A stretch of 64,000 nucleotides of DNA from the NCBI RefSeq assembly GCF_026914265.1, contig NC_069136.1:56585658-56649657 (forward strand). Reading direction: 5' to 3'. The DNA is from Mya arenaria (Eukaryota > Mollusca > Bivalvia > Myida > Myidae). This document shows, piece after piece, positions 1-64,000 of the stretch. Each line of letters begins with the position of its first letter. The first letter of the stretch is position 1. The notes beneath the pieces were generated by a model. That model did no database searches. It saw only the letters and a list, made by a program, of their open reading frames with translations, and had not been told where the DNA came from. The position numbers and the translations under genes are program-made.

Positions 1-84
1 CATAACATAAGTTATTTCTGTCTGTATACTTGCTAGATGTATTTCAACTGATATTGGCTATAAATTACCTGTTTTGTAATTTTT

Positions 85-1002
85 TAGGGATGGCAACGAG
101 TACCCGAGTACTCAATCGAACGTCCGAGTACTCAAGTACCAAATCACTTCTCGAGTACTCAGAAAAAAATCAAAACACAATATAAAAATCACAAAATACA
201 GGATTTACAGACGAAGTAACAGATGTGGTTAGTTGCCAAGAGGACAATTTACGGTCCCTCTAATCCCCTCTGTGTACACAATTGACCCTAATAAATTAAT
301 TGAGAGTCGCAAACTGTCAACAAAGGGCCCCTATTTCTAATTAGCACTGATGTCAATCTGGAAGTTTTAATAGCGGAACTTTCACCAACACAATTCTATT
401 GTTTACCATTTAGAGACCTTTCACCTAACAATGGACGCGAACGAGTAGCGATGGTTACGAGCATTGAATTCTTAATGGGCGTATTTTAACTTTTTTTGCA
501 ATGTTTATTACAGTTAATTGGTTTATATCTTAAATCAAGAATAATGAATATTAATGAGGTAAACAACAGTACGAAGTATAACGTTCATTATTTTTATGTA
601 TGTTATTAATTTTCGTTCATTGTAATTCTGATTGATGTTCATTATATATCTCGACTATCTAGACGCTCGAACAAAATCCGGGTTTAACTTTCCAGCTTCA
701 TTGTAGCTAATTTAAAGTGCATTCTTATTTAAAATCATTAAAGTGAAATAAAAAAGACAAAGTTTAAAGCATGAAACAGCATTTGTTTTCCTGTCAAAGT
801 ATATAATGAAAGTTTAATTTAAAGATGAAAATGACCAATAATACCACCAATGCACAATATACGTCATGAACAATACATGTATACACGATCTTGTCTTTCC
901 CAAAAACGAATTCATTTTTTCCGAGTAATCGAGTACCCGAGTCTCGATCGATAGATTGTCCGAGTACTCTAGTACCAATTTAACTACTCTTTGCCATCTC
1001 TA
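85..1002. mobile_element. Non-autonomous hAT-type transposon in an SF3A1 intron
   Basis: Both ends carry inverted termini: TAGGGATGGCAACGAGTA on the left, and TAGAGATGGCAAAGAGTA on the right when read inward. Each terminus continues into clusters of GAGTACTC/GAGTACC motifs. The element is flanked by a perfect 8-bp direct repeat TAATTTTT (77-84 and 1003-1010), the target-site length of hAT elements. The interior (918 bp in all) has no transposase ORF, so it would depend on a transposase in trans. Confidence 0.85.
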
Positions 1003-1201
1003 TAATTTTTGAAGGCAAACAAAATTTTGAAGGCAAAAAAAATAATTGTTTTGTTCTTGTTTTTAAAACTTTCCTTTTTCCGATTCTCATCAAATGATAC
1101 GGAAATGGTATAGGGTCACCAGCCATCAAAGACTCGCATATTTGTTGTTCAATTTCTTTTAATGAAATAGAATGAACTGACCAAATCTGTCTTTCTTTCA
1201 G

Positions 1202-4200
1202 GAGGAGTCAGAGTCGTCAGAGGAGGATGAGGATATGGAGGACCAGGACAAGGACAGGCAGGAGATGCGCCCGACCGCACACACACCTGCGCCACCCTCC
1301 ATGCCCCCTCCCCCACCCCCTTCGGACATCCCTCAGCCCCCACTCCCACCCACACCAGAACAGGTCATCATCAGGAAGAACTACGATCCGAAAGGTGAGA
1401 ACCTCCCAACCACTTTTACAGCCTTCAGGTTTTTTCACAGCAGATCTAGGCCCCATGGCAAAAGATTCTAGAAGCAAATTCAATACCTGTACCGGTTTAT
1501 TTTGCGGTCTGAATTAAAGGCCAAATATTGGTCCTATTCTCAAAGTGAAAGAGGTCTTGCTTATATTTTTTTCTAATCAACAGAAGAAAAAAATCAATTG
1601 CAAAAAGTGATTTTTTTACAATCTTAAAAAGGAGGAATGTACGTGCTGACTGTTATTATAACAGAACTAACACAAACCTAATTGTCATATTTCATGAAAA
1701 AAAAAACATTGCCGTAATTTTGAAGGATGAAATCCAAGCCATTTGTTGTTTTGAATCTTAAATATCTGTAACATTGCTGTACCAAAGTATACTTTGTACT
1801 TTAATAATTGATGTATTTTCACCACCAGTGTATCATTATTTAATCACTCCATGCTATATTCCAGCCCGACCTGTCCACCAGGAGCCTGTAGAAGACCAGT
1901 ATCTGGTGTCCCCTATCACGGGAGAAAAGATTTCTGTGGACAAGGTGCAGCACCATATGAAGATTGGTATGTATGAGGCTATCACTCACATGTGGTACCA
2001 GGGCTGTCCTTCTACTGCCTTGAGGCCTAATTTCCTGCCTTAAAATGTATATTTTTTCCTAAAATATTTGTTTCAAAGTTTTCCTTTACGTTTTTTTGTT
2101 TTTAAGAAAAAAAGAAGAAAAACAAACAAAAAATAGCCAAAATTTATCATTTTTTGGCCTGCAATATGCTGTCCATAGAATCTAGTTATAACTAAATGAA
2201 AATGTGATTTCTACCTGACACAACAAAACACTTGCTAGGAATAAGAATTATTTGTGTTTGTTCACCTTTTCTGGCAAAATTTGCATTTGGATGGACCCAT
2301 GGAACTGATAAACAGCCCTGATTAATATTGTAGAACAGGGACGATACTAACTATTTTACTCATTTAAATCTAAGAAGGATGGAGTTTACCAGATTAGGTG
2401 ATATAAATACAAACATATACAGTGAATGAAGTCAATGGTACTTGACCATAAGATTGACTTAAGTTGTATATTGAATACCAACTTATAAAGACAGTGATTT
2501 TATTGTAAAGGATAACCTTAGACATGGGTCGTCTAATTTTAATGGCCTTTGTGTCTTTGTTGGTGTTGTCATTGTGCAAAAAACCTTTACCTTGGCCATA
2601 ATGGGAAAACTGTTGAAGTTATTCCATACAAACTTATTGCCAGTGAAAATACACACAGGTACCAGAGTACCTGGCTTTAAAAATTGGTAAGAAATGTCCC
2701 TTGTTCAAATGACATTAACAGACGAGCATTGGCGGTTGTTTTACGGTGCTTATTGTTTGATACTCATATTTGAATTTGTTCTTCCATCATTCAATACTTT
2801 TTACCCATTTTAAATTATGTCTAACTGATATATTGATAAAATAAACATTAATGATATTTTCTTACCATTATTTGGTATGGAAACGAATTCAATTCCGATT
2901 ATTCCCGATTTCTTGATCTATTTTGAAATGTTTCCGATTATCCAACATGACCATGATGAAACTCTACTCCAGGCTTGTTGGACCCCAAGTGGATCGAGGA
3001 GCGTAACCGCCAGATCCAGGAGCGTGCTGACCAGGAGGAGGTGTACGCCGCCGGATCTTCCATCGAGAGCAGTCTGAAACATCTGGCCGAGAGGCGTACT
3101 GATATCTTCGGAGCGGGCACAGAAGAGGCTGGTATAGGAAAGAAGGTGAGATGCTTGGATTAGGAGGTTGACGTCCATGAATATTATTTTGGACCTACTT
3201 CATGACCAGTCTGAAATATCTGGCTGAGATGTGTATTGATATTTTTGAGTTGGCAAAAAGGAGGCTGGATTCTAAAAAAGATTTACTCACGTATCTATTT
3301 ATAAATAAGAAAGGAGGATTGAGAGGGCTTTACAGACAAAAGGGTTGTACTGAACTAATGGTATGGGTATTATTCATTTCCACAGGTAACCCTAGTTCAA
3401 GATTGTATCATTTGATCGGGGAGACCGATTAGGAGATGGACAAAGATTTCAAATTGGATGGTATTTATGTGTTCTAATTAAAGCTCTAACATGTATCTAT
3501 ATATAGCTCGGAGAAGAGGATGAGGAAGAAAGGAAGGACAAAAAGGTCGTTTGGGACGGACACTCCGCCTCCATGGAGAAGGTGGCACAGAAGGCTCGGG
3601 AAAACTTCTCCATTGATGAGCAGATTGCTAACATTCACAAAGTCAAAGGGCTTGTGTAAGTTAATAAAACATGTAAAGCTATTTCCTGACTTTAGCTGCA
3701 GTTAGTTGTTGGCTGAACTGTTTTTCCACGGATAACAAAGAAGGTCATGTCACAGCGCTGTCAGCAGAAACAGACGAATTTGTATAGATTTGTAACTACC
3801 TGTTTTTTCAAAGATGAGGTAGTTGGATGGTTGTAAACTGAGTCAGTAACAGCTATACTGATAGGTTAATTACAGAAAATTTGTATGTTTGTACAAATGC
3901 GGTGACAGCAGCATTGGCATTATCATCTTCACAGTTGGCAACTTGCAAAAACTTTAATGTTGATTTTAACACAACAAATGCTAATTTGAAACTTGGTACA
4001 CATGTTCACTATGAAAATTGGCATCGATATAGCTGGTCTCTTAAAGATGGCTAAAATATTCTTTCGTTGCTTTTTTAATTTTCTCTTTTATACAGCAATT
4101 TCCATGTTTGTCACTTTAACGGCCATTTTCTTCCAGGCCCGATGCTGAGAAAGAGAAGATCGGCCCTTCCATCACAGCACGGAGCACAGCAGGAGCCATT

Positions 4201-7200
4201 CCCCCGCCCCCACCCCACAAACCTGCCCCACCCAAACAGCCTCCACCCCCTGGTTTACCACCAGCATCTACACAGCCTCCCCAGGTAAACCATCGGTTTT
4301 TTATAAGCTCATCTGTTTTTTAGGGTTCGCACAGACTTGAAAAGTATTGTAGGCTGCTAGATGAAAAGTCCTTATTTGCAAAAAGCTCCTTAAAACTACT
4401 TGAATTTTTATCTTACCGTGAAAACTGCTTGAAAAATGCTTGTATATTTAGAAATAGTCCTTTAATTATCTTTTTCTGCTTCAAATGAAGTGTCTGTAGT
4501 ATAAGGTCTATATTTACAAAAAAGTTTTATCTTAGTGGATGCTTCAGTTGTAGCTCTTTGCTATTATCTGTTGGCAGGTTGACCTCGAAAATAAACACAA
4601 AACAATGTGTGAACACTGCATATAAGTTTTTATTGACATCAGTTCAATGTGCGAGTCTGCCCCAAAATCTTACGCAGTCATAAAAAAAACACACGATAAA
4701 TCTGCCTTCCTGAATACCACCAGTTATATCTTGAAAATCGAATAAAGGACCTTGAAATCTCATTGAAAACTTCTTGATTTTTTTGCTGTATGAAATTGGT
4801 TTTCAGAAGTAAAAAAATGTCGGAGTATTGAAAAAGTCAGAGTATTGTATTAGCCATGGTATTGTTGTCGACTTCGTGCAAAAACTTCAACCTTGACCAG
4901 TACACGATTACAGTTCAAGTTAAACAGCAGAGAAGGGTCTGGCCTTCCAATTAACTGAATCTTCCTTTAATGTACATTCAAAATTGTTTCCAGTATATTA
5001 CTGGGATAGTTTTTTGTTTGATTTGTATACCATTACCTCTCATGAAAATATATTGTTAAAAATATGTTGTCTTGGGCTGAAGGCAACTACTGTATTTAAT
5101 TAGTTTGAATATTGTTAATCAGAATTTGTCAAGGGATATTAAGAGTTTTTAGATTTAGCTACCTTTTGAAAAGATTAAATCTTACAAATGTTTATAAATC
5201 TTTATACAAGTCATGCCATCATTTTGTTAACAGAGGATGATTTACAAAGCCGTCGAAAAACTTTGATTTGTATATTCATTTGTTTGTTTGGCACTGTTTT
5301 CCCAGGGCATCAAGCGTCCGATGGTTGCTATAGCGAGTTCCCGCCCCCCAATGCCTCAGCCCGTCATGATGATGCCACCACGGCCCCCGCCCATGCAAGT
5401 CATCGGTAAGACACACAACATGTCCTGTGAGATTTTTTTGGATAAATTTTTGTACTGCCTGTTCCTTCCAAAATGGGAAAATTTCAAGACATTGAGAAAA
5501 TACATAACAATGCTAAAAGCACATATTCATGTTTTAGTTTAAATTTATTTATTTTTACAACGATTCTGAAACAAGTTATTGCAACTTATATTAATCACTC
5601 TTGTTGGCACTATGTTGTGCAAAAGTGTGGGCTTGTGTTGTGGGGGAAACTGGAGTACCCGCAGAAAGCCCACTTGTCCGACTTGGTGACCATAAACCAC
5701 AAATATTCATTTTTTACTCTAAATATGTGACATTGTCAGCGTAATTTGGTTTTGTGCTGGAAAAATATGAAGTTTTCATTGTTGCATACATTCGTGCCTC
5801 ATAAAGCAGACAATCATAGCTATTTGACATATATTCAAAAAGATGCTTTTATTTAATTTTACATATTGTTAAGTTTGTTTTAATTGTGTTTTTTTCTCAT
5901 TATAAAAAGTTTTGAGTCTTAGACCAAACTATAAATAAGATGTTCAGGGTTCATCCTGGGTTCTAAAAAGCTGTCACCACCGCGAAAGGCCCCCTTACGG
6001 GTCCAGGGCAGCGCCCTTGTGGGGGCCAAGCCCCCTAAAGCTCATGTGGTTTAAGCATTTTAAGAGCCTTAAATTGCATTTAATTAGCACATTGTCATGC
6101 AAAAACATAACATTTTGTTGTACATGAAGCACAAGATATTAGCAAATTGTTATTCTATTGACAAAATACATTGTACATGGACTAGTATATAAATAAAATA
6201 AGATGAAAATATTGCAAAAAATGTGACATAAACATCAATATGTTGATTTCAGTCTAATGCCTGCATACAATTGTGTTATAGCATTAAAGAATACAATTGT
6301 GAAATTATGAGATAAATTTAAAATAAATGGAAACTCAAAGAAATATACAATGTCAAACTAGGGCCATAACTTTCCTAATAGAAATTCGTCTACCTACTCT
6401 TTACTCCAGCCAACTTATTACAAGCCTTATCAAATGGGGTTAATTCTTTTTATTTGTAAGCTTACCCAATGATTTCTGAGAATCTATTTGAACCCTTAGA
6501 ATGCTGCACCTATTATAGCAATTACAAATTGCGACAAAACCGAAAGCAAATCTAATTTTAGCGCGTAAACGTCGTTATGAAATTTGCATATCACGTGACT
6601 TTCCGACAACATGAAATTCTATGAGTTGCATTTTTAAAACTAAAACGATAATTACGCTACAACCAAGCTGTCGAGCTAAATATTAAAATTGTCTGTTAAT
6701 AAGAGACATAACAGTTAAAGATGTCATTGTTTATCCGTGAAAGCAATAAAATTCTGCAACAATTAGCGAAGTGTTGACTGAGCCGTGACTGCTAACCCTA
6801 ATTATCTGATTAATTTTTGTTGTCGCACCAGAAGATGCGCTTGATATATGATAGTGACAGAATCGATTATCATGCAGGCCACATGGGCACCACTTTCATC
6901 ATTTTAAGAAAATATTTTAGAAAAAAATCGTTGTCGCCATAAAATCGCCAAATTTAAAAAGTTGTCGCCACTTTTGCGATTTTGATAATGGCGATCGCCA
7001 GCGGGAATCCTGATGTTTTGTAAAATCAAATGGAGGAATTATGGCTTAATGAAATACATGTAAGATGTGACACCATGGCAATTATCAGGCAATGCATAGC
7101 TGGGGGTTTACAAGTCAGACATTCATTAAACAAAGCCTTTAAGTAGATAACACCTAAGAATTTTCAAGAAATTGGGGCAAGTGTTTATGGTTCCTGTATA

Positions 7201-9511
7201 CTGTTTTCACAATTTTTAAGCTGTGCAAGTTAATCTCGACTTTTTTAAAGGCCTCAAACCTTTGACAAACTGCCTTAAAGAAATGATAAGTCCAAAGTCT
7301 GACAGTCTATTCAACAACTGTTAAACTTTCTTTTCTTCTCACCAGGAGTACCACCAGGCCCTCCAAACGTGATGATGGCCCAGCCAATGAGGCCCCCTGG
7401 ATTCCCATCCATGCCACCAATGGTGGCCCGCCAGGCTGCCCCACCCCCTCCTGCCCCTGCCTCTGCCCCCGGGGATGATGAGCCGCCAAGCAAGAAACAG
7501 AAGACGGAAGACCAACTGATACCAGAAGAGGACTGGCTCAAACAACACCAAGTAGGGACAAGGGTTTTTTAATGTTCAAAGTGTTAAGATAGAAAACACA
7601 TAAATAGATGTAAATGTATGTTTAAATATAGGATCAATTTATTTCACCAAATGAGCACCTAAAGCTTTATTTTATGAGTGGCATAGCCACGAGCGACAAA
7701 GTCACTCGCTCGTGAAATATTTACATTGGGTGTTAACAAGGTGAAATTTATGGCGAACTGAAACATTTTTTTTTTTTTTGTTAATGCCTAGTATATGCCT
7801 ATTAAGGACTTCATATGACATTGTAGAGTTTTAGTAAAGTGTGCCAAATTGTATGCGAATGTATTGACATTTATGAAATGACAAAGTCGAATTTGGGTCC
7901 AAGCGCTGTGCACAGTGACATCAAGTATGGATGCGAGACCGGGTTAAAAACCCATTTATTGATATAACAATTATTTGCTATTTTCTGTGTAGTAAAAATA
8001 TTAGCTGTTATATCTGAAATGTGGAGTCGTGGCTTAAAGAATAGAAAATATTTTAATTTCTATAGCTTCCCAAGTTCATGTGTTGTTTAGTAACATGAAA
8101 AATTATAAAGGTAAGGATGTATAATATAATATTCTTAAAACCCTGTCGTAAAAAAATCCTTTTGATATATAATTGTCTTAAAAATATTTTTAAACAGGTC
8201 TTTATCATATGTCTCCTTTTTTGCAGGGCAATGTGAAGTTCCGCGTGTCTGTGCCCAATATGCCGGACAAGCCTGACATGAACCTGAAGGGACAAGTCCT
8301 CAACTTCTCACTGCCATATACTGACAACGTAAGTTCACATATAGTAATACTACTAATACATTAGTTGCAAAAGTTTTTCATCTCGGTGCTGACCTAGCAA
8401 AGTTTCTTGTAGAAAAAATCAGGTTATTGTGATAGCCTCCGTGTTGCTGGCGGCTTGGTTGTTACATTCATCATGCAACAGCTAACTTTGGCCATAACTA
8501 AAAAAAATGTTCAATTAAAATTGCCTCAAGTGTTGCTAGAGGCAAAATGCACATGTAAAGCTCCTTGACACTTTCTAAAAAAATCCATGTATTATTGAAA
8601 CTTGAATTATGGTGTAGGATTGAAATATTTGTGTCACCCAGTTATCACAGAAAATGTTTCACACTTGGCCAATTTGCTATTTATGGTATTTGTGTTTGCA
8701 GGTTTCTGTACTGAAGGCAAAGATCAACGAGGCAGTCAGCCTTCCTGGTGGAAAACAGAAACTCCAGTATGATGTGAGTAGCCTCCCTTTACTTGAGTAG
8801 TATACAAGTTGATTGATTGGTGGATTTTGAAATTGCATGAAGTTGTTTATTGAAGATATCATTCACTAATTGTTTCACAGAATTGTAGAGTACTTTGGGA
8901 AGGGGTTTCACACATGGATGTTTTGCTCTTATCTCAAAGGTCAAGGACACTTGGAAGTCAATGTTATACAATATTATTTTATGACAATTAATTTTTGTCT
9001 TAACTATATATTTTGATCTATTAATGGGAACACAATATTACCACACATTTTGCACAGCACCATGGTAATGTATTACTCGCTTAAAAATTGTGCTCTTATC
9101 TCAAAGGTCAAGGTCACATTTAGAGGTCAATGTTATACTATATGGATACGTTTTTTATAGTTTTAAGTGTCACTGCTATAACTTTATCAACGAATGTGTC
9201 AAGAAATATTTTGATGTTTCTTATTATGCAAATGGATATTACTCCAACAAGCTCTTGTTTAAGCAAATCCTGGTGCTTTTGATGTGGTATTTCATTGCTA
9301 AGGTGGTACATCTCATCATGTGACTTAAATTCTGATGAATAATAATCATAATAGTAAAACTTAAAGATTTTTAAATGTGTCAGTAATTTATTTTTTTCTT
9401 TCTCCACAGGGTTTGTTTATCAAGGACTCGAACACGCTGGCGTTCTACAACTTCACCAATGGAGGAACTGTACAGCTGCAGTTGAAGGAGAGAGGAGGAC
9501 GGAAGAAATAA
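1202..9511 (+). CDS. SF3A1: Splicing factor 3A subunit 1, 3' ten exons (partial)
   Basis: Exons, read by GT-AG borders and phase: 1202-1394, 1865-1966, 2973-3145, 3507-3655, 4137-4284, 5306-5405, 7346-7551, 8227-8328, 8702-8773, 9410-9511 (TAA 9509-9511). The sum is 1347 nt, 448 residues. The order matches animal SF3A1: acidic stretch, YDPK, then LVSPITGEKI, the LLDPKW block, SSLKHLAERRTDIFG, VVWDGHSASM, KVKGLV, a long Pro/Met-rich linker, PPSKKQKTEDQLIPEEDW, and a C-terminal ubiquitin-like domain at about residues 358-448 of this fragment, ending GGRKK. In the family the protein is part of the SF3a complex of the U2 snRNP and helps prespliceosome assembly; the human ubiquitin-like domain binds U1 snRNA stem-loop 4. 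The two N-terminal SURP domains and the start lie upstream of the window. The C-terminal domain is complete and near the human length, and no coding defect is visible. Confidence 0.97.
3203..3290 (+). pseudogene. Decayed tandem copy of an SF3A1 exon inside its intron
   Basis: The segment resembles the second half of the exon at 2973-3145, starting 137 bp further on. The exon reads agtctgaaacatctggc and the copy agtctgaaatatctggc; the match continues through the DIF codons to the lysine-rich end. Translated in the matching frame it gives TSLKYLAEMCIDIFEL against SSLKHLAERRTDIFGA in the real exon. The copy lacks a donor where the real exon has AAG|gtgag, and several conserved residues have changed. 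It is best read as a dead duplicated exon. Confidence 0.75.
5945..7012. mobile_element. 1.07-kb TIR element in an SF3A1 intron
   Basis: The left end CAGGGTTCATCCTGG and the right end read inward, CAGGATTCCCGCTGG, are imperfect inverted repeats (11 of 15 match). The flanks carry a 5-bp direct repeat ATGTT (5940-5944 and 7013-7017). Near the left end is a GC-rich palindromic patch (agcgcccttgtgggggc), and near the right end a run of GTCGCC/GCGAT motifs. No transposase ORF is visible. The superfamily is not determined; a non-autonomous DNA transposon is my inference. Confidence 0.65.
8924..9138 (+). repeat. Two copies of a short dispersed repeat in an SF3A1 intron
   Basis: The segments 8924-8969 and 9091-9138 share tgctcttatctcaaaggtca and then gtcaatgttata, about 46 bp each and 167 bp apart. 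This looks like two fragments of one repeat family. Confidence 0.5.
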
Positions 9512-11283
9512 ATTCATCCAGAAAATTTCCTACGCAGCAATGAATGCAGAGGAAGGACTGAATAATTATTATTGATATGATGTTTCAAAATTGTGTTCGT
9601 GTGATTGTGTTGGGTTTGTGTGTTAAGAATCATGTTTATCAGTACAAACAGGAGTGATAGAAGAATTATTACAATATAATGTTACTTTTTAGATTTTCAT
9701 TAATCTATGAAATATTTTGTTGAATAGCATATCTTTTATCTTTTTTTGGTGATGTTTGATTTGCACTTTAGCAGACTTGGATTTACCATGTATGGTACCA
9801 GTGATGAAATGTAGTGTTTATACAGATTATTGTTGCTTTCTCATTACTTTTAATAATGGCAGAGATTCTGAATGGGGAGTGTATTTTAATTATGTTACTG
9901 TTAATAGTACTCATGTAAATTTCTCATTTTTCACACATTGTTGTTTTGTAGATCTTGCCGTTTAAATTCTAAATAATAACTAAATTTAAGTGTACGTTAA
10001 ACTTAGATATTCTTTCATTTGGTTTATTTTTGTTTATTTCATGACTTTCAATATATAAGAAGAGAACAACAGATTTAACATCGTTTAAACAGTTGCTGTC
10101 TAAATCATATAAGATGTCATTTTATTGTTTGTAAAGTTCTGCCCGCACCCTTTGGCTGCTTTATGACATGACACTAAAGAATTAAAGAGAATTTTAGAGT
10201 TTTTAACAAACTGTCAAACACAATTAAAAGATGCAGAGTTACTTACCTTAAAAAACAATTGTTTCTTCAATTAGTATAAACTGGTATGAGTCTTGATAGT
10301 GTATTTGATTTCATTGTAAATAGGTTTTCATGTGTTCTCCTTTATCATGTATTCCATTGCAAATAGAATAGACTAGAATCACCCTAGTGTACCACTTCAT
10401 TGATTGGTATGTGTCACTGTTCTCAACAATGGAGGAGTACATGTTTTTTTTGGGGGGGGGGAGTTCACAGCTGTGGAAACTATTTTGGATTAGGGGCTAT
10501 CTGAGAATATGTTCTTTTGCTGCTATTTATGAACCAGATAACACCTAAGAGACCAAATTAACCGTGACATGTTTGCTATATCAACATTAAAATTTATATT
10601 CAATTTTAATGATATCAAATAAACTTTATCCTTTTTTTTAAAAATCATCTCATTCTAGAATTTTTCTGAGCTATGCTTACGGTACCCCTGTGAACTTAAT
10701 ATCCATTAAACAAACATCAATATAAATGTTATTTCAAACAGAACAGTTTACAAGGCTATATAGTTCTAAGCTCATCATTGACTTGCATGTTGTGTGATCA
10801 GAGGCTGTATTTATATAGCAGTTTAGCTGAAATCAATTTAATAGAAAATGGCTTTTTTCTAAGCTAAACTTCTAAGAAAAGTAGTGTTTGTACAACGAAT
10901 ATATGCCAGAAAAATGGTCTGAAGTTATTAACTAACATGAATCAACATGATTTAAAGTAGACGAGCTTTAAAATACTGTCAAAATAAGGAATTATTCACT
11001 ATTAACTTGATTTTGATAACTAAGATGTTTTATGGGTTTGACTGAAAGTCACAAGTATACACTTCTTAATTCTAAGAGAATAGAATGAATAGTTCTATTA
11101 AATATTGCACATGTAAGTTAAGTTTCTTGAAACATTCTGTTGACTTCAAATACATTGTGACAACTTTTACCAACTTTGTTTTTATGATTTGTTTCAGAGA
11201 ATCAGAGAATGTGAATGTGTAAAAAGCTTTTCAGTAGATGATGTTGAAAATATTTAGAGTTCTGCATTTAGATTGTTAATAAA
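9512..11283 (+). other. SF3A1: SF3A1 3' untranslated region
   Basis: AT-rich non-coding sequence follows the SF3A1 stop codon. Candidate poly(A) signals AATAAA lie at 10618-10623 and 11278-11283; the second is followed by a T/G-rich stretch (ttgttgttttcattc), so it is my preferred end. A G-run (10 G) lies near 10451. No convincing ORF is present. The exact end is inferred. Confidence 0.6.
11278..11283 (+). promoter_or_regulatory. Poly(A) signal AATAAA, probable SF3A1 end
   Basis: Canonical hexamer about 1.77 kb after the SF3A1 stop, followed within 20-40 nt by a T/G-rich element. A second hexamer at 10618-10623 could serve a shorter transcript. Confidence 0.5.
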
Positions 11284-11463
11284 CTGGGAGTTAAAAGATT
11301 GTTGTTTTCATTCTCTTAACTTTCAATTTAAATACTGTCACACTTGTGCTTAAAGAACCATATAAACGTTGTACACAATAACATAGTGATAAGCAAGATG
11401 TTACATCTTCTTACAATTCATGTGTTGAAAATTTAAGAGCCATGCACATTGTAAAAATTCATT

Positions 11464-11820
11464 TGAAGGACCAAAACATAATTTTTTTATTTTTTTTATT
11501 TAGTTTTGAGATTTGATATTTGATAATAATATAAACATCCTTTGAAGCATGTCTGAGTGTTCAAGGAGTAAAGCAAATTTTACAAAAGTAAATGTCTTAG
11601 ATTTTGGCTCAAAAAGCATTTTATTCATTTCGGAAAAGTCTCTACAAAATGATTATTTTTTTGTGTCAAAATATTCGAGACTACCCATTCATCAAAGTCA
11701 TGTGGCGTTGTGGTGAATGTATCTATTTTAAAAAAGATAATGGCATTTTTGTTATCAAGAAGTGAATTTAATTCACTAATTTTCAATATTTCCAAAATCT
11801 GATAAATCTCGTAATATATG
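11464..11820 (-). mobile_element. LINE fragment, antisense, with probable 3' end
   Basis: The stretch 11464-11625 resembles 37749-37930 (both start tgaaggaccaaaacataa and end near aaaaagcatt). The adjoining 11640-11815 resembles 39150-39300 (tttttgtgtcaa, then gtggtg, then gataat motifs) inside the LINE remnant there. Since the second locus holds both pieces in the same order but about 1.2 kb apart, this copy looks like a LINE with its middle missing. The clade is inferred from the longer copy. Confidence 0.45.
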
Positions 11821-11825
11821 GTTAA

Positions 11826-12474
11826 CTTTTTATACCCCCCAAAACAAAGTTTGGGGGGGGTATACTGGAATCGGGTTGTCCATCTGTCTGTCTGTCCGTC
11901 TGTCCGTCCGTTTTTTTTTTGTCCGGGATTCATCTTTGTCGTTATTGAACAAATCTTTTTCAAACTTTCAGATATTAATGGCCATGATGTAAACTTGCGC
12001 CTCTGTGAAATTGGTACGGGTCACATGACCCTGACCAGAGTTATCTCCCCTTGATGTGTTAAAGTAGGCAAAATAAGCCCTGTCCGGGATTCATCTTTGT
12101 TATTATTCAACAAATCTTTATCAAACTTTCAGAAATTAATGGCCATGTTGTAAACTTTCGCCTCTGTGAATTTGGTACAGGTCACATGACCCTTACTGGA
12201 GTTATCTCCCCTTGATGTGTTAAAGTAGGCAAAATAAGCCCTGTCCGGGATTCATCTTTGTTATTATTCAACAAATCTTTATCAAACTTTCAGAAATTAA
12301 TGGCCATGTTGTAAACTTTCGCCTCTGTGAATTTGGTACAGGTCACATGACCCTGACTGGAGTTATCTCCCCTTGTAGGCAAAATTAGCTTTGTCCGGCC
12401 TAACTCCAGGGCAAACAACCTAGACATGGAGGGGTGGGGGGTATTCGTTAGCCTATGGCTTACAGTTCTAGTTA
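11826..12474. repeat. ATACCCCCC-headed mollusc-type repeat with 161-bp internal units
   Basis: The start tataccccccaaaacaaag and a CTGTCTGTC-rich leader resemble a repeat I associate with bivalve genomes. Inside are three tandem units starting gtccgggattcatcttt at 11921, 12082 and 12243, spaced 161 bp; the third is short. Each holds tggccatg, ggtcacatgaccc and gttatctcccctt. The end is ggggggtattcgttagcc followed by cttacagttctag. No reading frame is conserved across the units. Confidence 0.65.
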
Positions 12475-12596
12475 AATCAATACATGCTGCTTAGGATGTT
12501 TATTTTACTATTAAAAAAATTAAGTGCCTTAAACCTTAATAAAACGTTTGAAACATTTTAATGTTTTCAAAATTCCATGAAGAGCCTTTCAAAAAC

Positions 12597-13666
12597 ATAG
12601 CCAGTTTGGTTTTGCCATTACCTCCCACCATCAACAAATACATAGCCAGTTTGGTTTTGCCATTACCTCCCACCATCAACAAATACATAGCCTGTTTGGT
12701 TTTGCCATCCCCTACCACCATCAACAAATACATAGCCTGTTTGGTTTTGCCATCCCCTACCACCATCAACAAATACATAGCCTGTTTGGTTTTGCCATCC
12801 CCTCCCACCATCAACAAATACATAGCCTGTTTGGTTTTGCCATCCCCTACCACCATCAACAAATACATAGCCAGTTTGGTTTTGCCATCCCCTCCCACCA
12901 TCAACAAATACATAGCCTGTTTGGTTTTGCCATTACCTCCCACCATCAACAAATACATAGCCTGTTTGGTTTTGCCATTACCTCCCACCATCAACAAATA
13001 CATAGCCTGTTTGGTTTTGCCATTACCTCCCACCATCAACAAATACATAGCCTGTTTGGTTTTGCCATCCCCTCCCACCATCAACAAATACATAGCCTGT
13101 TTGGTTTTGCCATTACCTCCCACCATCAACAAATACATAGCCAGTTTGGTTTTGCCATTACCTCCCACCATCAACAAATACATAGCCTGTTTGGTTTTGC
13201 CATTACCTCCCACCATCAACAAATACATAGCCTGTTTGGTTTTGCCATTACCTCCCACCATCAACAAATACATAGCCTGTTTGGTTTTGCCATTACCTCC
13301 CACCATCAACAAATACATAGCCAGTTTGGTTTTGCCATCCCCTCCCACCATCAACAAATACATAGCCTGTTTGTTTTTGCCATTACCTCCCACCATCAAC
13401 AAATACATAGCCTGTTTGGTTTTGCCATCCCCTCCCACCATCAACAAATACATAGCCTGTTTGGTTTTGCCATTACCTCCCACCATCAACAAATACATAG
13501 CCTGTTTGGTTTTGCCATCCCCTCCCACCATCAACAAATACATAGCCTGTTTGGTTTTGCCATTACCTCCCACCATCAACAAATACATAGCCTGTTTGGT
13601 TTTGCCATCCCCTCCCACCATCAACAAATACATAGCCTGTTTGGTTTTGCCATCCCCTCCCACTGT
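12597..13666. repeat. 45-bp minisatellite, 23 full copies plus a partial, open on both strands
   Basis: The unit begins atagcctgtttggttttgcc and ends caacaaatac, 45 bp, 23 complete copies plus a final partial copy. Units fall into a few variants by one position cluster (cattacctccc, catcccctccc, catcccctacc) and by cctg or ccag at the start. Because 45 divides by three and no stop occurs, both strands give long ORFs (372 and 377 codons) with 15-residue repeats. No start context, splice site or non-repeat domain supports translation, so I treat it as satellite DNA. Confidence 0.95.
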
Positions 13667-13943
13667 CAAAGGCCCTTAAAGGCAATAGCTGTTGTGATGA
13701 TGAAAATTGACCTAATCATACAATTGAACATCTTGTGTTTTAAAGGACATAGAATTGTAAAATAAGTTATGCTACTTGTTAAATATACTTTATATTTAAT
13801 GTTTTTAAGGGCTTAATCAGAGATATATGTTTTAGGCTATCATTTAGGTAAATCATATCGGCATGCATATATAATTACACAAAGGACTGCATACTCCACA
13901 TTTCACCCTATGGTTAAAATCACGTGACGTCGAAAGTTGTTTT

Positions 13944-14640
13944 TAGCTCACCTGAGCACAAAGTGCTTAAGGTGAGCTATTTTGATCGGTCTATGTCCAG
14001 TGTCTATCGTCCGTCGTGCGGCGTCAACAATTGGTTATAATCATAATCTTCTCCTAAACCCCTTGGACAATTTTAATGAAACTTCATAGGAATGATCCTT
14101 GGTTGGTGCTTTTTTAAAATTGTTCAAAGAAGTTAATACCATGCAGAACTCTGGTTGCCATGGCATCCTAAAGGAATAACGTCAACAATTGGTTATAATC
14201 ATCATCTTCTCCTAAACCCCTTGGACAATTTTAATGAAACTTCATAGGAATGATCCTTGGTTGGTGCTTTTTCAAAATTGTTCAAAGAAATGAATTCCAT
14301 GATGAACTCGGATTGCCATGGCAACCTAAAGGAAAAGCGTCAACAATTGGTTATAATCATCATCTTCTCCTAAACCCCTTTGACAATTTTAATGAAACTT
14401 CATAGGAATAATCCTTGGTTGGTGCTTTTTCAAAATTGTTCAAAGAAATGAATTCCATGTAGAATTCTGGTTGGCAACCTAAAGGAAAAAATACAAAACT
14501 TTTTTTGGCAAATAATATTAGGCCTAGTGCTTAAATATTTGGTGTGTAACATTGTCGATTTGTTATCTACCATGTTTATTCAAATTATGCCCCGGGAGAA
14601 AAATTGGCCTCACCTAGTTGGTAACAAGTTCATTTTAAGT
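13944..14640. repeat. TTAGCTCACCTGAGC-headed mollusc-type dispersed repeat
   Basis: It opens with a hairpin (tagctcacctgagcac, then gtgcttaaggtgagcta at 13963-13979). Three tandem units of 158 bp follow, with cgtcaacaattggttataa at 14022, 14180 and 14338. The tail contains gtgtaacattgtcg and attatgccccgggag, typical of this family as I know it from bivalves. No coding capacity is visible. Confidence 0.7.
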
Positions 14641-15133
14641 ACATTTTGTTCAAATTTGATAGTTATTTAAAGTAAGTTATGTAAAGTTTACTCTTGAAAC
14701 AAGGGCAGCAAGTATTGCTATATGGTCTCCCTTTTTGTTGGAGATTCCACTACTTTCTATTTTTAGTAACAAGGGAATAAATTTTATTAGGTCTTCTACA
14801 TAGTCACTTCTAAGGTAATGATTGTTCTTTTTTAGGTTCATGGATTAAAATAATTATTATATACTTTATTTTTTAGAAGAAATTTCATTTTTACTTGATG
14901 ATAAATTTAATAATCAGACTTTTCCTTTGAACTTCATGTAGATTATTGTAAACTTCATGTATATAATTCTAAGCTACAAATTTATCTTCTGTTTGTATAG
15001 TGAATAAGGCTTATATAGAACAATTTGATTATTAATATATGAAGGATGGTGATGTTGTCCTAGATGAAAGAAGCAATATTCATAATAGAATTGAATGTGT
15101 TCAGCTGTTTGATTTTTTAACCAGGTTTCGCAT

Positions 15134-15276
15134 AGTTACTCAGTTTCAACCATTTTTCTATTTTTAGTAACAGTGACCTTGACCCTATGGACCCCAAACG
15201 CAATCCCATTAATCCCTAGGGTAAAGGTCAAGGTCTCTGTTACTAACAATAGAAAAACTGTTGAAACTGAATAACT
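15134..15276. repeat. Long imperfect inverted repeat (hairpin)
   Basis: The left arm 15134-15186 (agttactcagtttcaac ... gaccttgaccct) pairs with the right arm 15218-15276 (agggtaaaggtcaagg ... gttgaaactgaataact) around a loop of about 31 nt. A third segment at 15337-15357 is the inverse of the loop (cccaaacgcaatcccat against atgggattgcatttggg). It looks like a foldback element. Confidence 0.7.
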
Positions 15277-15399
15277 AGTTAGGGATGACATATCTTGACT
15301 AAACTTGGTCTATAGGGAGAGTTTCTGGAGACCTTTCATGGGATTGCATTTGGGGCTTCTAACAATGATTCGAAACAGCACTGGAATTAGAGCCCTCTT

Positions 15400-16170
15400 A
15401 TAAATGATTATTCAAAAAAGTGAAAAAAATGCTCTTATCGTAAAGCGTAGTAATGGTTACAGTTTTAATTATTTCAATCTTGGATTTGCATAAATCTGCT
15501 CAACTCTAACATTATCTGCCAGTTGCTATTTGGTGTTTTTATTTCACAAAATTGAATAGAACGGGTCATTTTCAGTTGATTAAAAAAAGAAATCGTTCCC
15601 CACTTAGTGAGCTCCTTTGATACTCAATATTTCAAGGAAATTTGCATTTTGTGCAAAAAAAACCCATGAAATCGCACGAATAGGTTTCCTGATATTACAG
15701 GATTCGGATGACACACTTTCCGACAGTTAAACGCCTACGAAAATGCTTACACTGTCACTATAAATTTGTTATTTCATATTTTCCACACTACTTGGGATAT
15801 TATTACCACATATCAAATTGCAATTTATATAACCTATATTTTTCTTATCTTAAATCTCTTATCAAATCAAACCGCTAAAACATAAGATTAATGATAATAT
15901 ATTTTGAAATCCGAGTTATTGACCTAAATACGCAGGTATTGAGTTGTGAAACTCATTTCATATCCATATCTATTAGTGGTTTAACTACTTCGTTGAATAG
16001 AAACCAAATTAACAACATTGACAGTTTTACTAACGAACGAATTCCATAATAGGTCTAAGTGACACACGGCTGGAAGTCCGAGCGGGAACAAACCACCCAC
16101 GCCGAGAAAGGCTAGGCTGACCCGTTGTATTAAGTGTCTACAAAATGTAATAACATTTTGCTAAAGCTAT
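15400..16170. other. AT-rich stretch, nothing recognised
   Basis: I see no exon, RNA gene or clear repeat here. The interval 13,680-13,940 and most of 14,640-15,130 are similarly empty. Confidence 0.5.
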
Positions 16171-17126
16171 AGTGTCCTATGGTCTACCCGTGCTGTAATA
16201 GACTGTTTAGCAAAGTGGTATTACCCAGCAACTACGGTCTTCATGTCAATGATCCTATTGCTAAAGCCATTGCAAAATCCGCAATACATATCCGGAAGCT
16301 CCTGGCAACGCAAAGCAATAATGCAACCACCAAGACGCCAAGTACAAGGGGCTCCCGGCCTAGATGCAGCAGACTTGTTCAGACTTTGTCATTCCAGTAT
16401 CGGGATTATAGGCGTTATTTATCCATCCCAAATTAATGGATTTTAGTTTATAAATCCCAATTTAATATTTATAGCCAACTTATGGATTCCCCTACCATGT
16501 GATAAAAGTGAAAGAGGTGCTCGACGAAGGTAAAGGTCTCGACAAGCCTAAAAGCCCAAATTCAACTAAATGAATTATATACATAATAAATGTATGCATT
16601 TTCAAACTGTAATGGAAGACAGCTCGGTCAATTCTCGGTTTGCGAAATACTCCCCGCCTTCACAACTGACCAGGAATAAAATGCATGTGGAATCTTGGAA
16701 AGCGGCACACGTTAGATTCAAACTAATATGATATACTACCAACGATGCCGTCTACCCGTAACCAAATAACACTGTTTCATATTCTAGCAACAGTGCAAAC
16801 CGATAGTCATTTCCGGTGTTCATGGCCACTTATTTAGACATGGTTGAAAAAATCTATGCACATTCTCAACATGTAATGAAAGTACAATTTTTTCAAAGCC
16901 TAAAACGACGTAAACAGATCCGGTCCAAGCCAATGCGTCCTAAACAAAAGTTATTTTCACGAAGTTGGGCGGGGTTGAACAGTCTGCCATATCCTCTTTA
17001 TGGCAGAAGTCGAGTGTTCCCCTGGAACCGCAATGCCCATGCGTTTCCAGTAAAGATTCATCACAACGAAACATAGGTAATTTTTTATGTGTTGATGGCA
17101 CAGAACATCATCCAAAATATTACTCC

Positions 17127-17392
17127 TTACAGCGGTTGCATGTGTAAAAGCGGGAGTTAATTCCTGATTTTATGAGGCGACCCTCCAGATAGATCCCGAT
17201 GGCAATAAAGTATCTATTGCTCCTCGACTGTTTTATGCCATACTCAATCATGAAAAACGCCCCCTGAGGAGACACCAATCCGTAAAAGCGTGCATGTGGA
17301 CCAGACTCGAACAACCGATGCGATGCAGTACGGTAAAATACAAAAACCAAAAGCAGCAACGCGGGAAAAATATATCTGAGCAAAGTTTAGTA
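17127..17392 (-). other. Unassigned open segment, possible exon
   Basis: On the minus strand a frame runs from near 17392 to 17127 with a hydrophobic leader (IFPALLLLVFVFY), then HARFYGLVSPQGAFFMIEYG, RSNRYFIAIGIYLEGRL and FYTCNRC. A gtaagg donor-like site follows at the CNR codons, and there is an acceptor-like ttgctcag just upstream of the leader. No ATG begins it. It sits in a GC-richer island (16.2-17.4 kb). It faintly resembles the NRY...GRL part of an FGF core, but the spacing is wrong and I do not assign it. It could be a first or second exon of a secreted protein, a pseudogene, or chance. Confidence 0.25.
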
Positions 17393-17399
17393 AACCTAA

Positions 17400-18250
17400 G
17401 TACTAAAATACCTTATATAACAGGTATATACTAAAGCGGGCAACAGGGAAAACATTCTATAAGTGGGTGGGCTGGGTGGTCTTTTTTATCCACGAAGCGC
17501 GAATTTTGCAAGAAATATAAATATTCCCTGTTCCCGTAGACCGGTTTAATATCGTTCAAAAATATAACTTTAACTATTGTGAAATATCGTGAACCAGTCC
17601 GACTTTAACGATAACACCCGTGTATTCCGATTGCTACCATTTAGTCAATCTCGCGAAAATAATAAAATTCATTTCTAATCAAAACAAATTAAAATATTAT
17701 ATAAATTAAACATTTTTAGTGTGCTAATTACACAACTCCGGATACACCAATAGGTAAGAATGTTTGATAAAATGTTTAAATAGCTTTAAAATGAGCTCTT
17801 TATCATTCCTGTTCTCTCAATCAGGAAGTTAAATGAATACCGGAAATACTGAGTCAACCTCAAGACAAAATAATTAAATATAATATTTGAGAACAGTTTT
17901 AGCACTGGTGAAAATGTTATTAACTAAGACTTACCTTTTCAACGAAAGTGGAATTTTATCCAAATACCAATGCTCAGAGAAGTGTGCCAGTATATTCCAT
18001 ATTTAAGAATGTTTTAATGAATATAGGTCAGTCACCTTACAATAACAACAGATCATGAAATAATGACGTATTGACTTTAACATACATAAAAAATGAATGA
18101 GTATAACAATTGCATTAAACAACAGTAGGATATCATACGACATGAAGATTATTTACATGAAATATTCAATATATTTATAAAATGTTGATTAAACAAACTA
18201 CAAACAGGACAGTGTACATGTAATTATTTTATCTCTTCCCTTTATATGTT
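17400..18250. other. AT-rich stretch, nothing recognised
   Basis: Non-coding AT-rich sequence between the 16-17.4 kb island and the first retroelement fossil. I see no RNA gene or repeat pair. Confidence 0.5.
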
Positions 18251-18259
18251 AAATTACAA

Positions 18260-20960
18260 ACGTATGTTCCTATAACAACAAACTCCACTTCAGCAACCTG
18301 TGGTTGTTGCTTTTCAATTTGTGTAAGAAACCTTGGGGATTGTGATCAAAGAAGACAACAATGGGTGAATGTGATATCAAATAAACTTATAAATGTTGAA
18401 TAGCAAGAACAAGAACATCTTTTACTATTGAGTACATTCTGTGATGTTTTATTAACCTTTTTGAAAAGTAACAAACTAGATGTCCACCTCCATCTTGTCC
18501 TTTACTATCAATACCACACCTACACCAATGCCATTTTGCACATTCGGTATGTCCCATATTGTTTTGACACAAGATTACATGGAGATCTTTCATTATCCAA
18601 CTCATATTTTAATTCGTCTCTAAGGTATTGCTGTTTTAAGGGTTATTTGTTTGGATGTTGTTTAACTGGTTTAATGTCAACCTCAACGACATCATGATAT
18701 CAAAGTTCAGTTCTTGATCAAGTTATCTAATCCGTCCCTTTGTGATCGTTCATAGTGATTACATTTCTGGTCTACATTGTGCAGAATGTCTTGATTTTTC
18801 AAGCTTAGTTCGGTCAGAATCAGACTCAACAATAGTATCACAATTGTATTTTGATTCAATCATAAATGTTTCCGATATTGCCGACATTTTACTTCTGATA
18901 TGGTTAAGTTAATGGGCTATCTCTGTCTTCGTATATAAACTCGTGGACATGACATACTTAATTTTGCTTACGTATTTCTTGAGTGTTTACAACACAATCA
19001 AGATCATCTTCCTTTTAACAGTGAAATGACCAAAATATTTAGGCTGTAAAGGTTTACCAGGTGTAGGCAGAAGAGCAAAGACTGTATCTCTAGGTTTAAG
19101 GATGCTAATTGCTCTGTTACATTTTGAGACAGTGCAAACTCGCATACTCAGAGACTTACTAAAACAAATATACTGAATATTCATGGTCTGACAGGAACTT
19201 CTCTTTCAGAAGTTTTAAAGTTCCACAGTATGGCCAAAAACGAACTCAAAAGGGATGAAACCAAGCGACTCTTCTACAGATTCTTTTACTGCAAATACTT
19301 GAAAGTTGAAGCACTCATTTCAGTCTTTCTCAGTGTCATAACAGTATGACCGTATCATAGATTCATAGGTTTCAATGTACATGTATTGTGAAACCTTTAC
19401 TTTCTGGAGGATAGGCTAAAAACCTATTTTGTTTGATCCCGAACTCGTTTATGACCTGTTTGAAAATGCCAGACATAAAGTTTGACCCTTAATCAGACAG
19501 ATCTGGTTTTGGAAGACCAACAAATAGGATAAAACTCAGTAGAACCTAAACAATGGTATTGGTTTCAATATTCCTTAAAGAAAAAAAAACATAGGGAAAG
19601 CGTTTTGAGTAACGCATGGTTTTCAAAAGGTATTCAGACCTAACTGACTTTTAGGTAAATGATGAACACAGCTATAATGTTCACAGTAAGAGACTCACCA
19701 AATGAAGGAATAGATAAACTTTTTGCACTCCCTAAAATATGTCCATTCTGGCATGATTTAAAGTGCCATAAAACATCTGCTTTGTGGCCATGCTCATATA
19801 AATGATGAAGTATCTTATGGCAACTGTTGTTAGCACCTAGATGAACTGACATGGGTGTTTCATGGGCCTTACTAAATTTTTCCAATGTGGTGGCGTACAG
19901 TCCAATAATCTTCAGCAGGGACATAAGGTTGTCGCCATTTTCCCATCAGAATCCATTTCTCATTATTGTAAGAAACTGGAAGTTTCATCTTCGCCTAAAG
20001 TCTTTTCAAACGAAGTGGTAATCTCAGGACCATTTCGTTTTCCTGATTAAGCTGTGGCATTAACATTGTGTCCTAACGTTAATTATTTAAAGTTGGTTGA
20101 GAACATTCAGATGTGACAAGAAAAAATGGTTCGTTTACATTAGTATCCAAACACTCACCTCTAAACGTGTCAGCTAAGTCAACATCTTAGTAATTGTTGT
20201 TCTCTCTGACTTGCTAAGTCATACTTCAATTGGCCTGCCCAACAAATGACCAAAAGTAGCTTTGGAATGTTCATGTTAGGAAGTTGGTTTTTATTTATTT
20301 TAGATGATACCGTGTTGGTCAAGGAATAGTTAGATGAGCAGCTTCTTTCATAATTTCTACTTGATTTTAATTCAAGAATGATTTGATATCCGAATGCTTA
20401 TCTGAATGGAAGTTCATATGTTTTGACAATTTTCTAAGTCATACACCATCTGTCAAATAACTGTTCCTTAGCTCTTGTGGATACTACATGGGTCTGGTCA
20501 TTTCCTTCCTACAATTTTCAAACATTTTGAGCTATTTAACTGTTCCATAATGAGAGCTTTGTCCCAAACCCAGCTTCGTGTAAATTTGACCATTTTTGCT
20601 CATCTAAACAAACCCCAAGATCAATGTCCATTGAGGCCATTTTAGAATGTCTGCATCCTTTTCGAAGTGCATGAACTAACTGTCATCTTGTTTTTCATTG
20701 AAATGGTGGAACAATCCTTATGTGTATGTTACATCAAAGTATGAAACTATTTTTGTTTCACACCGATTGGCTCGCTGTTTCAATTTGTAACTCGCTGAAT
20801 TTTAACTTAAGCTGCCGTGATTCCCCTTTTTTCTCACTGCTTCTAGCTAGGTTGAGCAAATCCGTCTTTCTAGCCAAATTACACTCCACCAGGAAAGGCT
20901 TAGTTACACATGTATGAATGATGAATGGAATGGCTAGTTTCCACCAAAATATGGGTATCA
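18260..20960 (-). mobile_element. Ty3/gypsy-type retrotransposon fossil, Gmr1-like domain order, broken
   Basis: Minus-strand remnants, in order of falling coordinate: a gag-like segment (about 20,920-20,760, with RKTDLLNLARSSE), the integrase zinc-binding region (about 19,900-19,650), integrase core remnants (about 19,500-19,200, with ESLGFIPFEFVFGH), the integrase C-terminal region with LLPTPGKPLQPKYFG (about 19,100), the start of reverse transcriptase (about 18,700) and RNase H with HLVCYFSKRL and HNPQGFLHKL (about 18,600-18,260). Integrase before RT is the order described for Gmr1-like elements, not standard gypsy. The copy is broken many times and old. No LTR pair was found. Confidence 0.75.
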
Positions 20961-22700
20961 AATGTAATTATATTAAACTAAAATGAAACAATTCAAAATT
21001 TAATCTGCAATCCCGGACGAGCCGCTCCCTCAAATCTGTTACGACTTCCTAACACAACCACAACATTTATTTACTCACAGTCCATCAAAATATTGAATGA
21101 GAAATGCGAAAATGAAAATACTTTTAAAACCACAAAATATCTTCACTGATCCAGGATGTTTTTTTAAATTACATAAAGTATTTAATACACTATATGAGTA
21201 CTATTTAAATCAAACAACATTTTCAGAATAATTCCCACAAAAGGTTGATATGTAATCCTTACCGAATGGGTTAATTAAACTAAGATTTCATAAACGTTCT
21301 AGCACTAGGGAACTTCTTGAACGATATGTAACCATTCAAAGATACTTCAATTTTACCACAAGACCAGTGGTGAAAAAAGTTTACCCTTATGTCCAAATAA
21401 GAATGTCCCAGAACACCACCTTATCCTTAATATTTCTCTCTCAATTTCTATAATTCGATGAATTTTGTTCGCTCTAAAACGTTTAAACATGAAATAAACA
21501 GAAACTTCTAGAATACTCCAACAATGCCTGATTAATATATTATAAACATATTAAAGGGGAAAATCATTACTGAACGAATATATGTCTCCTTACAATGAAA
21601 CAAGACAATTAAACAATGAAGATCTGAATCTAAGATACATATACATGTAGATAACGTGAACATAAAACACTAGTCAATAAAAAGCCAAATAACAAAATTA
21701 AAACATAAAGCGACAAATAAACACTATCATGCTAAAGCATTGATCTCTTATCATAATCATACAAGTTAAAGCAACATTTTATTAATGTAACCATGTGTTT
21801 AACAATATCATATGTTGAACACCCAGGTTGCCTTATTTAAACTCAATTTAAGACTGGTATAGCTGGTACTAATATAAAGTTCGTACTTCAAGGTTATAGT
21901 GGTATATTCATACGACTGATATTGTGGTTAAATTACTTGTGAAGTTGGCTGAGGTTAACGGAGGTATTTTTGTCCTTTACTTTTAAAGGTGGTTCGTTTA
22001 ATATCGTTTTTCAACAAAATTGAACAGACAATGTCTGCGTATTGAAATCGATCATATTACTCCAGAACACTACATGTAAAACACCTTCAGAATGATTTTA
22101 TAGAGTCTGCATAATTATTTGTATCCACTAAAATAAATGATATAGATACGAGAAATGCAGAAATAATTTATTAAACCATCGAAGCAAATCATTGTGTGAA
22201 GCCAATGACCTCTATAATGGCTGAAATAGTTTTGTAACCAATTGAATGAAGTCTATCAAATTATTTGACGTTTAAGTTTCATATTGATCGACGTTTTATT
22301 TGTTGAAAGGCTGAATCGTCATCATGGATGGCACAGAAGAATAAGGAAGTTTTCTCAATGAATGTAACAATCAATACATATTTGACCAACATGAACTGTG
22401 ATCAATTTAATTGAATACGTTATATGTTAATATTATATGATATATAAAAGCTATAATATTTGGTAATTATGAACCGTACAGAATAGTTCTTGCTTATGGA
22501 ACGTACAGATATAAGCATAACTTACGTATAAAATATTTGTGTAACCATATAACTTAAACACACTACTAATTATGCATTTACAAGATGAAATCCATCTATT
22601 TATTTCGATTTACGGTTTTATCTAAATGAGTATGTGCGTAAATATATATTTTGTGAAAATTATATCTTATGGTTGTACAAATGTTGATACATGGGGAGGA
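20960..22700. other. AT-rich stretch, nothing recognised
   Basis: No exon, RNA gene or repeat pair that I can support. LTRs of the flanking fossils might lie here, but I could not match any. Confidence 0.45.
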
Positions 22701-22987
22701 ATTATTGCCAATTAGGGGGTTTTCCGAATCTTTGATGTCAAACTGGGAAGGTGTTTTGTATAAGGACATTTCCTGTATTTCTGCTCTGAAAATTGACCGT
22801 GGTAGGGCTCATTGACAGTTCCCGTCTGTTTCGGGTGTACAAAGACCAACCATCAGGGCACTAAAATGTATATGACATTTCAGTCAGTTTTTCAACTACA
22901 TAGGCTGGTTTACAACATTTATTAGATTGTTGAATCATTGTCTTTTCTCCAAAATGTTAAAGGCTCTAATTGTCTATCATAATATTG

Positions 22988-23007
22988 CCCCCCCCCCCCC
23001 CCCCCCT
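22988..23007. repeat. C20 homopolymer run
   Basis: Twenty consecutive C (G on the other strand). It could be a sequencing-length artefact site. Confidence 0.9.
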
Positions 23008-24850
23008 GTTTGCTATCTTGATTACTCCGCCTCACTAAATTTACCTAAGATTTCCTTAGGTATTGGGAAGAAAGAGCGCACTTGTCTGCCCATTTTAACC
23101 GAACAGCGGAATTACCTGACTTAAGAGGGATGGTCTGGTATTCTAAAATACCAATAAAAGGATCATGCCTGGTGTCCTTAGCCTTTGTAAGAATTTTGTT
23201 ACAAATTGACACATATATCTCAGCTAGTCCATTTGACTGACTGTGACAGGGACTGATTGTCTGATTGGATCCCATTCTTTTGCAAAATCGACGAATTCCT
23301 ACATAACAAGTACCACCATCTGATAATACCTTCTCACTAATTCCCTCACTAAATCCCCATCTGACCATTATGTCGGTCATTCTGTTAATGACCGTGGTCC
23401 TTCTCACATTGGTTAATTCTTTGACCCTAAGATACCTACTATAGTATTCCAGTATCAGCAGATTGTTCCTGTTTTCCCAGGTAAATAAATCAGTGCCAAT
23501 AATTTGCCATGGATAATCAGGAACCTCAATCGGAATTTATGGCTTCTTTGGGCTTGAGTTTCTGTGCTTTAAACATGTGTTACATTTTAACACGAGACTG
23601 GTCAAACATAACATCTCGGGGTTTTCTGGGACGTTTCTCAACTCCCATGTGACGTGCGTGAGACTGCATTGATTTGGAGATTATTATTTTATTTACCTTC
23701 ATTACTTAACCATCGATTGTAGTTTACTCATCGCGGACACACCTTTCTAGAGGTTGGCCATCCTTGAAGTATAGTCCGTTTCAACAATACTTAAGTCTCA
23801 TCTTGACTGGTTTTGTCCTTCATTTCAATCAAGTTTTCTGACAGATACATGTAAATGCGACATAACCATATGCACGTGCATGTCTATGCCTTTTTACAAT
23901 TAAGTTAACGTTTCATTTAAAACGTTCCTGCTCAGTGTGTCTGCAACTGGTACTTGTTTAGATAGGTACTGTTTGTCAAGATCATATTTCTGTAGCTGAA
24001 GTAGCATACGCTGGAATAGTGCAGGAGCTGTGTTGAAAAATAAAAACTAATGGCAAATGATCAGTTTGCACGTTGACCTTGCGACGATAAACACAATGGT
24101 GGAACCGCTTGCAGCCGAAAAAACAGCAAACATTTCCTTCTCAATTTATGCATAATTGACCTCAGTTTGTGTTGGTAATTATGATGCAAATGCAAGTGGC
24201 TTCCCGTCTTGCATTATGTTTGCTCCGAGGCCAAAATTGGATGCATCAACTTGCAATGTTAATTGCTTGCCTTTGTCATAATACGACAAAACCATGCCCG
24301 GTCCTGTGAAGATTTGTTTCATTCTGTCACATGCATCTCTTTGTGGAGTTTCCAAACATAATTCAACATCTTTTGACAGTAGTTGTATCAAAGGGGCTGT
24401 TACATAGCAGTGTTTGGAGCTAACATTTTCAGATAGTTTACCATACCTAATATGGTTTCAAGTTCTGATTTATGTTTTGGTGGCTTCATTTTCTATATAA
24501 CCTCTATCTTTGAGGGTGCTCTCACTGGTCTGAGGAATAGTGACGTTTCTCGAACGAACAACGTTAACGGGTTTTCTTTGCTATGGTTCCTGCATTTCCC
24601 GCAGTTGCGCTTGTGAATATTCAAAACTTTGATATATTTGAATAGCCTTGTTCAAAGTATTTTTTTTTCATTTGTTTTTGTTATAAGACACCAAACACAA
24701 TCATATCCATGATCATGTCTTCATTGTCTTTGAAATTGCAATCTTTCATCATTACCTTCAAATTGGTCAAAAATTCTTCAAAAGACAATTATTCATTGCA
24801 GTGTAATGTTACAGCTATTGCACCCACTAATAATATACGAGTCACGAATA
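23000..24850 (-). mobile_element. Ty3/gypsy retrotransposon fossil, standard domain order, broken
   Basis: On the minus strand from high to low coordinate: a gag C-terminal remnant (about 24,830-24,690), a possible zinc-knuckle remnant (about 24,600), the end of RT (about 24,500-24,400, ILGMVNYL-like), the RT/RNase H junction at 24391-24179 (with LTLQVDASNFGLGANIMQDG), an RNase H remnant (to about 23,950) and the integrase core at 23407-23045 (LSDGG, then SQSNGLAE). RNase H before integrase is the usual gypsy order, so this is a different lineage from the 18-21 kb fossil. Broken in many places; it may extend to about 22,700. Confidence 0.8.
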
Positions 24851-25125
24851 TACATGCTTATTTCGGGTTACCAAATGGCCCATTTCCCCCTCCTTTTTGC
24901 AATTATCTTTCGCACCGTAAAAACGCTAAAAAGGCAGCAGACCTTTTTATATAAACCCTTTTAAACACAAATGAGCACTTCTTTAACTGTATATTTTATA
25001 ACATAATTCGTTAATTTGAAAGAAACTGCAAAATAGCTCGATATGATGAAAAAATCAAAGTGATATTCTGTATGTATTTCAGACTTGTCTTACTGAAAGG
25101 GGCTTATAAAATTGTCTTTACTTAC

Positions 25126-25194
25126 CTTCCGGTGTAGCACACTTTTCACATTGCTGGCATAAGTAACAACGGGAGGACTGCTCAATTCACTCAT
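25126..25194 (-). other. Possible first coding exon, unassigned
   Basis: On the minus strand an ATG at 25194 opens 23 codons (MSELSSPPVVTYASNVKSVL, then HRK) ending at AAG followed by gtaagt. The sequence lies just upstream of the gypsy fossil that ends near 24,850, so it may be that element's leader or the start of its gag rather than a host exon. Confidence 0.25.
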
Positions 25195-25199
25195 CGACC

Positions 25200-26090
25200 A
25201 TCGATACACGATTACACCAATCAACTAAGATCTGTCAGACTACAAGGTATGATGTTGTATTCAACTTTGGTCACCGAATGTATCTTACTCGATGGCGAGA
25301 TTTATTTATAAGATCAAAAGCACTTTTATGTAAGAAATATTAGTTTAATATAAATGCTCTTACAATGGTAGGAAGTATTTTGGATATTTAACGTATTAAA
25401 TGGAATTTTCAAAATCATTTATACAATGAATATACAGCCATCCTAAGTATAGTTATTGAGAATAAGTAAACAAATATCTACGATATGTAAAACTATTTTC
25501 TTGATTGTTTCAGGTTATAGAAAACTTACCTGTTTGAACGTTGGAAATGGTTACCCATTGTCGAGCTAGACCATACCCGTTTATGTCATTGAAGTCTGTT
25601 CTTATGCAGATCTACGCAAAATGGTTCTTTAAAGAAAATAAAAAATGTAAGTATTTTCTACGAGCATATTAAGTGTGATTGAAGAAGATCACGGGCATCT
25701 GACAGTTTTGGTCCTTTAGTGAGGGCCGTTTGTTCATCGTCCATTTTCAGTTTGTTTCCCTTGAAACATCCACATTTTTAAATTTATGTTATTTAAACTT
25801 GGACATAATGTATATAACCTTACACATCTTACAGCAGGTCAAGAGTTTTTGTCATTAACTTATATAGAAATGTCATATTTAACATTGTTTACATTTTCAT
25901 CTATTCACCAATAGTAATCATGTTTAAACATATTATGTATGACCATAGGATCTCGGCCAATTTCGATTATGGGCTAAATATGACGAGTAGGTCAAGAGTG
26001 ATTGTCCTTGATTAATAAAAATATATCTTATTTAATATTGTTACCACTCTATCTACTTTATTTCTTCACCAATCTGATCACAATAGAGAT
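25200..26090. other. AT-rich stretch, nothing recognised
   Basis: No supportable gene or repeat. Confidence 0.45.
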
Positions 26091-27130
26091 CACAATTTAG
26101 GATTTAGGCCACTTGGCCAAATCTTACAAAAATACATGTTTACACAATAGAGGTCATACTTGTAGACCAACGTTTCTAAACAATGGTCAGAATAATTGTT
26201 GAACAATGCTTTCTAAAAATGGCCAGAATGATTTCCTTGATGAAATCTCAGACTATTTCGAATACGGGTCAGGTCAAAACTTAGAAAAACCTTGTTTTCA
26301 CAATTGAGGCCATACACAAATACACACAAATACCAAATGTTTCTAACGTTGGTCAGAATAATTGCCTCGGGCAAGTTCGAATATGGGTCATGTCGGGCCA
26401 AAACTATATTACTATGCCAAATATTAGAAAGACCCTGTTGTAAGCATGATTACCTTGATTAAACCGCTGACACTTGCGAATGTAAGTCATCTCGGGCTTA
26501 AAAGGTGGGCCACTTAGTTAATTCTTTGTTTTTCACCTTAGAGTGCACAATTTTAGACCAATGCGTCTTATCAATTGTCAGAATGGTTGTCTTGATGAAA
26601 TTTTGGACAATTTTGAATATGAGTCATCTCGGGTCGAAATAAGGTCACAAGGTCAAATAATAGAAAAAGATTGTTAACACAAAAGAGGCCACAGTTTAGT
26701 CTTATTCTGATAAACATTGGCCAGACTGATTATTCTAATGCAGTATACATCAAATTCGGATATTGGTCATGTCAGGTCAAAAAGGTCGATTGGCCAAATC
26801 AAAGAAATATTTTGAGATGGTGTACTTTTCATCCGACCTGCATAAAATTTGCTAAAAACATGTCTTCATGAAATATAGGTCAAGTTTGAAAATAGGTCAT
26901 GTTGGGTGTGTTCTAGATTGACGGGTCAACTCATAGAATAACATTGTGAACTCAATTGAAGGTATCTAGTCAATACAGTCATTTTCATCCAAGCATCAAC
27001 ATGATTGTCTTTATCAAATCTAGGTCAAATATAAATATTGGTTTTGTCTAGTGAAAAGGTACGACACTGATGCCATTGACAGAGTTCCATATACCAAGTG
27101 GGCGATTCAGGGGCCTATGGCCCCAATTGT
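26090..27130. repeat. Degenerate tandem array of a mollusc-type repeat
   Basis: Irregular repeats of a unit of roughly 100-200 bp carry the motifs ggtcagaat(g/a)att, ttgatgaaat, tcgaatatgggtcat, (c/g)tcgggtcaaa and tagaaaaaccttgtt. Successive copies start near 26,200, 26,340, 26,570, 26,700 and 26,880. It closes with gggcgattcaggggcctatggcc, the terminus I associate with this family in bivalves. The copies are old and diverged. Confidence 0.6.
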
Positions 27131-27828
27131 TCTATATGGCTTTTTGCGATATTCACTATTCAACGGCTCTACCACTGTTTGAAACAATCAGTCTTTAATA
27201 AAATTAAATATTACATAATTGTTTTCTATGGTACCGAATAAAGCTTCATATATGTTATTGATATATGACCTATAGAATGATCGAATAGTTATAACATGTG
27301 ACTTACTAGCTTATATATCAGTCGATCAAGGGGTATGACTAAAATGGTGAAATTCAAAGCATGGACCTTGCTACACATGGGCATATTGTCACCTGTAACA
27401 CATGTACAACGTATCATGTGTCGCAAATGCATAAGTGTCTAAGGATGTCACGTGGTGATCAATTATTTTCTTTTGAATTTTTTTTTAAATGAAACCCCTT
27501 TTGAGATGTTGTCGGTTGTCCACAGATCCGTCTGTATGTGTAAAGTCAAAGCTTAGAATTGTTTCTCTTTAGTCTCATACAGCTAGAACTTAAGTTGAAT
27601 TTATTAAAACCATTTGATCACTTCTTGTCCATGGTCAGCTTGTGACCACTGGTAAAGGCCAAATTCGTTGCGCCTGGCTTACTTTATAACTGTTAAGAAT
27701 TTAATCCAAACTTCTTTTTAACTATGTTGATAGTTTAACACAGTTACCGCCCGAGCCAGTTTATTCTTTGCAATGAATGTAAATTTGATGTTTATTCCAT
27801 CCGACTAATTCCGATACTTACTTTTAGA
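27131..27828 (+). other. Upstream flank or intron of gene A, no promoter recognised
   Basis: AT-rich. The acceptor cttttag at 27827-27828 precedes the first coding exon and is matched by ctttcag before gene B's first coding exon (61510-61511), so transcription probably begins further upstream. No TATA box or initiator can be defended. Confidence 0.4.
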
Positions 27829-27858
27829 TATGACAGCTTAGCATTGCATGGTCTAAAT

Positions 27859-30800
27859 ATGTCAAAACCTGATGAAGATACAAAGACACCTAGAGAAAGT
27901 GGTCTTAAAGGTAGTCAGGTATGTGCTGAAAGCCTATTAGGTATTTTCTATGGAACTAAAAGATGACCAACTATAAAAGTTATGAAGAGTTACTAAAACA
28001 AAATCTTTTGAAGTTCGATTTCTTAAGATGTTCTAACACAAACAAATGCTCTCGGAATTTTGGAATATTCAGTGTTACGGTTTCGATTGAATTGAGACAA
28101 TAGTGAACTCACGTAATTAGTATATTAGACGCTATGTGTCTCAAAACACGACCAACCTATGTCATTCTCTTAAGCCAAAGACAAAGTCTTTAAAAGCAAT
28201 AGTTTGCAACAAATGACGTACAACATATCCACACTGCGCAGTTCGTTGATGCATGAAAATTCTACTGCCTATGATTAGATTATTAACGTGCATATATACG
28301 TTTCATGTAATACGATGTGTCGTGATAGATATATTGTTTTATTTTACAGGAACAATCTTTTGCTGATCTTCGAGAGACAGGCGCTTGTGGAAATGGGAAA
28401 GCGAATGTTCCAGATCTTCCCCACACATCTAACAAGGTCACTGGAAGTCGTCCATCAGTTGTAAGTGAAGATCCTTTATTGAGTGAAGAATAATAATATC
28501 TGTCATGTGTTTCCGGTTCGAGGGCACCTGCGTTGCCAGATAACGAGGCTCTCCAAGTAACCGGCTACGCAGCGTGCCCGAGTGTCGGATTTTTCTATCC
28601 GGACCGGACACACATGATTGATTGTTTTTCTAGCAGATCCTAAATTACTTGTTTGTGAAAACAAAGACAAAGAAAAACGATTTTTTTGTACGTTTCACCA
28701 AAAAGCGCGTGCGATGATGTTTACTGACGTCATGACGGGCAGTAATTTTATTCACTGCATCCGTCAAGAGGTTCCTCCAATATGACGTCTTTTAATGGTT
28801 ATTTTGATTTGTTTTGAAGCTATATTTTTGTAAAATTGATGCTTTTGGAAATCATCTATTGAAATATCATAATTATTGTTACATAAAGTGTATAATATAA
28901 GAAATAAAAGGTATTGAGATTTACCACCCAAGAGATACATAACGGTTTCGATTGAATTGAGACAATAGTGAACTCACGTAATTAGTATATTAGACGCTAT
29001 GTGTCTCAAAACACGACCAACCTATGTCATTCTCTTAAGCCAAAGACAAAGTCTTTAAAAGCAATAGGTTGCAACAAATGACGTACAACATATCCACACT
29101 GCGCAGTTCGTGAATGCATGAAAATTCTACTGCCTATGATTAGATTATTAACGTGCATATATACGTTTCATGTAATACGATGTGTCGTGAAAGATATATT
29201 GTTTTATTTTACAGGAATCATCTGACTTTCGAGAGACAGGCGCGTGTGGAAATGGGAAAGCGAATGTTCCAGATCTTCCCCACACTTCTAAAAAGGCCAC
29301 TGGAAGTCGTCCATTAATTGTAAGTGTAGATCCTTTATTGACATTCGGAGCTCCTCGGTTATCTTTATCGAAAACAACCTCGGATGTATTTGGACGGTTT
29401 ACATACTCAAAAAGGGGCACGTTTAAGTCCGCTGCAAGTAGATCGCGTAGTAATCTTATTTAGCAGTTAAACTTTATGACTTTACTCGTGGGAATCCTAA
29501 TGATTTTTGCTATAATTCACTTCACTGGCAATCAATATAAACTTAGATCAATAAATACAACTCTAAAACACTACATTTAAATAAAAATATAATTCAAAAT
29601 TTTACGAACTACTTCAACTGATATACCCGCATACATCCGAGGTTGTTTTCCATAAAAATGGCCGAGGAGTTCCGAATGCCTTTATTGAGTGAAGAATAAT
29701 AATATCTGTCATGAATTTCCTGTTCGAGGGCACCTGCGTTGCCAGGTAATGAGGCTTTCCAAGTAACCGGCTACGCAGCGTGCCCGAGTTTTTTTCCATC
29801 CGGACCGGACACATCTAACAAGGTCACTGGAAGTCGTCCATCAGTTGTAAGTGAAGATCCTTTATTGAGTGAAGAATAATAATATCTGTCATGTGTTTCC
29901 GGTTCGAGGGCACCTGCGTTGCCAGATAAAACAATGACAAAGAAAAACATTTTTTTGTAAATTTCACCAAAAAGCTCGTGCGATGATATTTACTGACGTC
30001 ATGACGCGCAGTGGTTTTATTCACTGCATGCATCAAGAAGTTCCTTCATTATTTCGTCTTTTAAGGGTTATTTTGATTTTATGAACTGTGCTGTTTGTGG
30101 TGTTTTGTGCTGTTCTTCCATGTTTTTGGTTGTATTTTTTTGTTTTTGTGTTCTATATTTTTGGCGTTTACACAGTGCCATTAAACCCGGTTTATATTTA
30201 AACTTTTTGCTACTGAGCTTGATTCTGTAGTTTTGAAATATCATAATTATGGTTACATAAAGTGTATAATAAAATAAATAAAAAGTATTGCGCCATAGCG
30301 CATGACTCATCTATGAGATATCAATAGATTATTTCCATAAACATTAATTTTACAAAAAAAATCTTTAAAACAAAACCAAATAATCCTTAAATAACGTTAT
30401 ACTGAAGGAACTTCTTGACTTATGCATTAAAAATACTGCGCTTCATGACGTCAGTTAACATCATCGCACGCGCTTTTTGGTGAAATGTACAATGTGCTTT
30501 TTCTATGTCTTTTTTCAGAAAAAATATAATTCAAGGTATACTTGAAAAAAACACACCCTTTTATGTGTGTCCATTCCGGATTGAAAACCCGACCCTCGGG
30601 CACGCTGTAGTGCCGGTTATGAGGCTTGCCGAGGCAACGCAGGTACCCTCGGGTCGAATTTTTCTATCCGGAACGAAAACATAATTATGATATTATTATA
30701 CCAGCACGGCTATATATATATATAAAGACAATAAACAGTGAAACATAGTTTGGTTAATCCAGAGAAAAGGCCAGATAAAATTTGACAATCATCTGAATCT

Positions 30801-33800
30801 GTTAGAGAGGTAAAAAAAATCAGGATTAGTGTTGACGTTTAGTCGTAGAAGACATATCGTTTTATCAATTGTTAAACTGTTAAATGATTTGTAATTAGAT
30901 GTATATCACTGAGATCGTTTTATTAATTCAATGGTACAAATAATTTCAAATAAAGGTCCAAGAATTTCCTATAATTTCCAACTACATGCGAATATCAGGT
31001 TTGATGAGTGTACTTGGTTTGTACGTTAAATTTCCTTCTATATAGGATACCACCCAAAAGCAATGTATGAGGCGAAGAGATGCGTCTGGTGATGAGAATG
31101 ACGGTGCATCCTTAATAGGAAAAACTTTCGGCGATGATGAGAAACGTAAGACTTTTTAGCTGAAATTGACAACCTTAGCAACTACTTTTATCCATAGCTA
31201 CAAATGACTTCTTTAGCAAACAATGACTTCGTTCGCAGCCAAAATCAACCTTAGCAACCAGATAAATCCAATGCATCCTCTTACATTCTTATTGACCAAT
31301 TACTTCGTCAACCTCTTACCTCCTAATTGACAAATAACTTTGTTTGCAACCAATGACTTCCAAAGCAACCAAGGACCTTCTTAGCTACTTATGACTTCCT
31401 TTGCGTTTCAATGACCAATGATTTTCTTATCAACTACCAACTTACTTGACCAATGACTTCATTAGCACGTCATTACTTCTTTATCTTCCTTCATCCGTAA
31501 CAATCAATAGCGAACTACTTTCTTAGCAACCAACAACGTTCAAAGCATCCAATGATGATCTAAGCAACTACCTTCATTAATAGCAACAGTGACTTCCTTG
31601 TCAAACAGTGACGTCCTTAGCCACCATTGACAGCCTTAGCAGCCATTAATATTCTTAGCAAACACGAGATTCCTGACCCAACATTGACTTCCTAAGCAAT
31701 CAATGACTACCTTACCAACTATTTCTCGCTTAACAATTATCTACATCCATGGCAATTAATGACTTTCTCGGCAACCATTGACGTTCATTGCAACAGTCAT
31801 TTTCTATTGCCATCATATTTTTGTCCCTTGGGACAACCAGCTGACAACCTCTTGATATTTGCTGGCACTAGGATTGAAATTCCTTAACAAGGACTTAACC
31901 CCTTATCAATCATCAAATTACTTGGCAACCACTTACTTCCATAGAGAGCAGCAACGCCCATAATAACCACTGACATGCAGTATAGGGACATCTTGGCCCT
32001 TTTGTTCAGATGTACTTACCATTTGTATTATGAACTACTAGTATGTAAAACTATTAATGACAAATATTTGTATTGCTAAAGAAAATATGAATTGTAAATG
32101 TTGTATAAACAGGTACATTTACCTAGTAAAGTCGTTTTAGTTAAGTCGTTATTATCATGATTCATTTAAAAATGATCTTCAGTCAAATGATTTATAGTTT
32201 TATATATATTTTATATCTATATTTATAAGATATTCGATATAAACATCACCAATTTTCTTATGGCAACATTTATATCAATAATTAGAAAATAATGGACAAG
32301 TCGAGCAACGCCTTCTTCCGAAAGATAACTGCAATACCATTCTTACCCTTGACATGGAATCCGAGAAAAACAAGGAAACAGACAGCGTGAAAACACCAGA
32401 AAAGAATGGATATGTATGCTATTTATTCAAAAATTCACTACGTTTAATATGAATTGATAACGTCCTTTCAAATAAATATATACCGGGCTCATTAAATAAA
32501 ATAACTTTAATCTTTTTTGTAGACCTCTTCGATGCAAAGTTTGAACTGGGTAATATATGTGGAGACCGATGCTATTGTAGCACCGGTGGCATTTGCATCC
32601 AACGACAGAGATTTGTCGGCACAGAATGGCGACAATGAACGCGAAGTCCGAACCAACGTGTTGCGCCAGACTGGTATATCAAGTGAAACACCAACTCCTC
32701 TAACGAATGTTTTGACTGTTGCAGTACAGACAAGCGATGCTCCAAATGATGACAGTTTAGGTTATATTTTGCTCAAAGAAAAATAGGGGTATTGTCATTG
32801 CCTAAGTTTCGTAGTAGTAGCAGACGTCTTGAATGTTTTACTTGAACCCGGACGTCACAAACGATATATTTACAATAATTTTAAGATTGTTAAAAGTAAC
32901 ATAACACGTGTGCTGCAAGGTCCGTACGTCTGGGTTTAGTAAGTGTCGAGTTATGACCATTGACTCAAAACAGCTACAACAGTCGAACGTTGGTTCTTTA
33001 TTTTCTTTTATAAACTTTGCTAGTAATCGATTATTTTATTATGCCCACATGCAAAGAAGTTGGTGTATATTGCTTTGCGTATGTCGGTCCGTCGTTCGGT
33101 CAGGCGGTAAACAAAACCGTTGGTCATGACCTGCAAATGACCCATTTTGATTTGAAGTCAGCAGGTCAAAGGACAGGGTCGCGGCTCCCTTGAGCATAAA
33201 AAGCTTGTCTGGTTGATAACAACAGCGTGCTTGAGTCTAAGATTCTTAAATTTGGTAGGAGGTTGAACAAGACCTGCAGAAGCCCCCATTGATTATGAGG
33301 TCAGCAGGTCAAATGTAATGGTCACAGTCATCTAATACACATAAAGCTTGTCCGATAAATATAAAGACAGGGCCAGAAGTTGCCAAAATTGAAATTGAGG
33401 TAATAAGGGCAAAAGGCACGGCCATGGTGATCTTGTTTATACAGACTATTAGGGTAAGGGTAAGGGTTAGCCCAAAAGTCAATTTCTAACGTGGAGGGCA
33501 ATGTTGTACAATATGGATATCATTGCAATAATTCGTGTCTAATACATTACATTTTAACCTTTTTTTCTACATAATTATAACGTATATGTGAGAGCTCTTA
33601 TAATCTTATTGTAGATGGGATTTCATATTTCAGATAAATTAATGGCGATTTGGTCGTGTACTGTAATCGCGTTTATTTTCCAATGAAAACGTCCGTCATA
33701 ACCGATTATCGGGGACGTTAGTTCGAACCATTGGGATGCGAACACACGAGTTCTTCTAATATTAAAGCAATCTCAACAGCATGCCTGGACGAGTAATAAA

Positions 33801-36800
33801 CGGAGAGCTGTTTTCTCTTGCCAACACTACCACATTGGCAGGTTATGACAATTCTGACCAGATGGGAAACTTTAACAGTCATAATGTTAATTCCCAATAT
33901 AGTAGCTAACAAGGAAGGCGAAGCTTTGGACGAGTGTATGGCTGGCGACGGTTGAACTGTCATCAGAAGTAATCAGTTGCTTACTCCTGTCATTTTGTCC
34001 TTACCAACATAATCAATTCACATAAACTATTTACAAATTGAACTGCATGATTATACAAGCGATCAAGCGAGTCATACTTGACGGATTTACATATGGATTT
34101 CCTTTGTATTACAGTCCCATGCAGACATCATTTGCAACTAACATTAGGTCTACATACTCAGTTAGTGGCATAACAAAACATCGAAGGAATTAGCTGCAAG
34201 TCGTGTAGCACGCCCGTTTGTTTCAAGTCCAATTGCAAATCATTGCTTGTCACCTATTAGTCTGGTTCCTTAGAATATCAAATGAGAATTTAAGATGGAA
34301 CACCATCTATCTGATCATGTTGGTAATTTTGTAAACGATTTTATTGACCTAGCCCTTTGCACATTACAATACACACATTTTGACAATGATACAAGGTCTG
34401 GGACAAAGGGTAATGCTTTTAAAAGAGGATATTAAGAGTGCATTTAGACTATTGCCGGTTCACCCAAATGCACTTGATTGGCCCGAGTTCCATTTCGGGG
34501 TTTAATTTTATTTTGATAAATGTCTGCTTTTTGGTTGTAGCATTTTTTTACAGTACCTTTGAACAAATTGCCACTTTTAAGGAAGTTTTCTGTGCGTAGA
34601 AAAGCATCGAGTGACAATCTATTACTTTGACGATTTTTGGGGTGGGGGCAGGCGCGTAACTAACGAATGTCAACATCTGATGTTTGTATTTGTCTAATGC
34701 ATGACCGATTTTGTGGTACCATCGGCAGACGAGAAAACAGAGGGTCCAGTAACTATTCTTTGTTTGCTGTGTGAAGAGCTTGATTGCGAGGAACTAGATG
34801 TATATATGTCTCTAAAGAAAAATATGGCGGAAAATTGAAGGCGCCATGCTCCTGACTTGTGTTGCCATTCATATGATGGTCTTAACGATGGAACGATGGA
34901 ATAACCTAGAAATATCAAACATCTAGTTATTTATTAAAGGATTTTATTTCCCTTGAACATTTAGTTCAACCTGGGTTGGGAGGATAAATGATGCAGGTTT
35001 TGCGGAATGTATTCATAAATTATGTTGGTTTCAATTACAACAAATGGAATGTAATAAGGGGCCAGGGTTGAGCCCGAACAGTTTAAAACTAGGTTTCTCC
35101 CGTGTATCCCCTTATGTTTGGCTATTAAGAATTGGAAGCTTGCGAAAATTGCATCGGGTATGGATAAAGGATATAATTCCGCAAAACATAATCATAAACA
35201 CAGCATTAGGATTTTCTTGGGAAACACCTGTCGGTTGAATGCCGCTTGGAGCCCTTTCCGCATATTCTCTGACTACACCATAACCTAGGATAGTAACATT
35301 GGGATCAAATTTCTCCACATTTTATTCTCTATGTATTTTTTTTTTGTCCGACTAAGTTTATATGAGCCATGTAAATGCAATAGGTTCGTAAAATTGTGCC
35401 ATGCCAGTATTATATACATTTCAGTATTTTAATGCAAAACATGAATACATATATATATATGTCCAGTCATTTTGTGGGTTTTTTTATGTCAAAAAATGAT
35501 AGAGCATTATAGATATCATAGCGCATTTAACATATTTCAAAACTTATGTCACATTATCCCGGTCAGTTGTAAGAGTTCGTCAGATATTATTTATTTCGTT
35601 TATTTTATTAAACAGAAATCATCAAATCATTATATGGCAATAGCTGTCAAGTGGTTATTGCATTTGTGCTATCATCTCAAAGAGCAATGTCACGGAGCCC
35701 GATAGGAGATTAAAGTTTTCCCTCAATTATTTATATGAAGGTGTATCGCAAAAAAATGCATGCTCGTGTCGAAAAGTCCTTGTCCCCTGATACATATTCT
35801 CATGAATTTCATTATTTTTTGTTTAAGGTCGCAACGAAGTGGGATTTGTTGGTCTTCCTTCTGTAAGAAATGCAGGTACGTGAACTATTTTACCCTTTTG
35901 TTTACTCACAGTTGTTATTATTATGCCCCCAAACATAGTAATCGGACTGTTATCCGGCTGTTAGTCCGTCCGCCCGTGTAAACTGTTTCCGATCGATAAC
36001 TGAAGGCAGATTGGGCCAATTAACCTCCAACTAAGTAGCCAGGTAGTTTATGATCAGCAGATAACCCGTATCGATTTTATGGTCAGTAGGTCAAAGGTCA
36101 GGGTTACGATGACAGTGAAGACATTTACCTGAACTTTTTACTGATCATTTGTTATATCTACTGTCATTCTAGGACATAGGTAAATAACCTGGTCGTCCCA
36201 TTTAATACATTGGTACCGTTTATGCCGATAACCGATACAGACTGTGGTGTTATGTTTATTGAATAAACAATAAACATAACACCACAGGCTGTATCGGTTA
36301 TCAGTTATATATATAAAATATCCACAAATACTGACTGCAACATTAATACACATAGAAGCTTTGAATTTATACAGTAAGAGGGGTTTTAAATGGGCTTTGG
36401 TGTCCATACAAAGGAACCTGATGTACTGATGAGAATTGTGACTATATATGTGGAATAAAGTGAACCAAACTTGAATCATGACTTGGGTAACAATGAGTAA
36501 ATTAAGGATATTTCCATAAGTTTTAATGTTTTGTCATTAAAAAAATAATAAAAAAATAATATTACAACAACACATATGTGCTACATGTTGAATGAAGCTT
36601 TGAATGTTTGTTTTGTTCAATCAAAAGATCAATCGTAAAATAATGAAATACATCGACAGAGCTTGAGAACTATTTAACATCCGGTTGCAATTTTGCGGAA
36701 TTCCACGAATAAGAAGGAAACGTTAACTGTCTGTCTGTTTTTGAATTGAAAAGGGAAACAAATTACGAACATGGCTGACTATCGTTATTTTCATCTGAAG

Positions 36801-39800
36801 AGAAAAGGCCTTTTCTGTATAAATAAGGCCGAAATCAGATAAATCATCTAGTTAAATGAACAGTCGTTGGCACTTACCAACATTCAAAGCTTAATATTTT
36901 GATTTATAATAGTGTGTATAATTGAAAATTTAAAGCATTATATCCCCCGACAATTTCGACTGTTCAAAGATATAAAGTGATAATAAGAACAGGCTAGACC
37001 GTGTAACGTTAAAAAGTTTTATGTCTTTTTATACGAGATACCGCCACCAGGGAACAATTGTCATAATCCCAGTGGTAAGTAGAATAAAAGTTAATGTTCA
37101 AGACTTAATAAACATTGGTCCAATTTTAACCAGCTCTTCTAAACCGATGTTTTAACAAATACATATGTGTCTGGAAGATGGTAGTAGTGGGTTCTAACAT
37201 TCATGTTTCGTGAAAGTAGTACGTTTGACTACACGAAACAACACGTCTGCAATACCTTTTACTTTTTAAATAGTTCATACGCAGTATAATTCCAGTATAT
37301 ATTAAATAACATCATAGAATAATAAAAAGTCCACACGGTCTATCGGACCGAGCGGACAACAATCACTAACTCTGGTGCTTTGCGTATTGCTAAACCTCCT
37401 AATATTCTATTTCCTTAAACTATTTAATACAAAGCCAAACTCTACACAAAATAAACCTGTTTTACTGCGAACAAAGGGAGCTCACATAATCTGGTCATGT
37501 GACAATCAAAACTCCATGCATGACCGGTTTAAACACAATTAAAGTAGCATTGTTTTAGTTATTTAATTATTTTCTAGGGGAAGCAACTACTAAAAGAACT
37601 AAATCTACATTTAGACTTAAATATATTATTATACCCCCTTTACTACTACATACATCACAATTACAATGATAAAATATTCTCTTGTTACTATATAAGTAAC
37701 TTGTCAAAACATACACCTTAAGGACCTTCTACAGTGCAAATGTTAGTTTGAAGGACCAAAACATAAATGTTTTAAAAATGTTTAAAAAATCATTTTAGCG
37801 TTAGTTTTGACGTTTAATATTTAGCAAGCAAATACATGCATCCGTTGCAACATGTGTAGGTGTAATGAGGAGGTGATCAACTTTTATAGAATACAATTTT
37901 ATGAATTTTTCAATCAAAAAGCATTATTTAGGAAATGCTTTCTTCTTTTTTTCTTCTTTTTGAATTTGCCAAAAGCTTACAATCCGCTTATTAGTTCATA
38001 AAAATCGCTATTTCATACAATGTGTACATACAAAAACATAAAACAAGGGTATAGCGAGAAAGTAACATGTCTTTGAGTAATAAGTGCTTAAGGGCATGCT
38101 TAAGTCTTTTATTATTGTTTTTATGAATTTATTACTCCAAATAATTTCCTTCCTAAAAGTATAATAGTTGTAAGCTGTTTTGGGTTGGTAATCAGCCATT
38201 TGCGTGAAATGAATCCATATTGACAGTCATTGTTTATTGAATTTGGTTAATCTATTTATATTTGGAGCTATAGGTTTTATAGATTTTATAGACTCTATGC
38301 TGATGTGAAAGATGCTGAAATTCTTTCCGAACTGGTCAAACAGTACATTTAGTATTATTTTCCAGCTGGCGATGTCTATGTGATCAGGTGTGTAATCCAT
38401 TTTATTTTCATTGTTTTAGAAAAGAACCCGAAATTTGTCAATTCTAAGCCGCATTCAACCTTGTTTCCAATAATTGTCGTGCGCTTTATTTCGTCTTTTT
38501 TTCCGTTCCAGAAAAATAAAAAATCATTGAATTTATTATCTAAATTATAGAATCGTATGTTACAATAGTTTGGGCTAGGTTTACAAGTAATGTAAGCTTA
38601 CGTTTGTTCAATGCGTGTATAAGCTGTTTGCACTTTTCAATTCTGGTAGTCTAACTTAAATTTACACATTCATCTTTATCGTTACCAAAACAGACACCAA
38701 GAGATTTAACGTATCTAGTTGTAAATTTTATATCATATATCATATCGATATCATTTGGATAAGCCACTCCAAAGTCCATTTGTTTTTGTCTTGTTAAGTT
38801 TGAGACCTGATTTTTTCCCCCTAACATCTATTATATCTAGAACAAATGGTATATCTTTTTTTAAGATTTTTAAGAAATAGCGTGGTCATCTGCAAGCTGG
38901 ATTACATTTAGGTGCTGTTCATGTATTTTTATACCTTCATTCTTATCACATGTATTCATTGGAGTTGACAACTGAAAAATAAGGTAGAGCGGAGAGAGGG
39001 CAACCCCGACGAACGCCACGTTGTAAATAAAAGGAAATTCATTCATTTTTTGCTATTTTAAATGTTATATTAGAAAAGAGGGTTTTCGCCAATCTTATAA
39101 AGGAATCTTTGAAGCCAACCTCTGTCAGGAAATTTTACGGAAATGTCCTTAAACAGAATTATTATGTTTTTGTGTCAAGATATTCAGGACAATCTGATTA
39201 ACAATGAATCGCGGCTTGTGGTGGTTACAGGAATTTTAGAAAGATAATTGAATTTTTGTAACGAGGAAATGCATTATCTTCTTGAACATCTTTCTTAGTT
39301 GAAAATATATTATCAAGAACCTTCAAGGCATTGTTGATTGGGTTGTCTCGAGCATTTTGACGCAATAACATATTTATATTGCCGGCAGACTTTTCCGAAT
39401 AAAATGCGAATGTTTTTTAACCAAAATCTGATAAAATCTTCTTTTGTCAAATTTGATCAACTTCTTATTATCCCAGACTATGTTGCAATGTGCGTGTGTT
39501 CCACTCCTGAAAAAATTGTTCCTCAAAACTAAGTTAAATGTGATAGATTGTCTAGTTCGTCAATTATCAGCTCTGTTCTGGTCGTATTGAGTTTGATTTT
39601 TCTGTGTATGAATTTACTTGATTCTGGTCTCTTAGACAGTTCAGATAACAAACAGGTCGTTGGAGCACAGTAGACACTAACCGCTTTCTGGTAATGACTT
39701 TAACAGACAGCTTAACGAGCATTTGCACCTCAGTTTCTGTGGAATTTCTTTAGACGTCCTAAATGATTAGGCGTACAATAGAGGCGGTAGATTTTGAATA

Positions 39801-42800
39801 TAACTTTGTTTTGTTTCATTGGTTATTGCTACCTAAGTATCGTGTTTATTTGATGGATATTTTTATTAACTTTTGTATATATTATAACATCAGTAAATAT
39901 TATACACATACTACTGTTGGACAAGTTACATATCAGTACTATACATGTATATATACGTATAACAAAAATATACAGATTATGTTAACAGTATTTAAAGCTG
40001 TTGAGGAGAGTGTTAAAGAAAGATTAAAGGTAGGAAAGAAGGGGGAAGATAGAGAAAGATCGTGGATTAAATATATAACCATATATAGAACAGAAGCAGT
40101 AATTGAAAGTAATTGTAAATATTATTTCTAATTTAGAAGCCTCTTTTCATCTATCAAGTTATATAACAGATTTACGCAATATGAGTGTTATAACAAAACA
40201 TCAGTTTTTTATGACCGCTTTTAAAATATGCGTATAACAGAACAGAACATAACAAATATTTCATTAAGATTTGAACCAGGTAAATCGTCTTCGTTACCAC
40301 AACGAAATCATGGGTAATTCAACATATAAAATATGAAATAATAGAATATTAATATAAGTTATATGATCAATTAAGCTGAGGATGAAGAGGAACAACATTA
40401 AACTTCAACATTCAATTCAATGGATAATCCTTGAGTAATGTTAACAACACAATGATGTTCACCAATTCTCTGTATTCATGTCATAGGTATCTAACGTCAA
40501 CAATACTCACATAATTCCTAGTTGAACGTTCTGAAAAGACAAATATCAACAATCATAAGCATATGAATAATCTACTTCATTAAATTAAGTTAAACTGTCT
40601 TAACATCGCAAACATTCTATACAGTATACAGTATTATATGATATAATTTAATCGTGTGCAGTGGCAGATTAAATAAAATGGCTAAAACATACATATATGA
40701 CAAATGATCACAAAAACAATGCACTTCACACAAAACATCCCATCAACAATGATCTTACCATTGTAAGGAATTGAACGCTCTTAAACCCGAATGTCTCTCT
40801 CTCACGGTGTCTGTATTATTTATATGTTGATAATCAGCTGTAAACCGAGCCCACATGTGTTAGTTGTGGAAATAGACTAAAAAGAGCACATCAGAACTGT
40901 CATTTCTATTTCAATACAAAATGTACACCTGTCACGAAAAATAATTTAACGAAACTAAATAAATACAGCTGAATGAACTTATTGATCATTTAAAAACATT
41001 GCAAAACCATTACAAATACAAAAGACAACAAATGCAAACGAATACTGACCCTTGTGTATGAATTGTCACTTAAAACTCATAAAACAAGTAAAACATATGT
41101 AACTCGATGATTCATTTTTTGCACACAATGAAAACCAGTGATCACATGACTATTTCCCCGCAAAATCATTGGTCTGTAACAATCATAATCAAAGAGAGAT
41201 TTTGTCTGTTAACCCGAGTAACTCTTCTAGCAAGAGTTATCTTTCTTAATAAAACTGCACCTTGCTATCATTGTTTTCTTGTTTTGAATTTACATAAGAC
41301 TGATTTCACGTACATACCATTAGAATTTTACAAGTTTATTAGCAAAACCATAATTCCTTTTTTTTATATTTTTTGTTTACATTTGCTACGTAGTTTTTCA
41401 TTCCATTAAACAGTCGGATAATGCATAGAAACATGTACTTCGTATACACCTGTATGCTTCTGATAACTATCAAGAATTTAAAAACAACAACTATTATTGT
41501 GTAATTCTAACAAATATATGGGAAAACTGTTGATATCTACCAAGCTCCCTCTCAGCACTAGTTGTTCGTGAATGCTTTTCTTACATTTAACAGACGTTTT
41601 AAAAAAATCAAATCAATTCTTTCATTTTCTTTCGCCTTGGTATTACCCCCAACTTTCGGAAGCATTGTTAAGAACATGAGCGACATAAAAAAGCTGACAT
41701 AATAACATTGGTTTCAGATCCAAATCCGTACATGTATACGATAAAGTTTTCGGCATTTTTAACGCTTTATCAAGTAAATGTTTTTGGTTTAACGCAAAAT
41801 TACAAGTATAGTTCTAAACAGCTCTTAAGTAAATAAAATCATTCACAACATTATTTGGCTGGCTATTATAGGTACAAATGTCCGTGGCCAATATCTCTCC
41901 CTTATGCGAATTAGCATACTTTTAGTTTTAGTGCGTTTTCTGATAAATTTAAGTAATGCACTTTTCGGACAGTCTATCGAGATGTTGCAGAACTTCGACA
42001 GGTGGTTTTCATAAAATGACCAAGTCGTCAACAAATAATAACTCTTTAACAACAATATCATCGATTGCCAAGCCCGAGTTTAAGCCATTTTGTCAATATA
42101 CCTCTTTATATTCAACAAAGAGTGAACAGATCAATGTGAAATTGACGAAGGCCGACAAAACAATCGAAGTAATCATAAAATATAGAACACGAATTTACAA
42201 AAGAATTAATTCTTTGGTACATATCCCTTATTATTCGTATCTTTCCCGTCGAATTACGGGTGTGCACAATATCACCCGTAATGCATTTATATAGATTTAA
42301 TAAAGACATTTCATCATATCGACAGTTCAACATAAGGTCGTTTATAATCATTTAAGTATTTCTGTAATTAACGGCAAGGGAAAACATCGCATCTTTGGTA
42401 GAGAAGCCCTTTCCGAAATCGGAAATGAGCGTTCGAAATAACGTTTTTTTTCCTCACAAAAAAACCTGTTACATACGTACGAATGTTGATTGTGTTCTTA
42501 ACATCAACAAATGTGTATTATGTGACATATTTCTGTGAATACACGTTTTCTTCATCAACTGATTAACAATGTATTGGTATTGATGCTTATACAAATATTA
42601 AAGTAGGTATTGCCTTTTCAGATTTTCACCTTAATTATGATAACAGCATTAAACGTTCGTTTTTAGTATATTATTATATTATATAACATTATTGATTTTC
42701 ATATAAGTCGTTTACAATGGGAGATGCACTGAAGAAGACATCGAAGTTGATGACTTGGAGAGCCCTATAAATGTTTTTGAAGGTACTTTAAATGGGATAT

Positions 42801-43198
42801 ATTTTTTGTAATTATTCATCATACATTATGGGCTTTTAAAATATTACAATTACAGACCAAAACTTACCAGTACTATTGTTTACAAGATAATTGTATAAAA
42901 GCATTGTACATATTTTGAAGAAGGTATTACCAAAAACTTTTGATGATACTATGACTACTTTCAAGGATAATTATAAATTGTAGTGAATTGATTTGATTAT
43001 TTGTTTGAAATATATAACGTATTTCCTTGGATTCCAGGTCGCATCTCGTGTCTAGCATGCCAAAGGTCAGCGAGGAACACCGTGATACGACCATGTGGTC
43101 ATCGGCTATTCTGTATGAACTGTGCTCAAAGGATAAGAACATGCTGGCAATGCGGAGTAGCGATCTTACAAATGATTAGAATTAACACCAACCAATAA
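27859..43198 (+). CDS. Gene A: low-complexity protein with C-terminal IAP-type RING finger
   Basis: Nine exons joined by splice sites and phase: 27859-27918, 28350-28460, 29215-29319, 31046-31145, 32286-32413, 32523-32760, 35828-35875, 42708-42782, 43038-43198. The total of 1026 nt is exactly divisible by three, 341 residues. Residues 1-20 begin MSKPDEDTKTPRESG. Exons 2 and 3 are duplicates sharing RETGACGNGKANVPDLPHTS. The middle is rich in E, D, K, S and T and looks disordered. The last exon encodes C-x2-C-x11-C-G-H-x3-C-x2-C-x6-C-x2-C (CLAC ... PCGH ... CMNC ... CWQC) and a short MIRI tail, the layout of the RING of IAP proteins, which are ubiquitin E3 ligases. The proline usual before the last cysteine pair is replaced by Trp. 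No BIR domain is seen. Donor gttata after 32760 is the weakest junction. A conserved acceptor at 27828 suggests a non-coding exon upstream. Function unknown; ubiquitin ligation is inferred from the RING alone. Confidence 0.72.
28077..29330 (+). repeat. Tandem duplication of about 865 bp carrying gene A exon 2
   Basis: The segment from 28077 (acggtttcgattgaattgag) recurs at 28942 with few differences. It carries the intron 3' part, the acceptor ttttattttacag, the coding exon and the gtaagt donor. Exon copy 1 is 111 nt (28350-28460) and copy 2 is 105 nt (29215-29319); both keep phase 0, so both can be included. The near identity marks it as recent. A third fragment at 29811-29846 keeps only the exon's 3' third and donor. 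Confidence 0.85.
28504..28616. repeat. Short TIR element, first of several local copies
   Basis: The ends catgtgtttccggttcg and, read inward from the other side, catgtgtgtccggtccgg form an imperfect inverted repeat around about 80 bp. Related copies lie at about 29,703-29,812 and 29,885-29,935 and, inverted, at 30,562-30,682. With each full copy goes a roughly 300-bp companion segment containing caccaaaaagcgcgtgcg and tgacgtcatgac. They sit in introns of gene A. Confidence 0.6.
29342..29678. mobile_element. 337-bp MITE with about 50-bp TIRs and 10-bp target duplication
   Basis: The ends CATTCGGAGCTCCTCGG and, read inward on the right, CATTCGGAACTCCTCGG continue as inverted repeats through gaaaacaacctcggatgtat, about 50 bp with a handful of mismatches. 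The flanks are identical, CCTTTATTGA (29332-29341 and 29679-29688). A 9-10 bp duplication suits Mutator-like elements. It interrupts the copy-2 intron just after exon 3 of gene A, so it is younger than that duplication. Confidence 0.85.
30090..30234 (+). repeat. Dispersed repeat, copy 1 of 3 in the window
   Basis: Shares gtgctgttcttccatgttt, ttctat(a/g)t(t/c)tttgg and ggtttat(a/g)tttaaa with 48441-48580 and, inverted, with 58002-58152. It resembles a bivalve dispersed repeat but I cannot name the class. Confidence 0.7.
30310..30690 (-). repeat. Inverted copy of the 28.5-28.9 kb element
   Basis: Read on the minus strand this contains tttcaccaaaaagcgcgtgc and ctgacgtcatgaag, and it ends in the tccggaa... 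termini, matching 28,504-28,930. With 29,885-30,080 it makes a long inverted repeat within the intron between exons 3 and 4 of gene A. Confidence 0.65.
31160..31800. repeat. Degenerate 19-bp tandem array in a gene A intron
   Basis: About 640 bp of diverged units near acttccttagcaaccaatg. In the best-preserved part (31,590-31,800) eleven successive units align at exactly 19 bp, each carrying a ctta.c/ctt.gcaa core. No reading frame is kept. This is an old minisatellite. Confidence 0.75.
33030..33480. repeat. 'tattatgccc' mollusc-type repeat, copy 1
   Basis: The motifs ttattatgcccaca, gtatattgctttgcgtatgt, cggtccgtcg and two gaggtcagcaggtcaaa-like phrases belong to a repeat I associate with bivalves. 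A second copy lies at about 35,918-36,150. Confidence 0.55.
34070..34840 (+). mobile_element. DIRS-like retroelement fossil (RT remnant), broken
   Basis: Plus-strand remnants show the RT signature of tyrosine-recombinase retroelements: RVARPF (about 34,200), NFVNDFIDLALCT (about 34,330), KEDIKSAFRLLPVHPNALDW (about 34,425-34,480), FYFDKCLLFGCSI (about 34,510), YYFDDF (about 34,625) and ADEKTEGP (about 34,735). No recombinase domain or terminal repeats were recognised. Broken in several places and old. It lies in the intron between exons 6 and 7 of gene A. Confidence 0.7.
34850..35820. other. Gene A intron, nothing recognised
   Basis: No exon or clear repeat. Short open frames near 35,040-35,320 on both strands are not convincing. 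Confidence 0.4.
35918..36150. repeat. 'tattatgccc' mollusc-type repeat, copy 2
   Basis: Begins ttattatgcccccaaac, then ttagtccgtccgcccgtg, and contains ggtcagtaggtcaaaggtca, parallel to the 33.0-33.5 kb copy. Confidence 0.55.
36227..36302. repeat. Near-perfect 35-bp palindrome with 6-nt loop
   Basis: The left arm 36227-36261 (gataaccgatacagactgtg ... tttattg) and right arm 36268-36302 are inverse complements with a single mismatch, separated by aataaa. Confidence 0.9.
37749..39560 (-). mobile_element. Decayed LINE, 3' half, antisense to gene A
   Basis: The minus strand holds non-LTR reverse-transcriptase remnants in order: GWLQRFLYKIGE (about 39,110), a VALSP block (about 39,010), IQLADDHAI (about 38,900, the catalytic DD), KKSGLKLNKTKTNGLWSG (about 38,800), a YVKSLGVCFGN-like piece (about 38,710), and further down IIWSNKFIK (about 38,110). 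The order and the SGLKLN..KT and L..W.NKFI motifs fit an L1-like lineage. The frame changes several times and stops occur, so it is dead. 37749-37930 matches 11464-11625, suggesting the element's 3' end. Confidence 0.65.
39600..41800. other. Gene A intron, nothing recognised
   Basis: AT-rich intronic sequence between the two LINE fragments. Open frames here (for example 39763-40131) show no family features. Confidence 0.4.
41840..42350 (-). mobile_element. Decayed LINE reverse-transcriptase fragment, antisense
   Basis: Minus-strand frames give FDCFVGLRQ (about 42,140) followed by AIDDIVVKELLFVDDLVIL (about 42,060-42,000, the YADD-like catalytic box), then LDRLSEKCIT and a KTKSMLI segment. 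This is the palm region of a non-LTR RT of another lineage than the 38-39 kb copy (no SGLKLN block). Frame changes separate the pieces. Confidence 0.65.
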
Positions 43199-43454
43199 TT
43201 TTAATTATTTTGTTTATTAGTTTAGTATTCTCACCGATATCAAAAATAATCTTTACACAATTAGATTTTTTTTAAAGTTCATACAGTTAAAGCTTTTTGG
43301 CTTAACGGTTGATCTTTATCAAGTGGTCTCTTTTTTACATTTGTGATTTCAAAGAAATTAAGGCCCAAACCCTCAACATACGTTCTTATTTGACAAACGA
43401 GTTTTAAATACTATTTTATGATCGAATTGTATGTTTAGAGGTAGGGCAAATAAA
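43199..43454 (+). other. Gene A 3' untranslated region (inferred)
   Basis: Non-coding AT-rich sequence after the gene A stop. A candidate poly(A) signal AATAAA lies at 43449-43454 and another near 43,590. The end is uncertain. Confidence 0.4.
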
Positions 43455-44040
43455 CAAGACTTATCGGCTACCAATTCCTTTATTGTTGACATGAGCAAAT
43501 TGTATCAGATTATTCACAGAAAACGAAGATAAAAGAAATGGTTGCACAATTATATATATTCAAATAGTCATATAATACTACAGAACGATTAAATAAAAAG
43601 TGCTTTATTTAGAAATTTGATAAACTGCTCTCTAGTTACATAACTCAACCATCTTCACACCAAGCATATTTACTTCGAAATATAATACACGTATATCCTT
43701 TGTTATATCACATTCAATCAAGTAACTTTATTTGTAATTCGCGACTTTTCAGTGACTAAATGATGCAACATGATAACAGACAAATATCACAATGTAAATT
43801 AAGTACATTTGAAACAAAATCAACCTAACTGTTTCTTGTACAATAAGCCCTCTGGGTTTATAATACATCTTTAATAACATTTGTTTTGTAAACTGTTTGT
43901 TTTCAAATAAAGGTCAATAAGATGCCGTATTGAGCGTGATGGAAACGTCTTACTTCAAACGTCTTCCGAATTGAACTCTGTTGGCGCATTTGACGAGTAA
44001 TGTCTGTATATTAATTTTCTTTATACTCAATCACTTAGCC

Positions 44041-44200
44041 TCTTTGGCGATGATGCTGTGAGTAAGAGCTTCACTCATACGACCTATCGCCAGCAACATG
44101 ATAATGCCGCCAGTATTCCCGGAAAGTGCTATGCCACGTCCTCGTCCATAAGTCAAACGTCTGGGTGAAATGCCCCCGTATTTTCTTTTCAGCTAGGTGG
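44041..44200 (-). other. Unassigned minus-strand open segment
   Basis: About 50 codons on the minus strand read KYGGISPRRLTYGRGRGIAL, then SGNTGGIIMLLAIGRMSEAL, ending at a TGA near 44,030. The composition looks protein-like, with one hydrophobic stretch. It may be the far 3' part of the neighbouring hAT element or a lone exon. No family is recognised. Confidence 0.2.
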
Positions 44201-44379
44201 TGTATGTATCTTAGCTGAATAAAACAGGTCATAGAAATAAAACATTGATATTTATATTAATTAAACTACACTCAATATTAATGCATGTTGATGAAAAAAC
44301 AACAACGATAAACAAATGTTTATTTGCACAAACAATGCCATTTATATTATTTCACTTTCTACAGCACACTTGACTTTCC

Positions 44380-45205
44380 GCGGTATCATTAAAACACTGC
44401 GGATTCCGGCATTCTTGCGACTTAAACACATTGACGACGCAGTCAGCATCTATGCACATGCTCTTGTGGCTGTGGATTAGGGCAAAGGGTGACAACCTGT
44501 CGCTTTTTATTGTCGTTCGCAGGAAGTTTTTTTATTCGTTTCATTCCACTAAACGACCTTTCACAAGAGGCTGATGTAGGTAGCATGGTAACAAGAACCT
44601 CGAATATTGTAAATATGCACAGATACAGGTCCTTGTTGGTCTGCTTGAGGGTCTATTGTAGTCTTGACGGACTTACGGCTGCGATGCTTCATCTGACCTT
44701 CCATCCAGCAATTTCTGTTTTTAATGTGTCAAATGTTTGGTGGAGATCAGGGCATAAGCAGTATAAAATGATGGCAGTATGCCGTCCTGCAGAATGTCAT
44801 ATTTTGAAGGTAGCAAATGTTATATACTGTATCTTTCTTCATAGTATACGGCTTTCCATTTCTTGTACTAAATGATCAATGAAGACATTTTACAAGGTTA
44901 TTCAGAAGTAGTCAGATGGTGTTTGCACGTCAGGATTTGCTCTGTTTTGTTGTCGGTCAGCTCTTCTTAGCATTGATGGTTGAATGTCGAAGCCTGAGCT
45001 TATATACGTTGCCCTCCATTCATTGCTCAATTTGACAATAACGTTTGTCTATTCAACAGCGTGAAGTAGATCGTTGTCTCCCTTCTGAAGTAGAATTGTC
45101 AGCTCCACGGTAGTACCCAAAATGTGTTGCGTCATTACAAGTGAGATTATGAATTCAAAGTGCAGTACAGCGACCAAATACTGGCCGGCCTTCACGGCCT
45201 ATATC
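44380..45205 (-). pseudogene. Decayed hAT transposase, C-terminal part
   Basis: The minus strand shows TQHILGTTVELTILLQKGDN and DLLHAVE (about 45,140-45,060), RRADRQQNRANPDVQTPSDY (about 44,970), DHLVQEMESR (about 44,870), then the dimerisation domain LVTMLPTSASCERSFSGMKR (about 44,600). That domain continues in another frame as LSPFALIHSHKSM and DADCVVNVF (about 44,500-44,420). The set matches the ZMYM/THAP12-like branch of hAT transposases. At least three frame changes or stops break it. The DDE N-terminal part and the BED-type finger are not seen. Confidence 0.75.
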
Positions 45206-45814
45206 AAGCTACGCCCCTGTATGTCAAGACAGTAACGTAGCTTTTTTACAGTAGTTGTACTTCCTATTCCGGTTTCCTATTCTACAAAAAAGGAGTCAAA
45301 ATATAGATGTCTTGAGGCCTGGAAGTAAGTTTTCAATTCCTGATTCTACATCATTTCTAAAGTTAAATGAATATATTTTTTTTTAACTTCCAAGTGTAAT
45401 TACGGTTTTATTTATAATAACGAATAATTGTAAACCAGGTGTCGTGAGTTAAATTCTCACTGGCGGCCTTTTGGATGTACATATTACTATTGTTGTTTTA
45501 CAGTTTTATTTACAGTTTTATTGTGTTTAATAAATAAAACTATGTAAACATATATATCTTCACTCTTCCAAACGACGACTGTCTATCTGACTTTGACTTC
45601 TTCCTATAATACATTATTAAAGAGAAACACGTATTATATATTAAAAATAATACTATATTAGTCAAATGTCTAGGGGCAGAGAATGTTACTGTCTTGGAGG
45701 TAGTTTCCTGAGATCCCGACCATATGGTCATTTTGACGGGCGTGGTCAACTTTTTTTTACCCATATAGTTACCAAACGCCAGAACTGATAACAGTACTGG
45801 ATCACGCCGGTTGT

Positions 45815-46035
45815 GTTATGGATGATCCGGTCCTTTCCAACACGCGTCGAAGTTGCGTTCCCGAGATTTGGAACGGTTGTAGTCCGCCCTTTGTTTGCCA
45901 GGATTGAAGGCATCAGGTAATGGACCACATGGCCTTTCCTTAACCGGATCATAGTCTCTGTCGATCTGAAATAAGGTCGGCTGAAATGCTGCAGCAGTTT
46001 TATCAGCTAAAGGTTGTGGTACTAAGGTATCAGCA
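45815..46035 (-). other. Unassigned minus-strand open segment
   Basis: About 75 codons are open on the minus strand (ADKTAAAFQPTLFQIDRDYD, then PCGPLPDAFNPGKQRADYNR, ending FDACWKGPDHP and TAA at about 45,815). The GC content is higher than that of the flanks. No domain is recognised and no bounding acceptor is convincing. It could be an old exon or an element remnant. Confidence 0.25.
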
Positions 46036-46059
46036 GATTCACCTTTCCTGTTTCAGTGG

Positions 46060-47390
46060 CTCGATGAGTACTGTTGGTCTTTCTTTTTTTGTTCTATCTT
46101 TTTAAATATATGGTTCTTTGTGAGTTAATCATTGCGTAATGGGACCAATACTTTTTCATCATTTTTGAAACCATAGTTGAATAGTCTAATGTACATTAAA
46201 GTTATATATCAATATACATATCATAAAATGAAACTTGAACTCGACTACATAGTATAATATTTTTTACACTGTGTTTTATTTTCTTCGCACACCCGACAGA
46301 CATATACACTCAGAGAGAAGAAAAACACAACATAAATTCGCCCTCTTCTTATGCTTTAAACAACATTGGAACAAACCAATTGATGTCCAATTTCTTTGTA
46401 TTTCGAAATAATCAATGATTTTCGCCGAATAACTTAAACCTTTTAAAACAAATATAGTTAATCGTAACTATTCTTTATATGATTTTCGAATAGAGAATTT
46501 GACAGAATTTATATAAAAACGAAAGAATAAAATGAAAACAAAATAGTGTGCTGAGCTTGATTCTTTTAAAAGACAATTAAGATTTGTCAATGATTAATTA
46601 TCTTACTAAAATGTTTGTTTGTAAAACATTGGATTTTAGAAATTCGTCGGCAAAGTGTGACTCGTACTTTCAGAGAACAAAAATATGTTTATATTATAGA
46701 ACAAATACGTGACAAATTGAATTCGTGTTTTGATTGTAATGTATGTGTTTTTGTTGTCTGAAGAAAAGTAGTTCACAAGCCATTGTTTGATTTTTTATCT
46801 ACTTTTCTGGCATATCCCCGTTGAAAAACAATGACAATGTATTACATTTGCTATGTACTAAAACTCTTGAATAGTGTAAAATGATTTTACTATACCATAA
46901 CGAGTTTGTTAGTTACAAAAAACCCTGTTATTTCATAGAATTTGTTTTCTTAACATTTGTTTTTTTAATATTTTATTTCGTGTTATTTGATTTTAAGTTG
47001 ATATTTTGTTTGATGTTAAGCATGATACTGTTAGGAATTAAGCATGTTTCACTATGTAATATTGCATGCTGTATATTGTAACTGTAATATTTCTTTACTT
47101 TTGTACATACTATGTTTTTGAGTGTCAATTTATGTAAATCAAGACTTATATGTAGCCAGACTATACGGGTCATTGCTGGTCTTCTTAGAACGATACCCAA
47201 TCTCCCTGACTAGACTATATACGGATACATACGCACTAGCATTTTCATATATCTAGTATAAAACAAATTAGAAGGTAATTTAACAGTTCTAGAGAGGTTG
47301 CGAAACACTACATGTACGTGTACGTAAACGTGAAGCTACACGCGCATGTAAAAGCTGCAGTTGAATGGTGGATGCCATAGGGCACATGAA
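46060..47390. other. AT-rich stretch, nothing recognised
   Basis: No gene or repeat that I can support. Confidence 0.45.
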
Positions 47391-47392
47391 TA

Positions 47393-47570
47393 GTCCACAC
47401 GTACACAAACATAGTGCCCAGAATGTAGTCCACATGTCTACATACCTGAATAACATAGTGCACAAAACGTAGTCCACACTTTCATATACATAGTGCACAA
47501 AATGTAGTCAACACGTACACATACCTGGATGACATGATGCACAGAAGGTAGTCCACATGTACACGTACCC
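47393..47570. repeat. Minisatellite of alternating 35- and 44-bp units
   Basis: Units start gtccacacgt/gtccacatgt at 47393, 47428, 47472, 47507 and 47551, giving lengths 35, 44, 35, 44 and a partial. The long units carry an extra acctg(g/a)atga(c/a) insert. The true period is therefore 79 bp. Confidence 0.85.
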
Positions 47571-48440
47571 GTTAAAGTAGGGTTTCGCAATCTTTCTTTT
47601 GTTGAAGTCATGACAGCAATCTCGCAGGTGACATAACTTGTATAAGCTAAAATCATTGATGTCAATGAATCCATATCGTCTGAAAAGTCGCCCTTATAAC
47701 AAATGTTGACCGCTACTTTGTTTTGAAAAACGCAAGCAAAAGACGGATACCAAAGGTGATTTGACACATATTTTTCGCGTTTTTGTTCGTCAAATTTCTA
47801 ACTTTTCACAATTCGTCGGCTGCATTTAGTTTGCGAACGATATTTCGTCTTAAGCGACTTTCATGGATAAGGACATTTGAACCACCGAGGAGACTTATAA
47901 AGGAGTAATTTCGTCCGGTATGTAGTTAATAGTTTACAAACAAATAATTATATTATAATAGAGCCTTATTAAAATGACCTGTGTCGATTAATCAATGACA
48001 GAACAATAATATTAAATGTAGTTATTATCAGTATGAATAATCACTAGTAAATTAATAATGTGTCTGTGTATGAACAAGTTTGAGTTAAGGCTGGGTCAAA
48101 TAGTCTAATCGTGGCAGTGTTTTACACAAAATAGGCTAAGAAGGGTTTGTTCCTAGAGCACCAGTAGGGCCCTTAATAGCACTCATATCTTCAAGCAACT
48201 GCGGTTAATAATTTTAAGCTATTATAATAAAGATATAAAAACTGTTGATTTGTTTGGCATAGAAAACGTTTTTTATATACTTGGTTATTGTCAAATATTT
48301 TGTCTTGAATGATATTATCGACCTCTTAACACTGCTCTGCTAATTTCAAGCGTTGTTTATGAGTTGTGTGCTGTTATAAAACGTTTTTGACAGATAGTCC
48401 TGTTAAACACCCCTAGTTATTTTATATATATATATGTATT
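47571..48440. other. AT-rich stretch, nothing recognised
   Basis: No supportable gene or repeat. Confidence 0.4.
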
Positions 48441-48580
48441 GGTTGTGGAGTTTTGTGTTGTTGTTCCATGTTTCTGGTTTGTGATTGTTGTTTTTTTTGT
48501 ATTCTATGTCTTTAGCTTTGACCCAGTGCCAATAAACGGGGTTTATGTTTAAACTTACTGTAATTGTCCCTGTAGTTTTT
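48441..48580 (+). repeat. Dispersed repeat, copy 2 of 3
   Basis: Matches 30090-30234 through ttgttccatgtttctgg, ttctatgtcttt and gtttatgtttaaact. Confidence 0.7.
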
Positions 48581-48927
48581 CATATAATTATTGTTAAAAA
48601 AACCCCTCACATGTGTACGATTATGTTTGGCTGCAGTGTTGTTTCATTTTTGGTGTGGTTTTCGCATTTTATATATTTAATTTCGTCATATATAATATTA
48701 TTATTATGATGCCAATTCTTAAAATTTCATTTTAGTCTTATATCTCTTTTTTAGAAAGTTAGTTGTTATTATAATAACTGGTACGGGATTTCAAAATATA
48801 CAAGATGTTTTTTTAATAAGATGTTAAACAACGTCCTATTTGTACATATTATATATTTAATAATACCACGTGACTTCACAAAGGGCGGAGCTAGTGGGTC
48901 AACTTAGTGTGATCACCAAATGAGTAA

Positions 48928-49029
48928 GAGTTCAATTTGGCGATCCACAAAAAATGATGCGTGCTTTCTCGGCCTGCAGCCTTGCTGGGCTCGCCCCATT
49001 TTCTGTAGATTGCCAAAATGAACTCTAAC
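48928..49029. repeat. Foldback element with about 29-bp arms
   Basis: The left arm gagttcaatttggcgatcc... (48928-48956) pairs with the right arm ...ggattgccaaaatgaactc-like sequence (48998-49026, read gattgccaaaatgaactc) with about five mismatches. The roughly 41-nt centre is GC-rich (tcggcctgcagccttgctgg). Confidence 0.7.
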
Positions 49030-50414
49030 TTATACGTAGACTAACACAATCAGCAATGCAGCCATATTCAAATAATTTATACAAATTTGAAACTACCTTG
49101 ACTCCGGTACATTGCCTCATTAAGAAATCTGCGAAATACTGCCTCCATACAATTACTAGATTATTTTTAGCCGGTCTTATATAACGCTCTGGAAACACTG
49201 TGCACAACTTAATGAATGATATAAATGCTATGTTCGACGTAAGTACATATGTATTCAACTTTTTCATGTTTTTATATTATTATTTTCCCTTACTTGACTC
49301 CGAATGAATAACCTATACTTTTTATTTTGTACATTCTTGTATGATTTATTTTATTTAGTTTTGCTTTACTGTTTTGTCAAACATTCACTATGTTTTGCTG
49401 TGCTTAATATATTGATTGATGTGCTAATAGTATTGAACGAAATTACACAAACATATTGTAATGAACGCTTAGTAAATTCCAGAATATATATCAGTATCTC
49501 TTAACATATTAACAAGTTCATCGAATTCATGTATATTTATTCACCTATCATGCACTTTTATTAGTATTTCCTTAATTCCTAATGCGAAAGAACTGCAAGG
49601 TTTTATATAAGAATTGTTTATCTGAATAAATATTTAATCGGTGTGTTATCTAATAGTCTAGTTTTTGTCTTTTATTAATTAAAATGTCTTGCCATGGCTG
49701 TCAAGAGTCCGGATGAATACTTCGTTTTGAATTTGTTTTAACTTACAGATTTCTTGAAGAGCAAAGATCATTATGAACTATATAACTCCGTCTTTTGATT
49801 TATAAGAACTTTCAGAGATCAAAAGGAAACACGACCAATGATCATTAATTATAATTCAACCTATGATAATCTGAGATGTCTCGTTTATTAATTTTACCCA
49901 TGGTTCTTAATACAAAACAATCTTTTGCTGAGCTATCTTGAATACTTTGTTTTATTCATTTTTGTGAAAGTAAATAAACGTATTTAGTATTCGCCGTTCT
50001 TACAAAGGGTGATGGGTTCGACACGTTTTCTAGGCATACCTATGAGTCCGGACACGCCTTTATGTTGAAAGTCTGGTTTATCAACGTTAGAGTTTAAGAA
50101 TGTACAATACAATAGCATGCTTTCAAACCAAAATTAATATCAAAGAAGCATATCTTAGTGAACTAATGCTATAAAATATGCGTACCATTCCACCTATACT
50201 GCTGGCTCTGGCGTCCAGATTGTTATCAAATTACAACAATCAGGCGATATAATCTTATTTTTATTTTCGTTTCACGGACAAGACAACCCGATGTCTTGCT
50301 TTCTTAAAAAATAAAAAATAAAATTCTTTTTGAAAAAGTATTTACCCTTGTGTGATTGACAACGCTACAAACAAGAATGATAGCGATATTTATCATATAG
50401 TCATTTGAACAGAT
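49030..50414. other. AT-rich stretch, nothing recognised
   Basis: No gene. A phrase near 50,010 (gatgggttcgacac) looks like a Pol III B box but no tRNA folds around it. Confidence 0.4.
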
Positions 50415-50640
50415 ACATATACCGACCCTTTTTTAAATTTACTGGCATTTACGTCGTAACCACTCTTAGTTGATTTCGAATTGGAAAAATAACCAAAAAC
50501 TGCGAAATATACAGTGTCGTAAGCGATTTGATTCATCAGTATGTACGATTTAATGCGTGTACAAGACGATATTAATTTTATTTAAGTTTTTGACAATTTT
50601 CTTTTTTTCTTGCAATGGTATCGTCTGATGTTTGTTTCCT
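50415..50640 (+). repeat. Duplicated segment, copy 1 (with 57372-57590)
   Basis: Shares acatataccgac, ttttaaatttactg, attggaaaaat, aactgcgaaatat, tttaatgcgt and cttgcaatggt, in the same order and spacing, with 57372-57590. Copy 1 ends where the gypsy fossil begins. Confidence 0.7.
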
Positions 50641-52205
50641 TTTAAAAAGGATTCCTAAGGAAAAGATATCAATTGCCTGCATTAGATGATATTGTACCAG
50701 AACTGAACAGTGCAAAATCTTTACTTAACTTGATGACAAAGAAATTGGCACGAACGGGTGATGTCTTTTCTTATTGTCTCGACGTGAGCGGAGTCAAACG
50801 ATTCTGTTGAATGGTACAATTCCTGCCATTTTTGTCAGAAATGCTTAAACCATTGTAAACAGGACCCGTGAGAATATTTCTTGAAATTGGACAGATGAGT
50901 GCACGGACGGATTTAAAAAGGTAAAAAAAATCCTGACACAAACTGAAGTCTAGTCTTACGATGCCCTTAGAAAGAGCACTTCTAGTTGACAGTAGCAAGG
51001 ATTGACAAGGTGTTGTTCTATAACAAGATATATATTAGACCGCTTGAATATGAGCACAAACTGAAAAGAAGCGTTATTTGATCTCTACGGTCTTTCACGC
51101 TTTGCGTATGGGCGTATAGTGACAGTGGTAAATGATATTTGACCTCTTCCTAACATTCTTAAGAAAGTCTGTAAGTCAGGCTCAAAACATGTTCAAGACA
51201 TACTAAGGGAACTATTTAGGTATAACATGAATTTCCATATGCGAATGTAACTGTGAAAGGATTTTGTTATAGAAGGCTCTCTTAGTCATGCATACACATC
51301 ATCTGATGTGACCAGAACAAGAGAAAATTAAATCAATATGCATAAGAAGATATCTATAAAGAAATAAGAGATGAAACCGCAAATGATAAGACCTTTGAGA
51401 TATCGATTGACTGTATAATCGATGGATGGCCAAATGAATGGGGAATGACATGAACTGTGATATAAGGCCATATCTTTAGATTAAAGACACTTTGAGTCAT
51501 TATGATGGAATTATATTAGAGGGTGAAACAGTATCGCTACCCAATCTTTGACACAGTAAATGAGGAATCATTTACATAGACGTTGATTGGATAGCAACGA
51601 CAAGTTCACATGTGATTGAGAAATCAAAGAAGCAATTCTCAAGATTCGGTGTTCCGAATAGAATTGTTTGTGATGGCGGATCCCGCTTAACATCAAAATA
51701 CTACAAGGAGTTTATGAAAACTTGGAAAATACATTGTCACTTGAAATCATCTCAGTACTCTCAATCCAATGGAACAATGCAGCTGGTGTTTGTTCAAAAT
51801 CATGGCAACATGATGTTTAAGTGTGCAAAATCTAAGACCGATGAATATGAAACACTTCTGAACAAATTAATACTTCAATACACAGGTTAGACCCCAGCTT
51901 AGATTATGTTTAGTAGATAGGCAAGAGATAATATCAACAGTATCAGTGGACTTAAAATTAAATGGCACATCTCGTATCTCGTTTGTGAAACAAAGCTCCG
52001 AAAGGAGTTAAAAACCAGACCCAATATATCGTGAAAACCAAGGAGTGTACCAACTACAGAATAATCGAGATCATCTTAAACAGGCCACTAAACCTCTGCA
52101 AATAAGCGACTTATAATTGTCAAAATTATATGTATTACCTTAAGATTTGCATAGTCATTATTCTGTACAAATATCTAAAACCTATATCTCAAAATTGTTT
52201 CAAAA

Positions 52206-52277
52206 GGCTCCAGTGGGGATCGAACCCACGACCTCCTGTTTACTAGACAGGCGCTCTAGCCACTGAGCTATGGAGCC
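52206..52277 (-). tRNA. tRNA-Thr(AGT)
   Basis: 72 nt on the minus strand fold as a complete cloverleaf: acceptor GGCTCCA/TGGAGCC, D arm GCTC/GAGC, anticodon stem CCTGT/ACAGG with loop CTAGTAA (anticodon AGT), and T arm GTGGG-TTCGATC-CCCAC. No intron. A T4 run follows immediately on the minus strand (52202-52205) as Pol III terminator. It decodes ACU after A34-to-I editing, as usual for eukaryotes. Only the first copy of the surrounding duplication contains it. Confidence 0.96.
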
Positions 52278-52391
52278 ACATATTTTTAACATCACTTAAT
52301 TTATCTTGGGTATTCTATCATGTATTGTCACAAGGTATTACGATATTATATGTATAATGAAGCTTATTTGGTTGATCTTTACATATAAGTT

Positions 52392-52500
52392 GTCAGGATG
52401 GCCGAATGGTCTAAGGCGCCAGACTCAAGGTGTGTCTCACCTTCATAACGAGTATTCTGGTCAATGTATGTTGGCGTGGGTTCGAATCCCACTTCTGACA
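52392..52500 (+). tRNA. tRNA-Leu(CAA) with intron, copy 1
   Basis: 109 nt. Acceptor GTCAGGA/TTCTGAC plus discriminator A, anticodon stem CCAGA/TCTGG, loop CTCAAG|T with anticodon CAA, and T arm GTGGG-TTCGAAT-CCCAC. A 25-nt intron at 52430-52454 sits after position 37, the standard site. Intron CACCTT can pair with AAGGTG across the anticodon end. The variable-arm stem is CAAT/GTTG. The mature length is 84 nt. A T6 terminator lies at 52506-52511. Confidence 0.96.
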
Positions 52501-53136
52501 CGCTCTTTTTTGTTATGTATGACCAGAACGGAGGAATGACATGACCTCTAAAATAAGGCCATAGTTTTAGATAAGAAGTGTTCGTCATGGATTGATAGTG
52601 ATGGTGGTCCCTAATTCACATCCAAAGACTTCAATGATTTTATGCAATCTTGGATAAACATTATCACTTGAAATCACCCCATCACTCTCAATCCAATGGA
52701 AAAATGAAGCCTGTGAACATGTTTCAGTGCGCAAACTCTAAGACTGATCAATATGAAGCAATCCTAAACAAACTTATACTTTAATACACAGGTTAGAGCC
52801 CAGGTAAAATGAAATTTAGTAGATAGGCAAGATTAATAATATCAATGGTATCAGTGGACTTAAAAGTAAATGGCACATCTCGTAAGTAATTTATGAAACA
52901 AAGCTGCGAAAGGCGTTCAAAAACCAGACCCAATTACATCGTGACAACCAAGGGGTGTTCCAACTACAGAATAATCGAGATCATCTAAAACAGACCACTA
53001 AACCCCATGCAAATAAGCGACTAACATTACACCTAAATATGTTGTAAAAACAAAGCTCTGAAAGGAGTGCAAAAACCAGCCAAGGCTGCATAATGAACAA
53101 CCTGCTTACTTGACAGTAGTTCTATACATATAAGTT

Positions 53137-53245
53137 GTCAGGATGGCCGAGTGGTCTAAGGCGCCAGACTCAAGGTTTGTCCCACCTTCATAACGAGTGT
53201 TCTGGTCCACGTATGTGGGCGTGGGTTCGAATCCCACTTCTGACA
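53137..53245 (+). tRNA. tRNA-Leu(CAA) with intron, copy 2
   Basis: Same structure and length as copy 1. The 25-nt intron (53175-53199) differs at a few positions, and the variable arm reads CCAC/GTGG instead of CAAT/GTTG. The D-arm region is GGCCGAGTGG, against GGCCGAATGG in copy 1. A T5 terminator lies at 53251-53255. The upstream acatataagtt is shared with copy 1, showing a common duplication. Confidence 0.96.
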
Positions 53246-53259
53246 CCCCCTTTTTGTCA

Positions 53260-55330
53260 GCGTTATATTTGCAACCGTTTCCACGAAAAAGCAACCACAT
53301 GGTTTTAGATTCAAAATGAGATACTTACTACTTATGATTAATAAGAGCTGCACGTTGTATTGTTGTGGTACATGGTCGGGTGTTGAAAAATCATCCAGGG
53401 TTACGTTTGACACTTGATGAGTTTAATTGGAACTAATGGTATTCACAAGGTACTAAATTGTCTTTTGTGGAACCTATTTGGGATGGAAAGGACATGCTGA
53501 CCTTGCAGAATACGCAGATGAACATGCATTGTGCGCCTGAAGTGTCGAACATCACTGTTTACACCTTTATTCTTTTAGGGGACACGTTTGCGTTTTATTG
53601 ATTCAGATATCTTACAAATAATTTGCGTGTGAAATTGATATTAAAGTATTCTTCAAATGCTCAATAAATCATCATTCAAATTGATCTCTCATGTTTATAA
53701 TCATTAAATATATTATTAAAAACGCTCTATTTTTTTTTATAAAACTTAAGATCGCTATTATACATTGAATTATTTAGGCCTGGATTATCACAATTCTGTT
53801 ACAAAAGGGAATCTGTTAGTTGCTGTTACTTTATAAGAATATGTCAAATAACTCAATATCAACACGGTATTAAAATGGTTACCGACATAAAATTTACGAA
53901 CGAGTCCCTTTATTACACATAACATATCTGAAACGGACTATAACTTGTATTGTGTATATCAATCTGCATTGTGTTATACCTCACATTTGTTTTGCTAATG
54001 AATGATTTGTGTTGAAAAGGAGCGGTGACTTGGACTGATCAGATACAATGAAAATGAAATTTGATATAATCTTCATTACCTCCAAGATGTCCTTAATCTA
54101 CAAAAAAAAGATAAGTATTGTTGCCTTTGGCCTTTATCTATTATGAGCGAGAATGATTGAAGTTGATTCACTTTAGTAAACTGGACAGCCAGGTTGAACA
54201 CAGTATTAATAGTCATTTGACATCACGACTTGACTGTTTTTATAACAACCGGAATGCCGTTCCAGTACGTCGAACAGATTTAGATATATCGAACATGAAT
54301 ATTTGTTTTGACATTTGCAATAGCTCAGGTGTTTTACAAACATACGACCGGGGTCGTGTGTACTTATCGATTGAGATGGCAATGTTATGTTTGGACGATC
54401 TCATTTTCAGATAAAAAACTATCAAGATTAAGATTTTATTTGCAGTATCGGTAAAATCAAGCATATAAGTATTATATGGTTTATTTACGATCTGAGCGTG
54501 TTACATTTTTTACGTTCCATTTCAATTTAAAAAGGGTGCGAACATAATCGTAATATAGTTGATGCAATACTAAATTTATCATTCATATTTACATCAAGAT
54601 ACTTTACAAACGTAACGTATCTCTTAAATTGTCTAATGTTGAACATACTGCTCATGAAGTCGTTGATTTAATAATGCAAAACATATTTGCTCAAAACAAA
54701 ATTCGTGATATATCTCGATAATGAAAGCTCTTAAGCCGATCATGAAAGGAACAACTATCAATCAGTATACAGTCTAAACTCATTCTCAAATTTGTAATGC
54801 ACGCCTTATCCAGAAAAAAGCCCACATTGTCCAACCAGTGTTTCAACTTTTTAATTTAAAACGATATTTGTGGAATATAAACTATTATAGTAATATGTTC
54901 CTCTTGAACTAAGGCTAAAATAGAAGCTGGCATTAGCAGATGTGAAAGAAGTTCTGGAAACATAACCAGAAAATGTGAAGTACTTGATCTTTCTGAACAC
55001 ATTGACCTGTCTGAATAATTTGGGTAAACATATTGAACATATTTTATAACTATAATAATCTTTATCTGCTTATGTGGCTCACCTTTTTTTGAAACTAATA
55101 AATACAACTGCACTTTACATCATATGAATCTGAGTACACTTCCTTATTAAACATAGGTTAAACGTTGTACCCAAATATGGCAAAATTCAGTTTATTTTTC
55201 AACGTATAAAGTCACCAGAAACAACTTCTAACATATGATAACCCTTTTTGACTGTCATTTGTGCAACACTCAAACGTACAGTGCGTTAGTTTCAGTAATG
55301 ATGATGTTATACCAGTGAGAACATCTCAGT
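53260..55330. other. AT-rich stretch, nothing recognised
   Basis: No gene or repeat that I can support. Confidence 0.45.
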
Positions 55331-55339
55331 AGATAACCT

Positions 55340-56150
55340 TGAGTGCGCGTTTATGTAAGTTTGACTATGAAAAGGCTTTTGACACTGTTATGCATTATCC
55401 GTTGTGAAGAAATAGTAATATTGTATAATTAGTAGGATGATAGTAACGTAAAGTCTTTTTATGCCAATTTAAAGCGATATGAATGATATGTTTTACACTG
55501 AGCATTTTGATTTCCCCTTAAACTGAAACTATGGAAACCATTTGCTCTTTTTTTGTTTGTTCGTAAACCATATTAAGAATGAGCATATGACCCATAATGA
55601 TTTAAACAAAATGTTTGTACATGTTTACTGTTTTAACATGACATAGCACTGTTTTACTTCTTATCCTAGTAGTCCTTTATTTAGCACAAAGAAACTCAAG
55701 CAAGACTGGTCTAAATTCTTTTCACCAAAATAAAAAAAAACACGTCTATTTCAAAAATCTTTACTTGGGCAATAAATGATTAACCTGTGGAAATTGCACA
55801 TACCTTTTTTTTTGTATAGAAATTAGATAACAATGGGGTTTTATAAATGCTGTTACGGCTTTGAAGTAGCAAGCATTGAAATCATACACTCATCTTGTAT
55901 AAATTTGCAATAGAGTTTAACACGATGCAAAGACAAAGTTGTTATTGTTTGAATGTATTGCGGCCCCTATTATTATGTATGGCTGTGAGAATTGGGCAAT
56001 AAATGCTATTAAATAGGTAAATACATTTCTCCTCGAAGATTGCGAACATATTCTTGGCGTTCGTTCTCAAATAATCCAATACAGCAGATCAGGATGAGCT
56101 AGGATATTTTCCATTATCGATGCTAAGTAAAACAAGCAGTAATTTAATCT
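55340..56150 (+). mobile_element. Decayed LINE fragment (RT and C-terminal region)
   Basis: The plus strand reads FDYEKAFDTVMHYPL (about 55,360-55,404, RT palm), then an EHFDFPLKLK-like piece (about 55,500), APIIMYGCENWAINAI (about 55,965-56,010), LLEDCEHILGVRSQIIQ (about 56,035) and DELGYFPLSMLSK (about 56,090-56,130). The FDYEKAFDTV, YGCE.W and ELG.FPLS blocks occur in this order in CR1/Jockey-type mollusc LINEs. Stops and frame changes break it and the 5' part is absent. Confidence 0.65.
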
Positions 56151-56159
56151 GATGTTAAA

Positions 56160-57370
56160 TAAATAAATAAATGCAAACCAGCTTATTATTATAACTATAA
56201 CGTGCAAATTAATAATGGGGTATACTTATTTGCAGGGCAAGGGATAATTGTTCTTAATCTGTGAAGAATGTGCAATAATTTCTTAGTTTTAGCTCTATGG
56301 GATGGTGAACACTTTGTACAAATGTTTTTGCATCATTTAAACTACAGCATTAGGCCCAATATGTACAGCATCGATTCGCAGTCTAATCTAAATTATCACA
56401 AACATTTTTAGGGGTATCTTACATGGCAAGTCAACACGTGTAAATATCAATGATACATTTAGAATTGCATTATCTTGATTACGATTATTTTTGCACTCTC
56501 TTGTAATATAAATTGCAAGGTATTGCTTTATTGCACGTTTAGATCATAAATAAACATATTTTATACTAATGCCGAATATCACTTTATGTTAGTTTGTCCG
56601 TTCTACTCGTATTTACGTAAAAAATATTTCCAACTCAATGAAGATTTTGACTACATTTATGCTTACGTGTTCAACAAATAATTTTAAATAATTAATTCAA
56701 AATATTTTTTCAATTTATTTCAAAAGTTTTATGTCCTTTTTTAGAATTTTACTATCAAATATGTTTTGAAAAACTAAAATTTGGGTCGGTGATTGGGAAA
56801 GATTGATGATAAATGAAGTAGATTTTGGGGCATGCAATTTTCAACTTCATGTAACTGCCTTATCACCTGCTTTTCAATTATCATGCTCATAAACTGCACC
56901 TTTTTATTGAGAGGAGTATTAAGCAAATAGTTATTTCGCTTTTTTGACACTATTTCCAAATCATTCTAGTTTTATAAAGTGGCTGTTCTTGAAAACAACG
57001 CTTAAATTGCCTGAAGATAGCTTCTATTTAGTGAACAGTTTTCTTGTTTCACATTTTCAAATCAAGTTTTAATTTTACTTCGTCATTTTTGACAAGAATT
57101 GTAGACTTCCGTGTAACTGTATCTACCCCGTGCCCAGAAACTGTGCTTCAATTGATTAGACACCAGGTATTCGAAACATGGGCAAAATAGAATTTTCTCA
57201 AATCAAGGCTAGTTAACTCAATACGAGCTAGTATGAGGCCGATAATACATGATTGAAATAATATTTTAAAGCTGTTTCAGCTGAGTTTACCCGTTTAAAA
57301 ATAGCTCATACTGGTTTCCCAGTTTATAGTGTATCTAATTAGCATGTGAAGATCCCGTGATTAGCACCAA
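56160..57370. other. AT-rich stretch, nothing recognised
   Basis: No gene or repeat that I can support. Confidence 0.4.
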
Positions 57371-57371
57371 C

Positions 57372-57590
57372 ACATATACCGACGCCCTATTTTAAATTTA
57401 CTGTGATTTACGCGGTATACAAACCCAATACATTTCGCATTGGAAAAATATGCTAAAACTGCGAAATATGCATGTATCGTTAGCGCTGTGATACATCATT
57501 AATTAAGCTTTAATGCGTTGAACAAAACGACATTAATTTATGTAAATTTTCTTATTCTTGCAATGGTTCATCTGGTTGATAGTCCTTTTC
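57372..57590 (+). repeat. Duplicated segment, copy 2 (with 50415-50640)
   Basis: See the copy at 50415-50640. The two are colinear with small indels and moderate divergence. Confidence 0.7.
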
Positions 57591-58001
57591 AGTAGTCTAG
57601 TTATCTAATAGATTCATAGCAACTGTCAGTTATAGAACTTGTAGTAAATGTAGCCAAGATGGGCAGGGGTGACAAGTCGCCGGTACAGAGGATTGTTAAT
57701 CATGCTTTGAAAGAGAAACACCAAATTCTTTCTTAAAGGAATCTTTATCGAGGACATCAAAAATGCCCATTTTGTAAATCAAGAAAGTCCATTGTATACA
57801 TTCCTGACATGTTAACATTCTACAACTGTCTATGTACACTTTCATGTACACACTGGGTGACCCAATGTCGGTGGGCGTAAAACTTTGTCAACGTCTTAAG
57901 GAATGAAATAAACAGTATATGATTCTTCATGATAAAGATATATGATTTAATGTCAATACAAGTTATTAACAATTACATGCACAGCATACATATCTTTATG
58001 C

Positions 58002-58152
58002 GAAAAACTACAGAAACAAACTCAGTAGCAATTTTTTTAAACATAAACCCGGATTTATGGTACTGTGTAAACGCCAAAGACATAGAACATAAAAAAAAAA
58101 AATCACAAACAAGAAACATGGAAGAACAGCACAAAACTCCACAAACAGCACA
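58002..58152 (-). repeat. Dispersed repeat, copy 3 of 3 (inverted)
   Basis: Reverse complement of the 30.1 and 48.4 kb copies (gaagaacagcacaaaactcc, then aacataaacccgg). Confidence 0.7.
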
Positions 58153-59159
58153 TTGCATACATGCGCTATATAAAAAACTAGGTATGTTTATCAAGGATTG
58201 TTAGGTACCGCCTTGGAACGGTCAGTAAAATGTAAATTTTCTGGGGGTTTAAACTAGTTTAAGTGCACAGACCTCACTCTTATCCCAGCAATCCTAAATA
58301 AAGAAAAAACGCAAAAGGTAAATCTTATCAAAGTATGCATTTACTTGAGGAAACTTAACAATACAACACATAATAGTAAATTTATAGGTAAACCCCAAGT
58401 ACTTCTATGATTAGAGATCCCAACTCTATCTGCAGACTGAGGAATACAATTCAAAGCACCTAATGCAAAAACTTTTCAAAGATACGATGCAGTCATTGTT
58501 TGGAACTATGAGCATTACACACAGTCTGCCTTATAAATTAAAAGGTTTAAAACTGTGTGATCATAGAGTTTCATAATAAAAGCATCATTCAAATAAGTAT
58601 AGGGTCATCCGCCATTAAACGTATTCTGGGACTCCATTACCGTGACGAGACATTACTTGACCAATCAGAAAAGTGTATTTAAAAACATTAGAAAATACCT
58701 ATATTTAACCCAACCTCTACTCATACGATGCACAAATTAACTTTGTTTAGAAAACTCTTCAAAATATGTAATAATAAACTCATGTATTCTAAACACCATA
58801 TACAGAATATTAGTTTGACAGATTTCAAAAAGAAGAAGATACACCATACCCAAAAACATTGGTTGACCTAGATTGACAACTGACGATAAGGAAACGAATG
58901 CACCGAATATGACCCAGAAACACCTACGCATGAGTACACAGTTGGCATTGTTTTGACATTCACGGTAATTCAATACCAATTGTAATAGGGACAAAGACCT
59001 AAATGTTCAGCCGACAGACACGTTTGATTATGCGATAGCTTTTAAATTTGATTTTAACGACTGTATATCAATATGCCAATCGGGAATCTGTGCTATTTTG
59101 TTTATGAAAATCAGTTATATCAATCCAAAAAAAATAATAAAAAAATGATTGTTTTATTT

Positions 59160-59340
59160 TTATAAGTAGACCATGTCAACATATAGATAGATACTAACAC
59201 TAAACTCATGACGAGGGAATTCACCGAATAAATACAATATTGAACGATCTAAGAAGGTAACACTGTCCAGTATGTAATGCGGAACCAGAAACGCAGTTTG
59301 TTATACGGGTGTTTTAACCGATCATTTGTGTATAAGTATA
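59160..59340 (+). mobile_element. Possible LINE C-terminal remnant
   Basis: A plus-strand frame gives HCPVCNAEPETQFVIRVF (about 59,260-59,315), like the cysteine motif near the C-terminus of CR1-type LINE proteins (C..C....ED..HF). It may be the far end of the LINE at 55.3-56.2 kb, split by later sequence. Weak. Confidence 0.35.
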
Positions 59341-59639
59341 CTGTAAATTGCGATTTGACACTGTAGCAGCATTTTATATTTATCAAATGCCTAAATATGA
59401 TATAATGTGAGGGTTAATTGAAGTGTTTTTCAGAACAGCGAGAAAATGAATGCAAAAGTAACGTTTTATTTGGGTTTGGGTTTAAACAGTATTTATTTAA
59501 ATAAACGATACAAGATAAGAATACAAACAGTATACATAATCCGATTAATACAAGCTAATGTACATGGAGGATGCATAAGGTGGGTCCAAAGGTATTGTTT
59601 TATAATAAAAACAAATATATTTCTTCACATTTGTGTGCT

Positions 59640-61500
59640 AGTGTAGTAAAGAAATGTACTGGATATTGTTTGTGTATTGCATGCTGGTCCTCCTGACACG
59701 AGTTGTACACATATTTTATAAAACACGTAGGTATTGTACGCAGCCTTCACTGATAGTGCTTCTATTTCCTGGCCATATGGTGTAGCTCTAATGTTATGTA
59801 GCCTTGTATAGAGATTTGCGCAGTGTTTGCGAAATGACTAGGTTGAGCATGACTTGCAAAAAAAACCATCAAAATGCAAAGCACTACGACCGTACTTCAA
59901 AAAGATCTGTGTGATTTTTGCTGAACGAGGATAAGGCAATCATAAAAAACAATGGCTGATTTAAATCCACTGTTCAAAAAATTATTTATGAAGTAAACAG
60001 AAGATAACTGAGTCATATGACTCATACTTTGTCTACTGAGATACTATACTTGTCGTTTTTGGTGATTGTAAATGGCATACATAAATCAGATCGTCGCCCA
60101 CACCTGCGTTTAACAATGCAATTGTGACCGAAGATAAAATGCCTGCTTAAGCAAAACTCAGTCACTGAAACGTTATATATCTCTATTGCTATTTAAGTAA
60201 CGAATGACATGTCTAGTGTTGAAATATTTCGAAATGTGAATCATTCCTTAAGTATAGGGCATGACAGTGCACAAATGTTAACAAGCGTTCACTCCCGAAT
60301 AAAATCACAGAACGAATAATGAAAGCGCAAAACAATAAAAGGCAGACAAATCAATATTAATAAACATAACTAACAAGAATGCTCTCCCTTGATAATTATG
60401 AGATTTTCTCAAAATACTTAATTCGTACAAGCAACTGTATTGCGAAATAAGCAATAAATACTAAAAAATGGCGAATATTTTATTTGACCTTTATATACCA
60501 GCCTTACTGCAGAGAATCGATCAGCATTAGATATGATGACACTTAACTTTATGGTAGTTGTTTATCAGGTAGAAGTATGCTTACTAGAGCATGCTCGCTT
60601 TTGATTTTTTTATATCATTAGACGCATCGGTCAAATCATAACTCAGTTAACCTTCTGCTGCGCCTGTCTGCTACAAATATATCATACATCTGCACATACT
60701 TTTGTTTGCAAATAAGGTAGGCTATGGTGATCCTTAGTTTATTACCTAGAATAAAAGGTTCGAATACCGACACATTTTCTTCATGCTTTTTTCAGGTTCT
60801 CAAAAAACTTTCTGTTGGGCTTTCGGCAAAATTGGCCGTTATCTACCTATATCCGATCATGTTATGACCTTCAAGTGGTTTCCCATTTATGTTTATGCAA
60901 CGTTGTTCTACAAAGATAACAAAACCTGTACATTTTGTTCTTTAGCAATTCAAAGGTGTTTACCAGGTGGATCTCGGACACTTGGGTTTGTTTTGATGTA
61001 CTTTCTTCATTTTGTTGAGATTTTAAAAATAGCATTACACATGAACTATAAAATAACCTCTCCGTCAGTAAGAGAAAGATAATGAACTAAAGAAACCCTT
61101 CTGTGTATATTTATGGTTGCGAAATGAATTTTGTAAACGCAGGTTTTATACTTTGATATATTTAAATGATCGCATGAAAAACACATAAGACATATTTGCT
61201 ACTACTTTTTGTTTGACACTCGATCAAGGGGAATAACTTAAAAATATGTATGGACAAAAGAAAATGGTATAAATGTACAAAGTTTCACTTTGCGCACAAT
61301 TTCTGTGTGAATTGACGACACTAGGAATCTAATTAATTAATTATGTTCTGCTTATACGCAAAATGTTTGCACCACATGATGTAAGTGGGCTACGTGTAGC
61401 ATCTAGGTTTGTACTGCCAAAATTTGGGATTATTTTTATATAGTGTCAGCGTAATTTCCTGTCCACCTGCAGCGGGACATACAAACACAGCTATCCCTGT
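59640..61500. other. AT-rich stretch, upstream of gene B, nothing recognised
   Basis: Includes an open frame at 60783-61082 with no family features. The gene B promoter or non-coding first exon may lie here. Confidence 0.4.
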
Positions 61501-61569
61501 TTTACTTTCAGATAAGTCTGAGTAGCAAGCTGTTCATATCATGGACCAAACTGAGGATACACGGAAAAA

Positions 61570-61722
61570 ATGGGATTTACCAAGACATCTATTGAACGTA
61601 ATAAGGTATGTGTTCAAAGCCTTCAAGCAAACTAAGCATGGATTTGGAAATCCTTTTAAATAGCTTCATATGCAGAGGTCATCCAGTGCTCTAAATTACT
61701 TATCTAACAATGAATAACACAC

Positions 61723-61782
<60 letters not shown>

Positions 61783-63776
61783 AGATTTTGAGGTATGAAC
61801 ATTTATATTGTGAGTGCATGTCCGAGGTGGTAATGCTATTCATGAAAGGCTGTTTGCTTTGATTATTTGATACGTAGAAATGATCACTCATCTTAGAAAT
61901 AATCCAAAGGCTGATGCAATTACTGATACCATAAGCTTTGAACCTCTTTTTCGGTTGAGAAAGATCGGACACAAAAATCTGATGGGAAGGATTTTAATTA
62001 TAATTAAAATAAACTAAGTCGTAGTTCTACCAAGCAATGCTTAAGGTCAAACGACATATGACGGACAGTTGACGATGGTCAAAATAACGTACAATGTACA
62101 TTTCGGCCAATTTTAATCAGTCAATTTATCATGCTTACATTTCAATATTACAACCTTAGGATTTAGAGGAGGATAATACACCGTTTTAAGTATAAATCGA
62201 GGCTGCAGGTCCAAGAGCAAAGCCAATCATTGCTGTTTTATGGAGCCAATGGATACTAAGGATATATAACATATTAAGAGAAACTTGATTTATTTTATAG
62301 GACGAAGTAATTGTGGATAATGAAGGGACAAGGAAAAATGGTGGTGACGAAACGCCGGTAGCATCTGTTCCTTACATAGCGAAGGGCGGCTGTAAAATAA
62401 CTCCTTCATTGACACCTGTAGATAAACGTGCTAAATTGGACGAAAAGGAAATACACCGATTGATTGGTGCAACAGAACAACCTTTGGACTGCATTTTGGA
62501 GGTAACAAAACAGAATATCTTTAGAGTGGCTTTATTCAAACTAATAGTTAAGCTCGAAATAAATCATAGTAACAGTATAATATACAAGAAAAAAATGTAG
62601 GTGAAGGTCGATTTTATAATCTTCAGACGTAAGTTATTTTGGTGTCGAAACAAACAAAGCATTAATTTGAAATATCAGTAACAATTCAACATGTCGGCTT
62701 TCCCTTGGCACTGCATCACTCTAACAATTCAACATGTCGGCTTTCCCTTGGCACTGCATCACTCTAACAATTCAACATGTCGGCTTTCCCTTGGCACTGC
62801 ATCACTCTAACAATTCAACATGTCGGCTTTCCCTTGGCACTGCATCACTCTAACAATTCAACATGTCGGCTTTCCCTTGGCACTGCATCACTCTTTTGGT
62901 AGTAAGGTCCAAAGCCTGTGCCGCCAAAGGCTTGTGTTATTTGCTTAATGATATTGGTTTTAATAAACAGTATGTTGATTTGTATTAATGCTGTAGAAGT
63001 TCGAACACAAACAAATGATCATTAGGTCATGACTCGATTTTGAGCAAATTTTGTCAAAGTTCCTCAAGACAATTTGGCATGCAGACATTTCCAACATACG
63101 GCTTAGGAATTTAGAATAAGTTTAAACTGAATCTGCGTGTCACAGCGCTATAAAACAAAAGGCTTTTAATAAGTCACTCACAATGTACATTTCGGCCACA
63201 GCTTTTTAGCTGCACGAGATATAAGACATGTCCCCTTATGGTTAGATTGTTAAGGTATGTGTGGATGTTTTACAAATTTAGAGAATTATAGAACATGTAT
63301 TTTGCAGGAGAGCTCAAATGTAGATTATGGAGAGACAACTAAAAGGGGAAATGAAAAAGCGCGGGTAGCAACGGCTCCCTACATAGAAAAGGGCGGTCGT
63401 GTAGGAACTCATTCACTGACAATATTAGATGCAGAAACTAAATTGGACGAAGGTGAAATACATCAATGGATTGAAGCAACGGAACAGCTATCGGAGTGCA
63501 AATTCAAGGTAATAAAATAACAATTTTAACGCGTTGGTTTTTAATTATATCTTCGAAAAATACCTTATTCAAACTATTACTTAAGTTCAAGGCTTTTGGA
63601 CCGAGATCCATGCATGTTATGAATTCAGTAGACAACGATGCTCACACATTGTGGTAAAATGTACAAAAACTCCCCAACACCTTAAATTGAAGATGAACAT
63701 GCTATATGGAGAAGAGACACACACATTAAAACATACAGAGACATGTGAGTTTGTTACAAACCAAAACCATAATATT

Positions 63777-63816
<40 letters not shown>

Positions 63817-63970
63817 TTTTGAAATTGTATGTACCATGCGAATACTAGGTTTGATGATTGCCTTGGAATTGTACGTTACATTTCTTTATTTATAGGGGAC
63901 TATCGAAGTGAAATCGACAATCGATGGAGATGCGTCTGGTGATGAAAATCTCGGAGAATCCTTTATTTGA
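61570..63970 (+). CDS. Gene B: tandem relative of gene A, with duplicated 201-nt exons (partial)
   Basis: Exons: 61512-61605 (5' UTR plus 12 codons from ATG 61570), 62301-62501, 63308-63508, 63896-63995. Exons 2 and 3 are each exactly 201 nt, phase 0, and related: VASVPYIAKGG and VATAPYIEKGG, KLDEKEIH and KLDEGEIH, ATEQ in both. Exon 3 also resembles gene A exon 3 (ESS...ET..GN.KA.V...P). Exon 4 is 100 nt like gene A exon 4 and shares GDASGDEN and flanking intron sequence (catgcgaata...aggtttgatga), so the genes are paralogues. In exon 4 a TGA at 63968-63970 stands where gene A has GGA; as read, the product stops at 170 residues, before any RING. The upstream ATG at 61541 is out of frame with exon 2, hence the choice of 61570. 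It may be a truncated paralogue, a pseudogene, or a gene with alternative splicing of exon 4. The rest lies outside the window. Confidence 0.6.
61734..61777. repeat. (GA)n microsatellite
   Basis: About 22 GA dinucleotides in the first intron of gene B, ending in a short G run. Confidence 0.95.
62679..62893. repeat. Five perfect copies of a 43-bp repeat
   Basis: The unit taacaattcaacatgtcggc ... ctgcatcactc is repeated five times without any difference I can see (starts 62679, 62722, 62765, 62808, 62851), in the intron between the two 201-nt exons of gene B. The identity means very recent expansion or an assembly feature. Confidence 0.95.
63779..63814. repeat. (GT)n microsatellite
   Basis: Eighteen GT units in the intron before exon 4 of gene B. 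Confidence 0.95.
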
Positions 63971-64000
63971 AAAACTTCCTGCGAGCGTGAGCAAGGTGAG

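Follow-up and report, generated by a model that had tools for sequence, protein, structure and literature searches.

RESULTS

Gene A joins nine exons and ends in a RING exon

The window, i.e. the whole stretch of DNA analysed here (64,000 nt, C15:56585658-56649657, from an assembly of 1,216,080,610 bases in 18 contigs), carries two related genes on the plus strand. Gene A lies within it; gene B begins at about 61541 and extends beyond the window to a RING at C15:56655481-56655642. Nine plus-strand exons of gene A join into 1026 nt encoding 341 amino acids plus a stop, with phases agreeing, just as an earlier note on this DNA had placed them:

27859..27918, plus strand: exon 1, start codon, phase out 0; the start region aligns with gene B
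28350..28460, plus strand: exon 2, repeat exon, phase 0-0, AG/GT flanks; matches gene B exon B3
29215..29319, plus strand: exon 3, duplicate of exon 2, phase 0-0
29809..29929, plus strand: fragment of a third repeat-exon copy plus downstream intron, 100% alike to 28423-28543
31046..31145, plus strand: exon 4, 100 nt, phase 0-1; aligned with its gene B counterpart
32286..32413, plus strand: exon 5, phase 1-0; gene B match E 8.5e-10; the acceptor may be 15 nt later
32523..32760, plus strand: exon 6, phase 0-1, weak donor; gene B protein match 5.9e-20
35828..35875, plus strand: exon 7, 48 nt, phase 1-1; aligns to a gene B intron region
42708..42782, plus strand: exon 8, acidic linker, 75 nt, phase 1-1; C13 match 9e-6
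43038..43198, plus strand: exon 9, RING and stop; PF13920 match

Six of the eight donors and six of the eight acceptors pass a stricter splice-site rule. The alternative start of exon 5, 15 nt downstream, is in frame and falls at an AG common to gene B (judged by eye). Exons 2 and 3 stem from a recent duplication, being 95% identical over 406 columns, intron included, and the third-copy fragment is 100% identical across 121 nt. An inverted repeat (28558-28871 / 30312-30619, 79% over 320 columns) lies around the duplicated exons and may be a transposon that had a part in their duplication.

The agreement of phases, together with a total of 3n, had been considered hard to get by chance, a view that our resampling contradicts. 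Twenty Markov-resampled sequences had longest nine-exon frames of 1596-2085 nt when any GT/AG was accepted and of 795-1392 nt (median 1128 nt) with the stricter sites, compared with 1026 nt for gene A. Resampling thus produces such chains easily, and the exons could be taken for a chance chain with no gene behind it; given the collinear relatives in gene B and the exons common to C13, we find this scarcely credible. It is these relatives, and not the phase agreement, that establish the model: gene A is a real gene, probably intact, and a member of a small family consisting of A, B and two loci on C13.

Searched against Pfam, the gene A model gave a single match above cut-off, the RING match to PF13920 (3.1e-9, 36.9 bits, cut-off 27). 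In good agreement with the claim that the N-terminal part matches nothing, no Pfam match was found for it, and a search of the PDB with the repeat profile gave no convincing match, with nothing below E 0.13. The description of the protein as low-complexity does not hold, the commonest residues being Ser and Thr at 8.2% each. A structure predicted for the repeat from four window sequences was poor (pLDDT 54.8, pTM 0.23, helix at 48-66) and was discarded.

The window also contains a 45-bp tandem array (12590-13663; 23.9 copies, 96% matches) that is open on both strands, and a minus-strand open frame (23045-23536) that by eye resembles a retroelement integrase, although Pfam gave no match for it at E 0.1. 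The interval separating genes A and B holds a tRNA-Thr gene (52205-52277) and, in a local duplication, two tRNA matches of 109 nt found with Rfam only (52392-52500 and 53137-53245). Pfam was also run on seven further open frames in the window, and no match passed a curated cut-off.

Gene B is collinear with gene A and probably decayed

The part of gene B that falls in the window comprises the following features:

61541..61605, plus strand: exon 1 region; the first ATG (61541) is out of frame with exon B2, an in-frame ATG lies at 61570 (frame judged by eye)
62301..62501, plus strand: repeat exon B2, 67 amino acids, phase 0-0
63308..63508, plus strand: repeat exon B3, 67 amino acids, phase 0-0
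63896..63995, plus strand: 100-nt exon with an in-frame TGA at 63968-63970

Aligning the ATG of gene B to the start of gene A gives a 65-nt exon. The start regions, including the acceptor before the start exon that the earlier note had described as common to both genes, align with a local score of 45 (best of 200 shuffles, 36), and the 100-nt exon with flanking intron, likewise described as shared, is borne out at 76% identity over 152 columns. The two genes further match in exon 5 (79% over 132 columns), exon 6 (85% over 197 columns, the most conserved stretch between them) and the RING plus intron (72% over 316 columns). All these matches are collinear, together with those of exons 7 and 8. 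Exon 8 scores 52 versus 37 in shuffles, and exon 7 with 40-nt flanks scores 88 against the gene B intron region (best of 100 shuffles, 38). Although exon 7 could be skipped without a change of frame, it is supported because its alignment between A and B holds both splice sites.

Gene B carries several lesions, their positions counted by eye: the TGA in the 100-nt exon, a TAA in the RING (C15:56655587-56655589), the loss of the exon 6 donor and a missing AG at the exon 5 acceptor. Because of the TGA and the TAA we regard gene B as probably a decayed copy, in which some lesions may be assembly errors. Of the two same-strand genes proposed earlier, the common exon plan stands and the intactness of gene B does not. 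A 43-bp unit is repeated in five perfect copies (62679-62894) inside a gene B intron.

Two loci on C13 extend the family

With the RING of gene A as query, matches were found at C13:40691917 (53%) and C13:39407392 (51%). Around the RING these two loci agree in 99.27% of 2200 columns, so one of them arose by recent duplication, and a C13 RING query scores 122 bits at its own locus and 120 at the twin. Both carry the RING exon and the linker exon, and the 67-aa repeat of gene B finds four matches at each; at the second locus, the match coordinates put them farther away from the RING, by about 56 kb. Examined in full, one C13 locus has repeat exons flanked by AG and GT, a phase 0-1 exon of 88 nt, a linker exon of 75 nt, as in gene A exon 8, and the RING exon. 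The 88-nt exon has the RDAS motif of gene A exon 4, to which its match is weak (E 0.099). Counterparts of gene A exons 5-7 gave no match in the C13 stretches, and a join of exon 4 to exon 8, as in a C13 plan without exons 5-7, is compatible in phase.

By its sequence the family follows a common plan. It opens with a short start exon and continues with repeat exons of phase 0-0, an exon that runs from phase 0 to 1 and an acidic linker exon of phase 1-1; the RING exon, entered in phase 1, comes last. The tandem arrangement claimed for it applies to the A/B pair, and with two further loci on C13 the family is not only tandem. We also considered C15:462692, which matches the family RING at 46% over 48. 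Other family exons were looked for there and none was found; because only the RING is common, the locus was set aside as a family member.

The repeat exons of gene A are probably shortened, diverged copies

The repeats B2, B3 and those of C13 form one profile. Compared with B3, neither exon 2 nor exon 3 of gene A (A2 and A3) has its score reached in any of 500 shuffles; compared with B2, the scores are reached in 66 and 193 of 500 shuffles, respectively, and compared with one C13 repeat, 19 and 2 of 500 shuffles are as good. When the profile was built without the gene A exons, it did not find A2 and A3 (E 11 and 58), nor did a query with the N-terminal part of gene A find the B/C repeats; the good scores of the gene A exons in the first profile arose because they were in its seed. 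The repeat exons reported as common to A and B are therefore upheld in the comparison with B3 and fail in those with B2 and with the independent profile, and the A-B repeat-exon link runs through B3 alone. Since A2 and A3 match B3 and, less well, one C13 repeat but not the rest of the profile, they are probably shortened and diverged copies, in agreement with their position and phase.

The RING keeps its zinc ligands and departs at the E2-contact positions

The RING of gene A has exactly the IAP spacing noticed earlier (C-x2-C-x11-C-x-H-x3-C-x2-C-x6-C-x2-C) and keeps all eight zinc ligands. In a comparison of 17 RING rows, with six near-duplicate loci left out, the zinc spacing is identical throughout; the exception to intactness is the TAA in the RING of gene B. 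In the PDB the RING of gene A has as neighbours BIRC3 (1.4e-5), MEX3C (1.6e-5) and, below 0.001, MYLIP and CGRRF1; XIAP (6.2e-6) is a further neighbour of the RINGs. Structure prediction, which had been suggested as a check of the RING fold, returned a poor single-sequence model that is all helix and not RING-like (pLDDT 63.9, pTM 0.35); we discarded it.

We take the residue before Cys2, the residue after Cys7 and the linchpin after Cys8 to be E2 contacts. The usual residues of IAP RINGs at these positions are Ile/Val, Pro and Arg, i.e. hydrophobic, Pro and basic. All three are absent from gene A, which has Ala, Trp and Gly, and the C13 copies have V or A, R and D. Among ten other RING rows from the same genome I, P and R occupy the contact positions in four, the other rows departing too, and the linchpin of XIAP is Tyr. 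According to the available part of PMC12326332, non-Arg linchpins lower ligase activity, the Tyr of XIAP being one such case, and some RING pairs contain one inactive scaffold or partner.

Gene A might encode an ordinary active RING E3 ligase, with disordered N-terminal repeats binding a substrate that the RING dimer ubiquitinates. The intact zinc ligands and IAP spacing are consistent with this, as are RING substitutions that lean synonymous (see below), but the change to Ala, Trp and Gly where RINGs usually contact the E2 and the lack of any known substrate-binding domain in gene A by Pfam make it a possible, if somewhat unlikely, reading.

Selection on gene A is suggested by the RING

In the RING, pN is below pS both between A and B (0.221 versus 0.447, bootstrap 0.99) and between A and C13 (0.266 versus 0.457, bootstrap 0.948), and the same holds for the conserved part of exon 6 between A and B (0.094 versus 0.195, bootstrap 0.90). 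Exon 5 gave no purifying signal between A and B (pN 0.238, pS 0.197, bootstrap 0.312), and A-B identity is 76% in the RING exon versus 77% in the preceding intron. Because the RING signal is not repeated in exon 5 and the exon is no more alike than the intron, selection on gene A is suggested rather than proven.

These values bear on the idea of a decaying gene cluster, in which B is already broken and A is on the same path, perhaps transcribed without selection. The four lesions of gene B, the two weak donors and two weak acceptors of gene A and the similar exon and intron identity around the RING would all fit such decay. The nine-exon frame of gene A is nonetheless uninterrupted, and the differences between the A and C13 RINGs fall, in proportion, mainly at silent sites, so that we hold decay of the whole cluster to be unlikely.

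No BIR was found at the RING loci scanned

The earlier note had remarked on the absence of a BIR domain from gene A. In keeping with this, the Pfam search of the model gave no BIR. Nor did a scan for the BIR core motif around A, B and the C13 stretches, which took in 133,400 nt of C15 and, at three other RING loci, a further 69,600 nt and which an intron-split BIR would escape. Of 559 BIR candidates 150 were scored; the nearest of these on C15 is 1.15 Mb away from the window, and on C13 one sits on the opposite strand at 82 kb from a copy of the RING. Gene A could still be a normal IAP with BIR exons that escaped notice elsewhere in the transcript, and the hard clam gives this some footing, since the first BIR of most of its IAPs is split over two exons (PMC7831173, available in part). 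With no motif in the stretches scanned and the nearest scored C15 BIR so far off, we judge it highly improbable.

Kinship with IAPs is visible in the RING exon. Its acceptor could be found by rule in 6 of 13 loci, and entry is in phase 1 in all six: gene A, a C13 copy, C15:462692 and three IAP-like loci. The available text of PMC7831173 likewise places the RING of hard clam IAPs in a single terminal exon. IAP-like exons start 16-17 residues before the first Cys, versus 3-6 in family exons. In a tree of 17 RING rows, the family (rows A, B, C and D) groups with C15:462692 at 88/96, and this group joins one IAP-like row at only 56/58; the tree is weak and gives no supported link to any IAP group. 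Judged by BIR content, the family members are not IAPs, and they may derive from one. The earlier note had called the family undescribed. In the parts available of the open-access molluscan IAP literature (PMC7831173, PMC8917759), whose subject is BIR-containing proteins, we have not met a BIR-less RING family.

RING and BIR hits crowd together in this genome in an IAP-like manner, which fits a bivalve. The genome also holds many near-identical 149-aa BIR frames spread over chromosomes, several as inverted pairs about 12.5 kb apart and others about 13.9 kb (e.g. C15:8184567 and 8197125, C12:8957398 and 8969986, C5:6347146 and 6359685). From the coordinates only, it looks as if a large mobile element bears a BIR gene near each end. 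On several chromosomes BIR and RING lie in one 298-aa open frame (e.g. C16:48552375-48553109, C3:36542148-36542882), as expected of retroposed or mobile IAP copies.

DISCUSSION

We tentatively favour, at a little short of an even chance, the view that gene A belongs to a BIR-less offshoot of the clam's large set of IAP-type RINGs and acts as a weak ligase or as a RING-pairing partner, gene B being a decayed copy. The family would have split from the clam's expanded IAP-type RING genes and retained the RING exon at its end, now preceded by repeats that are unrelated and probably unstructured. With less weight, the RING of gene A would be a weak ligase, or a pairing partner tuning other RING ligases, and the N-terminal repeats would select the partner or substrate. 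The gene and its RING are read from the sequence, while weak activity, pairing and partner choice are what we infer. We propose weak activity or pairing because Ala, Trp and Gly replace the usual E2-contact and linchpin residues, and because of the linchpin data in the available part of PMC12326332; since other RING rows depart at the contacts too and XIAP has Tyr at its linchpin, weak activity is a guess.

A bolder and decidedly doubtful extension is that bivalves possess a family of BIR-less IAP-type RING proteins, with phase 0-0 repeats varying in number among copies, made to pair with and tune the expanded IAP RINGs, i.e. dedicated modulators that grew alongside the IAP expansion. Counts of that expansion in bivalves require a BIR, one molluscan IAP study having pruned proteins without it (PMC8917759, available in part). 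If BIR-less RING relatives are expressed, such counts miss part of a system that may regulate it. The locus also offers a case of how a terminal RING exon can be put to use again downstream of new repeat exons, with phases that let the number of these exons change.

Among known systems, MEX3C, MYLIP and CGRRF1, which are of the same Pfam type, resemble gene A in the RING; they differ in that their other Pfam domains are absent from the gene A model, in which no substrate domain was recognised. The pairs MDM2/MDM4 and RNF2/Bmi1, each with one weak member (PMC12326332, available in part), offer a parallel in that zinc ligands are kept and E2-contact residues lost; we claim no sequence kinship with them, and pairing of gene A is only conjectured. 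The closest comparison is with the IAPs themselves (BIRC2/3, XIAP and the expanded bivalve IAPs). The family shares with them the RING spacing, the single terminal RING exon and, where the acceptor was found, phase-1 entry into it, with BIRC3 and XIAP as PDB neighbours. It differs from them in that no BIR was found and that the coil of about 16 residues preceding the first Cys is absent, and in its lineage-specific repeat exons, its other E2-contact residues and its other C-terminal tail.
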